Part shown: positions 1 to 64,000 of the stretch, piece after piece
Numbering within the stretch: the stretch's first letter is position 1
Layout of the letters: each line of letters opens with the position of its first letter
NCBI GenBank assembly: GCA_017626555.1
Contig: JAGAIM010000049.1
Coordinates: forward strand, 1 to 64,000
DNA from: Bacteroidales bacterium
Lineage (GTDB): Bacteria > Bacteroidota > Bacteroidia > Bacteroidales > UBA932
Direction: 5' to 3'
DNA: 64,000 nt
Notes under the pieces: generated by a model
Seen by the model: only the letters and a program-made list of their open reading frames with translations
Databases searched by the model: none
What the model was told of the DNA's origin: nothing
Made by a program: the position numbers and the translations under genes

Positions 1-377
1 ACCTGACGAGCGAGAAGGATGTGCTCACGAGTCTGAGGCATAGGACCGTCAGTTGCAGCACAAACGAGGATCGCACCGTCCATCTGAGCAGCACCAGTAA
101 CCATGTTCTTTACGTAGTCAGCGTGACCTGGGCAGTCAACGTGAGCGTAGTGACGGTTAGCAGTCTGATACTCAACGTGAGCAGTGTTGATAGTGATACC
201 ACGCTCTTTCTCCTCTGGAGCGTTGTCGATAGAGTCGAATGAACGAAGTTCTGAAAGACCAGCCTTTGCAAGTACAGTTGTAATTGCTGCTGTCAAAGTA
301 GTCTTACCGTGGTCAACGTGGCCGATAGTACCAATGTTAACGTGTGGTTTGTCTCTTTTAAAGGTTTCTTTAGCCAT
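1..377 (-). CDS. tuf: Translation elongation factor EF-Tu, N-terminal part (runs off the window)
   Basis: GTPase that delivers aminoacyl-tRNA to the ribosome. The visible 125 residues begin [20 protein letters not shown] and carry the G1 loop GHVDHGKT, the switch region [13 protein letters not shown] and the G3 motif DCPGHADY. The gene is cut by the window edge, so the G4 motif and domains 2 and 3 are not seen. It is the last visible gene of a minus-strand operon led by four tRNA genes, an arrangement known from tufB loci in many bacteria. The start at 377 fits the family N-terminus. Identification is essentially certain. Confidence 0.98.
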
Positions 378-418
378 ATCTTTATGTTTTTAAAGTATAT
401 ATACAACAAAAAAAGCAG

Positions 419-490
419 AGCCGGTGGTGAGAATTGAACTCACGACCTCTTCCTTACCAAGGAAGCGCTCTACCCCTGAGCTACACTGGC
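419..490 (-). tRNA. tRNA-Thr (anticodon GGT)
   Basis: Reading the minus strand, a cloverleaf folds with a D-arm, a five-pair anticodon stem around loop TTGGTAA (anticodon GGT) and a T-arm GTGAG-TTCAATT-CTCAC. The acceptor stem has one A-C mismatch. CCA is not encoded. It lies about 40 bases before the tuf start, so it is probably cut from the tuf leader transcript. Confidence 0.95.
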
Positions 491-497
491 GTAGTTG

Positions 498-570
498 AGC
501 GGAAGACGAGGTTCGAACCCGCGACCCTCAGCTTGGAAGGCTGATGCTCTACCGACTGAGCTACTTCCGC
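498..570 (-). tRNA. tRNA-Gly (anticodon TCC)
   Basis: Minus-strand cloverleaf with acceptor GCGGAAG paired to CTTCCGC, anticodon loop TTCCAA and T-loop GGTTCGAACC. Only 7 bases separate it from the downstream tRNA-Thr, consistent with co-transcription. Confidence 0.96.
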
Positions 571-580
571 TTTTCAAAGT

Positions 581-609
581 AAAAGCCCGATCGGTTGTTT
601 CGGGCTTTT
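581..609 (-). terminator. Intrinsic terminator-like hairpin between tRNA-Tyr and tRNA-Gly
   Basis: The 10-base arm AAAAGCCCGA pairs perfectly with TCGGGCTTTT across a 9-base loop, ending in a T-run on either strand. It lies inside the tRNA-tuf operon, after tRNA-Thr(TGT) and tRNA-Tyr and before tRNA-Gly, tRNA-Thr(GGT) and tuf. It could partly terminate or attenuate transcription, or serve as an RNA processing signal. No separate promoter was recognised just downstream of it. Confidence 0.7.
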
Positions 610-611
610 GG

Positions 612-694
612 TGGGAGAAGATGGATTCGAACCACCGAAGGTATAAACCAGCAGATTTACAGTCTGCCCCATTTGGCCACTCTGGTATTCTCCC
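612..694 (-). tRNA. tRNA-Tyr (anticodon GTA)
   Basis: Class II tRNA of 83 bases with a long variable arm. Acceptor GGGAGAA, anticodon loop CTGTAAA (anticodon GTA) and T-arm GGTTCGAATCC are visible on the minus strand. It is the second tRNA of the operon. Confidence 0.96.
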
Positions 695-715
695 AAAATT
701 CTTTTAGAACTTTTG

Positions 716-789
716 AGCCGATGGAGGGAATCGAACCCACGACCCCGAGATTACAAATCACGTGCTCTGGCCAACTGAGCTACATCGGC
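716..789 (-). tRNA. tRNA-Thr (anticodon TGT)
   Basis: Minus-strand cloverleaf of 74 bases: acceptor GCCGATG paired with CATCGGC, anticodon loop TTTGTAA (anticodon TGT), T-arm GTGGGTTCGATTCCC. It is promoter-proximal in the tRNA-tuf operon and together with the GGT isoacceptor gives two Thr tRNAs in one transcript. Confidence 0.96.
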
Positions 790-832
790 AATATTGTTTT
801 CCGTTTCGGAGCATATTTCCTTAACGGGATTG

Positions 833-864
833 CAAAGGTATGCATTATTTTTAAATCTGCAAAA
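833..864 (-). promoter_or_regulatory. Promoter of the tRNA-tuf operon
   Basis: On the minus strand TTTTG is followed after 19 bases by TACCTTTG (840 to 833). This matches the Bacteroidota vegetative promoter consensus TTTG-N19-TAnnTTTG. The first tRNA starts about 43 bases downstream. The site sits between the dxs stop codon and tRNA-Thr(TGT). Confidence 0.75.
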
Positions 865-868
865 CTTT

Positions 869-2779
869 TCAATCTTTTTTTGATATTTTTTTCATTTCCT
901 CCTCAATCGTTTCTGCAATTTTCTTTGTTGTCAGGCCGCATTCTTCCCGGAGTTCTTCCTGAGTTCCCTGACTTAAATATCTGTCAGGTATAGCGATAGG
1001 GGTTATAGGAGTGTTCTCTCCATTCCTTGAAATGTATTCTGCGATACATCCGAAAAGTCCGCCTACTATTGTTCCGTCCTCGATGGTGATTATTCTCTTG
1101 AATTTTCTGCAGACTTCTTCGAGAAGTTTTTCATCAACCGGTTTTATATACCTTATATTATATATGGCAGGTGATTTCCCGGTTCTTCCTTTGATTTCTT
1201 CTGCGGCCTCCACGGCTCTGTTGGCTGCTGGTCCTGCTGCGATTATCGCTATGTCTTCGCCATCGACTAGTTTTTCGCCTTTCCCGCATTCGTATGCTTC
1301 CAACTCCGCATCCTTCCATTCTTTACCCTCTCCATATCCTCGAGGATACCTTATTATATATGGGCCGGTTTCTGAGAGCATTGCCGAGTACATCATATTG
1401 CGGAGTTCGATCTCATCTTTAGGAGCCGCAATGACGGCACCCGGGATGGTCCTGAATGCAGCCATATCATAGCATCCGTGGTGTGTCGCCCCGTCTTCTC
1501 CGACTATTCCTCCTCTGTCCAGACAGAGCACCACAGGAAGATTCTGGAGAGCCACATCGTGGATTATCTGGTCGTATGCTCTTTGTGAGAATGACGAATA
1601 TATATTGCAGAATGGTTTCATTCCTCCTGCAGCAAGTCCGGCCGAAAATGTCACGGCGTGCTCTTCTTCGATGCCGACATCGTAGAATCTTCCTGGCAGT
1701 TCCTTGGCAAGAAGGTTCATTCCGCAGCCTGAAGCCATTGCGGGTGTTATTCCCACAACTTTGGGATTCATTCGCGCCAGTTCAAGCAGAGTCGCTCCGA
1801 ATACATCCTGATATCTGTCTCTGCCTTTTATGCTTTTGATCCGTTCTCCTGTTTCCGGGTCAAATGCGCCAGGTGCGTGCCATATTGTCTGGTTTGCTTC
1901 TGCAGGTGCATAACCCTTGCCTTTTGTCGTGAGTGTGTGCAGCAGCAGAGGCCCTCCGAGTGCCTTCAATTTCGAAAGTGTCCTGATGACCTGCTCGATG
2001 TCGTTGCCGTCAATGGGACCGAAATATCTGAAACCCATCGACTCGAAAAGATCTCCTCCGCTGTGGCGTACCAAAGAGGACTTGGCGCTCACAACCATTT
2101 TCTGTATCCATTTTCTGAAATGCCCCTCGCCGAGTTTGTCCCATATATGCTTTTTGGCTTTGTTGTAGCGTGGGTCTGTAGTTATCTTCAGAAGATATTC
2201 GTGGATTGCACCTATGTTTCTGTCTATGGATATGTTGTTGTCGTTCAGCACAACCAGAATATCCGACCTGGATGCTCCTGCGTTGTTGAGTCCTTCGAAT
2301 GCGAGTCCTCCGGTCAGCGAACCGTCTCCGATCAATGCAACTGATTTATGTGCAAGTCCTTGCTGCTTCGCGGCTTCTGCAAAACCTAATGCTGCTGATA
2401 TGGATGTGGATGAATGACCTGCTCCGAATGCGTCATATTCGCTTTCGGAACGTTTCGGGAAGCCACTTATGCCGTCCTTCATCCTGTTCTTCCTGAATGC
2501 TTCGCGACGTCCGGTGATGATTTTATGAGCGTATGCCTGATGGCCCACATCGAACACAATCTTGTCATCCGGTGCTTCATATACATAATGCAGACCTATG
2601 ATAAGTTCCACTGTTCCAAGGCTAGACCCGAGATGCCCGGGGTTCACAGAGCAGCATTCTATCATATACTGTCTGATTTCTGTGCACAACTCACGTAACT
2701 CTCCTATGCTCAGACCCTTTATGTCCTTGGGAGAGTTCACTTTGTCCAGTATTCTGTATTTAGAATGGTTTTGATCCAT
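869..2779 (-). CDS. dxs: 1-deoxy-D-xylulose-5-phosphate synthase
   Basis: Condenses pyruvate and glyceraldehyde 3-phosphate, using thiamine diphosphate, in the first step of the MEP isoprenoid pathway. The 636-residue protein shows GHQAYAHKIITGRR near the N-terminus, the TPP-binding GDGSLTGG...N segment, the YFGPIDGND segment, and the transketolase pyrimidine-domain DRGGIVGEDGATHHG region, ending with a transketolase C-terminal domain. The open frame extends 28 codons upstream to 2863, but that stretch would cover the interlocked promoter. I therefore take the ATG at 2779 (MDQNHSKYRILD). It diverges from the MFS pair and ends just upstream of the tRNA operon. Confidence 0.96.
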   Translation of the reverse strand: MDQNHSKYRILDKVNSPKDIKGLSIGELRELCTEIRQYMIECCSVNPGHLGSSLGTVELIIGLHYVYEAPDDKIVFDVGHQAYAHKIITGRREAFRKNRMKDGISGFPKRSESEYDAFGAGHSSTSISAALGFAEAAKQQGLAHKSVALIGDGSLTGGLAFEGLNNAGASRSDILVVLNDNNISIDRNIGAIHEYLLKITTDPRYNKAKKHIWDKLGEGHFRKWIQKMVVSAKSSLVRHSGGDLFESMGFRYFGPIDGNDIEQVIRTLSKLKALGGPLLLHTLTTKGKGYAPAEANQTIWHAPGAFDPETGERIKSIKGRDRYQDVFGATLLELARMNPKVVGITPAMASGCGMNLLAKELPGRFYDVGIEEEHAVTFSAGLAAGGMKPFCNIYSSFSQRAYDQIIHDVALQNLPVVLCLDRGGIVGEDGATHHGCYDMAAFRTIPGAVIAAPKDEIELRNMMYSAMLSETGPYIIRYPRGYGEGKEWKDAELEAYECGKGEKLVDGEDIAIIAAGPAANRAVEAAEEIKGRTGKSPAIYNIRYIKPVDEKLLEEVCRKFKRIITIEDGTIVGGLFGCIAEYISRNGENTPITPIAIPDRYLSQGTQEELREECGLTTKKIAETIEEEMKKISKKD

Positions 2780-2800
2780 ATTGCGTTCAAAACAGTTTGA

Positions 2801-2836
2801 CTTGCGAAGGTACTTAAAAAATGCTATCTTCGCAAG
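2801..2836. promoter_or_regulatory. Interlocked divergent promoters for dxs (-) and the MFS pair (+)
   Basis: A 36-base imperfect palindrome carries two promoters on opposite strands. Plus: TTG at 2802-2804, 20 bases, TATCTTCG at 2825-2832. Minus: TTG at 2835-2833, 20 bases, TACCTTCG at 2812-2805. Each -33 element therefore abuts or overlaps the -7 element of the other promoter. Simultaneous occupancy by two polymerases looks impossible, so the two directions may compete. Confidence 0.65.
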
Positions 2837-2868
2837 TTGATAGACGTATAATCTAACTAACAAATATT

Positions 2869-4221
2869 ATGGCAGAAACAATCAAAAAGTATCTTAATGA
2901 CAGTTTTGCCGCAAGGTGGGCTGCGCTTATTCTCATTGCCTTGGCAATGTTTTTCGCTTATATGTTCGTGGACGTGATGTCTCCGCTCCAGTCTCTCGTG
3001 GAATCTTCAAGAGGGTGGGACAGTTCTGTTTTCGGAACATACGCGGCATCCGAATACATCCTCAATGTATGCGGCTTCCTCATCCTTGCAGGTATCATCC
3101 TTGACAAGATGGGAGTGCGTTTTACAGGAATCCTTTCTACATCACTTATGGTTCTGGGAGCGGGAATCAAGTATATCGGCATCACTGACTGGTTCCAGGC
3201 TACTGCATTCTGTGAGTGGCTCGGATCTTGGTGGACAGCCCTTCCAGGAAGCGCAAAGATGGCTTCTCTCGGTTTTATGATTTTCGGCTGCGGTTGCGAA
3301 ATGGCCGGCATTACTGTATCCAAGGCTATTGCCAAGTGGTTCGAGGGCAAGGAAATGGCTCTTGCTATGGGACTTGAGATGGCTATTGCACGTCTTGGTG
3401 TATTCGCGGTTCTTTCCGCTTCTCCTCGTCTTGCCGACAAGTTCGGAAACATCGAGGCTCCTATCCTTTTCTGTGTTGTGCTTCTTCTCATCGGTCTCAT
3501 CAATTTCATCGTCTTTTCGGTGATGGATGCCAGACTCGACAAGCAGAAGGGTATCGTTGCAGGCGGAGACTCTGAGGAGGAGTTCAAGGTAAGCGATCTC
3601 AAGAAGATTTTCAAAAGCAAGATGTTCTGGATCGTGGCTCTTCTTTGTGTCCTTTATTATTCGGCGATCTTCCCATTCCAGAGGTATGCTACCAATTTCC
3701 TTGAAGTGACTCTTCAGATTCCGGCATCAGATGCGGCGGATCTTTTCAGATGGTTCCCTATCCTCGCAATGGTGCTTACTCCGTTCCTCGGAGGTTTTCT
3801 CGATACCAAGGGAAAAGGAGCAAGTATGCTTATGCTCGGTGCTATCATTATGATTATCTGCCACTTGAGTTTTGCCTTCATCCTTCCTCTATATCCTCAG
3901 AAGTGGTTCGCTCTTCTTCTGATCGTCGTGCTCGGAGTGTCATTCTCTCTCGTACCTGCCGCTCTCTGGCCATCAGTACCGAAGATCATTGATCCAGTGA
4001 TTCTCGGAAGTGCATATTCACTCATTTTCTGGATCCAGAATGTAGGTCTCTGCTTCGTGCCGCTCATCATCGGAAACGCTCTTAAGGCTACAGGAGGATA
4101 TACAGTGCCAATGATCATTTTCTCTTCATTCGGAATCGTTGCCTTCTTTATGTCTCTCCTTCTTAAGGTGGAGGATAAGAAAAAAGGATACGGACTCGAA
4201 CTTCCTAACATCAAGAAATAA
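2869..4221 (+). CDS. MFS transporter, first of a tandem pair
   Basis: Predicted inner-membrane major facilitator of 450 residues with about 12 hydrophobic helices and the short cytoplasmic signature LDKMGVRF after helix 2, typical of loop 2-3. A charged central loop (about residues 215-245) separates the two six-helix halves. No substrate-specific motif is recognisable. Its stop codon overlaps the start of the next gene by one base, and the two proteins are clearly paralogous: both share the KWFEG(K/R)(E/N)MALAMGL and SLVPAA/SAMWPSVPKII segments. It is driven by the divergent promoter shared with dxs. Substrate unknown. Confidence 0.85.
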   Translation: MAETIKKYLNDSFAARWAALILIALAMFFAYMFVDVMSPLQSLVESSRGWDSSVFGTYAASEYILNVCGFLILAGIILDKMGVRFTGILSTSLMVLGAGIKYIGITDWFQATAFCEWLGSWWTALPGSAKMASLGFMIFGCGCEMAGITVSKAIAKWFEGKEMALAMGLEMAIARLGVFAVLSASPRLADKFGNIEAPILFCVVLLLIGLINFIVFSVMDARLDKQKGIVAGGDSEEEFKVSDLKKIFKSKMFWIVALLCVLYYSAIFPFQRYATNFLEVTLQIPASDAADLFRWFPILAMVLTPFLGGFLDTKGKGASMLMLGAIIMIICHLSFAFILPLYPQKWFALLLIVVLGVSFSLVPAALWPSVPKIIDPVILGSAYSLIFWIQNVGLCFVPLIIGNALKATGGYTVPMIIFSSFGIVAFFMSLLLKVEDKKKGYGLELPNIKK

Positions 4222-5594
4222 TGTCAACCCTGAAAAATACTCTCAGGGACAGCAGATGGGCACGTTGGCTTGCGCTGGCGTGCCTTGTTGTTCCTATGTT
4301 TGCGTCGTATTTCTTCGACGATATGTTCTCATCTCTGTCCGAACTTTTCAAGAATCCTGAGATGCTCGAACTCGGATGGGATATGGCCGATTATGGTTTC
4401 TATGCAAGCGGTTATTCCTTCCTTTGCATCTGGGGTGGCCTGATTATATGCGGAGCACTTCTGGATAAATTCGGAGTGAGGTTGGTAGGGTCGATTTTCG
4501 TCGGTATGATGGCCGGGGGTGCCGCACTTGTGACTTTTGCCATATCGGCAGGATTCACTCCGGAGAAGTCTCTGACAATCGCTTATATAGGTTGTATGCT
4601 CTTCGGACTGGGAAGCGAGATAGCCGGTGTGTCCGTGACACGCTCCATCGCCAAGTGGTTCGAAGGCAGGAATATGGCTCTGGCAATGGGACTTCAACTT
4701 TCCATTGCGAGATTCGGTACGGCAACAGCAATCCTGATTGCACCTATGATCGTGGCTCAGAAGCCGGCAGGTCAGATATATACGCTGGCCGATACTAACA
4801 AGCCTGCATTGATCGGCCTTGCAGTCCTTGCTGTCGGAGTCATCCTATGGGCAGTCTTCGTTGCAATGGATGCGAGATTCGACCGTCAGACCGGCGAAAC
4901 GGACAAGGTGCAGACGGCTGAGGAAGACAAGTTCAGATTTTCGGATATATGGAAGGTCTTGAGCAATCCTCGCTTCTTGATGATAGCCTTGCTTTGCGTT
5001 ACATTCTATTGCTGTGTGATACGTTTCAAGAAGTTCGGAGTGTCGATTCTGCTGCCGCTTTTCGGCGTGAATCTGGATATCGCCACAGTTCTTCTGGCTA
5101 TGATACCTTTCTTTACAATATTGTTCACTCCGCTTTTTGGAGCCCTGGTTGATAAGGTAGGAAAGGCCACTATCTGGTTGATCGTAGGGTCGGCTCTTGT
5201 CCTGGTGTCTCATCTGATCATTACCTTTGCTCCTCAGGGAGTGCCGGCATACGCGTATATTGCAATTGCTCTCCTGGGCATCGGATATTCGCTCGTACCA
5301 TCCGCTATGTGGCCTTCCGTGCCGAAGATCATACCTGAAAAAAATTTAGGTACAGCCTATTCTCTGATTTACTGGGTGCAGAATCTCGGAATGTGGGCTG
5401 TACCTATCTATGTGGGACGGATATTTACTCAGACAATAACTGAGGCGGGCAATCACGCACAGGAAGTCTCTGCGGCTCTTGCAGCCGAATACGTCTTCAT
5501 TTTCCTTGGAATAGTGGCTGTAATCGTATCTGTCCTTCTACGTTTCTCATCTGGAAAACATCCTGATTTAGGGCTTGATGACAGATCTGTGTAA
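4221..5594 (+). CDS. MFS transporter, second of a tandem pair
   Basis: A 457-residue, 12-helix MFS protein translated from an ATG that overlaps the TAA of the upstream paralogue, implying translational coupling. It shares the loop 2-3 signature LDKFGVRL, a KWFEGRNMALAMGLQ stretch in the first half and a SLVPSAMWPSVPKII stretch in the second half with its neighbour. The coupling raises the possibility that the two proteins form a heteromer or serve related substrates. That is inference, and no substrate can be read from the sequence. Confidence 0.85.
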   Translation: MSTLKNTLRDSRWARWLALACLVVPMFASYFFDDMFSSLSELFKNPEMLELGWDMADYGFYASGYSFLCIWGGLIICGALLDKFGVRLVGSIFVGMMAGGAALVTFAISAGFTPEKSLTIAYIGCMLFGLGSEIAGVSVTRSIAKWFEGRNMALAMGLQLSIARFGTATAILIAPMIVAQKPAGQIYTLADTNKPALIGLAVLAVGVILWAVFVAMDARFDRQTGETDKVQTAEEDKFRFSDIWKVLSNPRFLMIALLCVTFYCCVIRFKKFGVSILLPLFGVNLDIATVLLAMIPFFTILFTPLFGALVDKVGKATIWLIVGSALVLVSHLIITFAPQGVPAYAYIAIALLGIGYSLVPSAMWPSVPKIIPEKNLGTAYSLIYWVQNLGMWAVPIYVGRIFTQTITEAGNHAQEVSAALAAEYVFIFLGIVAVIVSVLLRFSSGKHPDLGLDDRSV

Positions 5595-5629
5595 AGAAAA
5601 AGTCGCTGATATTCAGCGACTTTTTCTTT
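5593..5629. terminator. Bidirectional intrinsic terminator
   Basis: A perfect 17-base inverted repeat, AAAGAAAAAGTCGCTGA / TCAGCGACTTTTTCTTT, with a 3-base loop. It gives a GC stem and a T-run on both strands. It lies between the convergent second MFS gene and purA and overlaps both stop codons. Confidence 0.9.
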
Positions 5630-6890
5630 ATCTCATAATTGTAGCCTCTCGGTCAGGACCTACGGAGATGATCTTGATCGGCACTCCGAGGTATTGCTCC
5701 ATAAATGCTATATACTCGCGGAATTCTGCCGGAAGGTCTTCCTCGGCACGGCAGTGAGTCAAGTCTGTATTCCATCCCTTGAATTCTGTATATACTGGCT
5801 GGATGTCAGCGTATGTGTCGAAAGGCCATTGGTCAGAAGGCTTTCCATCGACTATGTATGATGTGCAGACCTTGATTGTCTCGAATGTGTCGAGGCAGTC
5901 TGATTTCATCATAATCAGGTCGGTCACTCCACTGATCATAACAGCATATTTCAGTGCTACGAGGTCGAGCCATCCGCAGCGGCGAGGACGTCCGGTTACG
6001 GCTCCGAATTCGTGTCCTATGGCGCGGATCTTCTCTCCTGTCTCATCAAAAAGTTCTGTAGGGAACGGTCCGCTGCCCACTCTTGTGCAATATGCCTTGA
6101 AGATTCCGTAAACGTGTCCGATCAGATGTGGATTAACACCGAGGCCTACGCAGGCTCCTGAGCAGGATGTTGTGGAAGATGTCACGAAAGGATATGAACC
6201 GTAGTCAACGTCGAGCATAGAACCCTGTGCACCTTCTGCAAGGATATCCTGAGTCTTGAGGAGGTCGTTGATATAGTATTCACAATCAACGAGTTCAAAT
6301 TTTTTGAGGAACTCGACGGCTTCCATAAATGCCGCATCCTCAGCGTGAGGGTCACACTCGAATCCCATCTGGTTCAGCAGGGTGATGTGTCTGTTCTGAA
6401 GTTTGGCGTATCTGTCTGCAAAATCTGGAGCGAGGATGTCGCCTACGCGCAGACCGTGACGGCTGATCTTGTCTGTGTATGTCGGACCGATTCCTTTGAG
6501 GGTCGAACCGATTTTGCCTTTGCCCATTGCTGCTTCATTGGCAGCGTCAAGCAGCCTGTGAGTCGGAAGGATAAGATGAGCCTTCTTTGCAATCACAATG
6601 CGCTCAGTTACAGGAATACCTGTCTTTTGTGCGATATTGTCGCATTCGCCCTTGAATGTTATAGGGTCGAGAACCACTCCGTTACCCACGATGTTCTTGG
6701 CATCTTCTCTGAAGATTCCTGACGGAACTGATCTGAGTACGAAACTCTTTCCATCGAAATGGAGTGAGTGTCCTGCGTTAGGACCACCCTGGAAACGTGC
6801 CACGACAGGATATCTGCTTGCAAGCACGTCAACGATCTTACCTTTGCCTTCGTCGCCCCATTGGAGGCCGAGTACAACGTCAAGTTTCAT
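5628..6890 (-). CDS. purA: Adenylosuccinate synthetase
   Basis: Joins IMP and aspartate using GTP to make adenylosuccinate, the first committed step to AMP. The 420-residue protein begins MKLDVVLGLQWGDEGKGK with the P-loop-like GDEGKGK at residues 12-18. It also carries FQGGPNAGHSLHFDGK, the KIGSTLKGIGPTYTDK loop and TGRPRRCGWLDLVALKYA, all family hallmarks. Length matches the family. It follows ssb by 36 bases on the minus strand and probably shares its transcript. Confidence 0.97.
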   Translation of the reverse strand: MKLDVVLGLQWGDEGKGKIVDVLASRYPVVARFQGGPNAGHSLHFDGKSFVLRSVPSGIFREDAKNIVGNGVVLDPITFKGECDNIAQKTGIPVTERIVIAKKAHLILPTHRLLDAANEAAMGKGKIGSTLKGIGPTYTDKISRHGLRVGDILAPDFADRYAKLQNRHITLLNQMGFECDPHAEDAAFMEAVEFLKKFELVDCEYYINDLLKTQDILAEGAQGSMLDVDYGSYPFVTSSTTSCSGACVGLGVNPHLIGHVYGIFKAYCTRVGSGPFPTELFDETGEKIRAIGHEFGAVTGRPRRCGWLDLVALKYAVMISGVTDLIMMKSDCLDTFETIKVCTSYIVDGKPSDQWPFDTYADIQPVYTEFKGWNTDLTHCRAEEDLPAEFREYIAFMEQYLGVPIKIISVGPDREATIMR

Positions 6891-6926
6891 TTTCTTTATT
6901 TTGATTTTCAGTTAATTATCATTCAA

Positions 6927-7430
6927 TTAGAATGGAAGGTCATCTTCCGGCATATCATCTGCCAAATTGTTCTGCGGAGCCGGCTGCTGAGCCTGATATG
7001 CAGGTTGGGCGTATGCCGGTGCGGCAGGTTGAGTCTGAGGCGCATAGCCTGGCTGCTGAGGGTATCCTCCTGGCTGTGCTCCCGGATTGTCGGATTTCTT
7101 TCCAAGAAGTTGAAGTGTGTCGGCAATGATTTCAGTAGTATATCTCTTGTTGCCGTTCTGGTCATCCCACGATCTGGTGCGGATGCGTCCCTCTATATAG
7201 AGTTGGGTGCCTTTCTTTACGAAGCGTTCTACAACGTCAGCCGTGTTTCTCCAGGCTACGATGTTGTGCCATTCTGTGTTTTCACGTGTTTCACCGTTAC
7301 GGTCCCTGTACCTCTCGGTGGTGGCTAATGTGAATGTCGCCACTTTTGCATTTCCGGATTGTCCATCAAGGTAACGTACTTCAGGGTCGCGTCCAACGTT
7401 ACCGATCAGCATTGCTTTGTTCAATGACAT
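6927..7430 (-). CDS. ssb: Single-stranded DNA-binding protein
   Basis: An OB-fold protein that coats ssDNA in replication and repair. The 167 residues show the N-terminal OB domain (about 1-110, with MLIGNVGRDPEVRYLDGQ and NTEWHNIVAWR). A Gln/Pro/Ala-rich disordered tail follows, then the acidic tip MPEDDLPF that docks partner proteins. The start ATG at 7430 gives the canonical MSLNKAMLIGN N-terminus. It sits between aroE and purA on the same strand. Confidence 0.97.
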   Translation of the reverse strand: MSLNKAMLIGNVGRDPEVRYLDGQSGNAKVATFTLATTERYRDRNGETRENTEWHNIVAWRNTADVVERFVKKGTQLYIEGRIRTRSWDDQNGNKRYTTEIIADTLQLLGKKSDNPGAQPGGYPQQPGYAPQTQPAAPAYAQPAYQAQQPAPQNNLADDMPEDDLPF

Positions 7431-7497
7431 AATGATTGTGTTAATTGTTATCTACAATGGGCTTGGCCCAAAAACTCTGCAAGATAGTGATATTTTC

Positions 7498-8340
7498 TTA
7501 TAAAACAGCGGACATTCTGCCTAAATCAGGTTTTTCTCCGGTAAAAATTTCATATCCGGTCACAGCCTGATACAGGAGCCAGGTCTTACCTGAAGTGTAT
7601 TCTGCCAGCGGGTTTGCCTCCTTCATCTTCTGCAGAATCATTTTGTCAAAGGAAGGATTCCTGTAATTGGCTTCCAGAATGAATTTAGGCTTTCCGTCAC
7701 CGAAGTCCTCATCAGATAGTTCATACAACTCTGGAATGGTTGTCGGTATGTTATAGATGATGATGTCAGCCTCGCGGAAGCACTCTCTGAAATCGCTTAA
7801 AGGCCTTGTCTCAGCATCCCTCACGGTACGATTCATCCTGATTACCTCCATACCAAGTGATTCTGCAGCAGCAGCCGCTGCCTTGCCTGCACCTCCAAGC
7901 CCGACGATCAGAGCCTTGACGGCTGTCTGAGGTGGCAGTGGGTCTGAAAAGCGTGCTACCCCCCTGGCCGCAGGGGGAGGGACCCACGACGTAGGAGTGG
8001 GAGGGGTTCTTTTCAGACCCACTGCCACCTCAGACAGCCACATCCGTACTCCGAGATAGTCGGAATTATAAGCCTTGATGCCATCAGATATCTTTACCAG
8101 CAGATTCGTCGCTCCCACAACTTCGCACTCAGGAGACAATATGTCTGCCTTGGCAAGCGCCAGTTCCTTGAACGGAGCCGTCACGTTAATGCCGTCATAT
8201 TCTTCAAGAAACTTTAGGTATGACTCTTCGAAATCGGCTCCCTCGATGAGCCCGTATGGATAACGCCCCTCATACCCGGCCTTGAAAAGGGCAGGGGAGA
8301 GTGAGTGAGCGATAGGATGTCCAATCAGTCCGAATTTCAT
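7498..8340 (-). CDS. aroE: Shikimate dehydrogenase with a palindromic-element insertion
   Basis: NADPH-dependent reduction of 3-dehydroshikimate in aromatic amino acid synthesis. The protein starts MKFGLIGHPIAHSLSPALF (substrate-binding SxS). It contains NVTAPFKELAL with the catalytic Lys, the NSDYLGV segment, the NADP loop GLGGAGKAAAAAA and a C-terminal QAVTGYEIFTGE. Residues about 101-140 are encoded by a 119-base palindromic stretch (7921-8039) and read as a proline-rich spacer (RTPPTPTSWVPPP) between the substrate and nucleotide domains. The protein (280 residues) is roughly 30 residues longer than family members I know. The frame stays open, so the enzyme may still be active. Its ATG overlaps the stop of the upstream methylase gene by 4 bases. 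Confidence 0.93.
   Translation of the reverse strand: MKFGLIGHPIAHSLSPALFKAGYEGRYPYGLIEGADFEESYLKFLEEYDGINVTAPFKELALAKADILSPECEVVGATNLLVKISDGIKAYNSDYLGVRMWLSEVAVGLKRTPPTPTSWVPPPAARGVARFSDPLPPQTAVKALIVGLGGAGKAAAAAAESLGMEVIRMNRTVRDAETRPLSDFRECFREADIIIYNIPTTIPELYELSDEDFGDGKPKFILEANYRNPSFDKMILQKMKEANPLAEYTSGKTWLLYQAVTGYEIFTGEKPDLGRMSAVL
7921..8039. repeat. GC-rich palindromic element with 31-base inverted arms, inside aroE
   Basis: Arms 7921-7951 and 8009-8039 are perfect inverted copies of 31 bases, separated by a 57-base core that starts CGTGCTACCCCCCTGGC on the plus strand. The start of the core resembles the cores at 11.6 kb and 48.9 kb (CGTGCCACCCCC). The arm sequence is specific to this locus. 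Unlike the other two copies it lies within a coding region and is translated. Confidence 0.85.
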
Positions 8341-9134
8341 AGGTTTCTTTGTCTTACTGCCTCAAACATAAGGATTGCAGCGGATACCGACACGTTGAGG
8401 GAATCCAGTTTACCCAGCATTGGAATCTTGATATGGGCATCTGCTGCCTTTCTCCACACATCGGTCAGGCCGGTAGCCTCTGTACCCATCACGATTGCCG
8501 TGCCTTGCTTCATATCCGTGTCATAATACCATTCTGAGTCCTGAAGTTGGGCGGTGTATATTTTTATTCCTTTGTCTTTCAGCCATTTGATGGTTTCTTC
8601 TGAAGATGCTGTGGCAACCGGTACGGTGAATATCGCCCCTATGCTGGAACGGATGAGATTGGGGTTATATAAGTCGGTGAGAGGATCGCAGACAATTACA
8701 GCGTCAACCCCCGAAGCATCTGCGCTTCTGAGCACGGCACCCAGATTGCCCGGCTTTTCCACTGATTCCAGAACCACCACCAGAGGATTATCCTTGAGTG
8801 CCAGTCCTTCGAGAGTCATCTCCTTACAGCGGAGTTCGGCGATCACCCCTTCGGTACCTCCGCGATATGCTACCTTGTCATAAAGATGCTGCGGAATCTC
8901 GATGAAAGGACAACTGCAATGCGCTTCGATCTCTTTGAAATCACTTTCTGACAATATCTCAGGGCATATAAACACTGTATATGGTTCATAGCCAGCCTCG
9001 ATGCAATGAAGCAGTTCACGTCTGCCCTCAACCACGAACAGACCTTTCTTTCTTCTCTCCTTCGATTTTTCCTGAAGTGCCAGCAGATCCTTTATCTTCG
9101 GATTCTGTGCCGATGTTATGCTCTCGATTCTCAT
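8337..9134 (-). CDS. TrmH/SpoU-family (SPOUT) RNA methyltransferase
   Basis: Predicted AdoMet-dependent 2'-O-ribose methylase of rRNA or tRNA. The 265 residues contain an N-terminal substrate-binding domain (FVVEGRRELLHCIEAG) and the SPOUT knot motifs: motif 1 ESVEKPGNLGAVLRSADA, motif 2 IVMGTEATGL and motif 3 IPMLGKLDSLNVSVSAAIL. The target nucleotide cannot be assigned from sequence; RlmB-like 23S rRNA methylation is one option. A TATCTTTG -7 element lies on the minus strand at 9161-9154, 20 bases upstream of the start. Its stop overlaps the aroE start, so the two are translationally coupled. Confidence 0.92.
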   Translation of the reverse strand: MRIESITSAQNPKIKDLLALQEKSKERRKKGLFVVEGRRELLHCIEAGYEPYTVFICPEILSESDFKEIEAHCSCPFIEIPQHLYDKVAYRGGTEGVIAELRCKEMTLEGLALKDNPLVVVLESVEKPGNLGAVLRSADASGVDAVIVCDPLTDLYNPNLIRSSIGAIFTVPVATASSEETIKWLKDKGIKIYTAQLQDSEWYYDTDMKQGTAIVMGTEATGLTDVWRKAADAHIKIPMLGKLDSLNVSVSAAILMFEAVRQRNL

Positions 9135-9175
9135 TGAATATCGTTTTAAAGAACAAAGATAACCGTTTTATTCTT

Positions 9176-9685
9176 TTACTTTTCGTACCAGGTCTTGTAA
9201 TGGAGATAATGCTCGGCATTTGCGTGGGCTTTGGCCAGGACAGCCTCAGAGCCATCCTTGATTTTCTTTGCTGGTATGCCGGCCCAGATGCCAGGCTCAA
9301 GTCTCTGGTTGGCAGGAACCACAGCCCCTGCGGCGATGATGGTTCCGTCAGGTACTACAGTATTGTCCATAACAATCGCTCCCATCCCCACAATCACGTC
9401 ATTTCCTATTATACATCCGTGCACATTGGCTCCGTGGCCGATAGAGACATCATTGCCTATGATGCACTCCGACTGCTTGTATGTGGCGTGCAGGACAGCA
9501 TTGTCCTGAATGTTCACGCGGTCGCCGATATGGATGGCTCCGACATCTCCACGCAGAACCGCACCATACCATATACTGCAGTCGTCTCCGATTTCCACCG
9601 TTCCTATGATTGTTGCCGTCTCCGCAAGAAACGTGCGCTCTCCTATGACGGGCGTATCGCCCTTCAGTTCCTTTATTATTGCCAT
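9176..9685 (-). CDS. Gamma carbonic anhydrase-like hexapeptide-repeat protein
   Basis: A 169-residue left-handed beta-helix protein of the gamma-CA/YrdA/PaaY group. The core shows the family segment AVLRGDVGAIHIGDRVNIQD and later GHGANVHGCIIGNDVIVGMG. The histidines in SIGHGANVHG, and one further upstream in LHATY, are placed as zinc ligands would be. Members are often annotated as carbonic anhydrases, but many have no proven activity. The start at 9685 (MAIIKELKGDTPVIGERTF) lies just after a divergent promoter shared with the ECF sigma gene. Confidence 0.9.
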   Translation of the reverse strand: MAIIKELKGDTPVIGERTFLAETATIIGTVEIGDDCSIWYGAVLRGDVGAIHIGDRVNIQDNAVLHATYKQSECIIGNDVSIGHGANVHGCIIGNDVIVGMGAIVMDNTVVPDGTIIAAGAVVPANQRLEPGIWAGIPAKKIKDGSEAVLAKAHANAEHYLHYKTWYEK

Positions 9686-9702
9686 AATCAGTCTTTATAT
9701 GT

Positions 9703-9730
9703 CAAAGGTAAGAATATTTTCATACTTTTG
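9703..9730. promoter_or_regulatory. Back-to-back -7 elements for the gamma-CA gene (-) and ECF sigma gene (+)
   Basis: TACCTTTG on the minus strand (9710-9703) and TACTTTTG on the plus strand (9723-9730) are separated by 12 bases. This is the same spacing as between the two -7 elements of the dxs/MFS promoter. No TTG was found at the expected -33 positions, so the assignment rests on the -7 elements and their position. Confidence 0.45.
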
Positions 9731-9775
9731 CGGAAGTATTCATTTGTTAATCACGTTATATCGTCGTAAGACAGG

Positions 9776-10336
9776 TTGGCAGGAACAATAAACATAGAGG
9801 ATATAAGACTGGCCGAGAAATGCTCCAGGGGTGATGAGGAAGCCAGAAAGGAACTGTATATGCGTTATGCACGTTCCCTCTATGCTCTGTGCATAAGATA
9901 CGTCGGAGACAGTGAACTCGCACGTGACCTGATGCACGACAGTTTCATCAAGATATTCGATACGATCGGGAAATATAAGCCTGTGGGGACTCTCAAGTCC
10001 TGGATGTCAAGGGTGACGGTCAATCTTGTTATCGATCATTTGCGAAAGTCCAGAAGACTGGAGACAGTGGCGATAGAGCCAATGGTGGAAAAGATTCCTG
10101 AGGATATGCCTCAGAACGGAATTCAGACAGTGCCTAAGGCTGAACTTCTGAAGATGGTGGCTTCGCTTCCTGAGGCTAAAAGGGTGATATTCAATCTTTT
10201 CTGTGTGGAAGGGTATTCGCATAAGGATATAGCGTCGATGCTTGGGATAAAGGAAAAGACATCTTCGTCGCTGCTTTTCAAAGCGAGGGAACAACTGGCA
10301 GCGGATGTGAAGGAATATATAAGGAGAAACGGATAA
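9776..10336 (+). CDS. ECF-type RNA polymerase sigma factor
   Basis: A 186-residue sigma-70 family protein with region 2 (KELYMRYARSLYALCIRYVG, then DLMHDSFIKIF) and region 4 (LPEAKRVIFNLFCVEGYSHK followed by the IASMLGIKEKT helix-turn-helix). No ATG precedes the conserved region. An upstream in-frame TAA lies at 9767, so the start is taken as TTG at 9776, which leaves the normal N-terminal length. Its stop overlaps the ATG of the next gene, which encodes a membrane protein likely to be its regulator or target. Confidence 0.9.
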   Translation: MAGTINIEDIRLAEKCSRGDEEARKELYMRYARSLYALCIRYVGDSELARDLMHDSFIKIFDTIGKYKPVGTLKSWMSRVTVNLVIDHLRKSRRLETVAIEPMVEKIPEDMPQNGIQTVPKAELLKMVASLPEAKRVIFNLFCVEGYSHKDIASMLGIKEKTSSSLLFKAREQLAADVKEYIRRNG

Positions 10337-11556
10337 TGAAAGACTGGTCTGACATATTTGCTGAGGAACTCAAGGATATTGAGGTATCTCTTCCGGAGGA
10401 TGACTGGGATGTCGTCTGTCGGAAATATGACGCTGCAAAGCGTCGTAGAAAGGCTGCTATGTTGTGGCGGGCTAGTGCAGTGGCCTCTGTGGCTGCTGCT
10501 GTTGCTGTGCTCATTGTCCTCTTTGCCGGGGGCGGAGGAGAAAATATTCCGGATCCTGACGTTTTGCCAAATGTTATTGCAGATGCCGAGATGCTCGAAT
10601 CTCAGGATAGTGAAGAGGTATTTATCTTGGAGTCTGAAGATACCGGAGATATCAATGTCGTCCGTGATGCTTCTTCTGCTGGTGCGGAAGGCCTTGTTGC
10701 AGATGCTGTGATGTCTGAAACTCCTGAATCACCGGAACCGGTTGCAATACCGGAGCCGGCAGAAATCCCCGAAAAGCCTGAAGCGGCTGTTCCGGAAGAG
10801 AGTGATGAGTCTGATATATGGACTTCCGGAGATTGGATCGGGGATGATGTGCCAGAGCGGACTATGCCACGCAAGAGAAATATATCACTGGCCTTGTCAG
10901 GCGGCGGAGTTTTTGCCGGAGGGTATCTGCCGGCTCCTGCGATGGATATGGCTCCCGATGCTTCAGCGCCTCTTCCTCCTGAGGATTCGGACAATCCTTC
11001 TGATACTTCTTCTTTCCAGCCTGGCACAGAAATGCCTCAGCAGGCACGTATGACGATACAGCGGAACCGTAGGGTTCTGTCGCAGGATATGGATCATTAT
11101 CAGCCTGTCTCATACGGTGTCTCTGCGAGATTCACTCTTACAGAGCGTTTCTCTGTGAACACGGGAGTCAATTACACTCTGTATGCATCAAAGAGAACTA
11201 CACGATACTCTGACGGTACGATGGAGTCGGACAGGCAGATGGTGCATTACCTTGGAATTCCTCTCCGATTCGACTGGATGCTTGTCCGCGGAAAACGTTT
11301 CGGTATGTATCTGGGAGTGGGTACGCAGGTCGATAAATGCGTCTATGCCCGATGTGGCAACGAAAGGCTTTATGACAGCAGTTTCCTATGGTCGCTGAAC
11401 GGAGCGCTGGGAATGCAATATAATATCACGAACCGTTTCAGCCTTTATCTCGAACCGGAAATCATCGGCATCCTCAACCATTCTCAGATAGAAACTTATC
11501 GTAGCGACTCAGATGTGATGCTCACCGCCCGTATCGGCCTCCGTTTCAATCTCTGA
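10336..11556 (+). CDS. Sigma-linked membrane protein with a beta-barrel-like C-terminus
   Basis: A 406-residue protein translationally coupled to the ECF sigma factor. Residues 1-38 are cytoplasmic and acidic (WSDIFAEELKDIEVSLPEDD). One transmembrane helix follows at about 46-66. Then comes a long Glu/Pro/Ser-rich periplasmic stretch (about 70-240), and from about 250 on there are alternating hydrophobic strands ending in ARIGLRFNL, like an outer membrane beta-barrel. The N-terminal part could act as an anti-sigma segment, in keeping with its position. I do not recognise a named family beyond outer membrane beta-barrel proteins of Bacteroidales. Confidence 0.75.
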   Translation: MKDWSDIFAEELKDIEVSLPEDDWDVVCRKYDAAKRRRKAAMLWRASAVASVAAAVAVLIVLFAGGGGENIPDPDVLPNVIADAEMLESQDSEEVFILESEDTGDINVVRDASSAGAEGLVADAVMSETPESPEPVAIPEPAEIPEKPEAAVPEESDESDIWTSGDWIGDDVPERTMPRKRNISLALSGGGVFAGGYLPAPAMDMAPDASAPLPPEDSDNPSDTSSFQPGTEMPQQARMTIQRNRRVLSQDMDHYQPVSYGVSARFTLTERFSVNTGVNYTLYASKRTTRYSDGTMESDRQMVHYLGIPLRFDWMLVRGKRFGMYLGVGTQVDKCVYARCGNERLYDSSFLWSLNGALGMQYNITNRFSLYLEPEIIGILNHSQIETYRSDSDVMLTARIGLRFNL

Positions 11557-11580
11557 TTTGTGCGGAATCCACTATATAAA

Positions 11581-11684
11581 TAAAATCCGACAGACCGGAT
11601 ATGAAGGTGACGTGCCACCCCCGGCTAGGGGGTGCCTCCTGCAAGGAGGCGGGGGTCACCGGAATACCGGTCTGTCGGATTTTA
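11581..11684. repeat. GC-rich palindromic element between convergent genes, probable terminator
   Basis: Perfect 18-base arms (TAAAATCCGACAGACCGG and its complement at 11667-11684) enclose a 68-base core with two nested hairpins: CACCCCC/GGGGGTG and GCCTCCT/AGGAGGC. The core is closely related to the reverse complement of the one at 48870-48932. The element lies between the sigma-linked gene (plus) and lysS (minus). The outer stem, with A/T-rich ends, would terminate transcription from both sides. Confidence 0.85.
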
Positions 11685-11692
11685 TCGATATA

Positions 11693-13207
11693 TTACAGGC
11701 TCTTCGGTCTCATCTGAGGGAAGAAGAGTACATCCTGGATGGTAGGTGAATTCGTCATAAACATAGTCAGACGGTCGATACCCATACCGAGACCTGATGT
11801 AGGAGGCATACCATACTCGAGTGCGCGTACAAAGTCCATATCGATGAACATAGCCTCATCGTCTCCCTTGTCCTTCAGTTTTAACTGATCCTGGAAACGC
11901 TCGTACTGATCGATAGGATCGTTCAATTCACTATAGGCATTTGCAAGTTCCTTTCCGCATACGAAAAGTTCGAAACGCTCTGTGAGTTCAGGATTTGTGC
12001 GGTGACGCTTTGTCAGAGGCGACATCTCCACTGGGTAGTCTGTGATGAATGTAGGCTGTACGAGATGTTTCTCGCAATACTCTCCGAAGATAGCATCGAT
12101 GAGTTTGCCCTTTCCGAATGATGGGTCGGTCTCCACGTGCAGTTTCTTGCAGGTCTCGCGGAGTTCATCCTCCGACATTCCCGCAACATCGACTCCTGCG
12201 TACTCCTTGATTGCCTCGAGGATAGGGAGGCGGCGGAAAGGCGGTTTGAAGTCCACCTGATTCTCTCCGATAGTGACCTCTGTCTTGCCGTGCAGTCTGA
12301 GGGCGATCTTCTCGAGAAGTTTCTCCACAAATTCCATCATCCAGATATAGTCCTTGTATGCCACATAGATCTCCATACAGGTGAACTCAGGGTTGTGGGT
12401 CTTGTCCATTCCCTCGTTGCGGAAGTCCTTTGCGAACTCATATACACCGTGGTATCCGCCGACGATCAGTCTCTTGAGGTACAACTCATTGGCAATTCTC
12501 AGATAAAGAGGAATGTCGAGTGCGTTGTGGTGAGTGATGAACGGACGTGCTGTCGCACCGCCTGGAATGCTCTGGAGGATAGGTGTCTCCACCTCAAGGC
12601 ATCCTGCCTCATTGAAGTACTCACGCATTGTAGCCACGATCTGGCTTCTCTTGATGAATGTATCGCGTACCTGCGGATTTACGATCAGATCGACATATCT
12701 CTGCCTGTACTTGAGTTCCGGATCTGAGAATGCATCGAACACCTCGCCATCCTTCTCCTTGACGATAGGAAGAACGCGGAGAGACTTGCTCAGGAGAGTC
12801 AGTTCCTTTGCGTGGATCGAAAGTTGTCCCGTCTTGGTGATGAATGCGAAGCCTTTGATGCCGACGATGTCACCGATGTCGAGGAGTTTCTTCCATACGG
12901 TATTGTACATTGTCTTGTCTTCGCCCGGACAGATCTCGTCACGGTTTACATAGATCTGGATACGGCCTGTCTCATCCTGGATTTCTCCGAAAGAGGCAGC
13001 GCCCATAATTCGCCTTGACATAATGCGGCCGGCGATGACTACATCCTGGAAATTGCCTTTTTCTGCGTCATACTCAGCCTTCACCTGCGCTGCAGATGTA
13101 TTGATAGGATAGAGTGGTGCCGGATATGGCTCGATCCCGAGTTCTCTGAGTTTAGCGAGCGATTCTCTTCTGAAAAGTTCCTGCTCGTTGAGGTCCGTAA
13201 TACTCAT
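11693..13207 (-). CDS. lysS: Lysyl-tRNA synthetase, class II
   Basis: Charges tRNA-Lys. The 504-residue protein has an N-terminal OB-fold anticodon-binding domain (about 55-160, with [20 protein letters not shown]). The class II core follows, with motif 1 [15 protein letters not shown], motif 2 [20 protein letters not shown] and motif 3 [12 protein letters not shown]. Length and start ([20 protein letters not shown]) fit the family. It is convergent with the sigma-linked gene and divergent from recJ. Confidence 0.97.
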
Positions 13208-13245
13208 ATTCTTTATGTTTTATTTGTTTATCTTTCAGGCTGTAT

Positions 13246-13270
13246 TGCCGTAAATCGTAGGATACGGCAA
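13246..13270. promoter_or_regulatory. Inverted repeat in the lysS-recJ divergent region
   Basis: TTGCCGTA and TACGGCAA form a perfect 8-base inverted repeat with a 9-base spacer, 39 bases upstream of lysS and 65 bases upstream of recJ. Its symmetry is that of an operator for a dimeric regulator. No regulator is identifiable, so this is only a candidate. Confidence 0.3.
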
Positions 13271-13320
13271 ATTAAAGTACAAAAATAGCATAAATAATTC
13301 TGAAATTGAAACAAAATCCG

Positions 13321-13328
13321 TATCTTTG
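13321..13328 (+). promoter_or_regulatory. -7 element of recJ
   Basis: TATCTTTG matches the Bacteroidota -7 consensus TAnnTTTG. It ends only 6 bases before the recJ ATG at 13335, so the transcript would have almost no leader. A TTG at the ideal -33 distance was not found. Confidence 0.4.
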
Positions 13329-13334
13329 TATGTT

Positions 13335-15071
13335 ATGCCAGTGGAAAAGAAATGGATACTACGCGAAAGTGCTGAACCAGCGACGGTCAGACAACTTTCT
13401 TCTGAACTCGGAGTCGATCCCGTCCTTGCGGAACTCCTTGTCCAGAGGGGAGTGCATACTTTCCATCAGGCACGTTCTTTCTTCCGCCCAAGTCTGGATG
13501 ATCTTCACGATCCTTTCCTGATGGCGGATATGGACAAGGCTGTTGAGCGTGTGCACGAGGCTGTAATCTCGGGAGAAAAGATTCTCGTCTATGGAGATTA
13601 TGATGTGGATGGCACTACTGCTGTTTCACTGGTCTATTCTTTTTTGAGGAGGCTTACAAGGGCTATTGATTTCTATATTCCGGAGCGATATGATGAAGGA
13701 TATGGAGTTTCATATAAAGGTATCGACTGGGCTCAGGAGAACGGCTTCGGGCTTATAATAACTCTTGACTGCGGCATCAAAGCCAACGAAAAGGTGGAAT
13801 ATGCCCGTGAACGCGGCATCGATATGATCATCTGCGACCATCATCTTCCTGAAAACGAACTTCCTAAGGCAGTGGCGGTTCTTGACCCTAAGAGGGAGGA
13901 TTGCCATTATCCTTTCGATGATCTTTCCGGTTGTGGAGTGGGTTTCAAACTTGTCCAGGCATATTCTCAGAAATATGGAATACCTTTCGAGAGCCTTATA
14001 CCTCTTCTCGATCTTCTGGTTGTCAGCATCGCATCCGATCTGGTGTCTGTAACAGATGAGAACCGCATTCTCGCCCATTTCGGTCTGAAGCAATTGAACG
14101 GGAATCCGAGGGAAGGACTTCTTGCTATGATCCAACTTTCGGGTCTTGAGCCGACACATATATCGATAGATGACATTGTCTTCAAGATAGGGCCGCGTAT
14201 CAATGCTGCCGGTCGTATGGAGTCCGGACGTATCGCCGTAGAACTTCTGACAGCCTCTGATGTGAATGAAGCCATCCGCATCGGTACGGAGATCAACGAG
14301 CATAACAATGAAAGAAAGAATATCGACAGACGTATCACTCAGGAGGCGCTTGAAATGGTTAATTCAGGCAAGTGTCTCTCGGGCGGCAATGCTACCATAG
14401 TCTATAATCCTCAGTGGCATAAGGGTGTCGTGGGAATCGTCGCTTCGCGTCTGGTAGAGGCTTTCTATAAACCTACAATAGTTTTTACCCAGTCTCAGGG
14501 AGGACTTGTTACCGGATCTGCAAGAAGTGTACACGGCTTTGACCTGTATGATGCGATAGAAAGTTGTTCCGACCTTCTGGAAAACTTCGGAGGTCATCTT
14601 TATGCTGCCGGACTCACTCTCAAGGAGGAGAATCTCCCTGCATTCTGTGAAAGGATCGAGAAGGCTATCTCAGGCACTATAATCCCGGAGATGCAGACTC
14701 CTGTGGTGGATGTGGATGCAAAACTCAATTTCTCGCAGATCACACCTAAGTTCCTTCGTATCCTTAAGCAGTTCCAGCCGTTCGGCCCCGGCAATTCGGC
14801 TCCTGTATTCCTGACCGAGAATGTCTATGACAACGGTATGGGGCGTAAAGTCGGAGCAGAAGGAGGGCACCTCAAACTTGAACTCATTCAGGAGTCGCAT
14901 CCATATCATCACATTTCTGCCATAGCATTCAATATGGCTGACTTCTTCGATCATATAAAGGCCGGCAATCCGATAGATGTCTGCTATTCGATTGTTGAGA
15001 ACTACTATCGCGGCACTGCCAACACCCAACTTCGTGTAAAGGATATGCACGAACGCGACGAAATGATCTGA
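13335..15071 (+). CDS. recJ: Single-stranded-DNA-specific exonuclease RecJ
   Basis: 5'-3' ssDNA exonuclease of recombination and mismatch repair. The DHH core shows motif I VYGDYDVDGTTAV, motif II LDCGIK, motif III CDHHLPENELP and DLSGCGVGFKL. The DHHA1 motif GGHLYAAGLTL is near residue 420, and a C-terminal OB-fold domain follows. The open frame begins with a TTG at 13326, but that overlaps the promoter element. The ATG at 13335 (MPVEKKWILRES) gives 578 residues, near the usual length. Divergent from lysS. Confidence 0.96.
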   Translation: MPVEKKWILRESAEPATVRQLSSELGVDPVLAELLVQRGVHTFHQARSFFRPSLDDLHDPFLMADMDKAVERVHEAVISGEKILVYGDYDVDGTTAVSLVYSFLRRLTRAIDFYIPERYDEGYGVSYKGIDWAQENGFGLIITLDCGIKANEKVEYARERGIDMIICDHHLPENELPKAVAVLDPKREDCHYPFDDLSGCGVGFKLVQAYSQKYGIPFESLIPLLDLLVVSIASDLVSVTDENRILAHFGLKQLNGNPREGLLAMIQLSGLEPTHISIDDIVFKIGPRINAAGRMESGRIAVELLTASDVNEAIRIGTEINEHNNERKNIDRRITQEALEMVNSGKCLSGGNATIVYNPQWHKGVVGIVASRLVEAFYKPTIVFTQSQGGLVTGSARSVHGFDLYDAIESCSDLLENFGGHLYAAGLTLKEENLPAFCERIEKAISGTIIPEMQTPVVDVDAKLNFSQITPKFLRILKQFQPFGPGNSAPVFLTENVYDNGMGRKVGAEGGHLKLELIQESHPYHHISAIAFNMADFFDHIKAGNPIDVCYSIVENYYRGTANTQLRVKDMHERDEMI

Positions 15072-15131
15072 TTCTCACCGACATTTTCATAAAAATCCCT
15101 ATATTAGCGGAAAATACAGGAGGATTGTGCA

Positions 15132-17297
15132 ATGGAGGGAAATGCAGAACTGAGAACAGCGTGGGAGTTTGTTGAAAAGACTGGCAAGAGCGTCTTTCTT
15201 ACCGGTAAGGCCGGGACAGGAAAGACGACATTCCTGAAGAAGGTCGTGGCTGAGTCGAAGAAGAGGGTGGTCGTGGTGGCTCCTACGGGTATCGCTGCCA
15301 TCAATGCCGGTGGTGTCACTATCCATTCATTTTTCCAACTTCCTCTTCATCCTTTTATTCCCGGGATGAAGATCGAATCCAAATTCGCTTTCAGCAAGGA
15401 GAAGAGGAGCATAATCAAGACCATAGATATTCTTGTCATAGATGAGATAAGTATGGTGCGTTGCGACCTTTTGGATGCCATCGATTCGGTTCTGAGACGT
15501 TTCCGTAACCGCAATAAGCCTTTCGGAGGGGTTCAACTTCTTATGATAGGCGACCTTCAGCAACTTTCTCCTGTCGTTACCGATGATGATGTCCGGTTTC
15601 TGTCACAATATTATCCATCACCATATTTCTTCGGGAGCAGGGCTCTTTCAATGGTTGATTATGTGACAATCGAACTCAAGGAGGTCTATAGACAGCAGGA
15701 TCTTGAATTCATATCCATATTGAATGCAGTCCGCAGCGGCCGTCCTTCTCTGGAAATCATCAAGGCATTGAATTCACGATACGATCCAGATTTTGTCCCC
15801 TCATCTGATGAAGGATATATACGCCTTACCACCCATAACAGTATCGCTGACGAATATAATGCCCGGCAACTCAGCCTGATAGACGAGCCGGCGCACTGTT
15901 TTGATGCAGACATCAGCGGAAACTTCCCGGAGTCTTCATATCCTGTTGATTTCCGTCTTGAACTGAAGGCAGGAGCCCAGGTAATGTTTGTAAAGAATGA
16001 TCCTTCGAGTGACAAACGTTATTATAATGGAAAGATTGGCATTGTCACTGATTTCTGTGAGGAATATATCCTGGTGCAATGTCCCGGGGAAGATGAGAAG
16101 ATCGCTGTCGAGCCTCTTGAATGGGAGAACAGCAGATATGTGATAAATGAGCAGGCGCAGGAACTGGAATCGGAGGTGATAGGAGTATTCAGACAGTATC
16201 CGTTGCGTCTGGCCTGGTCGATAACAATCCACAAGAGTCAGGGACTGACCTTTGACAAGGCCATTATAGATGCCGCATCCTCTTTTGCTTCCGGCCAGGT
16301 TTATGTGGCTTTGAGCCGTTGCAGGACTTTGGAAGGGATGGTTCTGGCAACTCCCCTACGACAGGATTCAGTCATTACCGACCTTCGTGTTGAGGACTAT
16401 ATAGAAGGGCAGGATGCCGCTGCAGCCAGAAGTCTTTCAAGACTTGATTCGATCAAGGAGGAATATTATAAGGAACTTTTAGGGGAACTCTTTGATTTCA
16501 AGGAACTTGCATCTCAGCAGAAACGGATGCTTGGCGTGTCTATGGATTTTCCTTCCGGCACTGTGGTGGGGCTTGCGCAGAAGCATAATGATATATTGAA
16601 CGTCCTTAATGAAAAGGTTGTCCCGGTGGGAGCGAAATGGCAGTTGCTCATTGCTCAGAAGCCTTTTGAAGATATATCTTCGCCTGATTTTTCTGCTAGG
16701 ATCAGGAAGGGATGTGAGTATTTCCTACAGATTCTGGAAGATACTTATGCGGATTTTCTTGATAATACCAAGGAAATCAAGGCCGAGAATAAGGAACTTT
16801 TAAAACGCTATGGGAATGTATGGAGCGAAATTGATTTTGAACTAAGTGTGGTTAAAACTCTCCTGAAGTCGATGTCCGCTGTGCCTTTTTCTACAGAAAA
16901 TTATCTCCGTGAACGTCAGGTTGCAGTATATGAGGCCTCCGGAATTGTGCCTAAGGTTCTCAAGACGCCGAAAAAGTCAGTGTCTGCCAAAGCCAAAGAG
17001 AAAAAGGAGGATACCAAGGTCACGACGTTCAAACTTTACAAGCAGGGGATGAAAATCAAAGAAATAGCGAAGGAACGCGATCTGAATCAGCAGACCATAG
17101 TGCGTCACCTTGCACATTATGTGGCCAAGGGGATGATTGCTGTGGATGAACTGGTGTCAGACTCCAAGGCAGAAGCCGTACGTGAAGTCATCGAGTCGGT
17201 GGGTACTACAAAAGGCCTGGCTGCCATCAAGGAAGCCTGTCCGTCAGATATCACCTATCAGGATATTGTCCTTGTCATAGCCTCTCTCGAAAATTAG
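15132..17297 (+). CDS. PIF1-like DNA helicase with C-terminal helix-turn-helix domain
   Basis: A 721-residue SF1 helicase. Walker A is GKAGTGKTTFLKK near residue 25 and Walker B is VIDEISMVRCDLLDAID near 110. A GDLQQLSPV motif follows, and the UvrD-C2-type motif SITIHKSQGLTFDKAII with VYVALSRCRTLEG lies near 365-400. The last ~100 residues (KLYKQGMKIKEIAKERDLNQ onward) look like the helix-turn-helix found at the end of RecQ-type helicases (HTH_40). The start at 15132 has an AGGAGG box 8 bases upstream. It follows recJ by 60 bases and may share its transcript, suggesting a repair role. Confidence 0.9.
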   Translation: MEGNAELRTAWEFVEKTGKSVFLTGKAGTGKTTFLKKVVAESKKRVVVVAPTGIAAINAGGVTIHSFFQLPLHPFIPGMKIESKFAFSKEKRSIIKTIDILVIDEISMVRCDLLDAIDSVLRRFRNRNKPFGGVQLLMIGDLQQLSPVVTDDDVRFLSQYYPSPYFFGSRALSMVDYVTIELKEVYRQQDLEFISILNAVRSGRPSLEIIKALNSRYDPDFVPSSDEGYIRLTTHNSIADEYNARQLSLIDEPAHCFDADISGNFPESSYPVDFRLELKAGAQVMFVKNDPSSDKRYYNGKIGIVTDFCEEYILVQCPGEDEKIAVEPLEWENSRYVINEQAQELESEVIGVFRQYPLRLAWSITIHKSQGLTFDKAIIDAASSFASGQVYVALSRCRTLEGMVLATPLRQDSVITDLRVEDYIEGQDAAAARSLSRLDSIKEEYYKELLGELFDFKELASQQKRMLGVSMDFPSGTVVGLAQKHNDILNVLNEKVVPVGAKWQLLIAQKPFEDISSPDFSARIRKGCEYFLQILEDTYADFLDNTKEIKAENKELLKRYGNVWSEIDFELSVVKTLLKSMSAVPFSTENYLRERQVAVYEASGIVPKVLKTPKKSVSAKAKEKKEDTKVTTFKLYKQGMKIKEIAKERDLNQQTIVRHLAHYVAKGMIAVDELVSDSKAEAVREVIESVGTTKGLAAIKEACPSDITYQDIVLVIASLEN

Positions 17298-17330
17298 GTG
17301 GCACGTAAGGTGTTGAGAATCAGAGATATA

Positions 17331-17370
17331 AGCAAGATGCCTGCTGCGTATATGCAGCAGGCATCTTGCT
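17331..17370. terminator. Strong hairpin between the helicase gene and aroK
   Basis: A perfect 17-base stem (AGCAAGATGCCTGCTGC with its complement) around a 6-base loop sits between convergent genes. There is no T-run after the stem, so it may be a transcript-stabilising hairpin rather than an intrinsic terminator. Confidence 0.6.
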
Positions 17371-17406
17371 TAATCCGTTGAGCAGCAGTTGTTTAGATGT
17401 CACCGG

Positions 17407-17940
17407 TTATGGTTCGAATATGGCGAGGATATTATCGGCTACTTCTTCGACCGTCTTACCGTCGGTATCAATTATCTTATGCGCTGTGGATTCATATATC
17501 GATGCGCGCTGAGACATCAGTCCGGTAATACGCTCCCGTATATTTCCCTCGAGCATAGGACGGCCGTGGGTCTCTCCCTCCAGATGTCTGATAAGAGTAT
17601 CAACCGAGGCGCGGAGATATATGCAGATGGTATGAGAGTGCACCATCTCTGAGCATTCCTTTCTGACGACTGTGCCTCCTCCTAATGACAGAACCGTAAT
17701 TTCATTTCCCTCCGGGGAGTCAGCCCTATCTGCTTCATATAGAATATCGCTGAGGGTCTTTGCTTCAATCTTTCTGAAAACATCTTCACCCTCTTCGGCA
17801 AAAATTGCAGGAATAGACCGGCCGGTTTTCTTTTCGATAACTTCATCCAGATCCATAAATGGACAGCAGAGCAGTTCCGAGAGTCTCCTCCCGACACTGC
17901 TCTTGCCGCATCCCATAAATCCAGTCAGTGATATAACCAT
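17407..17940 (-). CDS. aroK: Shikimate kinase
   Basis: Phosphorylates shikimate with ATP in the chorismate pathway. The 177 residues begin MVISLTGFMGCGKSSVGRRL with the Walker A loop GFMGCGKSS, then FMDLDEVIEKKTGRSI (shikimate-binding Asp), the FRKIEAKTL segment, LSLGGGTVV and the lid region ETHGRPML. Length is typical. It starts 6 bases after the parC stop and is probably the last gene of the rluB-era-parC-aroK transcript. Confidence 0.96.
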   Translation of the reverse strand: MVISLTGFMGCGKSSVGRRLSELLCCPFMDLDEVIEKKTGRSIPAIFAEEGEDVFRKIEAKTLSDILYEADRADSPEGNEITVLSLGGGTVVRKECSEMVHSHTICIYLRASVDTLIRHLEGETHGRPMLEGNIRERITGLMSQRASIYESTAHKIIDTDGKTVEEVADNILAIFEP

Positions 17941-17946
17941 TGTGAT

Positions 17947-20622
17947 TTAGAATAATGTCAACTGCGGATCATCATCTATAGTGATGTCGAATGGCTCGTC
18001 ATCTATGATATCTGTATTGTCAATCTCTTCAGCCTGATTTTCTGCCTCTGATGCTATAGGGAGAATATCATCTTCCGGTTTATGAAGAGGCTCGGTGAAA
18101 CTGACTTTCTTTACATCGTACTGGCTGGTCTTCTTACCCTTGGCCTGAAGTCCTTTCTTGGCGATAAATTCCTCTGCATCAATCAATTCCGGGTCTCTAT
18201 TCTCATTCTTACCTCCGAATATAACCTCTATCTGCGGATGCTTGTCGTCACTGACTGCAACAAGATACGAGCCTTTCGCTTCGGAAATGAAACTTACAGG
18301 TGTGTTGTCACTTATGTCAAATGAGAATCTTTTCACGTAAAAGGCAGTCACAGCCTTGTCATAGTACAATGCAGTGTAAATTTTGTTAGTATCGAGTTTC
18401 TCTATCTTCAGAAGATCTCCCTGATATCTGTTGCTCAGGTCGAAGGAAGTTGTGTAGTACGTTCCGTCTTTGAAGATTGCGAGGATATGGTCTCCTGTGT
18501 TGAACTGACCAAGATAAAGTCCTCTTCCGTCTTCGTTGAGGCGCTGTATATCTTCGTCAAACCATATATCTTTGCCTCCGATGGTCGATACACCCTTCGA
18601 TTTGAGGGTGATTTTCTGTATCGGATTCTTGGATACGAGATTTCCTCTTGAAGCCCTTCCCTTGATGCCCAACTGAGAGAAATCATACTCGTCGATGAGT
18701 TTCTTCAATTTCGGACGCGGACGCAGATATATCTTGACTGTCTCGGCTTCTCCGTTATGATTGACAGTGAACCATAGTATCTTTGAACCGGCTGTACCTT
18801 GAGTAATGTCATATTCCTTGTCACGCGTGATGCCTGTCACGGCAAATCTCTTCGCGTAACTTAAGGCCGTCTTTCCTTCGCGATATATGACATTGTATAT
18901 GGTTCTCTGGTCATTTCTGTTGAAAATTCCCACATAAAGTATATCCTTGCCGAAGAAGGCCTTTTCGCTGACCTTGGTCACGACATATTTACCATCGTTG
19001 TGGATGACGATAATCTCCGAAAGATCCGAGCAGTCGCAGATATATTCGGCGTTGTCTTCTTTCTTGAGATTGGTTCCGACGAATCCTTCTGCCTTGTTGG
19101 CATAGAGTTTCGCATTGTTGCTCACAACCTTTGTGGATTCGATCGATTCGAATTCAACGATTTCGGTGAGTCTTGGGTATGCCTTGCCGTATTTCTTCTT
19201 GAGGTTCTTGAAATAGTTGATGGTGAACTCCGTAAGATGGTCAAGGTGGTTCTGTACCTCTTCCATTTCAGCCTCGATTCCCTTAAGTTTCTCATCGACA
19301 GCCTTGGTGTCGAATTTCGAAATCTTGCGTACCGGCTTCTCTACGAGTTTGTTGATATCTTCCATCAGGATAGGCCTCTTGAGGAACTTCTGGTATTTCA
19401 TCATCTCGTCGAACACTTCCTGGAGTTGGTCTTCCCAGGTTCGGGCATCTCCTTCGAGAATCTTGTAAACCTTGTTTTCAAAGAATATCTTTTCAAGCGA
19501 ATTGTAATGCCAGTCGTTCTCCAGTTCGCTGAGCCTGATGGACAGTTCCTGACCGAGAAGGTCGCGGGTGTGAAGCGTGCTGTGTCTCAGTATTTCGTTG
19601 ACGCTGAGCACCTGAGGCTTATTCTCGTGGATTACGCAAGTGTTAGGGGTGATGGCAACCTCGCAGGCCGTAAATGCGTAAAGAGCATCTATGGTCTTGT
19701 CCGGAGATACATCATTAGGCAGATGGATGAGGATGTTTGCAGTCGCGCTGGTGAGGTCATCTATCTTCTTGACCTTTATCTTGCCGCTTTCCTTGGCTTC
19801 CATAATGGATTCCTTGACGGCATCTGTGGTCTTGCTGAAAGGAATCTCTGTGATAGCCAGGGTGTTCTTGTCGATCTTCTCGATCTTTGCGCGTACCTTG
19901 ATCTTGCCTCCCTTCTTCTTGCTGCTGTATTTAGAGCAGTCTGCGGATCCTCCTGTGAGGAAGTCCGGGAATATTTCGAAATCCTTTCCCTGAAGTACGG
20001 CTATTGAGGCATCAATGAGTTCGTTGAAGTTGTGGGGCAGAATCTTGGAGGCGAAACCGGTACCGATACCTTCGGTTCCTTGGGCGAGAAGAATAGGGAA
20101 TTTTACCGGAAGTTCTACAGGCTCCTGATTGCGACCGTCATACGAGGTCATCCAGTTTGTAGTCTTTGGATTGAACATCACTTCCTTGGCAAATTTGCTC
20201 AGACGCGCCTCGATATAACGCGGAGCGGCATTTGCATCTCCGGTAAGGATATTACCCCAGTTTCCCTGGCAGTCCACGAGATAGTTCCTCTGTCCTATCC
20301 ATACGAGTGCTCCCAGGATGGACTGATCACCGTGAGGATGGAACTGCATCGCCTGTCCGACAATGTTCGCCACTTTTGTATAACTTCCGTCATCAATACG
20401 CCACATAGCGTGAAGTACACGTCTCTGCACGGGCTTCAGACCGTCTATAAGATGGGGCACGGCCCTGTAAAGGACTGTATATGATGCATAGTCGATATAC
20501 CAGTCCTTGAACATTTTTGAGAGTTTGTATTTCCTGCTGTTCTCTCCGAATAGTTTATCGAATCTGCCTGACGCGCTTTCCGCCAGTTCCTCTTCAGGAA
20601 GTTCGATGTCTTCAAAACTCAT
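17947..20622 (-). CDS. parC: DNA topoisomerase IV subunit A (ParC type)
   Basis: Cuts and reseals DNA for chromosome decatenation together with ParE. The 891 residues include the winged-helix breakage domain with DGLKPVQRRVLHAMW, HPHGDQSI and the active-site tyrosine in AAPRYIEAR at residue 136. A coiled tower and a C-terminal beta-pinwheel-like region follow, then an acidic tail (TIDDDPQLTLF). At the residue equivalent to the quinolone-sensitive serine of GyrA/ParC (first after HPHGD) this protein has Gln100. The full-length start MSFEDIELPEEEL is kept. GyrA is an alternative, but the N-terminus and tail fit Bacteroidota ParC better. Confidence 0.92.
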   Translation of the reverse strand: MSFEDIELPEEELAESASGRFDKLFGENSRKYKLSKMFKDWYIDYASYTVLYRAVPHLIDGLKPVQRRVLHAMWRIDDGSYTKVANIVGQAMQFHPHGDQSILGALVWIGQRNYLVDCQGNWGNILTGDANAAPRYIEARLSKFAKEVMFNPKTTNWMTSYDGRNQEPVELPVKFPILLAQGTEGIGTGFASKILPHNFNELIDASIAVLQGKDFEIFPDFLTGGSADCSKYSSKKKGGKIKVRAKIEKIDKNTLAITEIPFSKTTDAVKESIMEAKESGKIKVKKIDDLTSATANILIHLPNDVSPDKTIDALYAFTACEVAITPNTCVIHENKPQVLSVNEILRHSTLHTRDLLGQELSIRLSELENDWHYNSLEKIFFENKVYKILEGDARTWEDQLQEVFDEMMKYQKFLKRPILMEDINKLVEKPVRKISKFDTKAVDEKLKGIEAEMEEVQNHLDHLTEFTINYFKNLKKKYGKAYPRLTEIVEFESIESTKVVSNNAKLYANKAEGFVGTNLKKEDNAEYICDCSDLSEIIVIHNDGKYVVTKVSEKAFFGKDILYVGIFNRNDQRTIYNVIYREGKTALSYAKRFAVTGITRDKEYDITQGTAGSKILWFTVNHNGEAETVKIYLRPRPKLKKLIDEYDFSQLGIKGRASRGNLVSKNPIQKITLKSKGVSTIGGKDIWFDEDIQRLNEDGRGLYLGQFNTGDHILAIFKDGTYYTTSFDLSNRYQGDLLKIEKLDTNKIYTALYYDKAVTAFYVKRFSFDISDNTPVSFISEAKGSYLVAVSDDKHPQIEVIFGGKNENRDPELIDAEEFIAKKGLQAKGKKTSQYDVKKVSFTEPLHKPEDDILPIASEAENQAEEIDNTDIIDDEPFDITIDDDPQLTLF

Positions 20623-20649
20623 AAATTACCTCACTTATTCTATTGGTTA

Positions 20650-21552
20650 TCAGTATTCGTAGCCGAATTTTCGCAGTTCCTTCTTGCTTTCCCTCCAGTC
20701 CGGATCGACCTTTACAAAAAGCCTCAGGAACACCTTCTTCTGGAAGAAGTCTTCCATTTCGATTCTGGCCTGGGTTCCGACCTTCTTGAGAGATTGTCCG
20801 CCCTTGCCTATGATTATGCCTTTCTGGCTGTCACGCATAACATAGATTACCGCGCTGATGTCGTATCTTTCCGCACCTTCCTTGAACTCCTCGATCACCA
20901 CTTCGCAACTGTACGGGATTTCTTCCTTAAAATTAAGGAATATCTTTTCACGTACTATCTCCGATGCGAAAAAACGGAGATTCTTGTCTGTGAACACATC
21001 TTTGTCATACCAGGCCGGTGCCTCGGGAAGATTTGCGACAATCGCATCGAAGATATTGTCCAGATTGAACTTCTCCTGCGCTGATGCGGGGAATATTATG
21101 GCATTGGGAATCTGCTCCTTCCACCATTTCATAAGTTCAAGCACCTGATCCTGACTGCTGATATCTATCTTATTGATAACCAGCACAACAGGACACTGGA
21201 TTTTCTGGAGTTTCGCTATGTACTCTTCGTTCTTGTCTCCCTTTTCGACTGTGTCGGTCACATAGAGGATGATGTCGGCATCTCCAATTGCTGTGTCCAC
21301 GAAGTTCATCATACTTTGCTGCAGCCTGTAGTTAGGCTTAAGGATGCCCGGAGTGTCGGAATAGACGATCTGGTAGTCTTCTCCGTTCACGATTCCCATA
21401 ATCCTATGCCTTGTGGTCTGCGCCTTTGCCGTAACGATAGACAGTTTTTCGCCTACCAGGGCATTCATAAGCGTGGATTTGCCTACATTCGGATTACCGA
21501 TGATGTTGACAAATCCCGCGCGATGTCTTTTCTTTGTGTTTTCTGTTGTCAT
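20650..21552 (-). CDS. era: GTPase Era
   Basis: Essential GTPase of 16S rRNA maturation and 30S assembly. The 300-residue protein has G1 GNPNVGKST, G2 AKAQTTRHRI, G3 DTPG and G4 NKID in the first domain. The C-terminal KH domain follows, with VIYVMRDSQKGIIIGKGGQS. The start MTTENTKKRHRAGFVNIIG adds a short basic extension before the G domain. It lies 27 bases upstream of parC. Confidence 0.97.
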   Translation of the reverse strand: MTTENTKKRHRAGFVNIIGNPNVGKSTLMNALVGEKLSIVTAKAQTTRHRIMGIVNGEDYQIVYSDTPGILKPNYRLQQSMMNFVDTAIGDADIILYVTDTVEKGDKNEEYIAKLQKIQCPVVLVINKIDISSQDQVLELMKWWKEQIPNAIIFPASAQEKFNLDNIFDAIVANLPEAPAWYDKDVFTDKNLRFFASEIVREKIFLNFKEEIPYSCEVVIEEFKEGAERYDISAVIYVMRDSQKGIIIGKGGQSLKKVGTQARIEMEDFFQKKVFLRLFVKVDPDWRESKKELRKFGYEY

Positions 21553-21582
21553 TCTGAGTGTCAGCGAAGAATCTTTTATATA

Positions 21583-22959
21583 TTAAAGATATGCACCCAT
21601 CTTCAGAAGGTTGGTCTCGCCCTCGGAAAGATATCTCCATTCGCCCCTCTTGATTCCTCTCTTGGTAAGTCCGGCAAAGTAAACTCTGTCAAGCGCTTTC
21701 ACTTCATATCCGAGAGACTCGAATATTCTTCTGACGATACGGTTCTTTCCAGAGTGGATCTCGATTCCGAGTTTTCTGTGGTCATCCTCCTCGATATACT
21801 CAAGTTCATCCGCAGCAATCACTCCGTCCGGGAGTTCCACACCGCTGAGGATCTTTTCGAAATCCTCCTGCTTCAGTTTGCTGTCGAGTGAAACCTGGTA
21901 GATCTTCTTCTTGTCGTATGACGGATGAGTCAGTTTCTCTGCAATCTCGCCGTCATTTGTGAACATAAGTACGCCGGTAGTGTTCTTGTCGAGACGACCT
22001 ACAGGGAAAACCCTTGAAGGACAGCCTTTGAGGAGATCCATCACTGTCTTGTCTGCGTGAGGATCGCTCGCTGTGGTCACGTAACCCTTTGGCTTGTTCA
22101 TTACAATATATATCTTCTCTTCACCTTTGAGTCTTTCTCCGTTGAAGCGGATGTCATCGGTAATGACGTTCACCTTTGTACCGAGTTCGGTCACGACCTC
22201 ACCGTTCACTGTCACCACTCCTGCGAGAATGAAGTTGTCGGCCTCTCTTCTCGAGCATACGCCTGAATTGGCGATGAACTTGTTGAGTCTTACCTCCTCC
22301 TTGATAGGAGTCTTGACCATATCGTTGTCTGAGAATGCCTCGTTGCTGACCTGAGGCCTTCTGCTGATCATCTTGTTGATTCCGCTTTCATCTTCATCGC
22401 GGAAATAGTTGAAGTCTTTCTTGTAGAAACTCTTCTTTCCTGTGTTTTTGAATCCACCGGATCTCCTGTCTCCGAATGACTGCCTTCTTTCACCGCCTTC
22501 AGAGAATGATCTGCGAGGTCTGTCGCTGCCGAAGCCGCGTCTTTCTCCACCTCCGAAACTTCTTCTTTCACCATTTCCGAAAGATCTTCTTTCACCGTCT
22601 TCAGAGAATGATCTGCGAGGTCTGTCGCTGCCGAAGCCGCGTCTTTCTCCACCTCCGAAACTTCTTCTTTCACCATTTCCGAAAGATCTTCTTTCGCCGT
22701 CTTCAGAGAATGATTTGCGAGGTCTGTCGCTGCCGAAGCCGCGTCTTTCTCCGCCTCCGAAACTTTTTCTCTCGCCATTACCGAAAGGTCTTCTTTCACC
22801 GTCTTCAGAGAATGATCTGCGAGGCCTGTCGCTGCTGAAACTGCGTCTCTCGCCGTTTCCTCCGAAGTTTCTTCTTTCACCATTGTTTGATTGTCTTCTG
22901 TCACCGTACTCTCTACGGCCATCTCTGCGGCCATTACCGCCTCTTCTGTTGTCTTCCAT
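21583..22959 (-). CDS. RluB-type pseudouridine synthase with a 34-residue-repeat N-terminal tail
   Basis: Converts uridine to pseudouridine in rRNA. The C-terminal ~240 residues hold an S4 RNA-binding domain (VRLNKFIANSGVCSRREADN) and a catalytic RsuA/RluB-type domain with the GRLDKNTTGVLMFTNDG motif containing the catalytic Asp. About 200 residues at the N-terminus are low complexity and rich in Arg, Gly, Ser and Phe, built from a 34-residue unit (RRSFSEDGERRSFGNGERR and so on). They probably form a disordered RNA-binding tail. The frame opens at a TTG at 22980, but the ATG at 22959 (MEDNRRGGNGRRDGR) is the better start. RluB or RluE/F specificity cannot be fixed. Confidence 0.9.
   Translation of the reverse strand: MEDNRRGGNGRRDGRREYGDRRQSNNGERRNFGGNGERRSFSSDRPRRSFSEDGERRPFGNGERKSFGGGERRGFGSDRPRKSFSEDGERRSFGNGERRSFGGGERRGFGSDRPRRSFSEDGERRSFGNGERRSFGGGERRGFGSDRPRRSFSEGGERRQSFGDRRSGGFKNTGKKSFYKKDFNYFRDEDESGINKMISRRPQVSNEAFSDNDMVKTPIKEEVRLNKFIANSGVCSRREADNFILAGVVTVNGEVVTELGTKVNVITDDIRFNGERLKGEEKIYIVMNKPKGYVTTASDPHADKTVMDLLKGCPSRVFPVGRLDKNTTGVLMFTNDGEIAEKLTHPSYDKKKIYQVSLDSKLKQEDFEKILSGVELPDGVIAADELEYIEEDDHRKLGIEIHSGKNRIVRRIFESLGYEVKALDRVYFAGLTKRGIKRGEWRYLSEGETNLLKMGAYL
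22499..22890 (-). repeat. 102-base tandem coding repeat in the pseudouridine synthase gene
   Basis: The segment AGAGAATGATYTGCGAGG recurs at 22501, 22603, 22705 and 22807, a period of exactly 102 bases (34 codons). The first three units are nearly identical and the fourth is more diverged. Copy number may change by recombination without breaking the frame. Confidence 0.9.
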
Positions 22960-23022
22960 TGTTTCAAGCCCTATGGGCAATTAAAATGTTAAATAAATAA
23001 TATATTGGCTCACGCCAGTTTC

Positions 23023-23808
23023 TTAATTCAATCTGAATATATAAGTTATCGTTCCTTTCTGCAGGGCAGGGGCATCCGCGCTCATATTGAAGTGTGCTCC
23101 CAATGCTGCCTTGCGGGCTGCCTGCCACAGGGTCTTGTCCGTAACGGTCGTGCCTTCTGCTCCGGCTACGGCCTTCTGCACTGTGCCATAATTGTCAACC
23201 CATATCTCCACCACAACTATACCGTCTTTCTGAACACCATAAGTCGGACGCGGCAAAGTACCGTTCACACTTCTTCCGGCAAGTTTTGCGTTAGGTTCTC
23301 CGGAGGTCTCACCTGTCCTGGTGTTGCCCTGGGCGTGTCCTGCCTTGAGTGCATCGCTCACTTCACGTGCTGTCTGGGCGGCGAGGGTGTCCTTCTGGGT
23401 CTTGTTGTCTGCTGCTGTAAAGAGCGCCCTGCGGTCAATCTCCTTCTCCCTCTTTGGCTCCGGTACATCGACATCACCGAAATCATCGACTGTAGCCTCA
23501 GGTGCCTCGTTGCTTTTCGTACCCTCGTTCTGCGCCTCTGACCTCTGTACAAGGTTTATGTCCTTTGAAGGATCGGGTACTGACACTCTCGGACTTGTGC
23601 CGTTCCAAGTCTGCCTTGGCTTCTGAATCTCAGGCTCGTCAAATTCTATCAGTATCTGCTCCTGTTCAGGAGGCGGTGGATCAAGGTATGTAAATCCGGT
23701 CAGAAAACAGCATACGAGCAGGGCGATGTGCATAACGACAGTGAGGGTGGCGCCTGTCACCCTTGATTTCTTTTCCTGCCTTTCGCGTTCTCTGAGGTAT
23801 TGTTCCAT
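23023..23808 (-). CDS. tonB: TonB-like energy transducer
   Basis: Couples the proton gradient to outer membrane receptors. The 261 residues have a short cytoplasmic N-terminus, one transmembrane helix (about 22-42), a Pro/Glu-rich periplasmic segment beginning DPPPPEQEQILIEFDEPE, and a C-terminal domain (DGIVVVEIWVDNYGTVQKAV) of the TonB/TolA fold. It is the third gene of an exbB-exbD-tonB set, 6 bases after exbD. Confidence 0.85.
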   Translation of the reverse strand: MEQYLRERERQEKKSRVTGATLTVVMHIALLVCCFLTGFTYLDPPPPEQEQILIEFDEPEIQKPRQTWNGTSPRVSVPDPSKDINLVQRSEAQNEGTKSNEAPEATVDDFGDVDVPEPKREKEIDRRALFTAADNKTQKDTLAAQTAREVSDALKAGHAQGNTRTGETSGEPNAKLAGRSVNGTLPRPTYGVQKDGIVVVEIWVDNYGTVQKAVAGAEGTTVTDKTLWQAARKAALGAHFNMSADAPALQKGTITYIFRLN

Positions 23809-23814
23809 ACTTTC

Positions 23815-24228
23815 CTATTCAGGCGAAGTTGCCATTATGACCTTGTAATGATTCCTTTTGGCGATGTTCATAACCGCTACAACCTCCTTGATCGGAACTG
23901 TCTCATCCGCATAGATCGAGAATGTCGGATCCTCTTCGGTCTGGAGGAGTTCTATGAGTTCGTCCTCAATAAGATCGAATCTTATCGGAGTCTCGTCGCC
24001 ATTGATATGATAGGAGAATCTGTCGGTATCCTGCCAATGCTTGATGGATACGCTCACAGTAGCCTTTGCGGATACCTGTCCTGTACTCTTCGGAAGGAGA
24101 AGTTTCAGCGCATTCGGATTGATAAGCGTTGAAGTCACCAGAAAGAATATCAGGAGCAGGAACACGATGTCGGTCATTGAGGACATCGAGAATCCTGAAT
24201 CAACTTTTGTCGTTCTTTTGATTGCCAT
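23815..24228 (-). CDS. exbD: Biopolymer transport protein ExbD/TolR
   Basis: A 137-residue inner membrane protein of the TonB motor. The N-terminal segment FSMSSMTDIVFLLLIFFLVT contains the conserved Asp within the single transmembrane helix that carries protons. A periplasmic domain of about 90 residues follows. It lies 12 bases after the exbB stop. Confidence 0.92.
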   Translation of the reverse strand: MAIKRTTKVDSGFSMSSMTDIVFLLLIFFLVTSTLINPNALKLLLPKSTGQVSAKATVSVSIKHWQDTDRFSYHINGDETPIRFDLIEDELIELLQTEEDPTFSIYADETVPIKEVVAVMNIAKRNHYKVIMATSPE

Positions 24229-24240
24229 TCCTGAAAATGT

Positions 24241-24936
24241 TTATCTGCCTGCCGGCTCGTGAAGCATATCTATGAACTCGATTGTCGTGCTCTCCATCTT
24301 GAACACGAGGTTTGAAATCTGTGATGTCAGGTAGTTGTATCCGAAGTATGCGATGATACCGACAAAGAGACCTCCGACGGTTGTGACCATAGCCTCGTAG
24401 ATACCTCCCGACAGGAGAGTGATGTCAATGTTATTGCCGGCTGTTGACATTCTGAAGAATGCCTCGATCATACCGGTTACTGTTCCGAGGAATCCGATCA
24501 TCGGAGCACCTCCGGCGATTGTAGCAAGCATAGGAAGTCCCTTTTCGAGTCTTGCAACCTCTACGTTGCCCATATTCTCAACTGCGGCCTGGATGTCAGG
24601 AAGCGGTCTTCCGATCCTTTCGATACCTTTCTCCACGAGTCTTGCGATAGGGGAGTCGTACTTCTGGCAGAGAGCGAGAGCCGATTTGATCTTACCTTCA
24701 TATATCATATCGTGGATATCCTTCATAAAGTTCTTGTCGATCTTTCCGGCCTTGCGGATCATCCACCATTTGTTGCCGAAGATATAGATGGCCATAATCG
24801 AAAGTAAGAGGAGGACTATCATAAGCCATCCTCCCTTTACAGCCATTTCGATGAGGGAGAAGTTCATCTCCTGTGAAGCCGTTGCTGCAGGAGCGATTGC
24901 CGTTGTGTCAACGGCTTGAAGAAGGTTGAAAAGCAT
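24241..24936 (-). CDS. exbB: MotA/TolQ/ExbB proton channel protein
   Basis: The stator-like channel of the TonB motor. It is 231 residues long with three transmembrane segments: about 33-53, then two helices around GGAPMIGFLGTVTGMIEAFF and GLFVGIIAYFGYNYL. The GTV..M signature is that of MotA/TolQ/ExbB. The N-terminus has a hydrophilic lead of about 25 residues. It is first in the exbB-exbD-tonB transcript on the minus strand. Confidence 0.92.
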   Translation of the reverse strand: MLFNLLQAVDTTAIAPAATASQEMNFSLIEMAVKGGWLMIVLLLLSIMAIYIFGNKWWMIRKAGKIDKNFMKDIHDMIYEGKIKSALALCQKYDSPIARLVEKGIERIGRPLPDIQAAVENMGNVEVARLEKGLPMLATIAGGAPMIGFLGTVTGMIEAFFRMSTAGNNIDITLLSGGIYEAMVTTVGGLFVGIIAYFGYNYLTSQISNLVFKMESTTIEFIDMLHEPAGR

Positions 24937-25032
24937 AGTTATTTACGGTCTTTTTAATTGTCGTTTTCCTATCTTGATTCGCATACGCGCGAAATCGCGC
25001 AAAATTAGTTAAAAAAACGCGAATACTCAAAT

Positions 25033-25809
25033 TTATTTATATTCCGCCCCACTGAAGAAAAGCCCCTTCCCGGGCACTGAAGTCCCTGCGTCAGAACGTG
25101 ATCCTCCGTCTATCAGTTCTTTTATCCATTCGGGATCACGCTTTCCTCTGCCTACTTCTATTAGCGATCCAACTATAGCGCGGACCATATTTCTCAAGAA
25201 CCTGTTTGCCTTGATTCTGAATACGATATAATCTCCGTCATTGTACGGATATTGCATAAGTTCCACGTGGGTCGGACGGTATGTGCTCCATCCCGCTTCC
25301 GTGATGGTGCATATTGATGTGGCATTGTTGCCTCCGGTCTTTTCGAAGCATCGGAAGTCGTGTTCCCCCAAAAGGTATGCCGCGGCTTCATTCATTCGGC
25401 CCATATCCAACGAATGACGCATTCTGTAAGAGAACTTTTCACAGAAGGGATCTTTGCAGAAGTGGATGAAATAGTGGTACTCCCTTGAACGTGCATCGAA
25501 TCTTGCGTGAAATTCTTCTTCAGATTGCGAAATCTCGTGTACCGTGATCTGATGCGGCAGGATGGCATTCAATTTGTAGCAAAGTTGTGCCGCTTCAGTC
25601 CTGACTTTGTCAGGAAGATCGAAGTGGGCGATATAGTTTATGGCATTGACTTCCGAATCTGTCCTTCCTGCTCCTGTGACCTGAATGGGGCTTCCGGTGA
25701 GTGTTTGCAGGGCTTTTTCCAAGTCGCCTTGGATTGTGCGGTCATTGTTCTGGATCTGCCATCCGCAGAACGCACTTCCGTCGTATGAAAGCCTGATAAT
25801 GTATCGCAT
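25033..25809 (-). CDS. truA: tRNA pseudouridine(38-40) synthase TruA
   Basis: Makes pseudouridine in the anticodon arm of many tRNAs. The 258 residues show YDGSAFCGWQIQNNDRTIQG, the catalytic motif GAGRTDSEVNAI, FHARFDARSREYHYFI and the C-terminal NRFLRNMVRAIVGSLIEVG segment. Start and length match the family. Upstream it diverges from the moxR/bat operon. Confidence 0.97.
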   Translation of the reverse strand: MRYIIRLSYDGSAFCGWQIQNNDRTIQGDLEKALQTLTGSPIQVTGAGRTDSEVNAINYIAHFDLPDKVRTEAAQLCYKLNAILPHQITVHEISQSEEEFHARFDARSREYHYFIHFCKDPFCEKFSYRMRHSLDMGRMNEAAAYLLGEHDFRCFEKTGGNNATSICTITEAGWSTYRPTHVELMQYPYNDGDYIVFRIKANRFLRNMVRAIVGSLIEVGRGKRDPEWIKELIDGGSRSDAGTSVPGKGLFFSGAEYK

Positions 25810-25870
25810 ATTGTAAAAAATGAGTACTTTTGTAAGTTTTTAAAATGCAAAAATATCAAAAAACATATTT

Positions 25871-26863
25871 ATGGAGAGCATAAACATAAAAGAATTGAAC
25901 GACCGCATCCAGAGAGAAAGTTCATTTGTCGATATTCTGACGATGGAGATGAACAAGGTCATCGTTGGACAGAAGCATCTTGTCGAGAATCTTCTTATAG
26001 GTCTCCTGGCCAACGGACATATCCTTCTTGAAGGAGTGCCTGGTCTGGCCAAGACGTTGGCAATCAATACCTTGTCTCGGGCTGTGGATTCCAAATTCAG
26101 CCGTATCCAGTTTACTCCGGACCTTCTTCCTGCCGATGTGCTCGGTACTCTGATATATTCTCAGAAGACAGAGCAGTTCCAGATAAAGAAAGGTCCTGTC
26201 TTCGCCAATTTCGTTCTTGCAGACGAGATCAACCGTTCTCCTGCCAAGGTGCAGTCAGCCCTTCTTGAGGCGATGCAGGAACGTCAGGTTACCATCGGAG
26301 AAGAGACGTTTAAACTTCCGGAGCCTTTCCTTGTGATGGCGACTCAGAACCCGATCGAGCAGGAGGGTACATATCCGCTTCCTGAAGCCCAACTCGACCG
26401 TTTTATGCTTAAGGTAGTGGTGACATATCCTAAGAAGGAGGAGGAGCGTCAGATCATCCGTATGAACAATTCCGGCACCTTCCCTAAGGCACAGCCTGTG
26501 CTCAAGCCCGAGGATATCGTAAGGGCACGTGAAGTGGTGAAGGATGTGTATATGGACGAGAAGATCGAAAGGTATATCGTCGATATAGTATATGCTACCC
26601 GTACCCCTGAGGACTACGGTCTGGGCAAGATTGCGTCGATGATTTCGTACGGTGCGTCTCCGCGTGCAAGTATTTCTCTTGCAATGGCTTCCAAAGCATA
26701 CGCCTTCATAAAGAGAAGAGGGTACGTAATTCCTGAGGACGTGCGTGCCGTATGCTATGAGGTTCTGCGCCATCGTATCGGACTCACCTACGAGGCTGAG
26801 GCTGAGAATATGACTACAGATCAGATCATTTCTGAAATAATCAATGCGGTAGAAGTTCCATAA
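25871..26863 (+). CDS. MoxR-family AAA ATPase of the Bat operon
   Basis: A 330-residue AAA+ chaperone-like ATPase. Walker A is GVPGLAKT and Walker B is FVLADEINRSP. The sensor region MATQNPIEQEGTYPLPEAQ and the C-terminal lid domain (TYEAEAENMTTDQII) are typical. MoxR proteins act with von Willebrand A domain proteins, and the batA and batB products nearby are such partners. A TACTTTTG -7 element lies at 25825-25832. The stop codon overlaps the start of the DUF58 gene. Confidence 0.95.
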   Translation: MESINIKELNDRIQRESSFVDILTMEMNKVIVGQKHLVENLLIGLLANGHILLEGVPGLAKTLAINTLSRAVDSKFSRIQFTPDLLPADVLGTLIYSQKTEQFQIKKGPVFANFVLADEINRSPAKVQSALLEAMQERQVTIGEETFKLPEPFLVMATQNPIEQEGTYPLPEAQLDRFMLKVVVTYPKKEEERQIIRMNNSGTFPKAQPVLKPEDIVRAREVVKDVYMDEKIERYIVDIVYATRTPEDYGLGKIASMISYGASPRASISLAMASKAYAFIKRRGYVIPEDVRAVCYEVLRHRIGLTYEAEAENMTTDQIISEIINAVEVP

Positions 26864-27753
26864 TGGAAGGAATCAGTGCAAACGATCTTCTTAAGAAGGT
26901 CAGGAAGATAGAGATAAAGACCAGAGCGCTTTCGCATCAGATCTTTGCCGGTGAATACCATTCGGCCTTCAAGGGACGTGGAATGGCGTTCAGCGAGGTG
27001 CGTGAGTATCAGTATGGGGATGATGTGCGTAATATGGACTGGAATGTTACCGCACGTCTCCGTTCTCCGTATGTGAAAGTGTTTGAGGAGGAGAGGGAAC
27101 TGACTGTGGTTCTTCTGGTGGATGTGAGCCGCTCGAGACTTTTCGGTACTGCAGGAACCAGCAGAAAGGATATGCTTGCAGAGATTGCTGCAGTGCTGTC
27201 TTTTTCCGCGATCATCAACAATGATAAGGTCGGAGCCCTGTTCTTCAGCGATAAGGTGGAAAAATTCATACCTCCGAAGAAAGGCCGTAGCCACCTTCTT
27301 CATATAATTCGCGAAATAATCGAATTCGAGCCATCTTCGGACGGCACTGATATTTCTGAGGCATTGCGATATCTGACCAATGCCATAAAGAAGAAATGCA
27401 CTGCTTTCCTGCTGTCTGATATGCTTGATGTGGACAATGATGGCAGCCCGAGATATGAAGAGGCTCTGAAAGTGGCGGTCAACAGGCACGATATATCGGT
27501 GATCGAAGTGTATGATCCGCGTGAAAGGAACATACCGGATGTGGGTCTTGTGCATATCAAGGACTCCGAGACCGGCAAGGCTGCCTGGGTGAACACTTCA
27601 GACAAGAAGATGAGGCTTGCATACGAGCAGTGGTTCCGCAATGTGGAGCAGACTTCCTCGCGTCTATTTATGAAATATAATGTTGACAAGGTCAGTGTGG
27701 CCCTTGATGAGGATTATGTCAAGGCGTTGATGACTTTGTTTAAAAACAGATGA
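26863..27753 (+). CDS. DUF58 protein of the Bat operon
   Basis: A 296-residue cytoplasmic protein containing the DUF58 signature FKGRGMAFSEVREYQYGDDV followed by NMDWNVTARL. A VWA-like fold follows, with a MIDAS-like DVSRSRLFG strand. It is translated from an ATG overlapping the moxR stop. MoxR-DUF58 pairs are a constant feature of Bat loci. The exact activity is unknown. Confidence 0.93.
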   Translation: MEGISANDLLKKVRKIEIKTRALSHQIFAGEYHSAFKGRGMAFSEVREYQYGDDVRNMDWNVTARLRSPYVKVFEEERELTVVLLVDVSRSRLFGTAGTSRKDMLAEIAAVLSFSAIINNDKVGALFFSDKVEKFIPPKKGRSHLLHIIREIIEFEPSSDGTDISEALRYLTNAIKKKCTAFLLSDMLDVDNDGSPRYEEALKVAVNRHDISVIEVYDPRERNIPDVGLVHIKDSETGKAAWVNTSDKKMRLAYEQWFRNVEQTSSRLFMKYNVDKVSVALDEDYVKALMTLFKNR

Positions 27754-28802
27754 TTTATATGCGTAATGCATTGATATGTTTGTTTCTTCTTTTAGGGAGC
27801 ATTGCTCTTTCAGCACAGGAGCCTGATACTTCCGCTTTTGCCGTTCCGGATTCTGTTCTGGTGCCTTCAGGAAGAGTCATTCCTATGAAAGGCGCTTTCC
27901 TGACCCCTTTGCAGGAAAGGAATTCGGTGCTTGTTGCCGATCAGTTGCTCTACGGATTTGAGATCAAGGGAGTTGCTGAAGGAACGCAGTTCGAGTTGCC
28001 GGAATTGCCTGAAAAGCAGGACTACCGGCTTATGTATCTGTCCCCCTGGATGCTTGACACCGTATCTGTGGCAAAGACAAGGAAAGGAGAACCGAAGCGT
28101 CTCGATATCAAGGGAAGCGTGCTGATCACATCATTTGAGGAAGGTCTGTACGAATTGCCTCAGATCGCAGTGAAAAGGATGAGTGCGGATGGAGTTACAG
28201 ATACCCTGGTCTTCGACCCTATGCGTCTGGATGTCAGGACTATGCCTCTAGACACAGCCACATTCGTACCTCACGACATCAAAGGGCAGATCAGATATCC
28301 TGTCACTTTTGCGGAAGTGCTGCCCTGGATAGGCCTTTTCTGGCTTGTGGCAATAGTTGTAATACTTGCTGTGTGCCTGATAATGATGCACAGACGCAGA
28401 AACGATCCGGCATCGGTCCGCAAGGATCCTCCTCATATTGTGGCGCTGCGCAAATTGGACAAATATCGCGGAAATACTCTGTGGGTGCCAGAAAAGCAGA
28501 AGGTTTTTTATTCCGGTGTTACGGATACACTCAGGGAATATATTGCTGACAGATACGGTATCGGTGCAATGGAAATGACCACGGCAGAGATTTTCGACCG
28601 GATGAAAGGAACTGATGTGCCTGAGAAACTTGCCGGAGAAGTCCGGGACCTATTTGACAGGGCAGATTTCGTCAAGTTTGCAAAATTTGTGGCGACAGAC
28701 GAAGACAATGCTTCTGCTCTGCCTGTTGCGGTGCGTTTCGTTACAGAGACATATCAGACTGAAATCGAGGAAGAAAGTGATAATAATGGAGGGAATGAGT
28801 GA
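27750..28802 (+). CDS. Bat-operon single-pass membrane protein of unknown function
   Basis: A 350-residue protein with an N-terminal signal peptide ending near ALSAQ. A periplasmic domain of about 170 residues follows, then one transmembrane helix near 195-215 (LPWIGLFWLVAIVVILAVCL) and a basic cytoplasmic tail that ends in an acidic helix. It overlaps the genes on both sides (ATGA upstream, TGATG downstream). Its constant place between the DUF58 gene and batA in such operons suggests it links the VWA proteins to the envelope. I do not recognise a named domain with confidence. Confidence 0.8.
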   Translation: MIYMRNALICLFLLLGSIALSAQEPDTSAFAVPDSVLVPSGRVIPMKGAFLTPLQERNSVLVADQLLYGFEIKGVAEGTQFELPELPEKQDYRLMYLSPWMLDTVSVAKTRKGEPKRLDIKGSVLITSFEEGLYELPQIAVKRMSADGVTDTLVFDPMRLDVRTMPLDTATFVPHDIKGQIRYPVTFAEVLPWIGLFWLVAIVVILAVCLIMMHRRRNDPASVRKDPPHIVALRKLDKYRGNTLWVPEKQKVFYSGVTDTLREYIADRYGIGAMEMTTAEIFDRMKGTDVPEKLAGEVRDLFDRADFVKFAKFVATDEDNASALPVAVRFVTETYQTEIEEESDNNGGNE

Positions 28803-29788
28803 TGTTTTTTGAATATCCTGGACTTTTGTGGCTTCTTGTGATACCTGCGTTGCTGGTATTGCATTACATATATCTTGAACTGTCGGAGCGTCATCCTCAT
28901 CTGAGAGTTTCATCTTCAGTGCCTTGGATGGCAGGAGGGAAGTCACTAATGGCTGTCATAAGGCATATACCTTTCCTGCTCAGGATTTTTGCGCTGGTTA
29001 TGATAGTGATTGCGATAGCGCGTCCGAGGTCTGCAGAAGAAATGGAACGTATTGATACTGAAGGTATTGATATAATACTTGCAATGGATGTCTCGACTTC
29101 GATGCTGGCTCGTGACCTTACGCCTGACCGTATAAGCGCATCTAAGGACATAGCGATCGAATTCATTTCACAGCGTCCGTCCGACAGGATGGGAATAGTG
29201 GTATTTGCCGGTGAAAGTTTCACCCAGTGTCCTCTGACCACCGACCGTGCCACGCTGATCAATCTGATGAAAGAGGTTCAGACAGATATCATCGAGGACG
29301 GAACAGCCATCGGAAACGGTCTGGCCACTGCTGTCGCGAGAATGAAGGATTCGGATGCCAAGAGCAGGGTTGTGATTCTTCTGACAGATGGTGTCAACAA
29401 CAGAGGAGAAATCTCACCTCAGATGGCGGCAGAGATAGCAAAGACCTACGGTGTGCGCGTTTATACCATTGGAGTGGGCAAGGAGGGAATGGCTCCTTAT
29501 CCGGTTATGACTCCTTGGGGCGTGGAAATCCAGAATGTCAAGGTGGAGATAGATGAAAAACTGCTTTCTGAGATTGCGGAATCGACAGGCGGCCGTTATT
29601 TCAGGGCGACGGATAACACGAAACTGGCCGAGATATACAGCGAGATCAACAAGATGGAAAAAGCACGTACCACTGTTGACAGTTTCCCTGTATATAAGGA
29701 ACTTTTCGGAAAGTATGCATTGATGGCTCTTCTTGCCATACTTCTGGAACTTGTGTTTAACTGGTTTGTGATAAGGAGGTTCGTATGA
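28802..29788 (+). CDS. batA: BatA, VWA-domain aerotolerance protein
   Basis: Inner-membrane protein with a VWA metal-binding domain. Two N-terminal helices (about 8-24 and 50-72) and one C-terminal helix near 310 flank the VWA domain. The MIDAS motif is DVSTSM near residue 97 and a LLTDGVNNRG segment lies further on. A GTG at 28799 precedes the ATG; the ATG at 28802, which overlaps the upstream TGA, is preferred. In Bacteroides, bat genes have been linked to oxygen tolerance. Confidence 0.93.
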   Translation: MFFEYPGLLWLLVIPALLVLHYIYLELSERHPHLRVSSSVPWMAGGKSLMAVIRHIPFLLRIFALVMIVIAIARPRSAEEMERIDTEGIDIILAMDVSTSMLARDLTPDRISASKDIAIEFISQRPSDRMGIVVFAGESFTQCPLTTDRATLINLMKEVQTDIIEDGTAIGNGLATAVARMKDSDAKSRVVILLTDGVNNRGEISPQMAAEIAKTYGVRVYTIGVGKEGMAPYPVMTPWGVEIQNVKVEIDEKLLSEIAESTGGRYFRATDNTKLAEIYSEINKMEKARTTVDSFPVYKELFGKYALMALLAILLELVFNWFVIRRFV

Positions 29789-30789
29789 TAAATTTTGCTC
29801 AGGCTCAATATCTTCTGCTTCTTCTTCTGATACCTTTCTTCTTCCTTATTCAGGCTCTGGTTCTGAAAATGAGGAGAAGACGGATCAGAAAGTTCGGTGA
29901 TGAGGCTTTGGTCAGCAGACTTATGCCGTCTTATTCGAAAGGAAAGACCTGGTTGCGTCTGGTGATGTTTTCGTTTGCCTTCTTTTTCTTTGTCATAGGG
30001 CTTTCAAGACCTCAGATCGGAGCGAAACTCAAGGAACACGAGACAAAGGGAGCAGAAATTATGATAGTGCTCGATGTCTCCAATTCTATGCTTGCCGAGG
30101 ATTATTCCCCAAACAGGCTTGACCGTGCAAAACTGGCTATATCCAGACTTGTGGATAAACTGCGTGACGACCGTATCGGCTTGATAGTATTTGCCGGGAA
30201 CTCTTTCGTCCAACTTCCGATAACTACGGATTATGTTTCCGCTAAGATGTTCCTCAACTCCATCTCTACCGACTCTGTCCCTGTGCAGGGAACGGCCATT
30301 GGTGATGCCATCAATACTGCGTTGAGAAGTTTCAGCGCCCAGAGCGAGAAGAGTCGTGCGATAATAGTCATCACTGATGGAGAAAATCACGAGGACGATC
30401 CGGTTGCGGCCGCTTCCCAGGCAGCGCAGATGGGTGTCAGAGTCTTTACCATTGGAGTGGGCTCGCCGGAAGGAAAGCCTATACCGATGGATGGAGAATT
30501 GTTGAAGGACAAGAACGGAGATATAGTGGTGACGAGGCTGGATGAGTCTGTCCTTCAGGATGTTGCCGGTGCCGGCAATGGCTTGTATGTGCGTGCCGGT
30601 AACAGTGAGTTCGGACTGAATCCGATCATTGACGATATAAGGAAAATGGAAGATGAGAAATACAGTTCCATCGTTTTTGAGGAGTATGACGAGCAGTTTA
30701 TGTATTTCTTTGGTTTTGCTTTGATCTTTTTTGTGATAGAGATGCTGATTGGGGACAGGAAACCCAAAAGGCATCTGTTCAAGAGATGA
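29785..30789 (+). CDS. batB: BatB, VWA-domain aerotolerance protein
   Basis: A paralogue of BatA (334 residues) with the same layout: N-terminal helices, VWA domain with MIDAS motif DVSNSM near residue 95 and VITDGENHEDDP further on, and a C-terminal helix (YFFGFALIFFVIEMLI). Its ATG overlaps the batA stop by 4 bases. The two VWA proteins may form a membrane complex with BatC-E. Confidence 0.93.
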   Translation: MINFAQAQYLLLLLLIPFFFLIQALVLKMRRRRIRKFGDEALVSRLMPSYSKGKTWLRLVMFSFAFFFFVIGLSRPQIGAKLKEHETKGAEIMIVLDVSNSMLAEDYSPNRLDRAKLAISRLVDKLRDDRIGLIVFAGNSFVQLPITTDYVSAKMFLNSISTDSVPVQGTAIGDAINTALRSFSAQSEKSRAIIVITDGENHEDDPVAAASQAAQMGVRVFTIGVGSPEGKPIPMDGELLKDKNGDIVVTRLDESVLQDVAGAGNGLYVRAGNSEFGLNPIIDDIRKMEDEKYSSIVFEEYDEQFMYFFGFALIFFVIEMLIGDRKPKRHLFKR

Positions 30790-30812
30790 TGTAACGGTAA
30801 GAATATTTGATT

Positions 30813-31562
30813 ATGAACAGGTTCATATATATATTGGTGACCGTGGTGCTCTCCTTTGCTGCTGTACAGGCTTATGCCCAGACTGACAAGAAGGATGTGC
30901 GAAGAGGTAACCGTGATTTCAGAAAAGAAGAATACAGAGAAGCGGAGATCGACTATAGGAAGGCGCTGGTGAAGGATTCTCTTTCTGTGGCGGCAAACTA
31001 TAATCTTGCCAACACCTTATACAGGCAGGGAGACTACGCTCAGGCTTTGCAGACGCTGTCCAAGAACAAGGAGGCGGCTGCACTGGATCCATCATCAGCC
31101 GATTATTTCTTCAATCTTGGAGATGCAGCGATTCAGCAGAAAGACTGGCAGACGGCTGTTGATGCATTTGCCCAGTCGCTTATAAGGAATCCTGATGATA
31201 TGGACGCTAAGGAGAACTTCATATATGCAAAGAAGATGCTCCAGAACCAGCAGAACCAACAGAACCAGAATCAGCAGAACCAGGATAATCAGGATCAGAA
31301 TCAGAACCAGGATCAGCAGAATCAGGACAATCAGGATCAGAACCAGGACGATCAGGATAAGAATCAGGATCAGCAGAATCAGGATCAGAACCAGGATGAC
31401 CAGAAGGAGCAGCCTCGACAGGGAGAGCAGCCCAAAATAACACCTCAGGCAGCCCAGCAGATGCTTCAGGCGATCCAGGCAAAGGAAAAGGAGACTCAGG
31501 ATAAGGTAAACAAACAGAAGGCGGAGGCTCTCAAATCAAGACAGAAGGAAAAGAATTGGTAA
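30813..31562 (+). CDS. batC: BatC, secreted TPR protein with an Asn/Gln/Asp repeat tail
   Basis: A periplasmic protein. The signal peptide (MNRFIYILVTVVLSFAAVQA) is followed by TPR units (about 30-135, for example AANYNLANTLYRQGDYAQAL). A low-complexity run then extends from about residue 145 to 195, made of QN, QD and NQDQ steps, and a charged C-terminal helix ends the protein. The open frame begins with a TTG at 30807, but the ATG at 30813 gives a clean signal peptide. The repeat tract is A-rich at the DNA level and prone to length change. Confidence 0.88.
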   Translation: MNRFIYILVTVVLSFAAVQAYAQTDKKDVRRGNRDFRKEEYREAEIDYRKALVKDSLSVAANYNLANTLYRQGDYAQALQTLSKNKEAAALDPSSADYFFNLGDAAIQQKDWQTAVDAFAQSLIRNPDDMDAKENFIYAKKMLQNQQNQQNQNQQNQDNQDQNQNQDQQNQDNQDQNQDDQDKNQDQQNQDQNQDDQKEQPRQGEQPKITPQAAQQMLQAIQAKEKETQDKVNKQKAEALKSRQKEKNW

Positions 31563-31563
31563 T

Positions 31564-34176
31564 ATGAGGAAATTATTTCTAACGCTTGCAGCGGCATTGG
31601 CTGCAATTCTCTCATACGCTCAGACGGAGATACAGGTGCAGGTGCATAATGTCGTAGCCGAGGATGAGCAGTTCAATGTCACATTCATAATTGAAGGCGA
31701 GGGCAAGTCATCAGATTTTGCCTGGACACCGGGTGAGGACTTCCAGTTGCTATGGGGACCTCAGCAGGGACGATCCACAAGCGTCCAGATGATAAACGGA
31801 AAAACTACAAAGTCGGTGCAGACCACATTTTCGTACGTTCTCCGTCCGGTAAAGGCTGGAAAATTCACAATCCCTCGAGCCACGGCAAAGGTTAAGGGCA
31901 AGGAGATATATTCCGAGCCGGTGGGCATAGAGGTGGTTGCAGCGGGTTCTGCTTCATCCCAGTCTTCCCGTAGTTCCTCATCACAACGTCAGGGGAATAC
32001 CCAGAGGCAGCAGGCAAGCGGTACTGTGCAGGATGACGATATATTTCTGACAGTGAATCTGAGCAGAAGCAATGTGGTTGTGGGAGAACCGGTTACCGCA
32101 ACGATCAAATTGTATCAGAGAGTCAATGTAGCCGGTTTTGAAAGTGCAGTATTTCCTACTTTCAATGGCTTCTGGAGTCAGGAGATCGAGGCTCCGACCA
32201 ATATAGAATTTGCTCGCGAGACATACGACGGGCAGATATATAATTCCGCCTTGCTCAGAAAGTTCATACTTATTCCACAGCAGCAGGGGCAGATAAAGAT
32301 AGATCCGGCAGAACTTGTGTGTCTTGTGAATGTCAGAGTGTCTTCTGGTGGTGCCAGCATATTCGACGGCTTTTTTGACGATTACAGGACTGTCAGGAAA
32401 AAAGTTGCTTCCAAGCCTCTGACTGTCAATGTTTCTCCTCTTCCTGCGGGTGCACCTGCCTCATTCGGTGGAGGTGTCGGAGAATTCAGGATTTCTGCGG
32501 AACTAAGCAGGGATTCACTCAAGACCCACGAGGCCGCGTCACTGGTGGTGACAGTCAGCGGACGTGGAAATGTATCCCTTCTGGAGGCTCCGAAAGTGTC
32601 TTTCCCACCGGATATGGAGGTATATGATACAAAGATTTCGGACAGAATTGACAGAGGAGGACTTTCAGGAAGCAAGGTATATGAATATCCTTTCATACCA
32701 AGAAGTTACGGTGATTTCGTGATTCCTCCGATTAAATATTCTTACTATGATGTCGAAAAGAAGCAGTATGTGACTCTGGAAACTCCTTCAGTGCCTGTCA
32801 TTGTCGAACGTGGCAATGAATCGGAAAGCGTTGTGACTGTACCGGGAGGTGTTATGCCAAAGGATGTGAAGAATCTTGGAAGTGACATCAGGTTCATAAA
32901 TACAAAGGAGCCAGGACTGGTGCCAGAAGGCAGATATCTTGTTGGATCTGCGCTGTTCTGGATCATCATCGTTCTTCTAGTGGCGGCGTCTGTTGTATGT
33001 TGGGCAGTTTTGCGTCGTCTGGCAGTGCGGAAGGCAGATGTTGTAGGAACAAAGAACCGTAAGGCTGTGAAGATGGCGTTGAAGAGGCTTCATCTGGCAA
33101 ATACCTTCCTCAAGCAGAATCTTTATACTGCGTTCTATGAGGAATTGCATAAGGCTTTGCTCGGATTCATATCCGACAAATTGAACATAAGCGTTGCGGA
33201 ACTCTCACGTGAGCGCATATCCGAGGCATTGAAGGCCGGAAATGTTGAGGAAAGATATATTGACACATTCATCGGAATACTGGATGCCTGTGAGTTTGCG
33301 AGATATGCTCCTGCTTCCGGTCACGAGGCAATGGCTGCTCATTATGAGAAAGCAGTCGAGGTCATCTCTTCAATCGATTCTGAAATGAAATCTGGAAAAC
33401 CATCCCCAAGGGGAGCCGTAGTCGCTCTTCTTATGCTTGTATCATTGCCTTTTGCAGCAGAGGCTGAGCCTAAGGATTATGTCGATTCTTTGTGGAATGC
33501 GGCTAATCAGGCGTATTCCGAAGGCCGCTGGTCGGATGCATTGGAAGGATATGGGCTGATCTCAGGAATGGGACTGGAGTCGGCATCATTATATTGCAAC
33601 ACGGGTGATGCTTATTTCAAAGATGGCAATGTTGCCAAGGCTATACTTTATTATGAAAAGGCTCTGAAACTGGATCCTTCATATTCTGATGCAAGGTTCA
33701 ATCTGGAACTCCTCAACAGCGGAATACAGGACAGGATCGACCCGGTGCCGGAGTTTGTTCTGAAAGCGTGGATCCGAGACCTTTGCTATATGATGGATTC
33801 CGATGCTTGGGCTGTATGCTTTCTGGTGTTCCTGGCACTGACTCTTGCTATGACTCTGCTGTTCATACTTGCACCTCGTGCAGGGGGACGAAGGGCGGGC
33901 TTCTTCACCGGACTGGTAATGCTGGTTTTTGCTGTATTTTCGCTGACGTTCTCGATATGGCAGAAAAGAGACAGTATGAAGGCAGATGATGCTGTTGTTA
34001 TGCGTCCTGTCACCTCTGTCAGGAGTTCTCCGTCATCTGAATCTTCAACAGACCTTTTCATCCTTCACGAAGGTACGAAGGTCAGGATCATAGATGCAGT
34101 CGGACAGTGGAACAATATAGAACTTGCTGACGGACGTCAGGGCTGGATCCCTTCGTCAGACATTGAGATTATATAG
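31564..34176 (+). CDS. BatD-BatE fusion protein
   Basis: An 870-residue protein combining two proteins usually encoded separately. Residues 1-480 are BatD-like: a signal peptide (ending AILSYAQ), Ig-like beta domains with a SYVLRPVKAGKFTIP motif, and a transmembrane helix near 460-480. A cytoplasmic linker to about 615 leads into a second hydrophobic, signal-like segment (GAVVALLMLVSLPFAAEAEP). A BatE-like part follows: TPR units (about 640-730, ILYYEKALKLDPSYSDARF), two transmembrane helices near 745-800 and a C-terminal SH3-like domain (RQGWIPSSDIEII). The reading frame is continuous through the junction. It starts 1 base after the batC stop. Confidence 0.9.
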   Translation: MRKLFLTLAAALAAILSYAQTEIQVQVHNVVAEDEQFNVTFIIEGEGKSSDFAWTPGEDFQLLWGPQQGRSTSVQMINGKTTKSVQTTFSYVLRPVKAGKFTIPRATAKVKGKEIYSEPVGIEVVAAGSASSQSSRSSSSQRQGNTQRQQASGTVQDDDIFLTVNLSRSNVVVGEPVTATIKLYQRVNVAGFESAVFPTFNGFWSQEIEAPTNIEFARETYDGQIYNSALLRKFILIPQQQGQIKIDPAELVCLVNVRVSSGGASIFDGFFDDYRTVRKKVASKPLTVNVSPLPAGAPASFGGGVGEFRISAELSRDSLKTHEAASLVVTVSGRGNVSLLEAPKVSFPPDMEVYDTKISDRIDRGGLSGSKVYEYPFIPRSYGDFVIPPIKYSYYDVEKKQYVTLETPSVPVIVERGNESESVVTVPGGVMPKDVKNLGSDIRFINTKEPGLVPEGRYLVGSALFWIIIVLLVAASVVCWAVLRRLAVRKADVVGTKNRKAVKMALKRLHLANTFLKQNLYTAFYEELHKALLGFISDKLNISVAELSRERISEALKAGNVEERYIDTFIGILDACEFARYAPASGHEAMAAHYEKAVEVISSIDSEMKSGKPSPRGAVVALLMLVSLPFAAEAEPKDYVDSLWNAANQAYSEGRWSDALEGYGLISGMGLESASLYCNTGDAYFKDGNVAKAILYYEKALKLDPSYSDARFNLELLNSGIQDRIDPVPEFVLKAWIRDLCYMMDSDAWAVCFLVFLALTLAMTLLFILAPRAGGRRAGFFTGLVMLVFAVFSLTFSIWQKRDSMKADDAVVMRPVTSVRSSPSSESSTDLFILHEGTKVRIIDAVGQWNNIELADGRQGWIPSSDIEII

Positions 34177-34195
34177 ATAAGTCCTTAAAACCTGA

Positions 34196-37372
<3,177 letters not shown>

Positions 37373-37418
37373 CGCTAAGTGCATATCCTAATGTCTTGGT
37401 ACATAGGTGCTTATGCTG

Positions 37419-37449
37419 TCTGCGTGCTCCCCAATGGGGAGCACGCAGA
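37419..37449. terminator. Hairpin downstream of the beta-galactosidase gene
   Basis: A perfect 14-base stem, TCTGCGTGCTCCCC with its complement, around a 3-base loop, 47 bases after the stop codon. There is no T-run, so termination is probable but not certain. Confidence 0.6.
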
Positions 37450-37525
37450 TGCTGTAATGCGCTATCGCTCAGGGAGTTAGTGTATGTCTGAGCCTGGTGC
37501 TGGTGGCTGCGGAAGTACCATCCCA

Positions 37526-37557
37526 TTTGGAATTCTTCTATCAAGTTGATATATTTG
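37526..37557 (+). promoter_or_regulatory. Promoter of the peptide 1 / M64 peptidase operon
   Basis: TTTG at 37526-37529 and TATATTTG at 37550-37557 are separated by 20 bases, a near-perfect Bacteroidota vegetative promoter. The first start codon downstream is that of the 48-residue peptide, 38 bases away. Confidence 0.75.
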
Positions 37558-37595
37558 TGAGTCATTACATAATTGATAATCAAACATCTGCAGAT

Positions 37596-37742
37596 ATGAA
37601 GAAAATTATTACCGGAATGAACCAATACGAAAGTCCGGAAATTGTCCTGGAGGCAATTGAAAATGAGGGCTTCCTTTGCGCAAGCGGAAGCCACGAATCT
37701 CTGACTGAAGATGATAGTTGGGGTGAACTTTTGGAGGACTAG
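37596..37742 (+). CDS. Short acidic Cys peptide, copy 1
   Basis: A 48-residue peptide starting MKKIITGMNQYESPEIVLEA and ending in the acidic DDSWGELLED. It shares the pattern YE[ST]P - about 14 residues - EG[FVM]LC[AE]S, with a single Cys, and an acidic Trp-containing tail with the peptides at 53270 and 56327. There is no signal peptide or hydrophobic helix. The open frame extends upstream to 37497, but the promoter at 37526-37557 lies inside that extension, so the ATG at 37596 is chosen. It ends 6 bases before the M64 lipoprotein gene. Function unknown. It could be a secreted signal, a precursor peptide or a leader peptide that tunes the downstream gene. Confidence 0.75.
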   Translation: MKKIITGMNQYESPEIVLEAIENEGFLCASGSHESLTEDDSWGELLED

Positions 37743-37748
37743 ATTATT

Positions 37749-40502
37749 ATGAAAAGTTTAGGAAAAATCATACTGATGATTACAGCAGTTGTAATCTCAG
37801 TTTCCTGTGTGGAAGATATTGCAGACGGCACTAATGATCAGCCACAGAAGAGCGATCCTGTCGAGATGACTTTCAATGCATCCTTTGCCGATACCAGGAC
37901 AACTCTTATTAACGGAGTTGATGTCTGGTGGGAGCCGGGGGATCTCATTACCATTAACGGAGATTCTTTTTTTGCTGATATAAAGGAGACAGGTCCCTCT
38001 GCGGAATTCAAAGGTGAGACAACTCCTGCTACAGAGTATAGTGCGGCGTATCTCTCCTGTCCATACGAGTGGCGTGACGGCGACTGCTATTTTAATTTCT
38101 CCTGGTGGCAATTGGCTGTAAAGAATCAACTTCCTTGTTTGGTTTCAGCCGCTAAATGTTCAGGTAACGATAAAAGTTTGCGTTTCAAGAGCCTTTTGGG
38201 ATATGTCAAATTCACAGTTACAGAGAAATTTTTACCGAATCGTCTGGATATAACCGCAAATGGAGGAGAATACCTCACTTTGGCTTTGGCGAAGATTGAT
38301 TTTTCCGGAGATGAGCCTGTTCTTGTCGATGTTGAAGATGAATATCCGAAAGAGGTATGTTTGTATTCTGACACCGCTTTGGAGCCAGGAGATTATTATG
38401 TCGCTCTTAACCCTGGGACATTCTCAAGGGGATTGACTTTTACTTTTAGCACGGTTGACGGGAAGATGGTGATAAAGTCGATTAATCAGGAGATAACTCT
38501 TGAAAGGGGAGTGATAAAGAATATCGGAGAGATATCGGAGCCTGAAGGATTGCAGGATCAACTTGAAGCGGAACGTGAAGCATTGATGGATTTTTACAAT
38601 GCTACGGGCGGAGATAATTGGGACGATAACACGAATTGGGGTTCAGACAAACCGGTAAGCGAATGGTATGGCGTTTCTGTTGATGGAATGGGTTGTGTTA
38701 CCGAACTGATTTTTTACGGTAATAATCTTGTATGTGCCGATGACTTACCGGCCTCTATGACGAATTTGAAAAAACTTCGCACATTGATACTGCTCGAGGG
38801 TGATTATCAGAAAATACCTGAAGTGATCAGAAACATCGGGTCGCTTGAGTATTTCAGCATATCTGGCGGAGCCTATACTCCTCTGGAATGCGTTATACCG
38901 GATTGGATCGGTGAACTGACGAATCTGAATACGCTAGGATTGTCCGGAGATTTCCCTGCTATTCCTGATGAGATCACCAATCTGACTAATCTTACATCAT
39001 TGGGAATATCAGGTCCTTGGACTGTAGGAGGTGATCTTGGAGGTAAACTTCCTGATCTGAGCAATCTTAATAAACTCAAATCATTGTCAATAATTTATTA
39101 TAAACTTGACATAGAAATTCCAGATTGGATTTATGATATGACTTCGTTGGAATCCTTGATTCTGAATAATATAGGATTGAGAGGAGAGATATCGGAAAAA
39201 ATATCAAATCTGAAAAACCTCCAGAATCTTGGCTTGCAGACAAATAAACTCGAAGGCAGAATCCCGGACGGGATAACGGAACTTACGAATCTGAACTGGT
39301 TGCAACTTCAGGAAAACAATCTGACAGGAAATGTGCCGGATGGTTTTTCAAACCTCAAGAATCTTATGACCCTTTGGTTATACGGAAACAGGTTGTCAGG
39401 TCGTCTTCCGGAGGATTTCGAGAAGAATCCTAACTATGATTTATGGGGCGTCGATCAGAATGTTCTGCTCCAACAGAGCGGATATGGGCTGGTGCCGTTT
39501 TCTGATATTTACGAGTCGTCCGATTATTCTAAGGATGGAGAAGTGATGGTTCTTCAGGAGGCGAAGGTTACAAATGGCGTTGATATCGTGCTTCTGGGTG
39601 ATGGTTTTGTTGATAAGGATATGAGCAAGGACGGCAAATTCGAGCAGGCTATGAACGAGGCTTTGGAGTATCTGTTCAATCTGGAGCCTATGAAGACATA
39701 TCGTGATTATTTCAATGTGTATGCAGTTAAAGCGGTATCGAAGAATGATAGATTCACAGAAGGATGCCATACTGCTTTTGAATCATTCTTCGGTGAGCCT
39801 CCAGCAGTGAGCGGAAATGATTCCAAAGTGATTGAATATGCTTTAAAGACTCCAGTGAAATCAGTAGATGACCTTACGGTAGCAGTAATACTGAACTCTA
39901 ATGTCTATGCGGGAATGACATCAATGAATATGACTGATAATTCCGCTATAGCCTATGTGGGAATGGCTCGTGACGCCTATGGAGCGTATCCTAATTCCTT
40001 TGAGGCGACCTTTACTCACGAAGTGGTTGGTCACGCTTTGGCTAAACTTGGTGATGAATATGTATATAGGAATGAGGCATATCCGTTGGCAGGAGATATT
40101 GAGTGGAGAAACGAAGCGTGGGTGAAGACAGGTTATTCAGCAAACCTCGACCTGACTTCCGATCCTGATCAGATAAGATGGGCTCATATGCTGAAGGATG
40201 AAAGATATTCCACATATACCGGAATTGTCGAGGGTGGAGACTATTATTCATACGGAATATGGCGTCCGGAGGAGAATAGTATGATGCGTAATAATGACCC
40301 TTATTTCAATGCGCCTTCAAGAGAAGCGATAGTCAAAAGGATAATGGAACTTGCTGGAGAGGAATTCACTTTCGAGAAGTTTGCCCAGAAGGATGTTTAT
40401 AGTCCGTTGCCTTACACAAGATCGAACTATGTGGAAAGGACGTTCGAACATACTCCTCCACCGGTGATAATCAACGGTTCCTGGAGGGATGCCGTAAAGT
40501 AA
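37749..40502 (+). CDS. Surface lipoprotein: fimbrillin-like N-terminus, LRR, M64 metallopeptidase
   Basis: A 917-residue lipoprotein. The signal peptide ends at Cys20 (ISVSC). Residues 30-270 resemble Bacteroidales fimbrillin/Mfa-like N-terminal domains (TFNASFADTRTTLINGVDVW). Leucine-rich repeats of plant-like type fill about 280-570 (for example LTNLNTLGLSGDFPAIPDEI). A peptidase M64 (IgA peptidase family) domain occupies about 600-900, with the zinc motif HEVVGHALAKLGDEY near residue 757. It probably acts on the cell surface on host glycoproteins or other proteins. It lies directly after peptide 1 and should share its mRNA. Convergent with the HD gene. Confidence 0.88.
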   Translation: MKSLGKIILMITAVVISVSCVEDIADGTNDQPQKSDPVEMTFNASFADTRTTLINGVDVWWEPGDLITINGDSFFADIKETGPSAEFKGETTPATEYSAAYLSCPYEWRDGDCYFNFSWWQLAVKNQLPCLVSAAKCSGNDKSLRFKSLLGYVKFTVTEKFLPNRLDITANGGEYLTLALAKIDFSGDEPVLVDVEDEYPKEVCLYSDTALEPGDYYVALNPGTFSRGLTFTFSTVDGKMVIKSINQEITLERGVIKNIGEISEPEGLQDQLEAEREALMDFYNATGGDNWDDNTNWGSDKPVSEWYGVSVDGMGCVTELIFYGNNLVCADDLPASMTNLKKLRTLILLEGDYQKIPEVIRNIGSLEYFSISGGAYTPLECVIPDWIGELTNLNTLGLSGDFPAIPDEITNLTNLTSLGISGPWTVGGDLGGKLPDLSNLNKLKSLSIIYYKLDIEIPDWIYDMTSLESLILNNIGLRGEISEKISNLKNLQNLGLQTNKLEGRIPDGITELTNLNWLQLQENNLTGNVPDGFSNLKNLMTLWLYGNRLSGRLPEDFEKNPNYDLWGVDQNVLLQQSGYGLVPFSDIYESSDYSKDGEVMVLQEAKVTNGVDIVLLGDGFVDKDMSKDGKFEQAMNEALEYLFNLEPMKTYRDYFNVYAVKAVSKNDRFTEGCHTAFESFFGEPPAVSGNDSKVIEYALKTPVKSVDDLTVAVILNSNVYAGMTSMNMTDNSAIAYVGMARDAYGAYPNSFEATFTHEVVGHALAKLGDEYVYRNEAYPLAGDIEWRNEAWVKTGYSANLDLTSDPDQIRWAHMLKDERYSTYTGIVEGGDYYSYGIWRPEENSMMRNNDPYFNAPSREAIVKRIMELAGEEFTFEKFAQKDVYSPLPYTRSNYVERTFEHTPPPVIINGSWRDAVK

Positions 40503-40504
40503 AT

Positions 40505-41191
40505 TCAGGCTAACAAGTCATATATGCGGACGGTTTCGCGATACACTGCGGAGTCGTCCGCTATTATTTCCTGGAGGGCGTTGAGGCGTGCCGCGTTGTC
40601 GCTCCAAGGGATCCATAGTTTAAGATAGCCTCCACGTCCGTATTTTTCACGCAGATGCTCCACCGCTCTTTTGATGTGAGCCTCCCGCTCTAGTGAAGGG
40701 TAGTGGGTGAATCCGAACTGTATTGTACGTCGTATGATTGTCTCTCCGTCAATGACTCTGTCCGCTTCGGCGACGATCTTGCCATAAATGCTCCTTGGGT
40801 CGGATTTGCCCGATGCCCGGTGGTCTTCGGCAGCCTGGGCTATAGTCTCGATCTGCCCGGCGGAGAACCATTCGGTAAGACGTGAGTCGTTCCGTATGAT
40901 CTGCCCCGAGTCCAGATGATGCCTGTCCCTGCCGTTCACAAGTCCGAGGTCGTGGCAGGCTGCTGCTGCAAAAAGAACCTCCCGGTCGATATCTTCCATC
41001 CATAAAGCGGCTGTCTCTGCGCTCTGGGACGAACGCCAGGGCACAAGACCGTCCATAAGGCGCATCGCCTGGTCAATTACTGTGATGGCGTGGTCTTCTC
41101 TGTGTGCAGGATCGAATCCTGCATATTCCGGTACTATTCTGCCATAGATATAATCGAGCAGGCCGGATCTGATATCCTTGTATTGTTCCAT
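40505..41191 (-). CDS. HD-domain hydrolase
   Basis: A 228-residue soluble protein with HD metal-binding residues in REDHAITVIDQA and AAACHDLGLVNG and a further HLDSGQII histidine. It is probably a phosphohydrolase on a nucleotide or phosphoester; the substrate cannot be read. It starts 2 bases downstream of the cardiolipin synthase stop on the minus strand. Confidence 0.85.
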   Translation of the reverse strand: MEQYKDIRSGLLDYIYGRIVPEYAGFDPAHREDHAITVIDQAMRLMDGLVPWRSSQSAETAALWMEDIDREVLFAAAACHDLGLVNGRDRHHLDSGQIIRNDSRLTEWFSAGQIETIAQAAEDHRASGKSDPRSIYGKIVAEADRVIDGETIIRRTIQFGFTHYPSLEREAHIKRAVEHLREKYGRGGYLKLWIPWSDNAARLNALQEIIADDSAVYRETVRIYDLLA

Positions 41192-41193
41192 AA

Positions 41194-42624
41194 TTATAGA
41201 AGAGGTGCGAACAGACGCATAATGGCTTGGATTATCTTATCATACCAAGGGCGTTTTTCCCATTGTGGCAGAGTCACTTCGTTACATTCCTTCAGGTCTG
41301 CCATAAAGATCCTGTAGTTCTCCCTGGCAATATCTTCATTGTATATGTATGCGTTGATCTCGTAACTCAGTTCCATACTTCTGCAGTCCATATTTGCTGA
41401 ACCTATGATGGAAAGATAATCATCCGAAACCATTGTCTTGGAATGAATGAATTTGCCACCCTTTTCAAAGACCCTGATTCCCGCCTCAAGACAGTCGCGG
41501 TAGAAGGATTTGTTTGCCGGTCCCATAAAGAACAGATCGGCTTTTTTCGGAACCATCAGCCTTACGTCACAACCTTTGAATGCAGCAGATTTCAGAGCCA
41601 TAAGAAGTGGCTCAGGAGGCACGAAGTACGGTGTCTGGATATATAGGTATCTCTCGGCGTGGTGGGCTGTCCACAATGCTCCCAGATGCAGTATCGGGAA
41701 TTCCCTGTCCGGCTCATCTGGAATGATCTGGACAAGTTTGTCGTCGTGAATCTGCCTGTCCATAGGGAAGAATTCAGAAAAATCACCGTCGATCTTTCCT
41801 CCGGATGTGATCCAGGAATTGAGAAAACAATACTGCAGTGTGGCGACGGCATTGCCGGTGATGCGGGTGTGAGTGTCGCGCCATCGGAAGAAATAGTCGT
41901 CTCCGATGTTCATTCCTCCCGTGTATCCGACCTTTCCGTCGATAACCACTATCTTGCGGTGATCGCGATAGTTGAATTTAGAGAGCAGGAATGCATTAGG
42001 GTTGGTGAATTTCACCACTTCCACTCCGGCCTCTTTCATTTCATTGTAATAACCGGGCCAGATGGTGATGTTCGCTATGTTCTCGTGGATGAACCTCACC
42101 TTGACACCTTCCCGTGCCTTCTGCATAAGGAGATTCTTTATCCTGCGGCTTCCATCATCCTTGAGAAAATAGAAATATTCGAAATGAATATGGTGCTTTG
42201 CAGCAAGCAGATCATTAATCAGGGCTTCCAGTTTTCTTCCGCCTGAAGTGATGATCTCCAGTTCGTTGTTGTCAGTGACTGTAAGGCCGCTGTCTTTCTT
42301 CAGAAGTCGGCTCAGACTTTGGTATTCCGGCCTTATCTCTTTCTCGTATTCTCCCCCGAACAGCAGATTCCTGGTGTGTTCGTTTGCCTTCTCCTCGAAT
42401 ATGTCCAGAAAATCTTTGTTCCTGTATTGGAAGAATCCGGGCTTGCGGAAATTCATTCCGAAAACAATATAGAGCAGCAGTCCGATGACAGGCAATATGC
42501 CGATAATCAGGATCCAGGCCACCTTTCTGCCTGAATCCTGATTGTCATTCAATATCACCAGAATGGCTCCTATTATCAGAAACGCTCCGATAACGGATAC
42601 CGTTATGGACATTATACCGGTCAT
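41194..42624 (-). CDS. cls: Cardiolipin synthase
   Basis: A membrane phospholipase D-type enzyme that makes cardiolipin from phosphatidylglycerol. The 476 residues have two N-terminal transmembrane helices (about 5-25 and 36-56) and two HKD motifs: HRKIVVIDGKVGYTGGMNIG near 220 and HSKTMVSDDYLSIIGSANMD near 400. The second helix pair and length fit the Cls family. First visible ATG at 42624 (MTGIMSITVSVIGAF). Downstream of glpF on the same strand by 6 bases. Confidence 0.93.
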   Translation of the reverse strand: MTGIMSITVSVIGAFLIIGAILVILNDNQDSGRKVAWILIIGILPVIGLLLYIVFGMNFRKPGFFQYRNKDFLDIFEEKANEHTRNLLFGGEYEKEIRPEYQSLSRLLKKDSGLTVTDNNELEIITSGGRKLEALINDLLAAKHHIHFEYFYFLKDDGSRRIKNLLMQKAREGVKVRFIHENIANITIWPGYYNEMKEAGVEVVKFTNPNAFLLSKFNYRDHRKIVVIDGKVGYTGGMNIGDDYFFRWRDTHTRITGNAVATLQYCFLNSWITSGGKIDGDFSEFFPMDRQIHDDKLVQIIPDEPDREFPILHLGALWTAHHAERYLYIQTPYFVPPEPLLMALKSAAFKGCDVRLMVPKKADLFFMGPANKSFYRDCLEAGIRVFEKGGKFIHSKTMVSDDYLSIIGSANMDCRSMELSYEINAYIYNEDIARENYRIFMADLKECNEVTLPQWEKRPWYDKIIQAIMRLFAPLL

Positions 42625-42630
42625 TTTCTA

Positions 42631-43383
42631 TCAATACAGTGCGATATATGTCAATGCTGCAAGAACCGCACCTGCTATAGGACCTGCCACAGGAACCCAA
42701 CTGTAGCCCCATCCGCTGCTTCCCTTGCCTTTCATAGGAAGTATAGCGTGTGCAAGACGTGGTGAAAGGTCTCTTGCCGGATTGAGGGCATATCCTGTAG
42801 TTCCTCCCAATGACATACCGATTGCCATTATGAGGCAGGTTACCGGAATCGCTCCGAGTTCTCCCATACCAATGTGAAGGTGATAGCCTTCAGCGTCGAG
42901 TGTAGGCACATTTGCATCCACTCCGAACACGAGGATTACGAACACGAGAAGCCAGGTGGCTACAGTCTCGCAGAAGAAGTTGCGGATCTGGTGCCCCTCG
43001 ATGGCCGGCATAGTGCAGAATGTACCGAGTTTGGTGGCAGGATCTTCAGTGATGTCATAATGATCTTTATAGAAAAGCCATACAAGGACTGCTCCTGCGA
43101 ATCCTCCGAGCATCTGGGCTATTATGTAGCCTGGAACAGCACTCCACGCCATTGTACCGGCCATAGCGCATCCTATGCTGACTGCAGGATTGAGATGTGC
43201 TCCGGAAACAGATCCGGCGATGAATACTCCCACCATTACGGCGAAGCCCCATCCCATTGCTATCACGATCCAGCCGGCTCCCTTGGCCTTGCTCTTGTTC
43301 AGACTTGTTGCGGCGCAGACTCCGTCGCCAAGGAGTATCAGCACCATAGTGCCGATGAACTCGAAAAGGTATTTTTCAAACAT
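42631..43383 (-). CDS. glpF: Glycerol facilitator, MIP/aquaporin family
   Basis: A 250-residue six-helix channel for glycerol. The two half-helix motifs are HLNPAVS (near 65) and LNPARDLSPRL (near 200). The Asp after the second NPAR motif is typical of aquaglyceroporins rather than water-only channels. It lies 7 bases after glpK on the minus strand, so uptake and phosphorylation of glycerol are coupled. Confidence 0.95.
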   Translation of the reverse strand: MFEKYLFEFIGTMVLILLGDGVCAATSLNKSKAKGAGWIVIAMGWGFAVMVGVFIAGSVSGAHLNPAVSIGCAMAGTMAWSAVPGYIIAQMLGGFAGAVLVWLFYKDHYDITEDPATKLGTFCTMPAIEGHQIRNFFCETVATWLLVFVILVFGVDANVPTLDAEGYHLHIGMGELGAIPVTCLIMAIGMSLGGTTGYALNPARDLSPRLAHAILPMKGKGSSGWGYSWVPVAGPIAGAVLAALTYIALY

Positions 43384-43390
43384 ATCAGTG

Positions 43391-44878
43391 TTATTTTGTT
43401 GTCAGTGTCCTGCCTATTGCTTCAGACCATCCCTGCTTGAGGCTCTCTACCTGCTGTTGCGATGCCTCAGGCTTGAATTCCATCTCCACACCCCACTGGC
43501 TCTTAATATGGTCGATGCTTTCCCAGTAGCCTACGGCGAGTCCTGCGAGATATGCCGCACCGAGTGCTGTCGTCTCAGTTACTATAGGCCTGATTACGGA
43601 TGTCCCCAGAATATCGGCCTGGAACTGCATCAGGAGATTGTTGCGTGATGCACCTCCATCGACCTTGAGTTCCTTTAATGTGCATCCTGCATCCTTCTGC
43701 ATAGCATTGACTATATCCATAGTCTGGAATGCAATGCCTTCGAGTGCAGCACGTGCAATATGAGCGGCAGTCGTTCCGCGGCTTATGCCATAGATGCTAC
43801 CCTTGGCATACTGATCCCAATGCGGTGCTCCCAGCCCTGTAAGTGCAGGGACGAAATATACGCCTCCATTGTCCGGAACACTGGAAGCAAGCGCTTCCAC
43901 CTCTGAAGATGAACGTATTATCCCCAGGCCGTCACGTAGCCATTGCACCACTGAACCAGCCACGAAAATGCTGCCTTCGAGAGCATAATTCACCTTGTCT
44001 CCGATCTTCCAGGCAATAGTCGTAAGAAGATTGTTGGATGACATTATAGGCCTCTCTCCGCTGTTCATAAGCATAAAGCAACCTGTACCGTATGTGTTCT
44101 TTACTGATCCAGGTTCTGTACACATCTGTCCGAAGAGTGCAGCCTGCTGGTCGCCAGCGATGCCGGCGATAGGGACTTCGTGTGCGAAAAGAGTGGTTTT
44201 GGTATAGCCGTATATCTCACTCGATGACTTCACCTCAGGCATCATCGACTCCGGAATATCTAAAAGACGGAGAAGTTCCTTGTCCCATTCGAGGGTGTGG
44301 ATGTTGAAAAGCATTGTCCTTGATGCATTTGTCACATCGGTCACGTGAACCTCTCCACGAGTGAGCATCCAGATCAGCCAGGTATCGACGGTGCCGAATC
44401 TCAGTTTTCCCTCATCGGCCTTGCGGCGTGCTCCAGGCACGTTTTCCAATATCCATAAGATTTTGGTCGCACTGAAATATGCATCGATGATGAGTCCGGT
44501 CTTGCTGCGGATCAGGTCTGTCCTTCCGTCCCTTTTGAGACTGTCGCATAACTCTGATGTCCTGCGGTCCTGCCATACGATTGCATTATAGACAGGCTCA
44601 CCGGTCTCAGCATCCCAGACAATGGTGGTCTCACGCTGATTGGTGATGCCGATTGCGGCAATGTTCAGGCCGTTGATGTCAATGGATGTGATGGCCTCGG
44701 CTATCACGGATGCCTGTGAGGACCATATTTCCATAGGGTTATGCTCCACCCAGCCCGGCTTAGGGAATATCTGGGTGAACTCTTTCTGTGACACAGCCTT
44801 TGTCTGGCCGTATTCGTCGAATACTATTGCCCTCGAACTGCTCGTTCCCTGGTCAAGGGCGAGAATGTACTTCTCCAT
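43391..44878 (-). CDS. glpK: Glycerol kinase
   Basis: ATP-dependent phosphorylation of glycerol to glycerol 3-phosphate. The 495 residues begin [20 protein letters not shown] (phosphate-1 motif). They carry [13 protein letters not shown] and [10 protein letters not shown] for glycerol binding, [10 protein letters not shown], and the FGGY C-terminal signature with [20 protein letters not shown]. Length is typical. Its product can feed phospholipid synthesis, and the adjacent cls is consistent with that. Confidence 0.97.
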
Positions 44879-44918
44879 AATTATGTGGTTATTGGTCTGT
44901 CTTTATTACTGAAGCCGA

Positions 44919-46274
44919 TCAGCCGATGCGCTTGCAGATAAGCGTGGCGGAGGTCACAGACACCACCTCCACTTCGCAGTAGTCTCCAGCCTTCTCTCCT
45001 CTCGAAGGGAATACGCACATCTTGTTGCTGCTTGCTCTTCCGCAGAGTTCGTCAGGATTCTTCTTTGAAGGCCCTTCTACAAGCACCTTCAGCACCTTGC
45101 CGACTTCTTTTTCATTGCTCTTGAGGCTCATCCTTCCCTGAAGAGCGATAATCTCGTTAAGTCTCTGTGTCTTAAGTTCGTAAGGGATGTCGTCAGGATA
45201 TTTCTTCGATGCGAGGGTGCCGGGACGTTCCGAATAAGCGAACATAAATGCAGAATCGAAGACAACCTCTTCCATAAGCGTCAGAGTGTCCTTGTGGTCC
45301 TGGTCGGTCTCTCCGCTGAATCCTGCGATCACATCTGTCGTGATGCCGCAGTCCGGAATGACGCTGCGTATCTTCCGCACTCTTTCGAGATACCATTCCC
45401 TGTCATACTTCCTCCTCATCTTTTCGAGCATAATGCTGCTGCCGGACTGTACAGGAAGATGGATATGCTTGCATATATTATCGTACATCGCCATAGTGTA
45501 TATGACCTCGTCGCTGATATCCTTAGGATGTGAAGTGGAGAATCTGACCCTCATTTCAGGGCTGATCTTTGCAACCATTTCGAGAAGTTGCGCGAAATTG
45601 ACATCTTTGTCCGCATCCTCCTTGTCTTTCCAATAATATGAATCGACGTTCTGTCCCAGAAGAGTCACTTCCTTGTAGCCGTTCTCAAAGAGTTCCTGCG
45701 CCTCGCGGACGATTGTATAAGGATCGCGGCTGCGTTCTGCACCACGGGTATATGGCACCACGCAATATGAACATACGTTATTGCATCCACGCATAATGGA
45801 TATGAATGCCGAGACACCGTTCTTGTCAAGCCTCACAGGAGATATTTCAGCGTATGTCTCCTCGTGCGAAAGCAATACGTTGATCTGAGGCTTGTCAGGC
45901 CTGATTGCTTCCAGCAGATCGGGAAGAGTCCTGTATGAGTCCGGGCCGGCCACAAGATCCACAGCCTCAAGAAGTTTGTCCTTCAATCTTTCTGCCATAC
46001 ATCCCACGATACCGATGATGACATTGTCCCTTTTTCTTTTCTGAATCTTGAACTGATCGATCCTGCCCCATATCCTCTGCTCCGCATTGTCCCTGATGGA
46101 GCAGGTGTTGGCCAGGATAACATCAGCCTGCTCGATGTCTTCGGTCAGAACGTAGCCGGCATCCTGAAGAATGGAAAGAATCACTTCGCTGTCATTCACG
46201 TTCATCTGACATCCGTATGTCTCTATATATACCTTCGGCTTCGAAGGGTCTGTGATAGGTCTTATATTCCGCAT
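44919..46274 (-). CDS. miaB: tRNA-2-methylthio-N6-dimethylallyladenosine synthase
   Basis: Radical SAM methylthiotransferase that modifies A37 of tRNAs reading UNN codons. The 451 residues show the UPF0004 cluster cysteines (IETYGCQMNVNDSE, ANTCSIRDNAE and GCMAER), the radical SAM motif MRGCNNVCSYCVVPYTRG and a C-terminal TRAM domain. Length and start (MRNIRPITDPSKPKVY) fit MiaB. A divergent -7 element lies upstream. Confidence 0.96.
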   Translation of the reverse strand: MRNIRPITDPSKPKVYIETYGCQMNVNDSEVILSILQDAGYVLTEDIEQADVILANTCSIRDNAEQRIWGRIDQFKIQKRKRDNVIIGIVGCMAERLKDKLLEAVDLVAGPDSYRTLPDLLEAIRPDKPQINVLLSHEETYAEISPVRLDKNGVSAFISIMRGCNNVCSYCVVPYTRGAERSRDPYTIVREAQELFENGYKEVTLLGQNVDSYYWKDKEDADKDVNFAQLLEMVAKISPEMRVRFSTSHPKDISDEVIYTMAMYDNICKHIHLPVQSGSSIMLEKMRRKYDREWYLERVRKIRSVIPDCGITTDVIAGFSGETDQDHKDTLTLMEEVVFDSAFMFAYSERPGTLASKKYPDDIPYELKTQRLNEIIALQGRMSLKSNEKEVGKVLKVLVEGPSKKNPDELCGRASSNKMCVFPSRGEKAGDYCEVEVVSVTSATLICKRIG

Positions 46275-46299
46275 ATAGTCGTGTTTTTACAGTAGGATA

Positions 46300-46336
46300 C
46301 AAAGATAGGATTTTTCGTCGAATATAGTTATCTTTG
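46300..46336. promoter_or_regulatory. Divergent -7 elements for miaB (-) and the lipoprotein-SPOR-rpoN genes (+)
   Basis: TATCTTTG occurs on the minus strand (46307-46300) and on the plus strand (46329-46336), in mirror orientation with 21 bases between. Each is 14-26 bases from the start codon it would serve. -33 elements are not clear. Confidence 0.5.
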
Positions 46337-46349
46337 CGAAGAGGTAAAA

Positions 46350-46832
46350 ATGATCAATATGAATAGAAGAATGTTGATTCCGGCTGTTCTGGCTATGTTG
46401 GTGCTGTCCGGATGTGCTGATATAAAGAAACTTGAAGATCTGGAAGTCAATTCCATAAGACTTGAGAATGTGACTCCTCACGGACTCAGAAGTCTGGGCG
46501 TTACGCTGGTCGTTGAGGTAGATAATCCGGGAGCGGAGGTGTCGCTTTCGGAAATTTCCGGTCAACTTGAGCATTCTGGCAAGGTTCTTGGTAACGTGGC
46601 CGTTGACCCATTCACTTTACAAGGAAAAAAGACTGATGTATATCATCTTCAGGCCGACCTGTCGTTGGGAGAAGGTGCCACAGTCCTGGATCTTGGCAGA
46701 CTTCTCGATAAGAAAGTAATGGATGAAGCGCTGGTGGATGTTTCGGCCAAGGTAAGGATAAGGAAAGGCCCTGCCAGAAAGATGGGAATCAATGATATGC
46801 CTTTGAAGAAACTTATAGATGCTGTAAAATGA
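46350..46832 (+). CDS. LEA14-like lipoprotein
   Basis: A 160-residue lipoprotein with a signal ending LVLSGC. The mature part is a single beta-sandwich-like domain (LEVNSIRLENVTPHGLRSLG and VVEVDNPGAEVSLSEISG) resembling LEA type 2 / water-stress proteins. Function in the envelope is unknown. The start is either the ATG at 46350 or the in-frame ATG at 46359. A GAGG box precedes the first. The stop overlaps the next start by 4 bases. Confidence 0.75.
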   Translation: MINMNRRMLIPAVLAMLVLSGCADIKKLEDLEVNSIRLENVTPHGLRSLGVTLVVEVDNPGAEVSLSEISGQLEHSGKVLGNVAVDPFTLQGKKTDVYHLQADLSLGEGATVLDLGRLLDKKVMDEALVDVSAKVRIRKGPARKMGINDMPLKKLIDAVK

Positions 46833-47422
46833 AAAGAACTGAAATCCTATCTATCCTTTTGATATCGTTGTTGTTCGGCTTGTTCGCACCGGAATCTGTT
46901 GCTCAGACGGTTCCAGATGGTTATGAACTTGCGGATTCTGTAGTTTACAGGCCTGTTGCGGCAGTCGATTCGACTCTTGCCGGCAAGGATATATTTCTCG
47001 TCCTGCCTTCTGGAGAAACCGGTGACGACGCGAATGTAGTAGTGCATCAGTCCGACCTTGTCAGAAATTCCATCCGTCGTCATATATCTTCCAATGCAAA
47101 AAGGACCTCGACCGGCTACCGTGTAAGAATATTCTTCGACAACAGGCAGACCGCGCGCAATGAATCAGAAAATACCCTGAAGAGGTTCAAGCAACTCTTC
47201 CCAGAAGTGGCGGCATATCGGATATATGCAAATCCTTATTTCAAGGTTACGGTGGGGGATTTCAGGACAAAATCCGAGGCAATGTCTCTTCTGACGCGTA
47301 TCAAAGGAGCGTTTCCAAGTGCTTTTGTCGTAAAGGAAAACATTGAATATCCTGTCGTTGACAGTGATAATGCAGTGGTGGCAGATACTATAAAGGTTCT
47401 GCGTCCAGTCAATCAGTTATAG
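46829..47422 (+). CDS. Secreted SPOR-domain protein
   Basis: A 197-residue protein with an N-terminal signal peptide (MKRTEILSILLISLLFGLFA). The C-terminal domain (about 100-180), with GYRVRIFFDNRQTARNESEN and YFKVTVGDFRTKSEAMSLLT, is the SPOR fold that binds denuded peptidoglycan. It is translationally coupled to the LEA-like lipoprotein and followed 10 bases later by rpoN, an association worth noting though its meaning is unclear. Confidence 0.85.
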   Translation: MKRTEILSILLISLLFGLFAPESVAQTVPDGYELADSVVYRPVAAVDSTLAGKDIFLVLPSGETGDDANVVVHQSDLVRNSIRRHISSNAKRTSTGYRVRIFFDNRQTARNESENTLKRFKQLFPEVAAYRIYANPYFKVTVGDFRTKSEAMSLLTRIKGAFPSAFVVKENIEYPVVDSDNAVVADTIKVLRPVNQL

Positions 47423-47432
47423 TAGTAGTGTT

Positions 47433-48842
47433 ATGTTAAAGCAAGGATTGGAGTTAAAGCAGCAGCAGAAACTTTCTCCGCTGCAGATTCAGACGATCAA
47501 ACTGATCGAATTGCCTGTCCAGGAACTGGAACAGAGAATCCGCAAGGAACTGGAAGAGAATCCGGTTCTTGACGAAGATATATCCAGCGAAAAGGAAGAG
47601 GACGAGGCTCCAAGAGAAGTTTCATTGTCAGATTACAAGGATGATGACCCAATACCGGGCTATCGTCTCAGGGCTGACAATTATTCAAAGGACGAGCGTC
47701 CGCAGTACAATACTTTTTCAGTAAAGGAAAGTTTCACGCAAAGCCTTCAGGAACAGTTGGGTTATCGCAATCTTTCGGAACATCAGTATGCAGTGGCATC
47801 CTTTCTCATAGGTAGTCTTGATGATGACGGATATCTTCGCAGAAGCATCGACAGCATCGTTGACGACCTTTCCTTCAGAGCCAATGTTGAAACTACCGAA
47901 GAAGAGGTTGAGGAAATGCTGAAGGTGATCCAGGAGTTCGAGCCGGCCGGTGTCGGAGCGCGCGATCTTCGTGAATGCCTCATGCTCCAGATCAGATTCT
48001 GCAAGAAGACTCCTGCGGTGGAAAATGCTGTGAAGATCCTGACCAACTATTTCAATGATTTTACCAGCAAGCATTTCCAGAAGATAATGACCCGTATGAA
48101 TCTTTCGGAAGACGAACTTAAGGCTGCAATTGCAAAGATTCTCAAACTCAATCCTTCTCCAGGCGGTCAGATCGATGATTCATATACCGATCAGGCTCAG
48201 CAGATTGTGCCGGACTTCCTTTTGGAATATAAGGATGGGGAACTCCATCTTTCGATGCCTCGTTTCTCTGTGCCGGAACTCAGGGTCAACAGGAAATATG
48301 CCGACATCCTTCTTGAAGCGGCCAATACTTCAGAACGTGACAAGAAAGAGGCGGCTGCATTTGTCAAGAAGAAACTGGATTCTGCCAAATGGTTTGTAGA
48401 AGCGATAAAGCAACGTCACAATACATTGTCGAGCACAATGCAGGCAATCGTCGATTATCAGCGCGAGTATTTCATCGATGGTGACGAGGCTAATCTCAAG
48501 CCTATGGTACTCAAGGATATAGCAGAAAAAACGGGCTTCGATATATCCACAATTTCCAGAGTAGTGAACAGTAAATACATCGAAACCCATTTCGGTATAT
48601 ATTCGTTGAAATATTTCTTTTCCGAAGGTCTTGAGAATCAGGATGGTGAAGAAGTGTCAACCCGTGAACTCAAGAAGGCTCTTCAGGAATGTGTCGATAG
48701 CGAGAACAAGCGCAAGCCGCTTACCGATGACGAACTTGTCGATAAGATGACTGAAAAGGGCTACAAGGTCGCTCGCCGTACTATCGCCAAGTACCGTGAC
48801 CAGTTGGGCATTCCTAAGGCGAGACTCAGAAAAGAACTTTAG
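47433..48842 (+). CDS. rpoN: RNA polymerase sigma-54 factor
   Basis: Sigma-54, which needs enhancer-binding ATPases to open promoters. The 469 residues have the Gln/Leu-rich region I (LKQGLELKQQQKLSPLQIQT), an acidic region II, the core-binding domain, a helix-turn-helix (DISTISRVVNSKYIET) and the C-terminal RpoN box ARRTIAKYRDQLGIP. Complete. No obvious -24/-12 promoter was noticed in the window. Confidence 0.96.
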   Translation: MLKQGLELKQQQKLSPLQIQTIKLIELPVQELEQRIRKELEENPVLDEDISSEKEEDEAPREVSLSDYKDDDPIPGYRLRADNYSKDERPQYNTFSVKESFTQSLQEQLGYRNLSEHQYAVASFLIGSLDDDGYLRRSIDSIVDDLSFRANVETTEEEVEEMLKVIQEFEPAGVGARDLRECLMLQIRFCKKTPAVENAVKILTNYFNDFTSKHFQKIMTRMNLSEDELKAAIAKILKLNPSPGGQIDDSYTDQAQQIVPDFLLEYKDGELHLSMPRFSVPELRVNRKYADILLEAANTSERDKKEAAAFVKKKLDSAKWFVEAIKQRHNTLSSTMQAIVDYQREYFIDGDEANLKPMVLKDIAEKTGFDISTISRVVNSKYIETHFGIYSLKYFFSEGLENQDGEEVSTRELKKALQECVDSENKRKPLTDDELVDKMTEKGYKVARRTIAKYRDQLGIPKARLRKEL

Positions 48843-48846
48843 CCTA

Positions 48847-48955
48847 TATATAAAAACAGTCAGTGTGATTCCGATGACCCCCGCCCTCGCAGGCTCGGGC
48901 ACCCCCCTAGCCGGGGGTGGCACGTCATCTCCATCACACTGACTGTTTTTATATA
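48847..48955. repeat. GC-rich palindromic element between rpoN and upp, probable terminator
   Basis: Perfect 23-base arms (48847-48869 and 48933-48955) enclose a 63-base core whose reverse complement reads GATGACGTGCCACCCCCGGC at its start, matching the core at 11.6 kb. The arm sequence is unrelated to the arms of the other two copies. The rpoN stop is 4 bases upstream, and upp ends on the other strand about 100 bases beyond. Bases 48956-49051 hold nothing else recognisable. Confidence 0.88.
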
Positions 48956-49051
48956 ATTGGGTATAATTGCCAAAAGCGGTTGGCGAAAATCCTCGTAATT
49001 ATCTGAATTACAATAACTACAATAGCTTTGATGAAATCGGTTCCGTCAAGG

Positions 49052-49705
49052 CTATTTCTTTATGCCGTAGGCAAGGTCGCCGGCATCACCGAGGCCAGGA
49101 ACTATGTATGAGTGGCTGGTGAGTTCTTCGTCAATAGTCGCTACCCAAAGTGTCACTTCATCTGCAGGAAGATGTTTCTGGAGATACTCTACTGCGTATG
49201 CACTTGCGATCGGGCATACCAGATGGGTATGTGCAGGCTTTCCTTCTTCGCAGAGTCTCTTGTATGCAATTTCGAGGGATGCGCCGGTGGCCAGCATAGT
49301 GTCGGCAAGGATCAACACCTTTCCTGTAAGATCCGGAGTGCTGCAATATTCGATGTTGATATGGAAATCTTCTCCCTTATCGTATTTCCTGTATGCAGCG
49401 ACAAAGGCGTTCTGGGCATCGTCGAAATAGTTGAGAATACCTTGATGCAGAGGCAGCCCGGCACGTAAGATGGTGGAAACCACCACTTTGCTATCAGGAG
49501 TCGGTACGCTTGCAATACCAAGAGGAGTTACAACATCCTTCTTGCTGTAGTCAAGTTGCTGACTTATCTCGTATGCGAAAATTTCGCCCAGTCTTTCGAG
49601 ATTTCTGCGGAAACGCATACTGTCTTTCTGGATGCACTTGTCGCGCATCTGTGCTACGAATTTGTTGAGAATGCTGTTCTTCTCTCCAAGGTTGATGATT
49701 TTCAT
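49052..49705 (-). CDS. upp: Uracil phosphoribosyltransferase
   Basis: Salvages uracil to UMP with PRPP. The 217 residues contain the PRPP loop LILADTMLATGASLEIAY and the uracil-binding C-terminal region with GDAGDLAYGIK. The open frame runs back to 49780, but that extension would include a consensus promoter. The ATG at 49705 (MKIINLGEKNSILNKFV) gives the normal length. Confidence 0.94.
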   Translation of the reverse strand: MKIINLGEKNSILNKFVAQMRDKCIQKDSMRFRRNLERLGEIFAYEISQQLDYSKKDVVTPLGIASVPTPDSKVVVSTILRAGLPLHQGILNYFDDAQNAFVAAYRKYDKGEDFHINIEYCSTPDLTGKVLILADTMLATGASLEIAYKRLCEEGKPAHTHLVCPIASAYAVEYLQKHLPADEVTLWVATIDEELTSHSYIVPGLGDAGDLAYGIKK

Positions 49706-49731
49706 TTGTGTGATTTTTGGTTTATGAGTCA

Positions 49732-49763
49732 CAAATATATTCTTATTTGTCAATAACTCAAAA
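49732..49763 (-). promoter_or_regulatory. Promoter of upp
   Basis: On the minus strand TTTTG (49763-49759), 19 bases, TATATTTG (49739-49732): a full match to the Bacteroidota consensus, 27 bases before the upp start. It overlaps the last codons region upstream of radC's end on the same strand only marginally. Confidence 0.75.
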
Positions 49764-49773
49764 TTTTTCCCGT

Positions 49774-50460
49774 TCAGCATCGCGCGACTTCCTCATCCGC
49801 AAAACTGTAGTAACTGTCCTCAGCGATGATTACGTGGTCGAGAAGAGATATCTCGCAGGTCTTGAGGGCTTTATCCAGTTGTTTTGTCGCTTGTATGTCG
49901 GCAGTTCCGGGCAAAGCGCTTCCGGACGGATGGTTGTGCACGAGGATGATGCCGCTGGCACTCTTTTCTATAGCCTTTCTCGCTATCGTACGGCAGTCAA
50001 GAATTGTGGAATCTATGCCTCCGCTGCTGATTCTTTCTTTGGAAATCAGGTGATTGGCGCGGTTGAGGAAGAGCACCCAGCATTCCTCGTGATCCAGCCC
50101 TCTGAGGATCGGGAACATCATTCTGAATACTATCTTGGGAGATGAAATGCTTGTACGTGAATCCGTTATGCATTCGGCTGCGCATCTTCTGCCCAGTTCG
50201 AATGCCGCAGCCAACGTCACTGCCTTGCTTGGGCCGATGCCCTGTGTCCTGCACAGACTTTCCACAGACATTCCGGCTATTATGTTAAGTTTCCCATCGC
50301 TGCTCTTGAGCAGTTCCCTCGCAACGTCGATTACATTCTTTTTCTCCGTACCGGTCCTGAGCATTATCGCCAGCAGTTCGATGTTGCTGAGTGCCTCTGC
50401 CCCTCGTTCCATCATCTTCTCCCGAGGACGCTCCTCTATGCATAAATCCTTGATCTTCAT
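49774..50460 (-). CDS. radC: RadC-family JAB-domain protein
   Basis: A 228-residue protein with an N-terminal helix-hairpin-helix-like part and a C-terminal JAB/MPN domain. The metal-binding motif is LVHNHPSGSALPGTADIQAT, with the later Asp in LLDHVIIAEDSYYSF. The family was named for DNA repair, but its biochemical role is not established. The open frame starts at a TTG (50475). The ATG at 50460 with AAAGGA just upstream is preferred (MKIKDLCIEERPREKM). Confidence 0.92.
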   Translation of the reverse strand: MKIKDLCIEERPREKMMERGAEALSNIELLAIMLRTGTEKKNVIDVARELLKSSDGKLNIIAGMSVESLCRTQGIGPSKAVTLAAAFELGRRCAAECITDSRTSISSPKIVFRMMFPILRGLDHEECWVLFLNRANHLISKERISSGGIDSTILDCRTIARKAIEKSASGIILVHNHPSGSALPGTADIQATKQLDKALKTCEISLLDHVIIAEDSYYSFADEEVARC

Positions 50461-51033
50461 ATCCTTTTTCTGCAAAGTTCCGAAGGATTATCCGTGTACT
50501 CAAAAAGTATTCGGTTAATTTCTCAAATCGGCCTCAGAGGGTGTTGCAAAGGGGAATTGAGGGAGTGAGATTTGTGTGAATTTTGAAAATTCCGCTTGGA
50601 GGCAGTGTCTGCTGTTTTGTGGCAGCGGTTAGTTTCAGGGAAGTGGTTTCGTGGAAGGATTTCCGGAAGGAATGGTCGTAATTCTGCCGCGATGCAAACG
50701 ACACGGCTTCCATATTTGTTTCGTGGAAGGATTGGAATGCAGATCAACCGAGTGACCGTTGAGTCCTGATGACATAGAATGCTTTTTTTGCATATCCATC
50801 GGACGGCAAATCATTGTCTGGTGGTGTTCTGGCCGCTCAATGGGTATGAAAGCGATACCATTGAGCGGTCAGAGGGCATCTGAATGTAGTATTTCCGCTC
50901 AACGGGGGAGTGCAAACAAAAAAAAGCCCCGAACTGATGTTCGAGACTTTTTAGGGTGCCCAGTGGGATTCTTCCGCTACGCTCCAGCGACTTCGTCGAT
51001 GACGAACCCTGTGGGTTCTCACCCACCGGTCAC
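50461..51033. other. Intergenic stretch with short repeats, no gene seen
   Basis: No credible coding region. The octamer-plus phrase TTTCGTGGAAGGATT occurs twice (about 50648 and 50718). A near-perfect hairpin built from CCGCTCAATGG and its complement lies at about 50835-50870, followed by a third partial copy (CCGCTCAACGG) near 50896. A duplicated copy of the tRNA-His 3' end and terminator lies at 50919-50971. The region has the look of eroded or repeatedly rearranged DNA. Confidence 0.5.
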
Positions 51034-51086
51034 AAAAAAAGCCCCGAACTGATGTTCGAGACTTTTTAGGGTGCCCAGTGGGATTC
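50919..51086. repeat. 53-base direct repeat of the tRNA-His 3' end plus terminator
   Basis: Bases 50919-50971 are repeated exactly at 51034-51086, an offset of 115. The repeat covers the last 17 bases of tRNA-His and the downstream minus-strand terminator hairpin (AGTCTCGAAC/GTTCGGGGCT followed by T7). The 62 bases between the copies are unrelated to the tRNA. The arrangement resembles attachment-site copies left at a tRNA 3' end. Confidence 0.85.
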
Positions 51087-51144
51087 GAACCCACGACATT
51101 CAGAACCACAATCTGACGCTCTAACCAACTGAACTATGGGCACC
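51070..51144 (-). tRNA. tRNA-His (anticodon GTG)
   Basis: Minus-strand cloverleaf with an eight-pair acceptor that includes the encoded extra 5' G (G-1) opposite C73, as required for tRNA-His. The anticodon loop is TTGTGGT and the T-arm is GTGGGTTCGAATCCCAC. CCA is not encoded. A terminator hairpin follows at once. Confidence 0.96.
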
Positions 51145-51161
51145 ATATTGGATTAGGACTG

Positions 51162-51191
51162 CAAAGATATGTAAAATTTTCGAACCTGCAA
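51162..51191 (-). promoter_or_regulatory. Promoter of tRNA-His
   Basis: Minus strand TTG (51191-51189), 19 bases, TATCTTTG (51169-51162), 17 bases before the tRNA 5' end. Full consensus spacing. Confidence 0.75.
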
Positions 51192-51302
51192 TAAGGAATA
51201 TGAATTTTTGTGTTTATTTGAGTGTCTTTTGCTAAAGTGTTAATTATATGTCAAGAAAAGTTTCATATATTTGTTGTCTATCAAATATATAAAATCGGTT
51301 TT

Positions 51303-53084
51303 ATGGGACGTGAAATTAAATTCTCTCTTGTTTACAGGGATATGTGGCAGTCATCAGGAAAATATGTTCCGACTGTCGCCCAACTGAAGGAAGTCGCTCC
51401 GGCAATCATAGAAATGGGCTGTTTCGACCGTGTCGAGACTAACGGAGGCGCATTCGAACAGGTCAATCTTCTTTTTGGTGAGAATCCTAATAAGGCCGTG
51501 CGAGAATGGACAGCCCCTTTCCATAAGGCAGGGATACAGACCCATATGCTTGAAAGAGGCCTTAATGCGTTGAGGATGAATCCGGTACCGGCTGATGTGC
51601 GTGAACTTATGTACAAAGTCAAGAAGGCTCAGGGTACGGATATCTCCCGTTCTTTCTGCGGCCTCAACGATCACCGCAATCTCCGCCTCAGTGTTGAATA
51701 CGCCAAAAAGGCCGGAATGATTTCGCAGGTTGCACTTTCCATCACTAATTCGCCTGTGCATACGGTAGAATATTATATGGGCGTGGTTGATCACGTTGTG
51801 GAGTATGGCTGTGACGAGATCTGTCTTAAGGATATGGCGGGAATCGGCCGCCCTTCCTTCCTGGCAGAACTCACTTCCCGGATCAAGAAGAAATATCCGC
51901 ATATCAAGGTTCAGTATCACGGTCATTGCGGTCCTGGCTTCTCTCCGGCATCGATGCTGGAAGTGGCTCGTGCAGGTGCCGACTATCTTGATGTCGCTGT
52001 GGAACCTCTCTCCTGGGGAAAGGTTCATCCGGATGTGATTACGATAAGAGAAATGCTGAAAGCAGACGGATTCCAGGTCAAGGATCTGAATATGAATGCC
52101 TATATGGACGTACGCGCCCTTACCCAGAAATTCATCGACGATTTTCTCGGATATTGGATCGATCCGAACAATTCTCAGATGAGTTCGCTGCTTGTGGGCT
52201 GCGGCCTTCCGGGAGGAATGATGGGCTCGATGATGGCTGACCTGAAAGGATTCCACGGAGCAATCAATTCTTCTTTACGTGCTCAAGGCAAGGCAGAACT
52301 GACTCTTGACCAATTGATGGTGATGCTCTTCCAGGAAGTTGAATATGTATGGCCTCGTCTGGGCTATCCGCCTCTCGTGACACCGTTCAGCCAGTATGTG
52401 AAGAACACGGCTCTGATGAACCTGATGGCTCTTCTCAAGGGACAGCCTCGCTGGACTACCATTGATAAGGACACCTGGAATATGATCCTGGGCAAGATGG
52501 GACGCCTCCCGGGAGAACTTGCGCCTGAGATCGTGGCTCTTGCCAAGGAAAAAGGACTCGAATTCTATACTGGCAATCCTCAGGATGCATTCCCGGACGA
52601 ACTGGATAAATTCCGTGCGATGATGAATGAGGAAGGCTGGGACTGCGGACCGGATGATGAGGAACTCTTTGAACTCGCTATGCACGAAAGACAATATCGT
52701 GACTACAAGAGCGGAGTGGCCAAGGAACGCTTCAATAAGGATCTGGAGGCAGCAAGAGCAAAGGCCGGTGCTCCGATAGTCGTGACCCGTCCTGTGGTGG
52801 AGATGCCTAAGTATGACATTGACAGATTGATGGAGAAATATCCGTCTGCACTTGCTGTGCAATCGCCGGTCAAGGGACAAATTATATGGCAATATGATGT
52901 CGAGGATGCTTCTACCGCACCTGCTGTCGGCACGGAGGTCACTGCAGGCACACCGGTATGTTACGTCCAGACATATTATGGTATAGAGGAAGTGCCGGCA
53001 GCCATAACCGGACGTATCGTGGCAGTATGCTGCCGCCAGGGAGATAAAGTTGCCAAAGGAGAAATTCTGGCTCTGGTGCAGTAA
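51303..53084 (+). CDS. Oxaloacetate decarboxylase alpha / pyruvate carboxylase B-type carboxyltransferase with a degenerate biotinyl domain
   Basis: A 593-residue protein. The carboxyltransferase TIM barrel begins with FSLVYRDMWQSS and carries CLKDMAGIGRP and the metal ligands in YHGHCGPGFSPAS. A conserved PYC/OADA helical domain follows (about 320-480). The C-terminal ~75 residues have the biotinyl/lipoyl-domain fold pattern (SPVKGQIIW, then ITGRIVAVCCRQGDKVAKGE). However, the hairpin that normally carries the biotinylated Lys (MKM) reads CYVQTYYGIEEVPAA and has no Lys. Biotin is presumably supplied by another subunit. The frame extends to 51222, but the ATG at 51303 fits the family. A TATATTTG -7 element lies at 51267-51274. 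Confidence 0.88.
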   Translation: MGREIKFSLVYRDMWQSSGKYVPTVAQLKEVAPAIIEMGCFDRVETNGGAFEQVNLLFGENPNKAVREWTAPFHKAGIQTHMLERGLNALRMNPVPADVRELMYKVKKAQGTDISRSFCGLNDHRNLRLSVEYAKKAGMISQVALSITNSPVHTVEYYMGVVDHVVEYGCDEICLKDMAGIGRPSFLAELTSRIKKKYPHIKVQYHGHCGPGFSPASMLEVARAGADYLDVAVEPLSWGKVHPDVITIREMLKADGFQVKDLNMNAYMDVRALTQKFIDDFLGYWIDPNNSQMSSLLVGCGLPGGMMGSMMADLKGFHGAINSSLRAQGKAELTLDQLMVMLFQEVEYVWPRLGYPPLVTPFSQYVKNTALMNLMALLKGQPRWTTIDKDTWNMILGKMGRLPGELAPEIVALAKEKGLEFYTGNPQDAFPDELDKFRAMMNEEGWDCGPDDEELFELAMHERQYRDYKSGVAKERFNKDLEAARAKAGAPIVVTRPVVEMPKYDIDRLMEKYPSALAVQSPVKGQIIWQYDVEDASTAPAVGTEVTAGTPVCYVQTYYGIEEVPAAITGRIVAVCCRQGDKVAKGEILALVQ

Positions 53085-53118
53085 ATTTCATTCATTCCGG
53101 TCAGGAATAATCATAATC

Positions 53119-53157
53119 AACGGAAATCACTTTTTGCAAGTGGTTTCCGTTTCTTTT
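53119..53157 (+). terminator. Terminator after the carboxyltransferase gene
   Basis: AACGGAAATCACTT pairs with AAGTGGTTTCCGTT (one G-T pair) across a 5-base loop and is followed by TCTTTTG. It lies 35 bases after the stop codon and separates this gene from the peptide 2 operon. Confidence 0.75.
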
Positions 53158-53188
53158 GTTAAATAAAATTAGATATAAGTTAAATTAA

Positions 53189-53219
53189 TTTGAGAAATGG
53201 TTAATTAAAACTATATTTG
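53189..53219 (+). promoter_or_regulatory. Promoter of the peptide 2 / fimbrillin-like operon
   Basis: TTTG at 53189-53192, 19 bases, TATATTTG at 53212-53219: a perfect consensus match. The peptide ATG lies 50 bases downstream of the -7 element. Confidence 0.8.
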
Positions 53220-53269
53220 CCGTTTCTGGGAAATTTTTCGAAATCAAATATTATTTAACACTATTACTT

Positions 53270-53422
53270 ATGGAATTCAACAACAATTTGACTTGGGGGG
53301 GGCAACCCTATGAAACCCCATCTTTAAACGTACTCGATGTTCAGGTCGAGGGAGTATTGTGTGAGAGTCTTACTTCTGATCCAGACGATTGGACTCCAGG
53401 AAATGATGGCTGGTTTGAATAA
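53270..53422 (+). CDS. Short acidic Cys peptide, copy 2 (with a G8 tract)
   Basis: A 50-residue peptide: MEFNNNLTWGGQPYETPSLN at the start, then VLDVQVEGVLCES, then an acidic Trp-containing tail (DPDDWTPGNDGWFE). The central part is nearly identical in protein and DNA to the peptide at 56327 (21 identical bases at 53333-53353), showing recent common origin. Codons 9-11 (Trp-Gly-Gly) lie in a run of eight G, a possible slippage site. No signal peptide. It ends 30 bases before the fimbrillin-like gene and follows a perfect promoter, so it is the first cistron. Function unknown. Confidence 0.75.
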   Translation: MEFNNNLTWGGQPYETPSLNVLDVQVEGVLCESLTSDPDDWTPGNDGWFE

Positions 53423-53452
53423 TCTGCTACGGGTTTAACTTTTAAAAGAGAA

Positions 53453-55486
53453 ATGATTATGAAGACAGGAAATAAACTCTTCTGGATGCTCGCTGCGTCT
53501 GTTCTTTCTTTTGCAGGATGCGAAATTGTTGAAGTTAAGGATGCCTTTATTCCAGAAACTGTTGGCTCGACATTCGAACTAGTGGCTGATATCGCTCAGA
53601 CCAGGACTACTGTAGATCCTGAGGATGGTTATAAGGTTTCTTGGGAGGAAGGTGATGTGATCTATATGGTGACCGATGACGAAACTTGGGGAAAACCATA
53701 TGAATCCAGTAGTGTGACGAATATTGAAACCATAGCAGAATTTGTTTATGGCGATGGCAAATTCACTACAGAGGCTACGATTGATGATGGAGAATATACA
53801 TTCAACGCTATGTATTGTGCGGCAGATAATAAGTCCTGGCACAGGGGAGCAGGGTCAACACATAAACTGAGTGCTGTTCAGAATCAGGATTGTACAAATC
53901 CTACTGCTCACATCAAGAATTATGATGCTCTTGTCGGAACCTTTACTACAACTCTTCCTGTAGAAAATCCACAGAGTGTTGCGATGCATCATATCTATAC
54001 ATTGATGCAGGTGAATGTCGTTAATAATACAGGAGCGGCAATCGAAGTTGCAAAGTTTGAGATGACAGTGGGAGGTGCAGATCTTGTTGGAATATTTAAT
54101 GTTGACGATTTTGCTACTTCAGCGACCTCTGTGAAGACAGGATATGGTGAGACCATAACAGTCAATGTAAGCAATGGAACAGTCTCAGCCGATGAATCTC
54201 TCCCAATTTATTTCGTAGTATCTCCATTTACATCCGATGCTGAAAAAGGCATTACCTTTAAAGTTACCGATGCTTCTGGTAATACCTACACAAAGACTGT
54301 AAATAAAGCCATCACATTCTCAGCAGGAACTTATAATACTACTCCATATACTATCACTAAGGCCGACGAAGTGGAAGAAATTGATTATTCGGGAAAATTC
54401 GCTGCAGTTGTTTGTAAATCAAATGAATATGTTTATTTGACAACCAATGCAAGTGGGAAAAGATTGGCGACAGATGCTTCTGGGGTTTCAAACATTACAG
54501 ACTATTCGACTACGCTCACTGATTTTAAGCGAGTTTCACCTGAATATATTTGGTCAATTAATAAGATTGAAGGTTCGTCTTACTATACTATGTGTGCTAA
54601 TTCTTTATATATAAAAAAGGTTACTACGTCTAGTAATTATGCATATACAGATGAGTCGGAAGAAAATGCGGAACCTGTAAAAATTACTTACAATGCAGAG
54701 AAAAAGTGCTACATGATAGAAAGCACAACTAGTGGTTATGCTGGAAGAAAACTAGCAGTGAATACGACTGAGGCGTATTATGCATTCTATGGAAGTACAA
54801 CAACGATGCTTACTGATATTATTCTTATTCCATATGAAGAAGATACCACTCCAATATTGTCAGTTCCATCTAATATACAATCTGTTGTAGATCAGCAAAC
54901 AAAAACAATCACAATAACTTGGGATGCCGTTCCTAATGCTTCAAAGTATGTTGTATTATGTGATGATCTAAAATCTGAGGTCAATGAATCGCAATGCGTC
55001 ATTAATGTAGCGGAATATGGAATGTATACTGTTACTATAGAGGCCTTTGCTGAAGGATATTACTCTTCTAAATCAGATCCTATTAATGTGGAGGTAGTTG
55101 ACCCCTCTGTATCTACAACAACGGTTACATTTAGCTGTAATGACAGTGATTTTGTTGCAGATACAGATTGTATAAAGGCTACAAATGGTGTAATAATTGT
55201 TACTCAAGAAAAGGCAAAAGGGTCAAGTTTTGATACTAAATATTTAAATCCATTACGATTTTATGCGGCTAATACACTAACTATATCAGGAGCTGTAATA
55301 ACAAAAATTGAAATTGGGTTTAATGGAACTTATAAAGGAGACAATCTAATTAGTGATGTTGGTAGTTTTAATGGGACAATATGGGTTCCAACTGAAAATA
55401 ATGAATCTGAGACTGTAGTTCTGACAAATAATGGAAACTCTCAGACTCGTATAGATTCTATAACTATTACTTATAAAAATAAATAG
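53453..55486 (+). CDS. Fimbrillin-like surface lipoprotein with Fn3 and C-terminal beta-sandwich
   Basis: A 677-residue predicted lipoprotein. The signal ends at Cys23 (SVLSFAGC). Residues 35-300 are fimbrillin/Mfa-like (ELVADIAQTRTTVDPEDGYK). Residues about 310-465 form a module also seen in the protein at 59873 (YIWSINKIEGSSYYTM versus YLWNLSYYEGELWMAN). An Fn3-like domain follows (about 470-550, TITITWDAVPNASKYVV), then a C-terminal beta-rich domain. No catalytic motif is seen. The start is ATG 53453 or in-frame ATG 53459. From about 54,380 on the DNA becomes visibly A/T-richer than the first half, suggesting a mosaic origin. Confidence 0.8.
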   Translation: MIMKTGNKLFWMLAASVLSFAGCEIVEVKDAFIPETVGSTFELVADIAQTRTTVDPEDGYKVSWEEGDVIYMVTDDETWGKPYESSSVTNIETIAEFVYGDGKFTTEATIDDGEYTFNAMYCAADNKSWHRGAGSTHKLSAVQNQDCTNPTAHIKNYDALVGTFTTTLPVENPQSVAMHHIYTLMQVNVVNNTGAAIEVAKFEMTVGGADLVGIFNVDDFATSATSVKTGYGETITVNVSNGTVSADESLPIYFVVSPFTSDAEKGITFKVTDASGNTYTKTVNKAITFSAGTYNTTPYTITKADEVEEIDYSGKFAAVVCKSNEYVYLTTNASGKRLATDASGVSNITDYSTTLTDFKRVSPEYIWSINKIEGSSYYTMCANSLYIKKVTTSSNYAYTDESEENAEPVKITYNAEKKCYMIESTTSGYAGRKLAVNTTEAYYAFYGSTTTMLTDIILIPYEEDTTPILSVPSNIQSVVDQQTKTITITWDAVPNASKYVVLCDDLKSEVNESQCVINVAEYGMYTVTIEAFAEGYYSSKSDPINVEVVDPSVSTTTVTFSCNDSDFVADTDCIKATNGVIIVTQEKAKGSSFDTKYLNPLRFYAANTLTISGAVITKIEIGFNGTYKGDNLISDVGSFNGTIWVPTENNESETVVLTNNGNSQTRIDSITITYKNK

Positions 55487-56273
55487 TTTAAAATTAATGA
55501 TTGAATAACTTTTGTGAAAGAATTGAGAGTAAGATAGTTTTCTATGTGGGAGGGGAAAGGATATGCGCAGACAATCAGGAAATGACACCTTGGCTGTTTT
55601 GGGGCTAGGGAATGGCCAAGGTGTAACGAAAAAGTGCTCGTGAAGCGTCTTTTCAGCACATCTTGGACGGTTTTGTGTCAATTTCTGTCCAAGATGTCTG
55701 ATTCGGGCTTGTTCTGATCTGTGATTTGGACTTGTTCCGATTTGTGATCTAGTTCTGGTGAATGTTGTGTGCGGAAAGTTCACTGGAACTGCCGGATTCT
55801 GCCCTTGAAGTCGTGATTCGGGAGGTTCTGGTGAAGTTCTGGCTGCCAGGATTCACTAGAACCTTCGCTAGAACCTTCACTAGAACCTTTGCTAGAACCC
55901 TTGAAGAGAGACTGTATGAAGGAGACTGTTTGACGAATATGTTTATATCGGAGGCGCTTTTTGTTGAGACGGCCAGCGTCGCCGGAATATACGACCTCCG
56001 GCGACTACAGATCAAGCGCTGCGGGTCGGCTCGGCCAAAGGGCCGTCCTCGCGCTTGACTGTTGTCCTCCTATCGCACGAATTGTTCTTCATTGAGTTTG
56101 GGCGCGGATAATCGGAGTCAACCTGAATCAGGAAATGACAGTTCCGATCTGTGATCTGGTTCTGGTGAATGTTGTGTGCGGATATTCATTTGATTTTTAT
56201 GAAAAACCAACAACTTATTCCACAGAGTTGCTGAAAATTCTGTACAACTCTATGATAAGCGAAATAAAAATTC
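55487..56273. other. Intergenic stretch with many hairpins and a duplicated block, no gene assigned
   Basis: Contents: inverted repeats CACCTTGGC/GCCAAGGTG (about 55585-55625), ACATCTTGGAC/GTCCAAGATGT (about 55657-55696) and GTCGCCGG/CCGGCGAC (about 55978-56006); four tandem steps of the type CTAGAACCTT at about 55853-55893; and a block containing TGGTGAATGTTGTGTGCGG present at about 55733-55778 and again at about 56137-56181. A GC-rich stretch lies at about 55960-56058. I see no convincing gene. It may hold a small RNA or remnants of a mobile element. Confidence 0.5.
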
Positions 56274-56281
56274 TAACTTTG
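56274..56281 (+). promoter_or_regulatory. -7 element of the peptide 3 / nuclease lipoprotein operon
   Basis: TAACTTTG fits TAnnTTTG and lies 45 bases before the peptide ATG, almost the same distance as at the peptide 2 locus. No TTG is found at -33. Confidence 0.5.
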
Positions 56282-56326
56282 TGGAATATCACATTTCGAC
56301 ACAGATTCTAGTAACAATAATTAATT

Positions 56327-56482
56327 ATGACACTTAAACATTTTGATTTATCTCAGAAGGGTTTTTCATACGAGACACCTTCTGTAAGCATTCTCGATGT
56401 TCAGGTCGAGGGAATGCTCTGCGAAAGCGGAATCAGCATCAATGATTGGGAGAACGATGAAGAACTCCTTGATTTTGACTAA
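56327..56482 (+). CDS. Short acidic Cys peptide, copy 3
   Basis: A 51-residue peptide (MTLKHFDLSQKGFSYETPSV, then SILDVQVEGMLCES, then an acidic tail with NDWENDEELLDFD). It shares YETP, LDVQVEG and LCES with copy 2, including 21 identical bases (56393-56413), and the looser pattern with copy 1. There is one Cys, no signal peptide, and a strongly negative C-terminus. It ends 28 bases before the lipoprotein gene. Function unknown; precursor, signal or cis-acting leader peptide are all open. Confidence 0.75.
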   Translation: MTLKHFDLSQKGFSYETPSVSILDVQVEGMLCESGISINDWENDEELLDFD

Positions 56483-56510
56483 AAGTTTAACTCCTTAAAG
56501 AAAAGTAACG

Positions 56511-58955
56511 ATGAAAAAGATTTTATTCGCAATGGGAGTTATGCTGGCAGCCACATTTACTCTCACAAACTGTACAAAGGAACTTCAGAATCCTCAGGAC
56601 GTAAAGACTCCTTACACTATTTATGCAAACACAGCAGAGACCAAGACTGCAAACGACGGCCTTTCAACTGTATGGGTTGAAGGCGATGCTCTTAACGTTT
56701 TCGCTACTGCTGCAGGTTCGACCGAATATGGAACCAGTTCGAAGTTTACTCTTACAGATGCCGCTTCAGGAAAGTTCGAGACCGATGATCTCAAGGCTGA
56801 ATTGGCAGCGACCAATGACTGGTATGCACTTTATCCATATAGCCAGTATGTAACAACTCCAGCAAGTACAGATGCCGGATATATCTATTTCGGCAATAAA
56901 AACGGTCTGACTCAGGAAGAGTATAACAGCACAAGCCATCTGTCTGGCAGCACTTGTCCTCTTTACGGAGTGGCTGAAGCCGTTGCCGGCACTGAACTTC
57001 CTGCAATTGAAATGCAGCATCTTACTTCTGTTGTGAAGATCAATGTAACTAATGGAACATCTTCGACATTCGCTATCAAGGATCTTTCATTCACATCTTC
57101 AGCAGGTGACATTGTCGGACACTATTTCGTTGATTTTACACAGGATGCTCCGGTGTTGACACCAAGAACAGGCAATGTATCAAACACGGCATCGCTGACA
57201 GTCACAAATCCATCTGACCTTGCTCCAAGTCAGACTGCTTCATTCTATATCGTAGTAAGACCTTTCACTGCTCCTGCAAATTCTACTCTTACCATCAAGA
57301 TCGGAAGTGTGGAGAAGACAAAGACTCTTGCTGAAGAAGTGGTGTTTGCTGCCGGAAAGATCAAAGGTATAAATTATACTCTTAAAGAGGTACCAGTGGA
57401 AGTTCCTCCTACAAAGGCAACTGTTGAAGATTTCCTCGCTGCAGCGGAAGATGATACCTGGTATGAACTTACAGGTACTATTTCAAATCTCACTAATACT
57501 ACATTCGGAAACTTTGACCTTACAGATGCTACAGGAAAAGTATATGTTTATGGCCTGACAAAGACAAAGGTTGCTTCTAACGACAGGTCTTTTGCTTCTA
57601 TTGGTCTCAAGGAAGGTGATGTGGTGACTCTGATCGGAAAGAGGTCTTCTCACAATGGCACACCTCAGGTAGGCGGCCCTGCATATTATGTAAGTCACGT
57701 TGCAGGTGAAGAGCCTGAACCAGAGCCAGGAACAGGTGAACTTACTCATCCGCTTACAAGTAACCTAGTGTGGACACTGGGCGCAAAGGCTTATGAGTCA
57801 ACTGTTGCTGTAAACGGAAATGAAGCGGTTGCGGCTTTAAAACTTGGAACAGGCAGTCTGGTTGGAAATGCTACAATTACTATTCCTGCAGGAACGACTA
57901 AGGTAGGATTCTATGGTGTAGCCTGGAATGGCGCTAAGGGAACGATTACCGCTTCGGCTGAACTCGCAAATGGTGTGTTCTATTCTCAGGATCTTACTGC
58001 AAATGCAGGTGCTTCGGGAAGTACATCTAATTATACAATGACAGCATCTGATTCCGACTATTATGAAATCGATGTGGTGTCAATTCTTGGAGCCGCGGCA
58101 CCATCAGATATTCCTGTAACAATTTCTACAGTAGAGGGAGCGCTGAGAGCGATCATCTGGGGTCTTAACTATTATACTGCTTCCGGAATCGGTGCTGACC
58201 AGTCAGGTTCAGAGCCAGAACCAGAACCAGAGCCAGAACCAGAACCAACTCCAGGTGCACCGGCATCTCTGATTACTGCGACTGTTGCAGAATTCCTCGC
58301 AGCTGCTGAAAGCACTGATACTTGGTATAAACTTACAGGTGAGATTGTTAGCATTGCAAAGGCAGATTATGGTAATTTCACAATCAAGGACGAGACCGAT
58401 GAGGTTTACATTTATGGTATGACAAATGGCTGGGTCGGATCAAATGACCAATCTTTCTCAGCAATAGGACTGAAGGTTGGCGATATCGTGACTCTCGGAA
58501 CACTCAGAGGCTCACATAATGGTACTCCTCAGGGAGGTGGAAATACTGTTCCGGCATATTATATAAGTCACGTGGAAGGTGAAACTCCAGAGGTGACCGT
58601 TGAAGGCTCTGGTACAGAGGCAGACCCATATACTGTTGCCGATGTAATTGCTTTGCATAATTCAGGAGCCGCTCCGGCTGATGCTGTTTGGATTGAAGGT
58701 GATATTGTCGGTTATTATAATAGTAATACCAGCAAGTTCTGTGCAGGAACAGATGGAGCGGTTGCTTCAAATCTTGCTCTCGGAACCTCTGATGTAAATA
58801 TTCCAGTACAATTGCCATCTGGAAATATTCGTAAGGCATTGAACCTTCTTGATAATCCGGGGAATCTTGGGAAAACAGTGGCTATATGCGGAAAGATTCA
58901 AGCATACTTCTCTGTTGCCGGAATTAAGTCTCCAACAGATTACAAACTGAACTGA
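56511..58955 (+). CDS. Fimbrillin-like lipoprotein with OB-fold and DUF6359-like modules (cut from a nuclease domain by an in-frame TGA)
   Basis: An 814-residue lipoprotein; the signal ends at Cys21 (TFTLTNC). Residues 30-295 are fimbrillin-like (YTIYANTAETKTANDGLSTV). Two similar OB-fold-type modules lie at about 300-400 (LTGTISNLTNTTFGNFDL) and 588-690 (LTGEIVSIAKADYGNFTIKD), each followed by Glu-Pro or acidic linkers. A beta-rich domain sits between them. Residues 700-814 resemble DUF6359 (AVWIEGDIVGYYNSNTSKF). The stop TGA at 58953 is in the same frame as a downstream nuclease coding region, with no stop between. OB-folds combined with a nuclease make sense as one enzyme, so this gene is probably the front of a broken or recoded fusion. 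Confidence 0.82.
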   Translation: MKKILFAMGVMLAATFTLTNCTKELQNPQDVKTPYTIYANTAETKTANDGLSTVWVEGDALNVFATAAGSTEYGTSSKFTLTDAASGKFETDDLKAELAATNDWYALYPYSQYVTTPASTDAGYIYFGNKNGLTQEEYNSTSHLSGSTCPLYGVAEAVAGTELPAIEMQHLTSVVKINVTNGTSSTFAIKDLSFTSSAGDIVGHYFVDFTQDAPVLTPRTGNVSNTASLTVTNPSDLAPSQTASFYIVVRPFTAPANSTLTIKIGSVEKTKTLAEEVVFAAGKIKGINYTLKEVPVEVPPTKATVEDFLAAAEDDTWYELTGTISNLTNTTFGNFDLTDATGKVYVYGLTKTKVASNDRSFASIGLKEGDVVTLIGKRSSHNGTPQVGGPAYYVSHVAGEEPEPEPGTGELTHPLTSNLVWTLGAKAYESTVAVNGNEAVAALKLGTGSLVGNATITIPAGTTKVGFYGVAWNGAKGTITASAELANGVFYSQDLTANAGASGSTSNYTMTASDSDYYEIDVVSILGAAAPSDIPVTISTVEGALRAIIWGLNYYTASGIGADQSGSEPEPEPEPEPEPTPGAPASLITATVAEFLAAAESTDTWYKLTGEIVSIAKADYGNFTIKDETDEVYIYGMTNGWVGSNDQSFSAIGLKVGDIVTLGTLRGSHNGTPQGGGNTVPAYYISHVEGETPEVTVEGSGTEADPYTVADVIALHNSGAAPADAVWIEGDIVGYYNSNTSKFCAGTDGAVASNLALGTSDVNIPVQLPSGNIRKALNLLDNPGNLGKTVAICGKIQAYFSVAGIKSPTDYKLN

Positions 58956-59861
58956 AACCCATCCGGCGGAGGCGCCGGGGGTGATGAGCCTACGGAACCA
59001 ACGGTCCCTGGCGGTGACCCGTATGCTACACCAGCCCTGAAAAAGGGCTGGTTGGAGTTGCCGGGAGCCCAGGGCAATCAGGAGTACGTGCAGACGACTT
59101 ATTCCGGAAGTGCGAGGAACTATTCTTATAATTATGACAAGGATATGTTCACATCGCTCTGGGTTGCTTATCCTCTCTACGCAAGCGCCATCAACGGAAG
59201 CAATTCGGCTGGCTGGAAGAAGGATCCGAACATTCCTGACCAGTATGAGATCAATCTGGAGAATAACAGTTATCAGGTGAACTATGGAAATACGACCCCT
59301 GATGGCTATGACAGTACTAAAGAGTACTATGCCCGTGGTCACCAGATACCAAATGCCGACAGGAAGGCGGATGCGACTATGAATTCGCAGACTTATTATC
59401 AGACGAATTCGACACCGCAACTTCAGAATGGATTCAATGGCGGCATCTGGAGTTCTTTGGAAAATTCTGTCCGTAAGGCGATTCCTTCCAGTGACACTCT
59501 TTATGTCGTGACTGGAGCGGCTTTCGAAAAGGTAGGAGAGACCAAGGCGGTGACTTGGATTCTTCCAAAGGGAGAGGTTGATAAGGGTACAAACAAGAAG
59601 TGTCCGGTACCGAACTATTACTGGAAGGTGCTTATGAAGGTAAAGCGTGACAGTAATGGAAATGTGACTGCGGCCAGTACGATAGGATTCTGGTTTGAGC
59701 ACAAGATATACAATACATCTTCTGCTACAAACTATTCCGTGACTGTCGATCAGATAGAGGAATGGACCGGATTTGATTTCTTTGTGAATCTGCCGGACGA
59801 TATTGAGAATACTGCTGAGAATAACAGCGACTGGAATACTTTCTATAATTATAAGATTTAG
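58956..59861 (+). pseudogene. DNA/RNA non-specific endonuclease domain without its own start or signal peptide
   Basis: In-frame continuation of the preceding gene after TGA: a Gly/Pro/Glu linker (NPSGGGAGGDEPTEPTVPGG) and then a NUC-family nuclease domain. Motifs are the catalytic ARGHQIPNADR and the metal-binding Asn region QTYYQTNSTPQ with FNGGIWSSLENSV. The first possible start is a TTG at 59052, already at the domain edge (GWLELP, compare GWYELP in the next gene). It has no ribosome site that I recognise and no signal peptide. Either this part is dead, or it is made by stop-codon readthrough. The domain itself shows no further damage, which suggests a recent mutation, functional readthrough or a sequence error. 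Confidence 0.7.
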
Positions 59862-59872
59862 GAATTGACCTT

Positions 59873-62122
59873 ATGATGAAAAGGTTGCTTCATAGGATTA
59901 CGGCAACTGTCGCACTCACGGCAGTTGCTGTTTCTTGCGTAATGACAACGCAGAAAGATGAGGACGTTCTGAAAAGAATGTCGTTCAAGGCTTCATATTT
60001 TTCTGATGATACAAAGACCGTCCTTGTGGATCGTGTAAAGGTCTATTGGCAGGACGGAGATGAAATTGCTGTCAGCGGGGCAGAGATGCCATTCGTTACT
60101 TCTTTGGAGGAGGATTCGCCGACAGCAGTGTTTGAAGGAAAGGCTTCTGAGGCAGATGTCTATTACGCAGCATATCCTTATGATGCGGTATCCGAATGGG
60201 CAGATGAGATTGTTCTGCTCACACTTCCAGTCGAGCAGCGGGCTGTAGCCGGCACATTTGCGCCGGGTCTCAATATTTCAGTTGCATCCTCTCAGGACGC
60301 AGACAAGAATTTCTTTTTCCGTAATGTGTTGGGATATGCGAAGTTTACGATAGACGGCTCAGTCGGAGATGTAACTTCCATTTCTGTGACTGCAAACGGG
60401 GGTGAGGCGCTTGCCGGAGATTTTTATGTCGATTGTTCGTCTGACGCTCCGGAGGTTGTCCCTGACGCAGAGATATCCGTTGTGACTCTTGTTTCCGATT
60501 CTGTGCTCGAGGATGGCGATTATTATATCGCTATGCTTCCGGGAACGTATGAGGAAGGCCTTACTTTCACTTTTACAGGTCCGGAGGGGACTGCTGTCAA
60601 GAAGGTTGAGCGTTCTCTTACTCTTGAGCGGGGCAATATCAATGTCGTGAATATTTCCGGGCTTGAGTGGGAGCCTGACGAGGCTTTCTATGTGAAGGTC
60701 GATGATAATCTTGCTGATTGGTCCGGTGATTATCTTATTGTATATGATGATGTCACTTCCTTGCTGGTATTCAACTCGTGGACTGGTTCGGACAAGGGTG
60801 TTTCTACTGTTAACCTGTATCCGAAGTTGACATCTGATGGCATTCCGGCAGAAGATGGCGATCCTTATAAGGCTGTCATATCCAAGGTCGGAGATTATTA
60901 CAGCGTGTTTGTGACTGGAGTGGGGTATATAGGACTGACAAGTTCTTCCAATTCGCTGGCAAAGCAGGATGCGGCTCCATCTTCTACCGATACAAAGTAT
61001 CTGTGGAATCTGTCATATTATGAAGGCGAACTCTGGATGGCCAATGCGTCTTATTCGAACAGAAGGCTTCAGTGGAATGCGAGTGCCGAGATATTCCGTT
61101 GTTATACAGGCAGTCAGCAGGAGATAACTTTGTTCCGAAGGACTTCTTCGTCACAGACTGTTACTCCGACACCTGACCCCGACCCATCGGATCCCGACCC
61201 ATCAGACCCAGATCCGACCCCTGACCCGACCCCAGATCCTGATGTTCCAGGAGAGGAAGTCCCTGACCCTGTTCCTGGCACGACCGGAAAATACGGGTGG
61301 TATGAACTTCCGGCAATAAACTACACACAGTCAGGAACCTATCTGATAGATTCCTCTGACAGGAATCTCTACTATGCCCACCATTTATGTGCTGGCAGTG
61401 AGAAAGGTCCTGGCGGAAAGAAGGCCAGGAATTACACCGTATGCTACAGCGCTGAACATCATTGTCCAGTATGGGTTGCTGCACCGCGGCATTCGATGTA
61501 TGAAGGCAGCGCGAACAGGACAAATGCATACGCGAAGGATCCTTCGATCCCTTCCGATATCCAGTATAGTTCTAAGAATACCGGAGGAAGTTGCAATAAA
61601 GGACATATGCTCGGCTCTGCAGAGCGTACTTCTTCGAGTGCGACCAACAGGCAGGTGTTCTATTATACCAACATTGCACCGCAATATTCAAGCACTTTCA
61701 ATACAGGAGGCGGAGGATGGAACACTCTTGAGGACTGGGTGGATTCCAAGGTCTGCTCTGATACCCTGTATGTTGTCATCGGTACTTATTTCGAGACCTA
61801 TACCGACAGGAGAGGCTATACTGATTCGCCTAAGACAATTTCATTCGGAGGCAGGGATGATGTGACCCGCCCTTCGATGTTCTATTACGTGATGATGAGA
61901 ACGAAAAAAGGCAACACAGGCAAATCCCTTTCCGAGTGTACCTCAGATGAGATTATGTGTGCAGCCTTTGTAAGGAGTCACGCTACTCCAAAGGGTGTCA
62001 GTGTTGGCGAAAAGGATATGATGTCGGTGAGCGATCTGGAAAAGATCACAGGATTCACCTATTTCCCTAATGTGCCTCAGGCTCCGAAAGATACCTACAA
62101 GGCCTCCGATTGGGGCCTCTGA
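59873..62122 (+). CDS. Fimbrillin-like lipoprotein with C-terminal DNA/RNA non-specific endonuclease
   Basis: An intact 749-residue counterpart of the split gene before it. The lipoprotein signal ends at Cys22 (AVAVSC). A fimbrillin-like domain covers 30-265 (SFKASYFSDDTKTVLVDRVK). A module at about 270-420 (YLWNLSYYEGELWMANASYS) is shared with the protein at 53453. A Pro-Asp repeat linker (PDPDPSDPDPSDPDP) lies at about 430-465. The NUC nuclease domain fills 475-749, with CNKGHMLGSAER (catalytic His) and FYYTNIAPQ. The Asp of the usual DRGH motif is Asn here and Arg is Lys. It starts 11 bases after the nuclease remnant and probably belongs to the same transcript. Surface nucleic-acid degradation for scavenging or matrix breakdown is the likely role. 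Confidence 0.87.
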   Translation: MMKRLLHRITATVALTAVAVSCVMTTQKDEDVLKRMSFKASYFSDDTKTVLVDRVKVYWQDGDEIAVSGAEMPFVTSLEEDSPTAVFEGKASEADVYYAAYPYDAVSEWADEIVLLTLPVEQRAVAGTFAPGLNISVASSQDADKNFFFRNVLGYAKFTIDGSVGDVTSISVTANGGEALAGDFYVDCSSDAPEVVPDAEISVVTLVSDSVLEDGDYYIAMLPGTYEEGLTFTFTGPEGTAVKKVERSLTLERGNINVVNISGLEWEPDEAFYVKVDDNLADWSGDYLIVYDDVTSLLVFNSWTGSDKGVSTVNLYPKLTSDGIPAEDGDPYKAVISKVGDYYSVFVTGVGYIGLTSSSNSLAKQDAAPSSTDTKYLWNLSYYEGELWMANASYSNRRLQWNASAEIFRCYTGSQQEITLFRRTSSSQTVTPTPDPDPSDPDPSDPDPTPDPTPDPDVPGEEVPDPVPGTTGKYGWYELPAINYTQSGTYLIDSSDRNLYYAHHLCAGSEKGPGGKKARNYTVCYSAEHHCPVWVAAPRHSMYEGSANRTNAYAKDPSIPSDIQYSSKNTGGSCNKGHMLGSAERTSSSATNRQVFYYTNIAPQYSSTFNTGGGGWNTLEDWVDSKVCSDTLYVVIGTYFETYTDRRGYTDSPKTISFGGRDDVTRPSMFYYVMMRTKKGNTGKSLSECTSDEIMCAAFVRSHATPKGVSVGEKDMMSVSDLEKITGFTYFPNVPQAPKDTYKASDWGL

Positions 62123-62124
62123 AA

Positions 62125-62892
62125 CTAATTCAGATTTATGAGGGATCTGAACATCTGTGCTTTTTCAGGTACTTGCTGGAAGGTGTCTGCTGAATATAGC
62201 ATCTCGCGGCTGTGTTCTACTGTTTCAGACAGTATGACAGCGTTTCCTTCCACTTTATAATTGAGCCATTTGAGTATGATTCTGGCATCCTTCTCCTTGA
62301 TGATGGATGCCACTGGCGTGCTGACGTATGCGTATGCGAATTCAATCCTGCTTTCGTTTGTCTCGTTGAATACTTCGCCGTTGCAGTCGTGACTTATAGT
62401 GAAGGTATATGCACCGTCACTTTGCGCGTTGTCCTCATAAATAAAGTTTATGGTATGGGTTATTTTGCTGTCCACCACAATAGGGACTGCAAGCAGGATG
62501 TTTATATATCCTCCTGATATCCAGTGATTTCTGAGGAGGATAGGATCGTTTGCAGGCTTGTTTTCTTCAGTGATTCCAGATGCGGGAAGAGCCTCTTTTG
62601 TAAGCACAGGAGCCAGATAATTGAGTCTTACGTCATATTCTCCTTCGATTCCCTCTGTATTGTTGAGCACGTCGCATATTATGAATGCTCTTTTCATTGT
62701 GTCAAGTTTGCCCTGGCAGGTCTGCTCGATTACGTTGAATATATTGCCTTGGTCGCTGGTGAATTTTCCGTTCGCTACGTTACCCATAGTGGCGTTGTTG
62801 TATCTGATGGTATTATCCTTCGAACAGGATGCTGCAGCGATTGCTGCGATGCCGGCTGCGATTACTATAAATGCTTTTGTCAATCTCTTCAT
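62125..62892 (-). CDS. NigD-like lipoprotein
   Basis: A 255-residue lipoprotein with a signal ending AAIAAASC. The mature protein has an N-terminal OB-like strand region and a C-terminal beta-sandwich (EYDVRLNYLAPVLTKEALPA and TINFIYEDNAQSDGAYTFTI) like that of NigD family proteins. Members are common in Bacteroidales and of unclear role. It is convergent with the nuclease lipoprotein gene, with only 2 bases between stop codons. Confidence 0.75.
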   Translation of the reverse strand: MKRLTKAFIVIAAGIAAIAAASCSKDNTIRYNNATMGNVANGKFTSDQGNIFNVIEQTCQGKLDTMKRAFIICDVLNNTEGIEGEYDVRLNYLAPVLTKEALPASGITEENKPANDPILLRNHWISGGYINILLAVPIVVDSKITHTINFIYEDNAQSDGAYTFTISHDCNGEVFNETNESRIEFAYAYVSTPVASIIKEKDARIILKWLNYKVEGNAVILSETVEHSREMLYSADTFQQVPEKAQMFRSLINLN

Positions 62893-62945
62893 TTCTTCTG
62901 AATTGCTTTATTGCGTCATATAAGATGCAGTAAAGCCGGATTTCG

Positions 62946-62976
62946 TTGCATTTGCCGGATAAACTTGGTAATTTTG
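62946..62976 (+). promoter_or_regulatory. Promoter of cstA
   Basis: TTG at 62946-62948, 20 bases, TAATTTTG at 62969-62976, followed 27 bases later by the cstA ATG. Confidence 0.7.
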
Positions 62977-63003
62977 CTGACGGATCAACATATAACACTG
63001 AAA

Positions 63004-64000
63004 ATGATAACATTTTTTGTATCGATCATTCTGCTTCTGGCCGGATATTTCTTCTATGGTAAGATAGTCGAACGCTTCATCGGGGCAGACCCGGCAAGAA
63101 AGACTCCAGCCTACGAGTCGCAGGACGGAATAGACTTTATGCCTATGTCCACCTGGAAGGTTTTCGTAATTCAGTTTCTGAACATTGCGGGTCTCGGACC
63201 GATATTCGGAGCCATTATGGGAGCGGCATACGGCCCTGCTGCATATATCTGGATTGTTGTGGGATGTATTCTGATGGGTGCGGTGCACGATTTCTTTGCA
63301 GGAATGATGTCGATCCGTAATGGAGGTGCCAATATGCCGGACAGTACGGGAAAGTACCTTGGAAAGACAATGCGCGGACTTATGAACTTCATCGTTGCCT
63401 TCCTGCTTCTGGCGGTTGGTGTTTCGTTCGTGACCGGACCGTCCGATCTGATAGCATCCCTGACCGGAGTGAACAAGGAGGTGTGGCTCTACGTTATCTT
63501 TGCCTATTATATACTTGCGACTATGCTTCCTATCGACAAGATCATCGGCACGGTTTATCCGTATATGGGAGCCGCCCTGCTTTTTATGGCGCTCGGTGTG
63601 GCTGTTATGCTTGTAGTCGGTGATATAAGGGGAACTCACGAGATGATCGAACTGACGCCGGCCACTTTGAAGAACTGGCATTCCGACCCTGACAATAATA
63701 TCCTCGTTCCGATGCTTTTCATTGTCGTTTCCTGTGGTGCGATTTCGGGCTTCCATTCGACTCAGTCTCCTCTTATGGCAAGATGTCTTAAGAATGAGAA
63801 ATATGCCCGTCCTGTGTTTTACGGGGCAATGATAGCGGAAGGAATAGTTGCTATGGTGTGGGCTACTGCTGCTATGGCCTTCTTCGGTGGCCCTGAGGGA
63901 CTTAACGATGCTATGACGGAGGGTGTTATGATCGATGGAGTTCTTACTAAAGTGACGCCAGCCATAGCGGTCGATATGATCTGCAAAAGTTGGTTGGGAA
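63004..64000 (+). CDS. cstA: Carbon starvation protein CstA, N-terminal part (runs off the window)
   Basis: A multi-pass inner-membrane protein for peptide or pyruvate uptake. The visible ~332 residues start MITFFVSIILLLAGYFFYGK and contain the family segments IAGLGPIFGAIMGAAYGP, GAVHDFFAGMMSIRNGG and SGFHSTQSPLMARCLKNEKY. Seven or more hydrophobic helices are present before the window edge. The ATG at 63004 gives the family N-terminus. Confidence 0.93.
   Translation, partial: MITFFVSIILLLAGYFFYGKIVERFIGADPARKTPAYESQDGIDFMPMSTWKVFVIQFLNIAGLGPIFGAIMGAAYGPAAYIWIVVGCILMGAVHDFFAGMMSIRNGGANMPDSTGKYLGKTMRGLMNFIVAFLLLAVGVSFVTGPSDLIASLTGVNKEVWLYVIFAYYILATMLPIDKIIGTVYPYMGAALLFMALGVAVMLVVGDIRGTHEMIELTPATLKNWHSDPDNNILVPMLFIVVSCGAISGFHSTQSPLMARCLKNEKYARPVFYGAMIAEGIVAMVWATAAMAFFGGPEGLNDAMTEGVMIDGVLTKVTPAIAVDMICKSWLG

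Follow-up and report, generated by a model that had tools for sequence, protein, structure and literature searches.

The YxxP motif is the leader motif that PqqD-type RRE proteins bind. Leaders of the form YxxPxV, with a phospho-Ser 18 residues after the Tyr, are a feature of the linear polyphosphorylated peptides (LPPs), which, in the available part of Popov et al. 2026 (PMC13381572), are restricted to Bacillota and have an unknown role. As presented there, the LPP system comprises a discrete RRE, an HprK-like kinase, an MsbA-like exporter, a leader peptidase of signal-peptidase-like type that has Ser, His and Asp, and an NTP transferase, with 1-3 precursors per cluster. In the available parts of PMC5067487, PMC9266682 and PMC7533575, paeninodin-type lasso peptide clusters contain a leader-binding PqqD-type B1 protein, an HprK-like kinase acting on Ser, a nucleotidyltransferase and an ABC exporter.

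These components have predicted counterparts in the set from Bacteroidia described here, of which the kinase and the NTP transferase are candidates; the NTP transferase profile matched in 14/33 loci, and the gene often lies outside the cassette. The Bacteroidia peptides also resemble LPPs, as the latter are portrayed in the part of PMC13381572 at hand, in their YxxP leader, in a conserved Ser that follows the Tyr at a distance of about 18 residues, and in the variable C terminus. Compared with the same source, the differences lie in the phylum, in the number and place of the precursors, about 20 of which are dispersed away from the cassette, in the pairing with fimbrillin-like lipoproteins, and in the second half of the leader, which is E-[GQ]-[VI]-[LI]-C-x-S-like here and LxHQxIxFETxxS in LPPs. 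Because the latter consensus is not matched, the peptides are called LPP-like and are not filed as LPP. Paeninodin leaders mostly have Trp (PMC13381572, available part) where the Bacteroidia peptides have Tyr.

The window, which is the whole stretch of DNA that was analysed, comprises 64,000 nucleotides of a Bacteroidales bacterium (GCA_017626555.1, contig JAGAIM010000049.1). Its relevant features are as follows.

37550..37557, + strand: TAnnTTTG promoter-like element of peptide 1, 46 bases 5' of the start codon
37596..37742, + strand: peptide 1 (48 aa), with the YxxP Tyr at 37626 and a predicted core that begins near 37677, CASGSHESLTEDDSWGELLED, Ser being core position 3
37749..40502, + strand: fimbrillin-like lipoprotein, 917 aa; domains LRR, IgA peptidase M64
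53212..53219, + strand: TAnnTTTG promoter-like element of peptide 2, 58 bases 5' of the start codon
53270..53422, + strand: peptide 2 (50 aa), with the YxxP Tyr at 53309 and a predicted core that begins near 53360, CESLTSDPDDWTPGNDGWFE
53453..55486, + strand: fimbrillin-like lipoprotein, 677 aa; sub-threshold match to fn3
56274..56281, + strand: TAnnTTTG promoter-like element of peptide 3, 53 bases 5' of the start codon
56327..56482, + strand: peptide 3 (51 aa), with the YxxP Tyr at 56369 and a predicted core that begins near 56420, CESGISINDWENDEELLDFD
56511..58955, + strand: fimbrillin-like lipoprotein, 814 aa, with DUF6359; N-domain modelled, matching Bacteroides fimbrillin-type structures
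59052..59861, + strand: DNA/RNA non-specific endonuclease domain protein (PF01223, E 5.8e-39), without a peptide of its own
59873..62122, + strand: fimbrillin-like lipoprotein with an Endonuclease_NS domain, 11 bases past the preceding gene; no peptide upstream

A preliminary description of this DNA had noted three single-Cys frames of 48-51 residues, each preceded by a TAnnTTTG element and followed within 6-30 bases by a lipoprotein gene, with 21 identical bases in the second and third. These points held on measurement. Each frame has a single Cys, 6, 30 and 28 bases separate the frames from the following ORF, the elements lie at the distances listed, and peptides 2 and 3 have exactly 21 bases in common, from 53333 and 56393. 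The frames belong to a large family, which occupies 21 places in this genome (20 intact and 1 broken, in which the start is absent). The resemblance does not arise by chance: a back-translated motif matched peptides 2 and 3 in the window, and 100 shuffles gave no match at all; peptide 1 falls outside this pattern and was recovered by profile. The leader/core boundary in the three peptides was placed by analogy with LppA, and the listed cores are predicted accordingly from it. Pfam, NCBIfam and PHROGs gave no name for any of the three. Peptide 2 showed a weak match to the paeninodin leader family NF033524 (E 0.06), which served as the lead to the RRE idea. The endonuclease gene at 59052..59861 is probably a later member of the third operon (97-base gap).

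The downstream lipoproteins had been described as fimbrillin-like. By sequence, Mfa_like_1 was reached at E 0.01 in just 3 of 81 downstream proteins. An AlphaFold2 model of the region encoded by 56511-57404 (52 relatives, pLDDT 81.7) agreed with the description. It matched 25 PDB chains (E <= 0.001), of which the top 18 all come from Bacteroides or Porphyromonas, and nearly all bear fimbrial, adhesin or cell adhesion titles. The Bacteroides adhesion/fimbrial structures 4dgu and 3sy6 were matched with E 3.6e-9 to 6.1e-9 and TM-score 0.46-0.54. On this one model, the N-domain of the third lipoprotein appears to share the fold of solved Bacteroidia fimbrial/adhesion proteins. The fold is like that of type V pilins/fimbrillins (BT0320, 4dgu; BF1861, 3sy6; P. 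gingivalis Mfa4, 5dhm; TM-score 0.38-0.54), but here it is followed by C-terminal domains of various kinds (M64 peptidase, DUF6359, endonuclease), with the peptide encoded upstream.

The position before a fimbrillin-like lipoprotein gene recurs in other genomes, where it was found for 101 of the 107 readable copies detected by pattern (99 distinct peptides). The corresponding figure for the ORFs of those loci is 134/2108, the 101 included. The gap between peptide and lipoprotein has a median of 14 bases (5-95% range -8 to 31), and TAnnTTTG was found upstream of the peptide in 42/112 cases vs 2/109 upstream of the lipoprotein. Four fimbrillin-like genes of the window's own genome, operon-internal by look, have no peptide before them. 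Another fimbrillin gene of this genome (L124) has the promoter element and is without a peptide. Similarity of the peptide tails and that of the lipoproteins show a weak residual correlation (partial r 0.11-0.16), a small co-variation that common descent may have caused.

Conservation was assessed in 82 aligned relatives (alignment A3). The Tyr and Pro of YxxP are present in 81/82 and 82/82, respectively, a Ser lies at +18 to +20 from the Tyr in 80/82, and all 82 have an acidic tail. Position +5 from the Tyr is Val in 26%, followed by Thr, Ala, Leu, Met and Ile, and judged by its residues the family appears to carry the YxxPxV leader of LPPs. In the second leader half, Glu is found at +13 in 70%, hydrophobic residues at +15 and +16, and Cys at +17 in 63%. 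The EG-x-LC core proposed in the preliminary description proved too narrow: EG is present in 29/82, Cys at the corresponding place in 52/82, and both in 22/82, the near-invariant residues being the Tyr, the Pro and the downstream Ser. Cys was accordingly ruled out as the family-defining residue. The tests set beforehand, among them conservation in relatives and departure from neutrality, speak for the most part for a real gene. The motif is kept in relatives, and pN < pS in 11 of 15 close peptide pairs, the remaining 4 lacking any synonymous change.

It had also been stated that no modifying enzyme is adjacent. This is so in the window, but a cassette is present elsewhere in the same genome (locus L299, outside the window), and some related cassettes of other genomes lie beside family peptides. 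Most peptide genomes likewise carry, usually elsewhere, a cassette encoding a PqqD/RRE protein, a putative HprK-like kinase, a signal-peptidase-like peptidase and an ABC exporter, in some cases also an NTP transferase. Cultured carriers include Proteiniphilum acetatigenes and Bacteroides caecigallinarum. The PqqD gene lies at 7681-7947 of L299 and, in Proteiniphilum, at 8001-8270 of L359. The PqqD protein matched PF05402 with 46.4 bits (cut-off 23.4), and the RRE profile found the RRE TfuB1 (6jx3) in the PDB (E 1e-4), with no LppB entry at E <= 1 in the PDB copy searched. The S24-like peptidase exceeded the Pfam cut-off in L302 and fell just below it in L299; Ser33, His73 and Asp88 are invariant in 14/14 aligned sequences (L301 and L355 left out). 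Its best NCBIfam match, below cut-off, is sigpep_I_arch, and it is predicted to be a signal-peptidase-I-like enzyme of the archaeal type with Ser, His and Asp. The exporter exceeded the cut-offs for ABC_membrane and ABC_tran, and its best NCBIfam matches, all under cut-off, include MsbA and peptide/type I exporters; by tblastn it was found in 8/13 PqqD loci.

The kinase is a P-loop protein with invariant SGTGKSTHS and NDDNP motifs, whose matches to HprK-type models were weak and well short of the cut-off (TIGR04352, E 4e-4). A sequence search of solved structures gave no useful relative for it, and an AlphaFold2 fold from 2 sequences (pLDDT 37.6) was discarded. The NCBIfam models ScmC/ScmD (SynChlorMet) and HprK-related kinase A were among the best weak matches of the kinase and PqqD, all far under curated cut-offs. 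The NTP transferase (PF14907) is strong in L306 and L403. Its profile matched in 2/11 (L299-L309), 6/12 (L354-L365) and 6/10 (L403-L413 without L409) cassette loci, and it is absent beside the own-genome cassette (locus L299 searched).

The kinase co-occurs with the peptides. Among 247 genomes of the class, the 5 with the peptide, and no others, had it at E < 1e-50 (Fisher 1.4e-10). Among 198 genomes of the order, it was present in 7/8 peptide genomes vs 4/190 others (Fisher 1.2e-9), so that 4 of the 11 genomes with the kinase had no detected peptide. In G576, a peptide-like frame overlaps a fimbrillin-like gene, and no kinase was found at E <= 1e-20. The kinase was present in 27/30 genomes behind true pattern loci (1 as a partial match), the other 3 having no kinase match, vs 0/4 behind chance matches. 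PqqD alone was ruled out as a marker, being present also in 5/8 same-order genomes without detected peptides; none of these 8 had the kinase at E <= 1e-20. Peptides and cassette are linked at L359, L354, L370, L355, L361, L365, L403 and L247. A single cluster in Proteiniphilum holds peptide, lipoprotein and cassette, and at L403 a family peptide (weak score) stands first in an enzyme operon that has no adhesin. In the window's genus, 12 loci with PqqD or kinase (L299-L309, L413) were covered, and none of them has a peptide near the cassette; overall, 26/33 cassette loci gave no peptide.

We propose, with a probability of about 0.74, that the peptides are LPP-like precursors dispersed over the genome, which are matured in trans and made along with surface adhesins. 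Each would be a RiPP-type precursor whose YxxP leader is bound by the stand-alone PqqD/RRE protein. Following the model of the Bacillota LPP pathway, the signal-peptidase-like Ser/His/Asp protease would then cut before the C-x-S stretch, the HprK-like kinase would phosphorylate the conserved Ser, and the MsbA-like ABC exporter would send out the acidic core of ~20 residues. In this genome the one cassette would serve ~20 precursors scattered over the chromosome, and the first-cistron place would cause peptide and adhesin to be made together; the two probably act jointly at the cell surface. Against the LPP-like reading stand the weak HprK-type matches of the kinase and its low-scoring fold prediction, the location of the NTP transferase off the own-genome cassette, and the second leader half unlike that of LPPs. 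The cassette loci at which no peptide was found, including all 12 of the window's genus, also count against it, as do the 4 order genomes with the kinase and no detected peptide, G576, and the 3 genomes behind true pattern loci that gave no kinase match.

The preliminary description had offered precursor peptides, chaperone-like partners and translated leaders as options, of which the first is favoured and the other two are disfavoured. If the frames were leaders in cis, their translation would couple or tune that of the lipoprotein and the product would be idle; this agrees with the first-cistron position and its small or negative gaps, with the promoter element standing before the peptide, and with the operon-internal-looking genes that lack one. 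It does not predict a fixed-spaced YxxP leader, the acidic tail or co-occurrence with the cassette, and the adhesin-free operon at L403 and the peptide-less fimbrillin gene with its promoter element also speak against it, which makes it unlikely. Chaperone-like partners, cytosolic and unmodified, would leave the cassette with other substrates. Such a role would suit the tight pairing with a single protein family, the weak residual tail correlation and the window's genus, where no peptide is beside the cassette. However, the lipoproteins, with their predicted signal peptides, would be expected to fold after leaving the cytoplasm, near-identical peptides precede unrelated lipoproteins (L268/L278), and the co-occurrence and linked loci are left unexplained; we consider this very improbable.

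Exported RiPPs are frequently antimicrobial, and the matured peptides could be secreted antimicrobials or signals, with the lipoprotein as a receptor, carrier or immunity protein and no structural partner. Many variable tails in each genome would fit, but in the downstream genes a fimbrillin-type domain is combined with C-terminal domains of various kinds, no immunity family was named among them, and ~20 copies per genome would be unusual for a bacteriocin. We rate this as improbable, less so than chaperones and more so than cis leaders. Least credible of all is a paeninodin-type lasso precursor, for which the YxxP-like leader, PqqD, HprK-like kinase, NTP transferase and ABC exporter shared with such clusters would speak (PMC9266682, PMC7533575, available parts). 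The lasso leader peptidase (PF13471) exceeded its cut-off in only 1/37 genomes (G317), many of them incomplete bins, and was sub-threshold in 2 more (one being G416, Proteiniphilum); the cassette has a signal-peptidase-like protease instead. No macrolactam cyclase was named among the cassette proteins scanned.

If LPP-like precursors matured in trans are indeed what these frames encode, the ~20 precursors per genome, each tied to a surface adhesin, would be a first concrete lead to LPP function, and the LPP kind of enzyme set would extend beyond Bacillota into Bacteroidia. One maturation cassette for many scattered precursors would be a layout that cluster-based RiPP mining would miss. It would also account for the many short frames that go without a name in gut Bacteroidales, and the question would be testable by a single cassette knock-out. 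More tentatively, and with doubt outweighing belief, the system might decorate adhesins generally in Bacteroidia: each fimbrillin-like lipoprotein would be made together with a small (poly)phosphorylated peptide of its own, which, after passage through one shared ABC exporter, would attach to, complete or charge it at the surface, and in Bacillota the LPPs would represent one branch of this cell-surface peptide chemistry.

Alignment A3 was drawn from 89 places read (86 + 3). Four places without the motif near the stop were left out, as were L044, L104 and L106 by hand; L044 and L104 look unrelated, and L106 resembles the peptides but is followed by no ORF. A3 contains 2 peptides of G022, and detection of this genome with A3 is therefore not independent; it was first found with A2. 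The pattern search gave 118 matches, of which 6 were judged chance (L168, L194, L210, L221, L257, L276) and another 5 ran off the end of the record (L175, L179, L200, L259, L270), leaving the 107 readable copies. The truncated locus L270 still shows a lipoprotein start (E 2.9e-5).

The three short frames that the preliminary description had placed ahead of fimbrillin-like lipoprotein genes were confirmed. Each encodes a peptide with one Cys, has the motif YE[TS]P, LD/LE, EG[FVM]LC[AE]S, and follows a TAnnTTTG element:

37596–37742, peptide 1, 48 residues; large lipoprotein gene after 6 bases; TAnnTTTG at −46
53270–53422, peptide 2, 50 residues; large lipoprotein gene after 30 bases; TAnnTTTG at −58
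56327–56482, peptide 3, 51 residues; large lipoprotein gene after 28 bases; TAnnTTTG at −53

Copies 2 and 3 also have the described 21 bases in common. Turned into a degenerate DNA pattern, the motif matched these two copies and gave zero matches in 100 dinucleotide shuffles; copy 1 falls outside the pattern, yet had the top score in the profile search. Pfam, NCBIfam and PHROGs gave no name for any of the three.

The peptides form a real family, conserved at the protein level. A profile of six peptides from the own genome (GCA_017626555.1) detected 16 places there, and a fimbrillin-like lipoprotein gene came next on the same strand at all 16, as read by eye. A 15-peptide profile detected 21 own-genome places, one of them (C216) without a start, and, at E ≤ 1, had matches in 11 of the 12 other genomes compared from the genus and in none of 8 other genomes of the order. 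On own-genome contig 216 (L014/L066), the family peptide lacks start and Tyr, and the next lipoprotein frame is still open. Scanning named genome contigs with the pattern gave at least 118 matches in at least 116 loci. In 80 rows of the matches listed, metagenome bins of Bacteroidales predominated, many of them from the guts of ruminants or other herbivores; cultured carriers among the matches listed were Bacteroides caecigallinarum, Phocaeicola intestinalis, Caecibacteroides pullorum and Proteiniphilum acetatigenes.

The peptide is the first cistron ahead of a fimbrillin-type lipoprotein. Among the 118 pattern matches listed, six were chance matches in unrelated frames and five ended at a record edge. 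The proposed gene order held in 101 of the remaining 107 copies (99 distinct peptides), in which the following gene was fimbrillin-like by an HMM of 81 downstream proteins (E < 1e-5). The background rate in the same loci was 134 of 2108 ORFs of at least 80 residues, including those 101. The six copies without a following fimbrillin-like gene were at L178, L204 (the Proteiniphilum copy), L226, L258, L265 and L277. Tandem family peptides (988–1131 and 1145–1282) precede one lipoprotein gene in locus L087 (genome G005, contig 6).

Conversely, the own genome contains 53 fimbrillin-like matches at E ≤ 0.001. The best 25 of these 53 (E ≤ 9.5e-17) include 19 with an intact peptide and one with a start-less peptide. 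Five of the 25 lack a peptide. Four of them (L119, L123, L130 and L131) look operon-internal, because each closely follows or overlaps a same-strand ORF upstream; at the fifth, L124, the promoter element is present and the peptide absent. Five weaker matches, when read, had no family peptide, and a peptide is present at C213, one of 23 further weaker matches. Among the matches listed, 42 of 112 pattern loci had TAnnTTTG 15–120 bases upstream of the peptide, compared with frequencies of 3.7% in random and 5.4% in shuffled stretches; only 2 of 109 had it close upstream of the start of the lipoprotein gene. The presence of the element before the peptide, and rarely before the lipoprotein, suggests that one promoter is common to both, with the peptide first.

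For the third lipoprotein, the N-terminal 298 residues were modelled by AlphaFold2 with 52 relatives (pLDDT 81.7); the best PDB matches of the model were the Bacteroides cell-adhesion/fimbrial proteins 4dgu, 3sy6, 3ufi, 3t2l and 4k4k (E 4e-9 to 6e-8, TM-score 0.44–0.54), with P. gingivalis Mfa4 ranked lower. Pfam Mfa_like_1 detects just 3 of the 81 downstream proteins, and the fimbrillin assignment therefore rests on the fold comparison of one member and a home-built profile. The C-terminal parts of the lipoproteins vary, and include LRR with M64 peptidase, DUF6359 and endonuclease. After the third peptide–lipoprotein pair, the window contains two adjacent genes (59052–59861 and 59873–62122) that each encode a DNA/RNA non-specific endonuclease domain, which in the second is part of a fimbrillin-like lipoprotein; the products are possibly surface nucleases.

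Peptide anatomy was compared in 82 profile-found peptides (7 of 89 places were dropped), with Tyr as position 0. Tyr is present in 81 and Pro +3 in all 82, followed by V/I at +7 (68%), an acidic residue at +9 (59%), a hydrophobic residue at +10, Glu +13 (70%), Gly +14 (49%), hydrophobic residues at +15/+16 and Cys +17 (63%). Ser occupies +19 in 57 peptides and some position from +18 to +20 in 80. From +17 onward the segment is net acidic in all 82, with Trp in 68%. EG occurs together in 29 of 82, and EG with Cys in 22. Constraint was assessed in 15 overlapping pattern-found pairs (at least 70% identity, taken among the first 80 of the 116 loci). pN was below pS in 11 pairs; the other four had zero synonymous change and pN of 0.01 to 0.05. 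Eight pairs had pS ≥ 0.2. Their pN/pS was about 0.23 to 0.6, and seven of them had a lower pN inside the 20-residue motif block than outside it, a comparison biased because the search pattern fixes several block residues.

RiPP leaders bind PqqD-type RRE proteins via YxxP, according to the available part of PMC13381572, and the test for PqqD was prompted by peptide 2, which matched a paeninodin leader model below threshold. PqqD (PF05402, E ≤ 0.01) has one match in the own genome and at least one in 11 of 13 genus genomes. In the own genome (locus L299), the genes around it encode an S24-like peptidase, an ABC exporter and a ~290-residue P-loop protein. Over 13 PqqD loci, 11 of them of the genus, tblastn detected the peptidase in 9, and the kinase-like protein and the exporter in 8 each. 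The peptidase Ser, His and Asp are invariant in 14 of 14 aligned, and the kinase matches HprK-type models weakly. The closest solved relative of the RRE profile is the lasso RRE TfuB1; a lasso leader peptidase was over the cut-off in 1 of 37 genomes.

This RRE-bearing cassette tracks the peptide family, and is sometimes linked to family peptides. In the class sample of 247 genomes, five had peptides at E ≤ 0.01, one of which (G022) had supplied peptides to the search profile, and the kinase at E < 1e-50 occurred in exactly the same five; six other genomes had weak kinase matches (6e-11 to 7e-18). Among 198 genomes of the order, peptides occurred in 8, the kinase (E ≤ 1e-20) in 11 and both in 7, with the own genome counted in both samples. 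Fisher tests gave 1.4e-10 (class) and 1.2e-9 (order), a significance overstated because the tests ignore relatedness; the matches spread over several families. In G576, the peptide genome without kinase, the peptide-like frame overlaps a fimbrillin-like gene. Among the matches listed, the kinase was found in 27 of 30 genomes with a true peptide, one partial (E 1.7e-14), and in none of the four behind chance pattern matches. PqqD alone was rejected as a tracker, as its presence does not follow the peptide.

A family peptide lay within 6 kb of the cassette in 7 of 33 loci (L354, L355, L359, L361, L365, L403, L404), a non-random draw fetched by kinase or PqqD position that included 7 of 30 kinase places from pattern-locus genomes, mainly cultured strains, and L365, picked for a pattern locus on the same contig. 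None was found within this distance in the 12 of these 33 loci that come from the window's genus. L370 and L247, reached from the peptide side, likewise hold cassette genes. The second peptide profile included some linked peptides; the first had already detected L354, L355, L359, L361, L365 and L370. In L359 (Proteiniphilum), one strand carries peptide, fimbrillin-like lipoprotein, kinase, peptidase, PqqD, NTP transferase and exporter, in that order. L354 and L370 have peptide, lipoprotein, PqqD, and then kinase or NTP transferase. In L403, a weakly scoring peptide (E 0.002) is followed by kinase, peptidase, PqqD, NTP transferase and exporter, with no adhesin. Two extra genes, which look like Wza and Wzc, separate kinase and peptide in L355 and L361. 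The NTP transferase was detected in 14 of the 33 loci, several of which are incomplete at their ends.

The protein kinds of the cassette (RRE, putative HprK-like kinase, peptidase, exporter and, in some loci, NTP transferase) resemble the five that, with the motif YxxPxVLxHQxIxFETxxS, define the linear polyphosphorylated peptides (LPPs) in the available part of Popov et al. 2026 (PMC13381572). There, Tyr −16 and Pro −13 of the leader mediate its binding to the RRE LppB, the kinase LppK puts one to four phosphates on Ser 3, and the peptidase LppS (Ser, His, Asp) cuts after residue −1 once LppB presents the leader. Tyr-to-Ser spacing is 18 residues in LPPs and 18 to 20 here. By analogy with this geometry, a cut may be placed near +16/+17, with cores beginning at or near Cys. 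The LPP leader-pocket residues L32 and N33 (+2) and Y60 and D70 (+3) fall on the invariant RRE columns L34, N35, Y63 and D73, a post hoc match of numbering only. The peptide would be recognised by the RRE, phosphorylated, cut and exported, and may act together with the adhesin. In contrast to LPPs, which that text describes as Bacillota-restricted and of unknown role, the family here differs in the leader second half, dispersed precursors, adhesin pairing and phylum. 'Bacteroid' is absent from the main text of PMC13381572, as are 'HPr' and 'nucleotidyltransferase' from that of a Bacteroidales RiPP survey (PMC10352776); neither 'Bacteroid' nor 'kinase' occurs in PMC12710340 on RREs. The literature matches listed, with subscription papers mostly outside their scope, held no account of the peptide–adhesin pairing.

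Peptides could be matched to their own adhesins or be interchangeable, and the data fit both. Tail and adhesin similarity correlate weakly (partial r 0.11–0.16, 92 loci). L268 and L278 have near-identical peptides before unrelated lipoprotein domains (similarity 0.07), and re-pairing of peptide and adhesin therefore appears possible.

Further PqqD-associated genes were observed. The Bacteroides caecigallinarum (L360) and uncultured Phocaeicola (L364) cassettes each contain two PqqD-like genes, one divergent. At L303 (G012 contig 27), NTP-transferase-like genes accompany another, divergent PqqD; no kinase was found there, and the nearby genes look like polysaccharide-export genes. Near a PqqD match, L311 (G014 contig 24, 8535–9896) encodes a 453-residue protein starting MEKLRYERPI, whose N-terminal YxxP-like stretch might be a tag by which the RRE recognises an enzyme.
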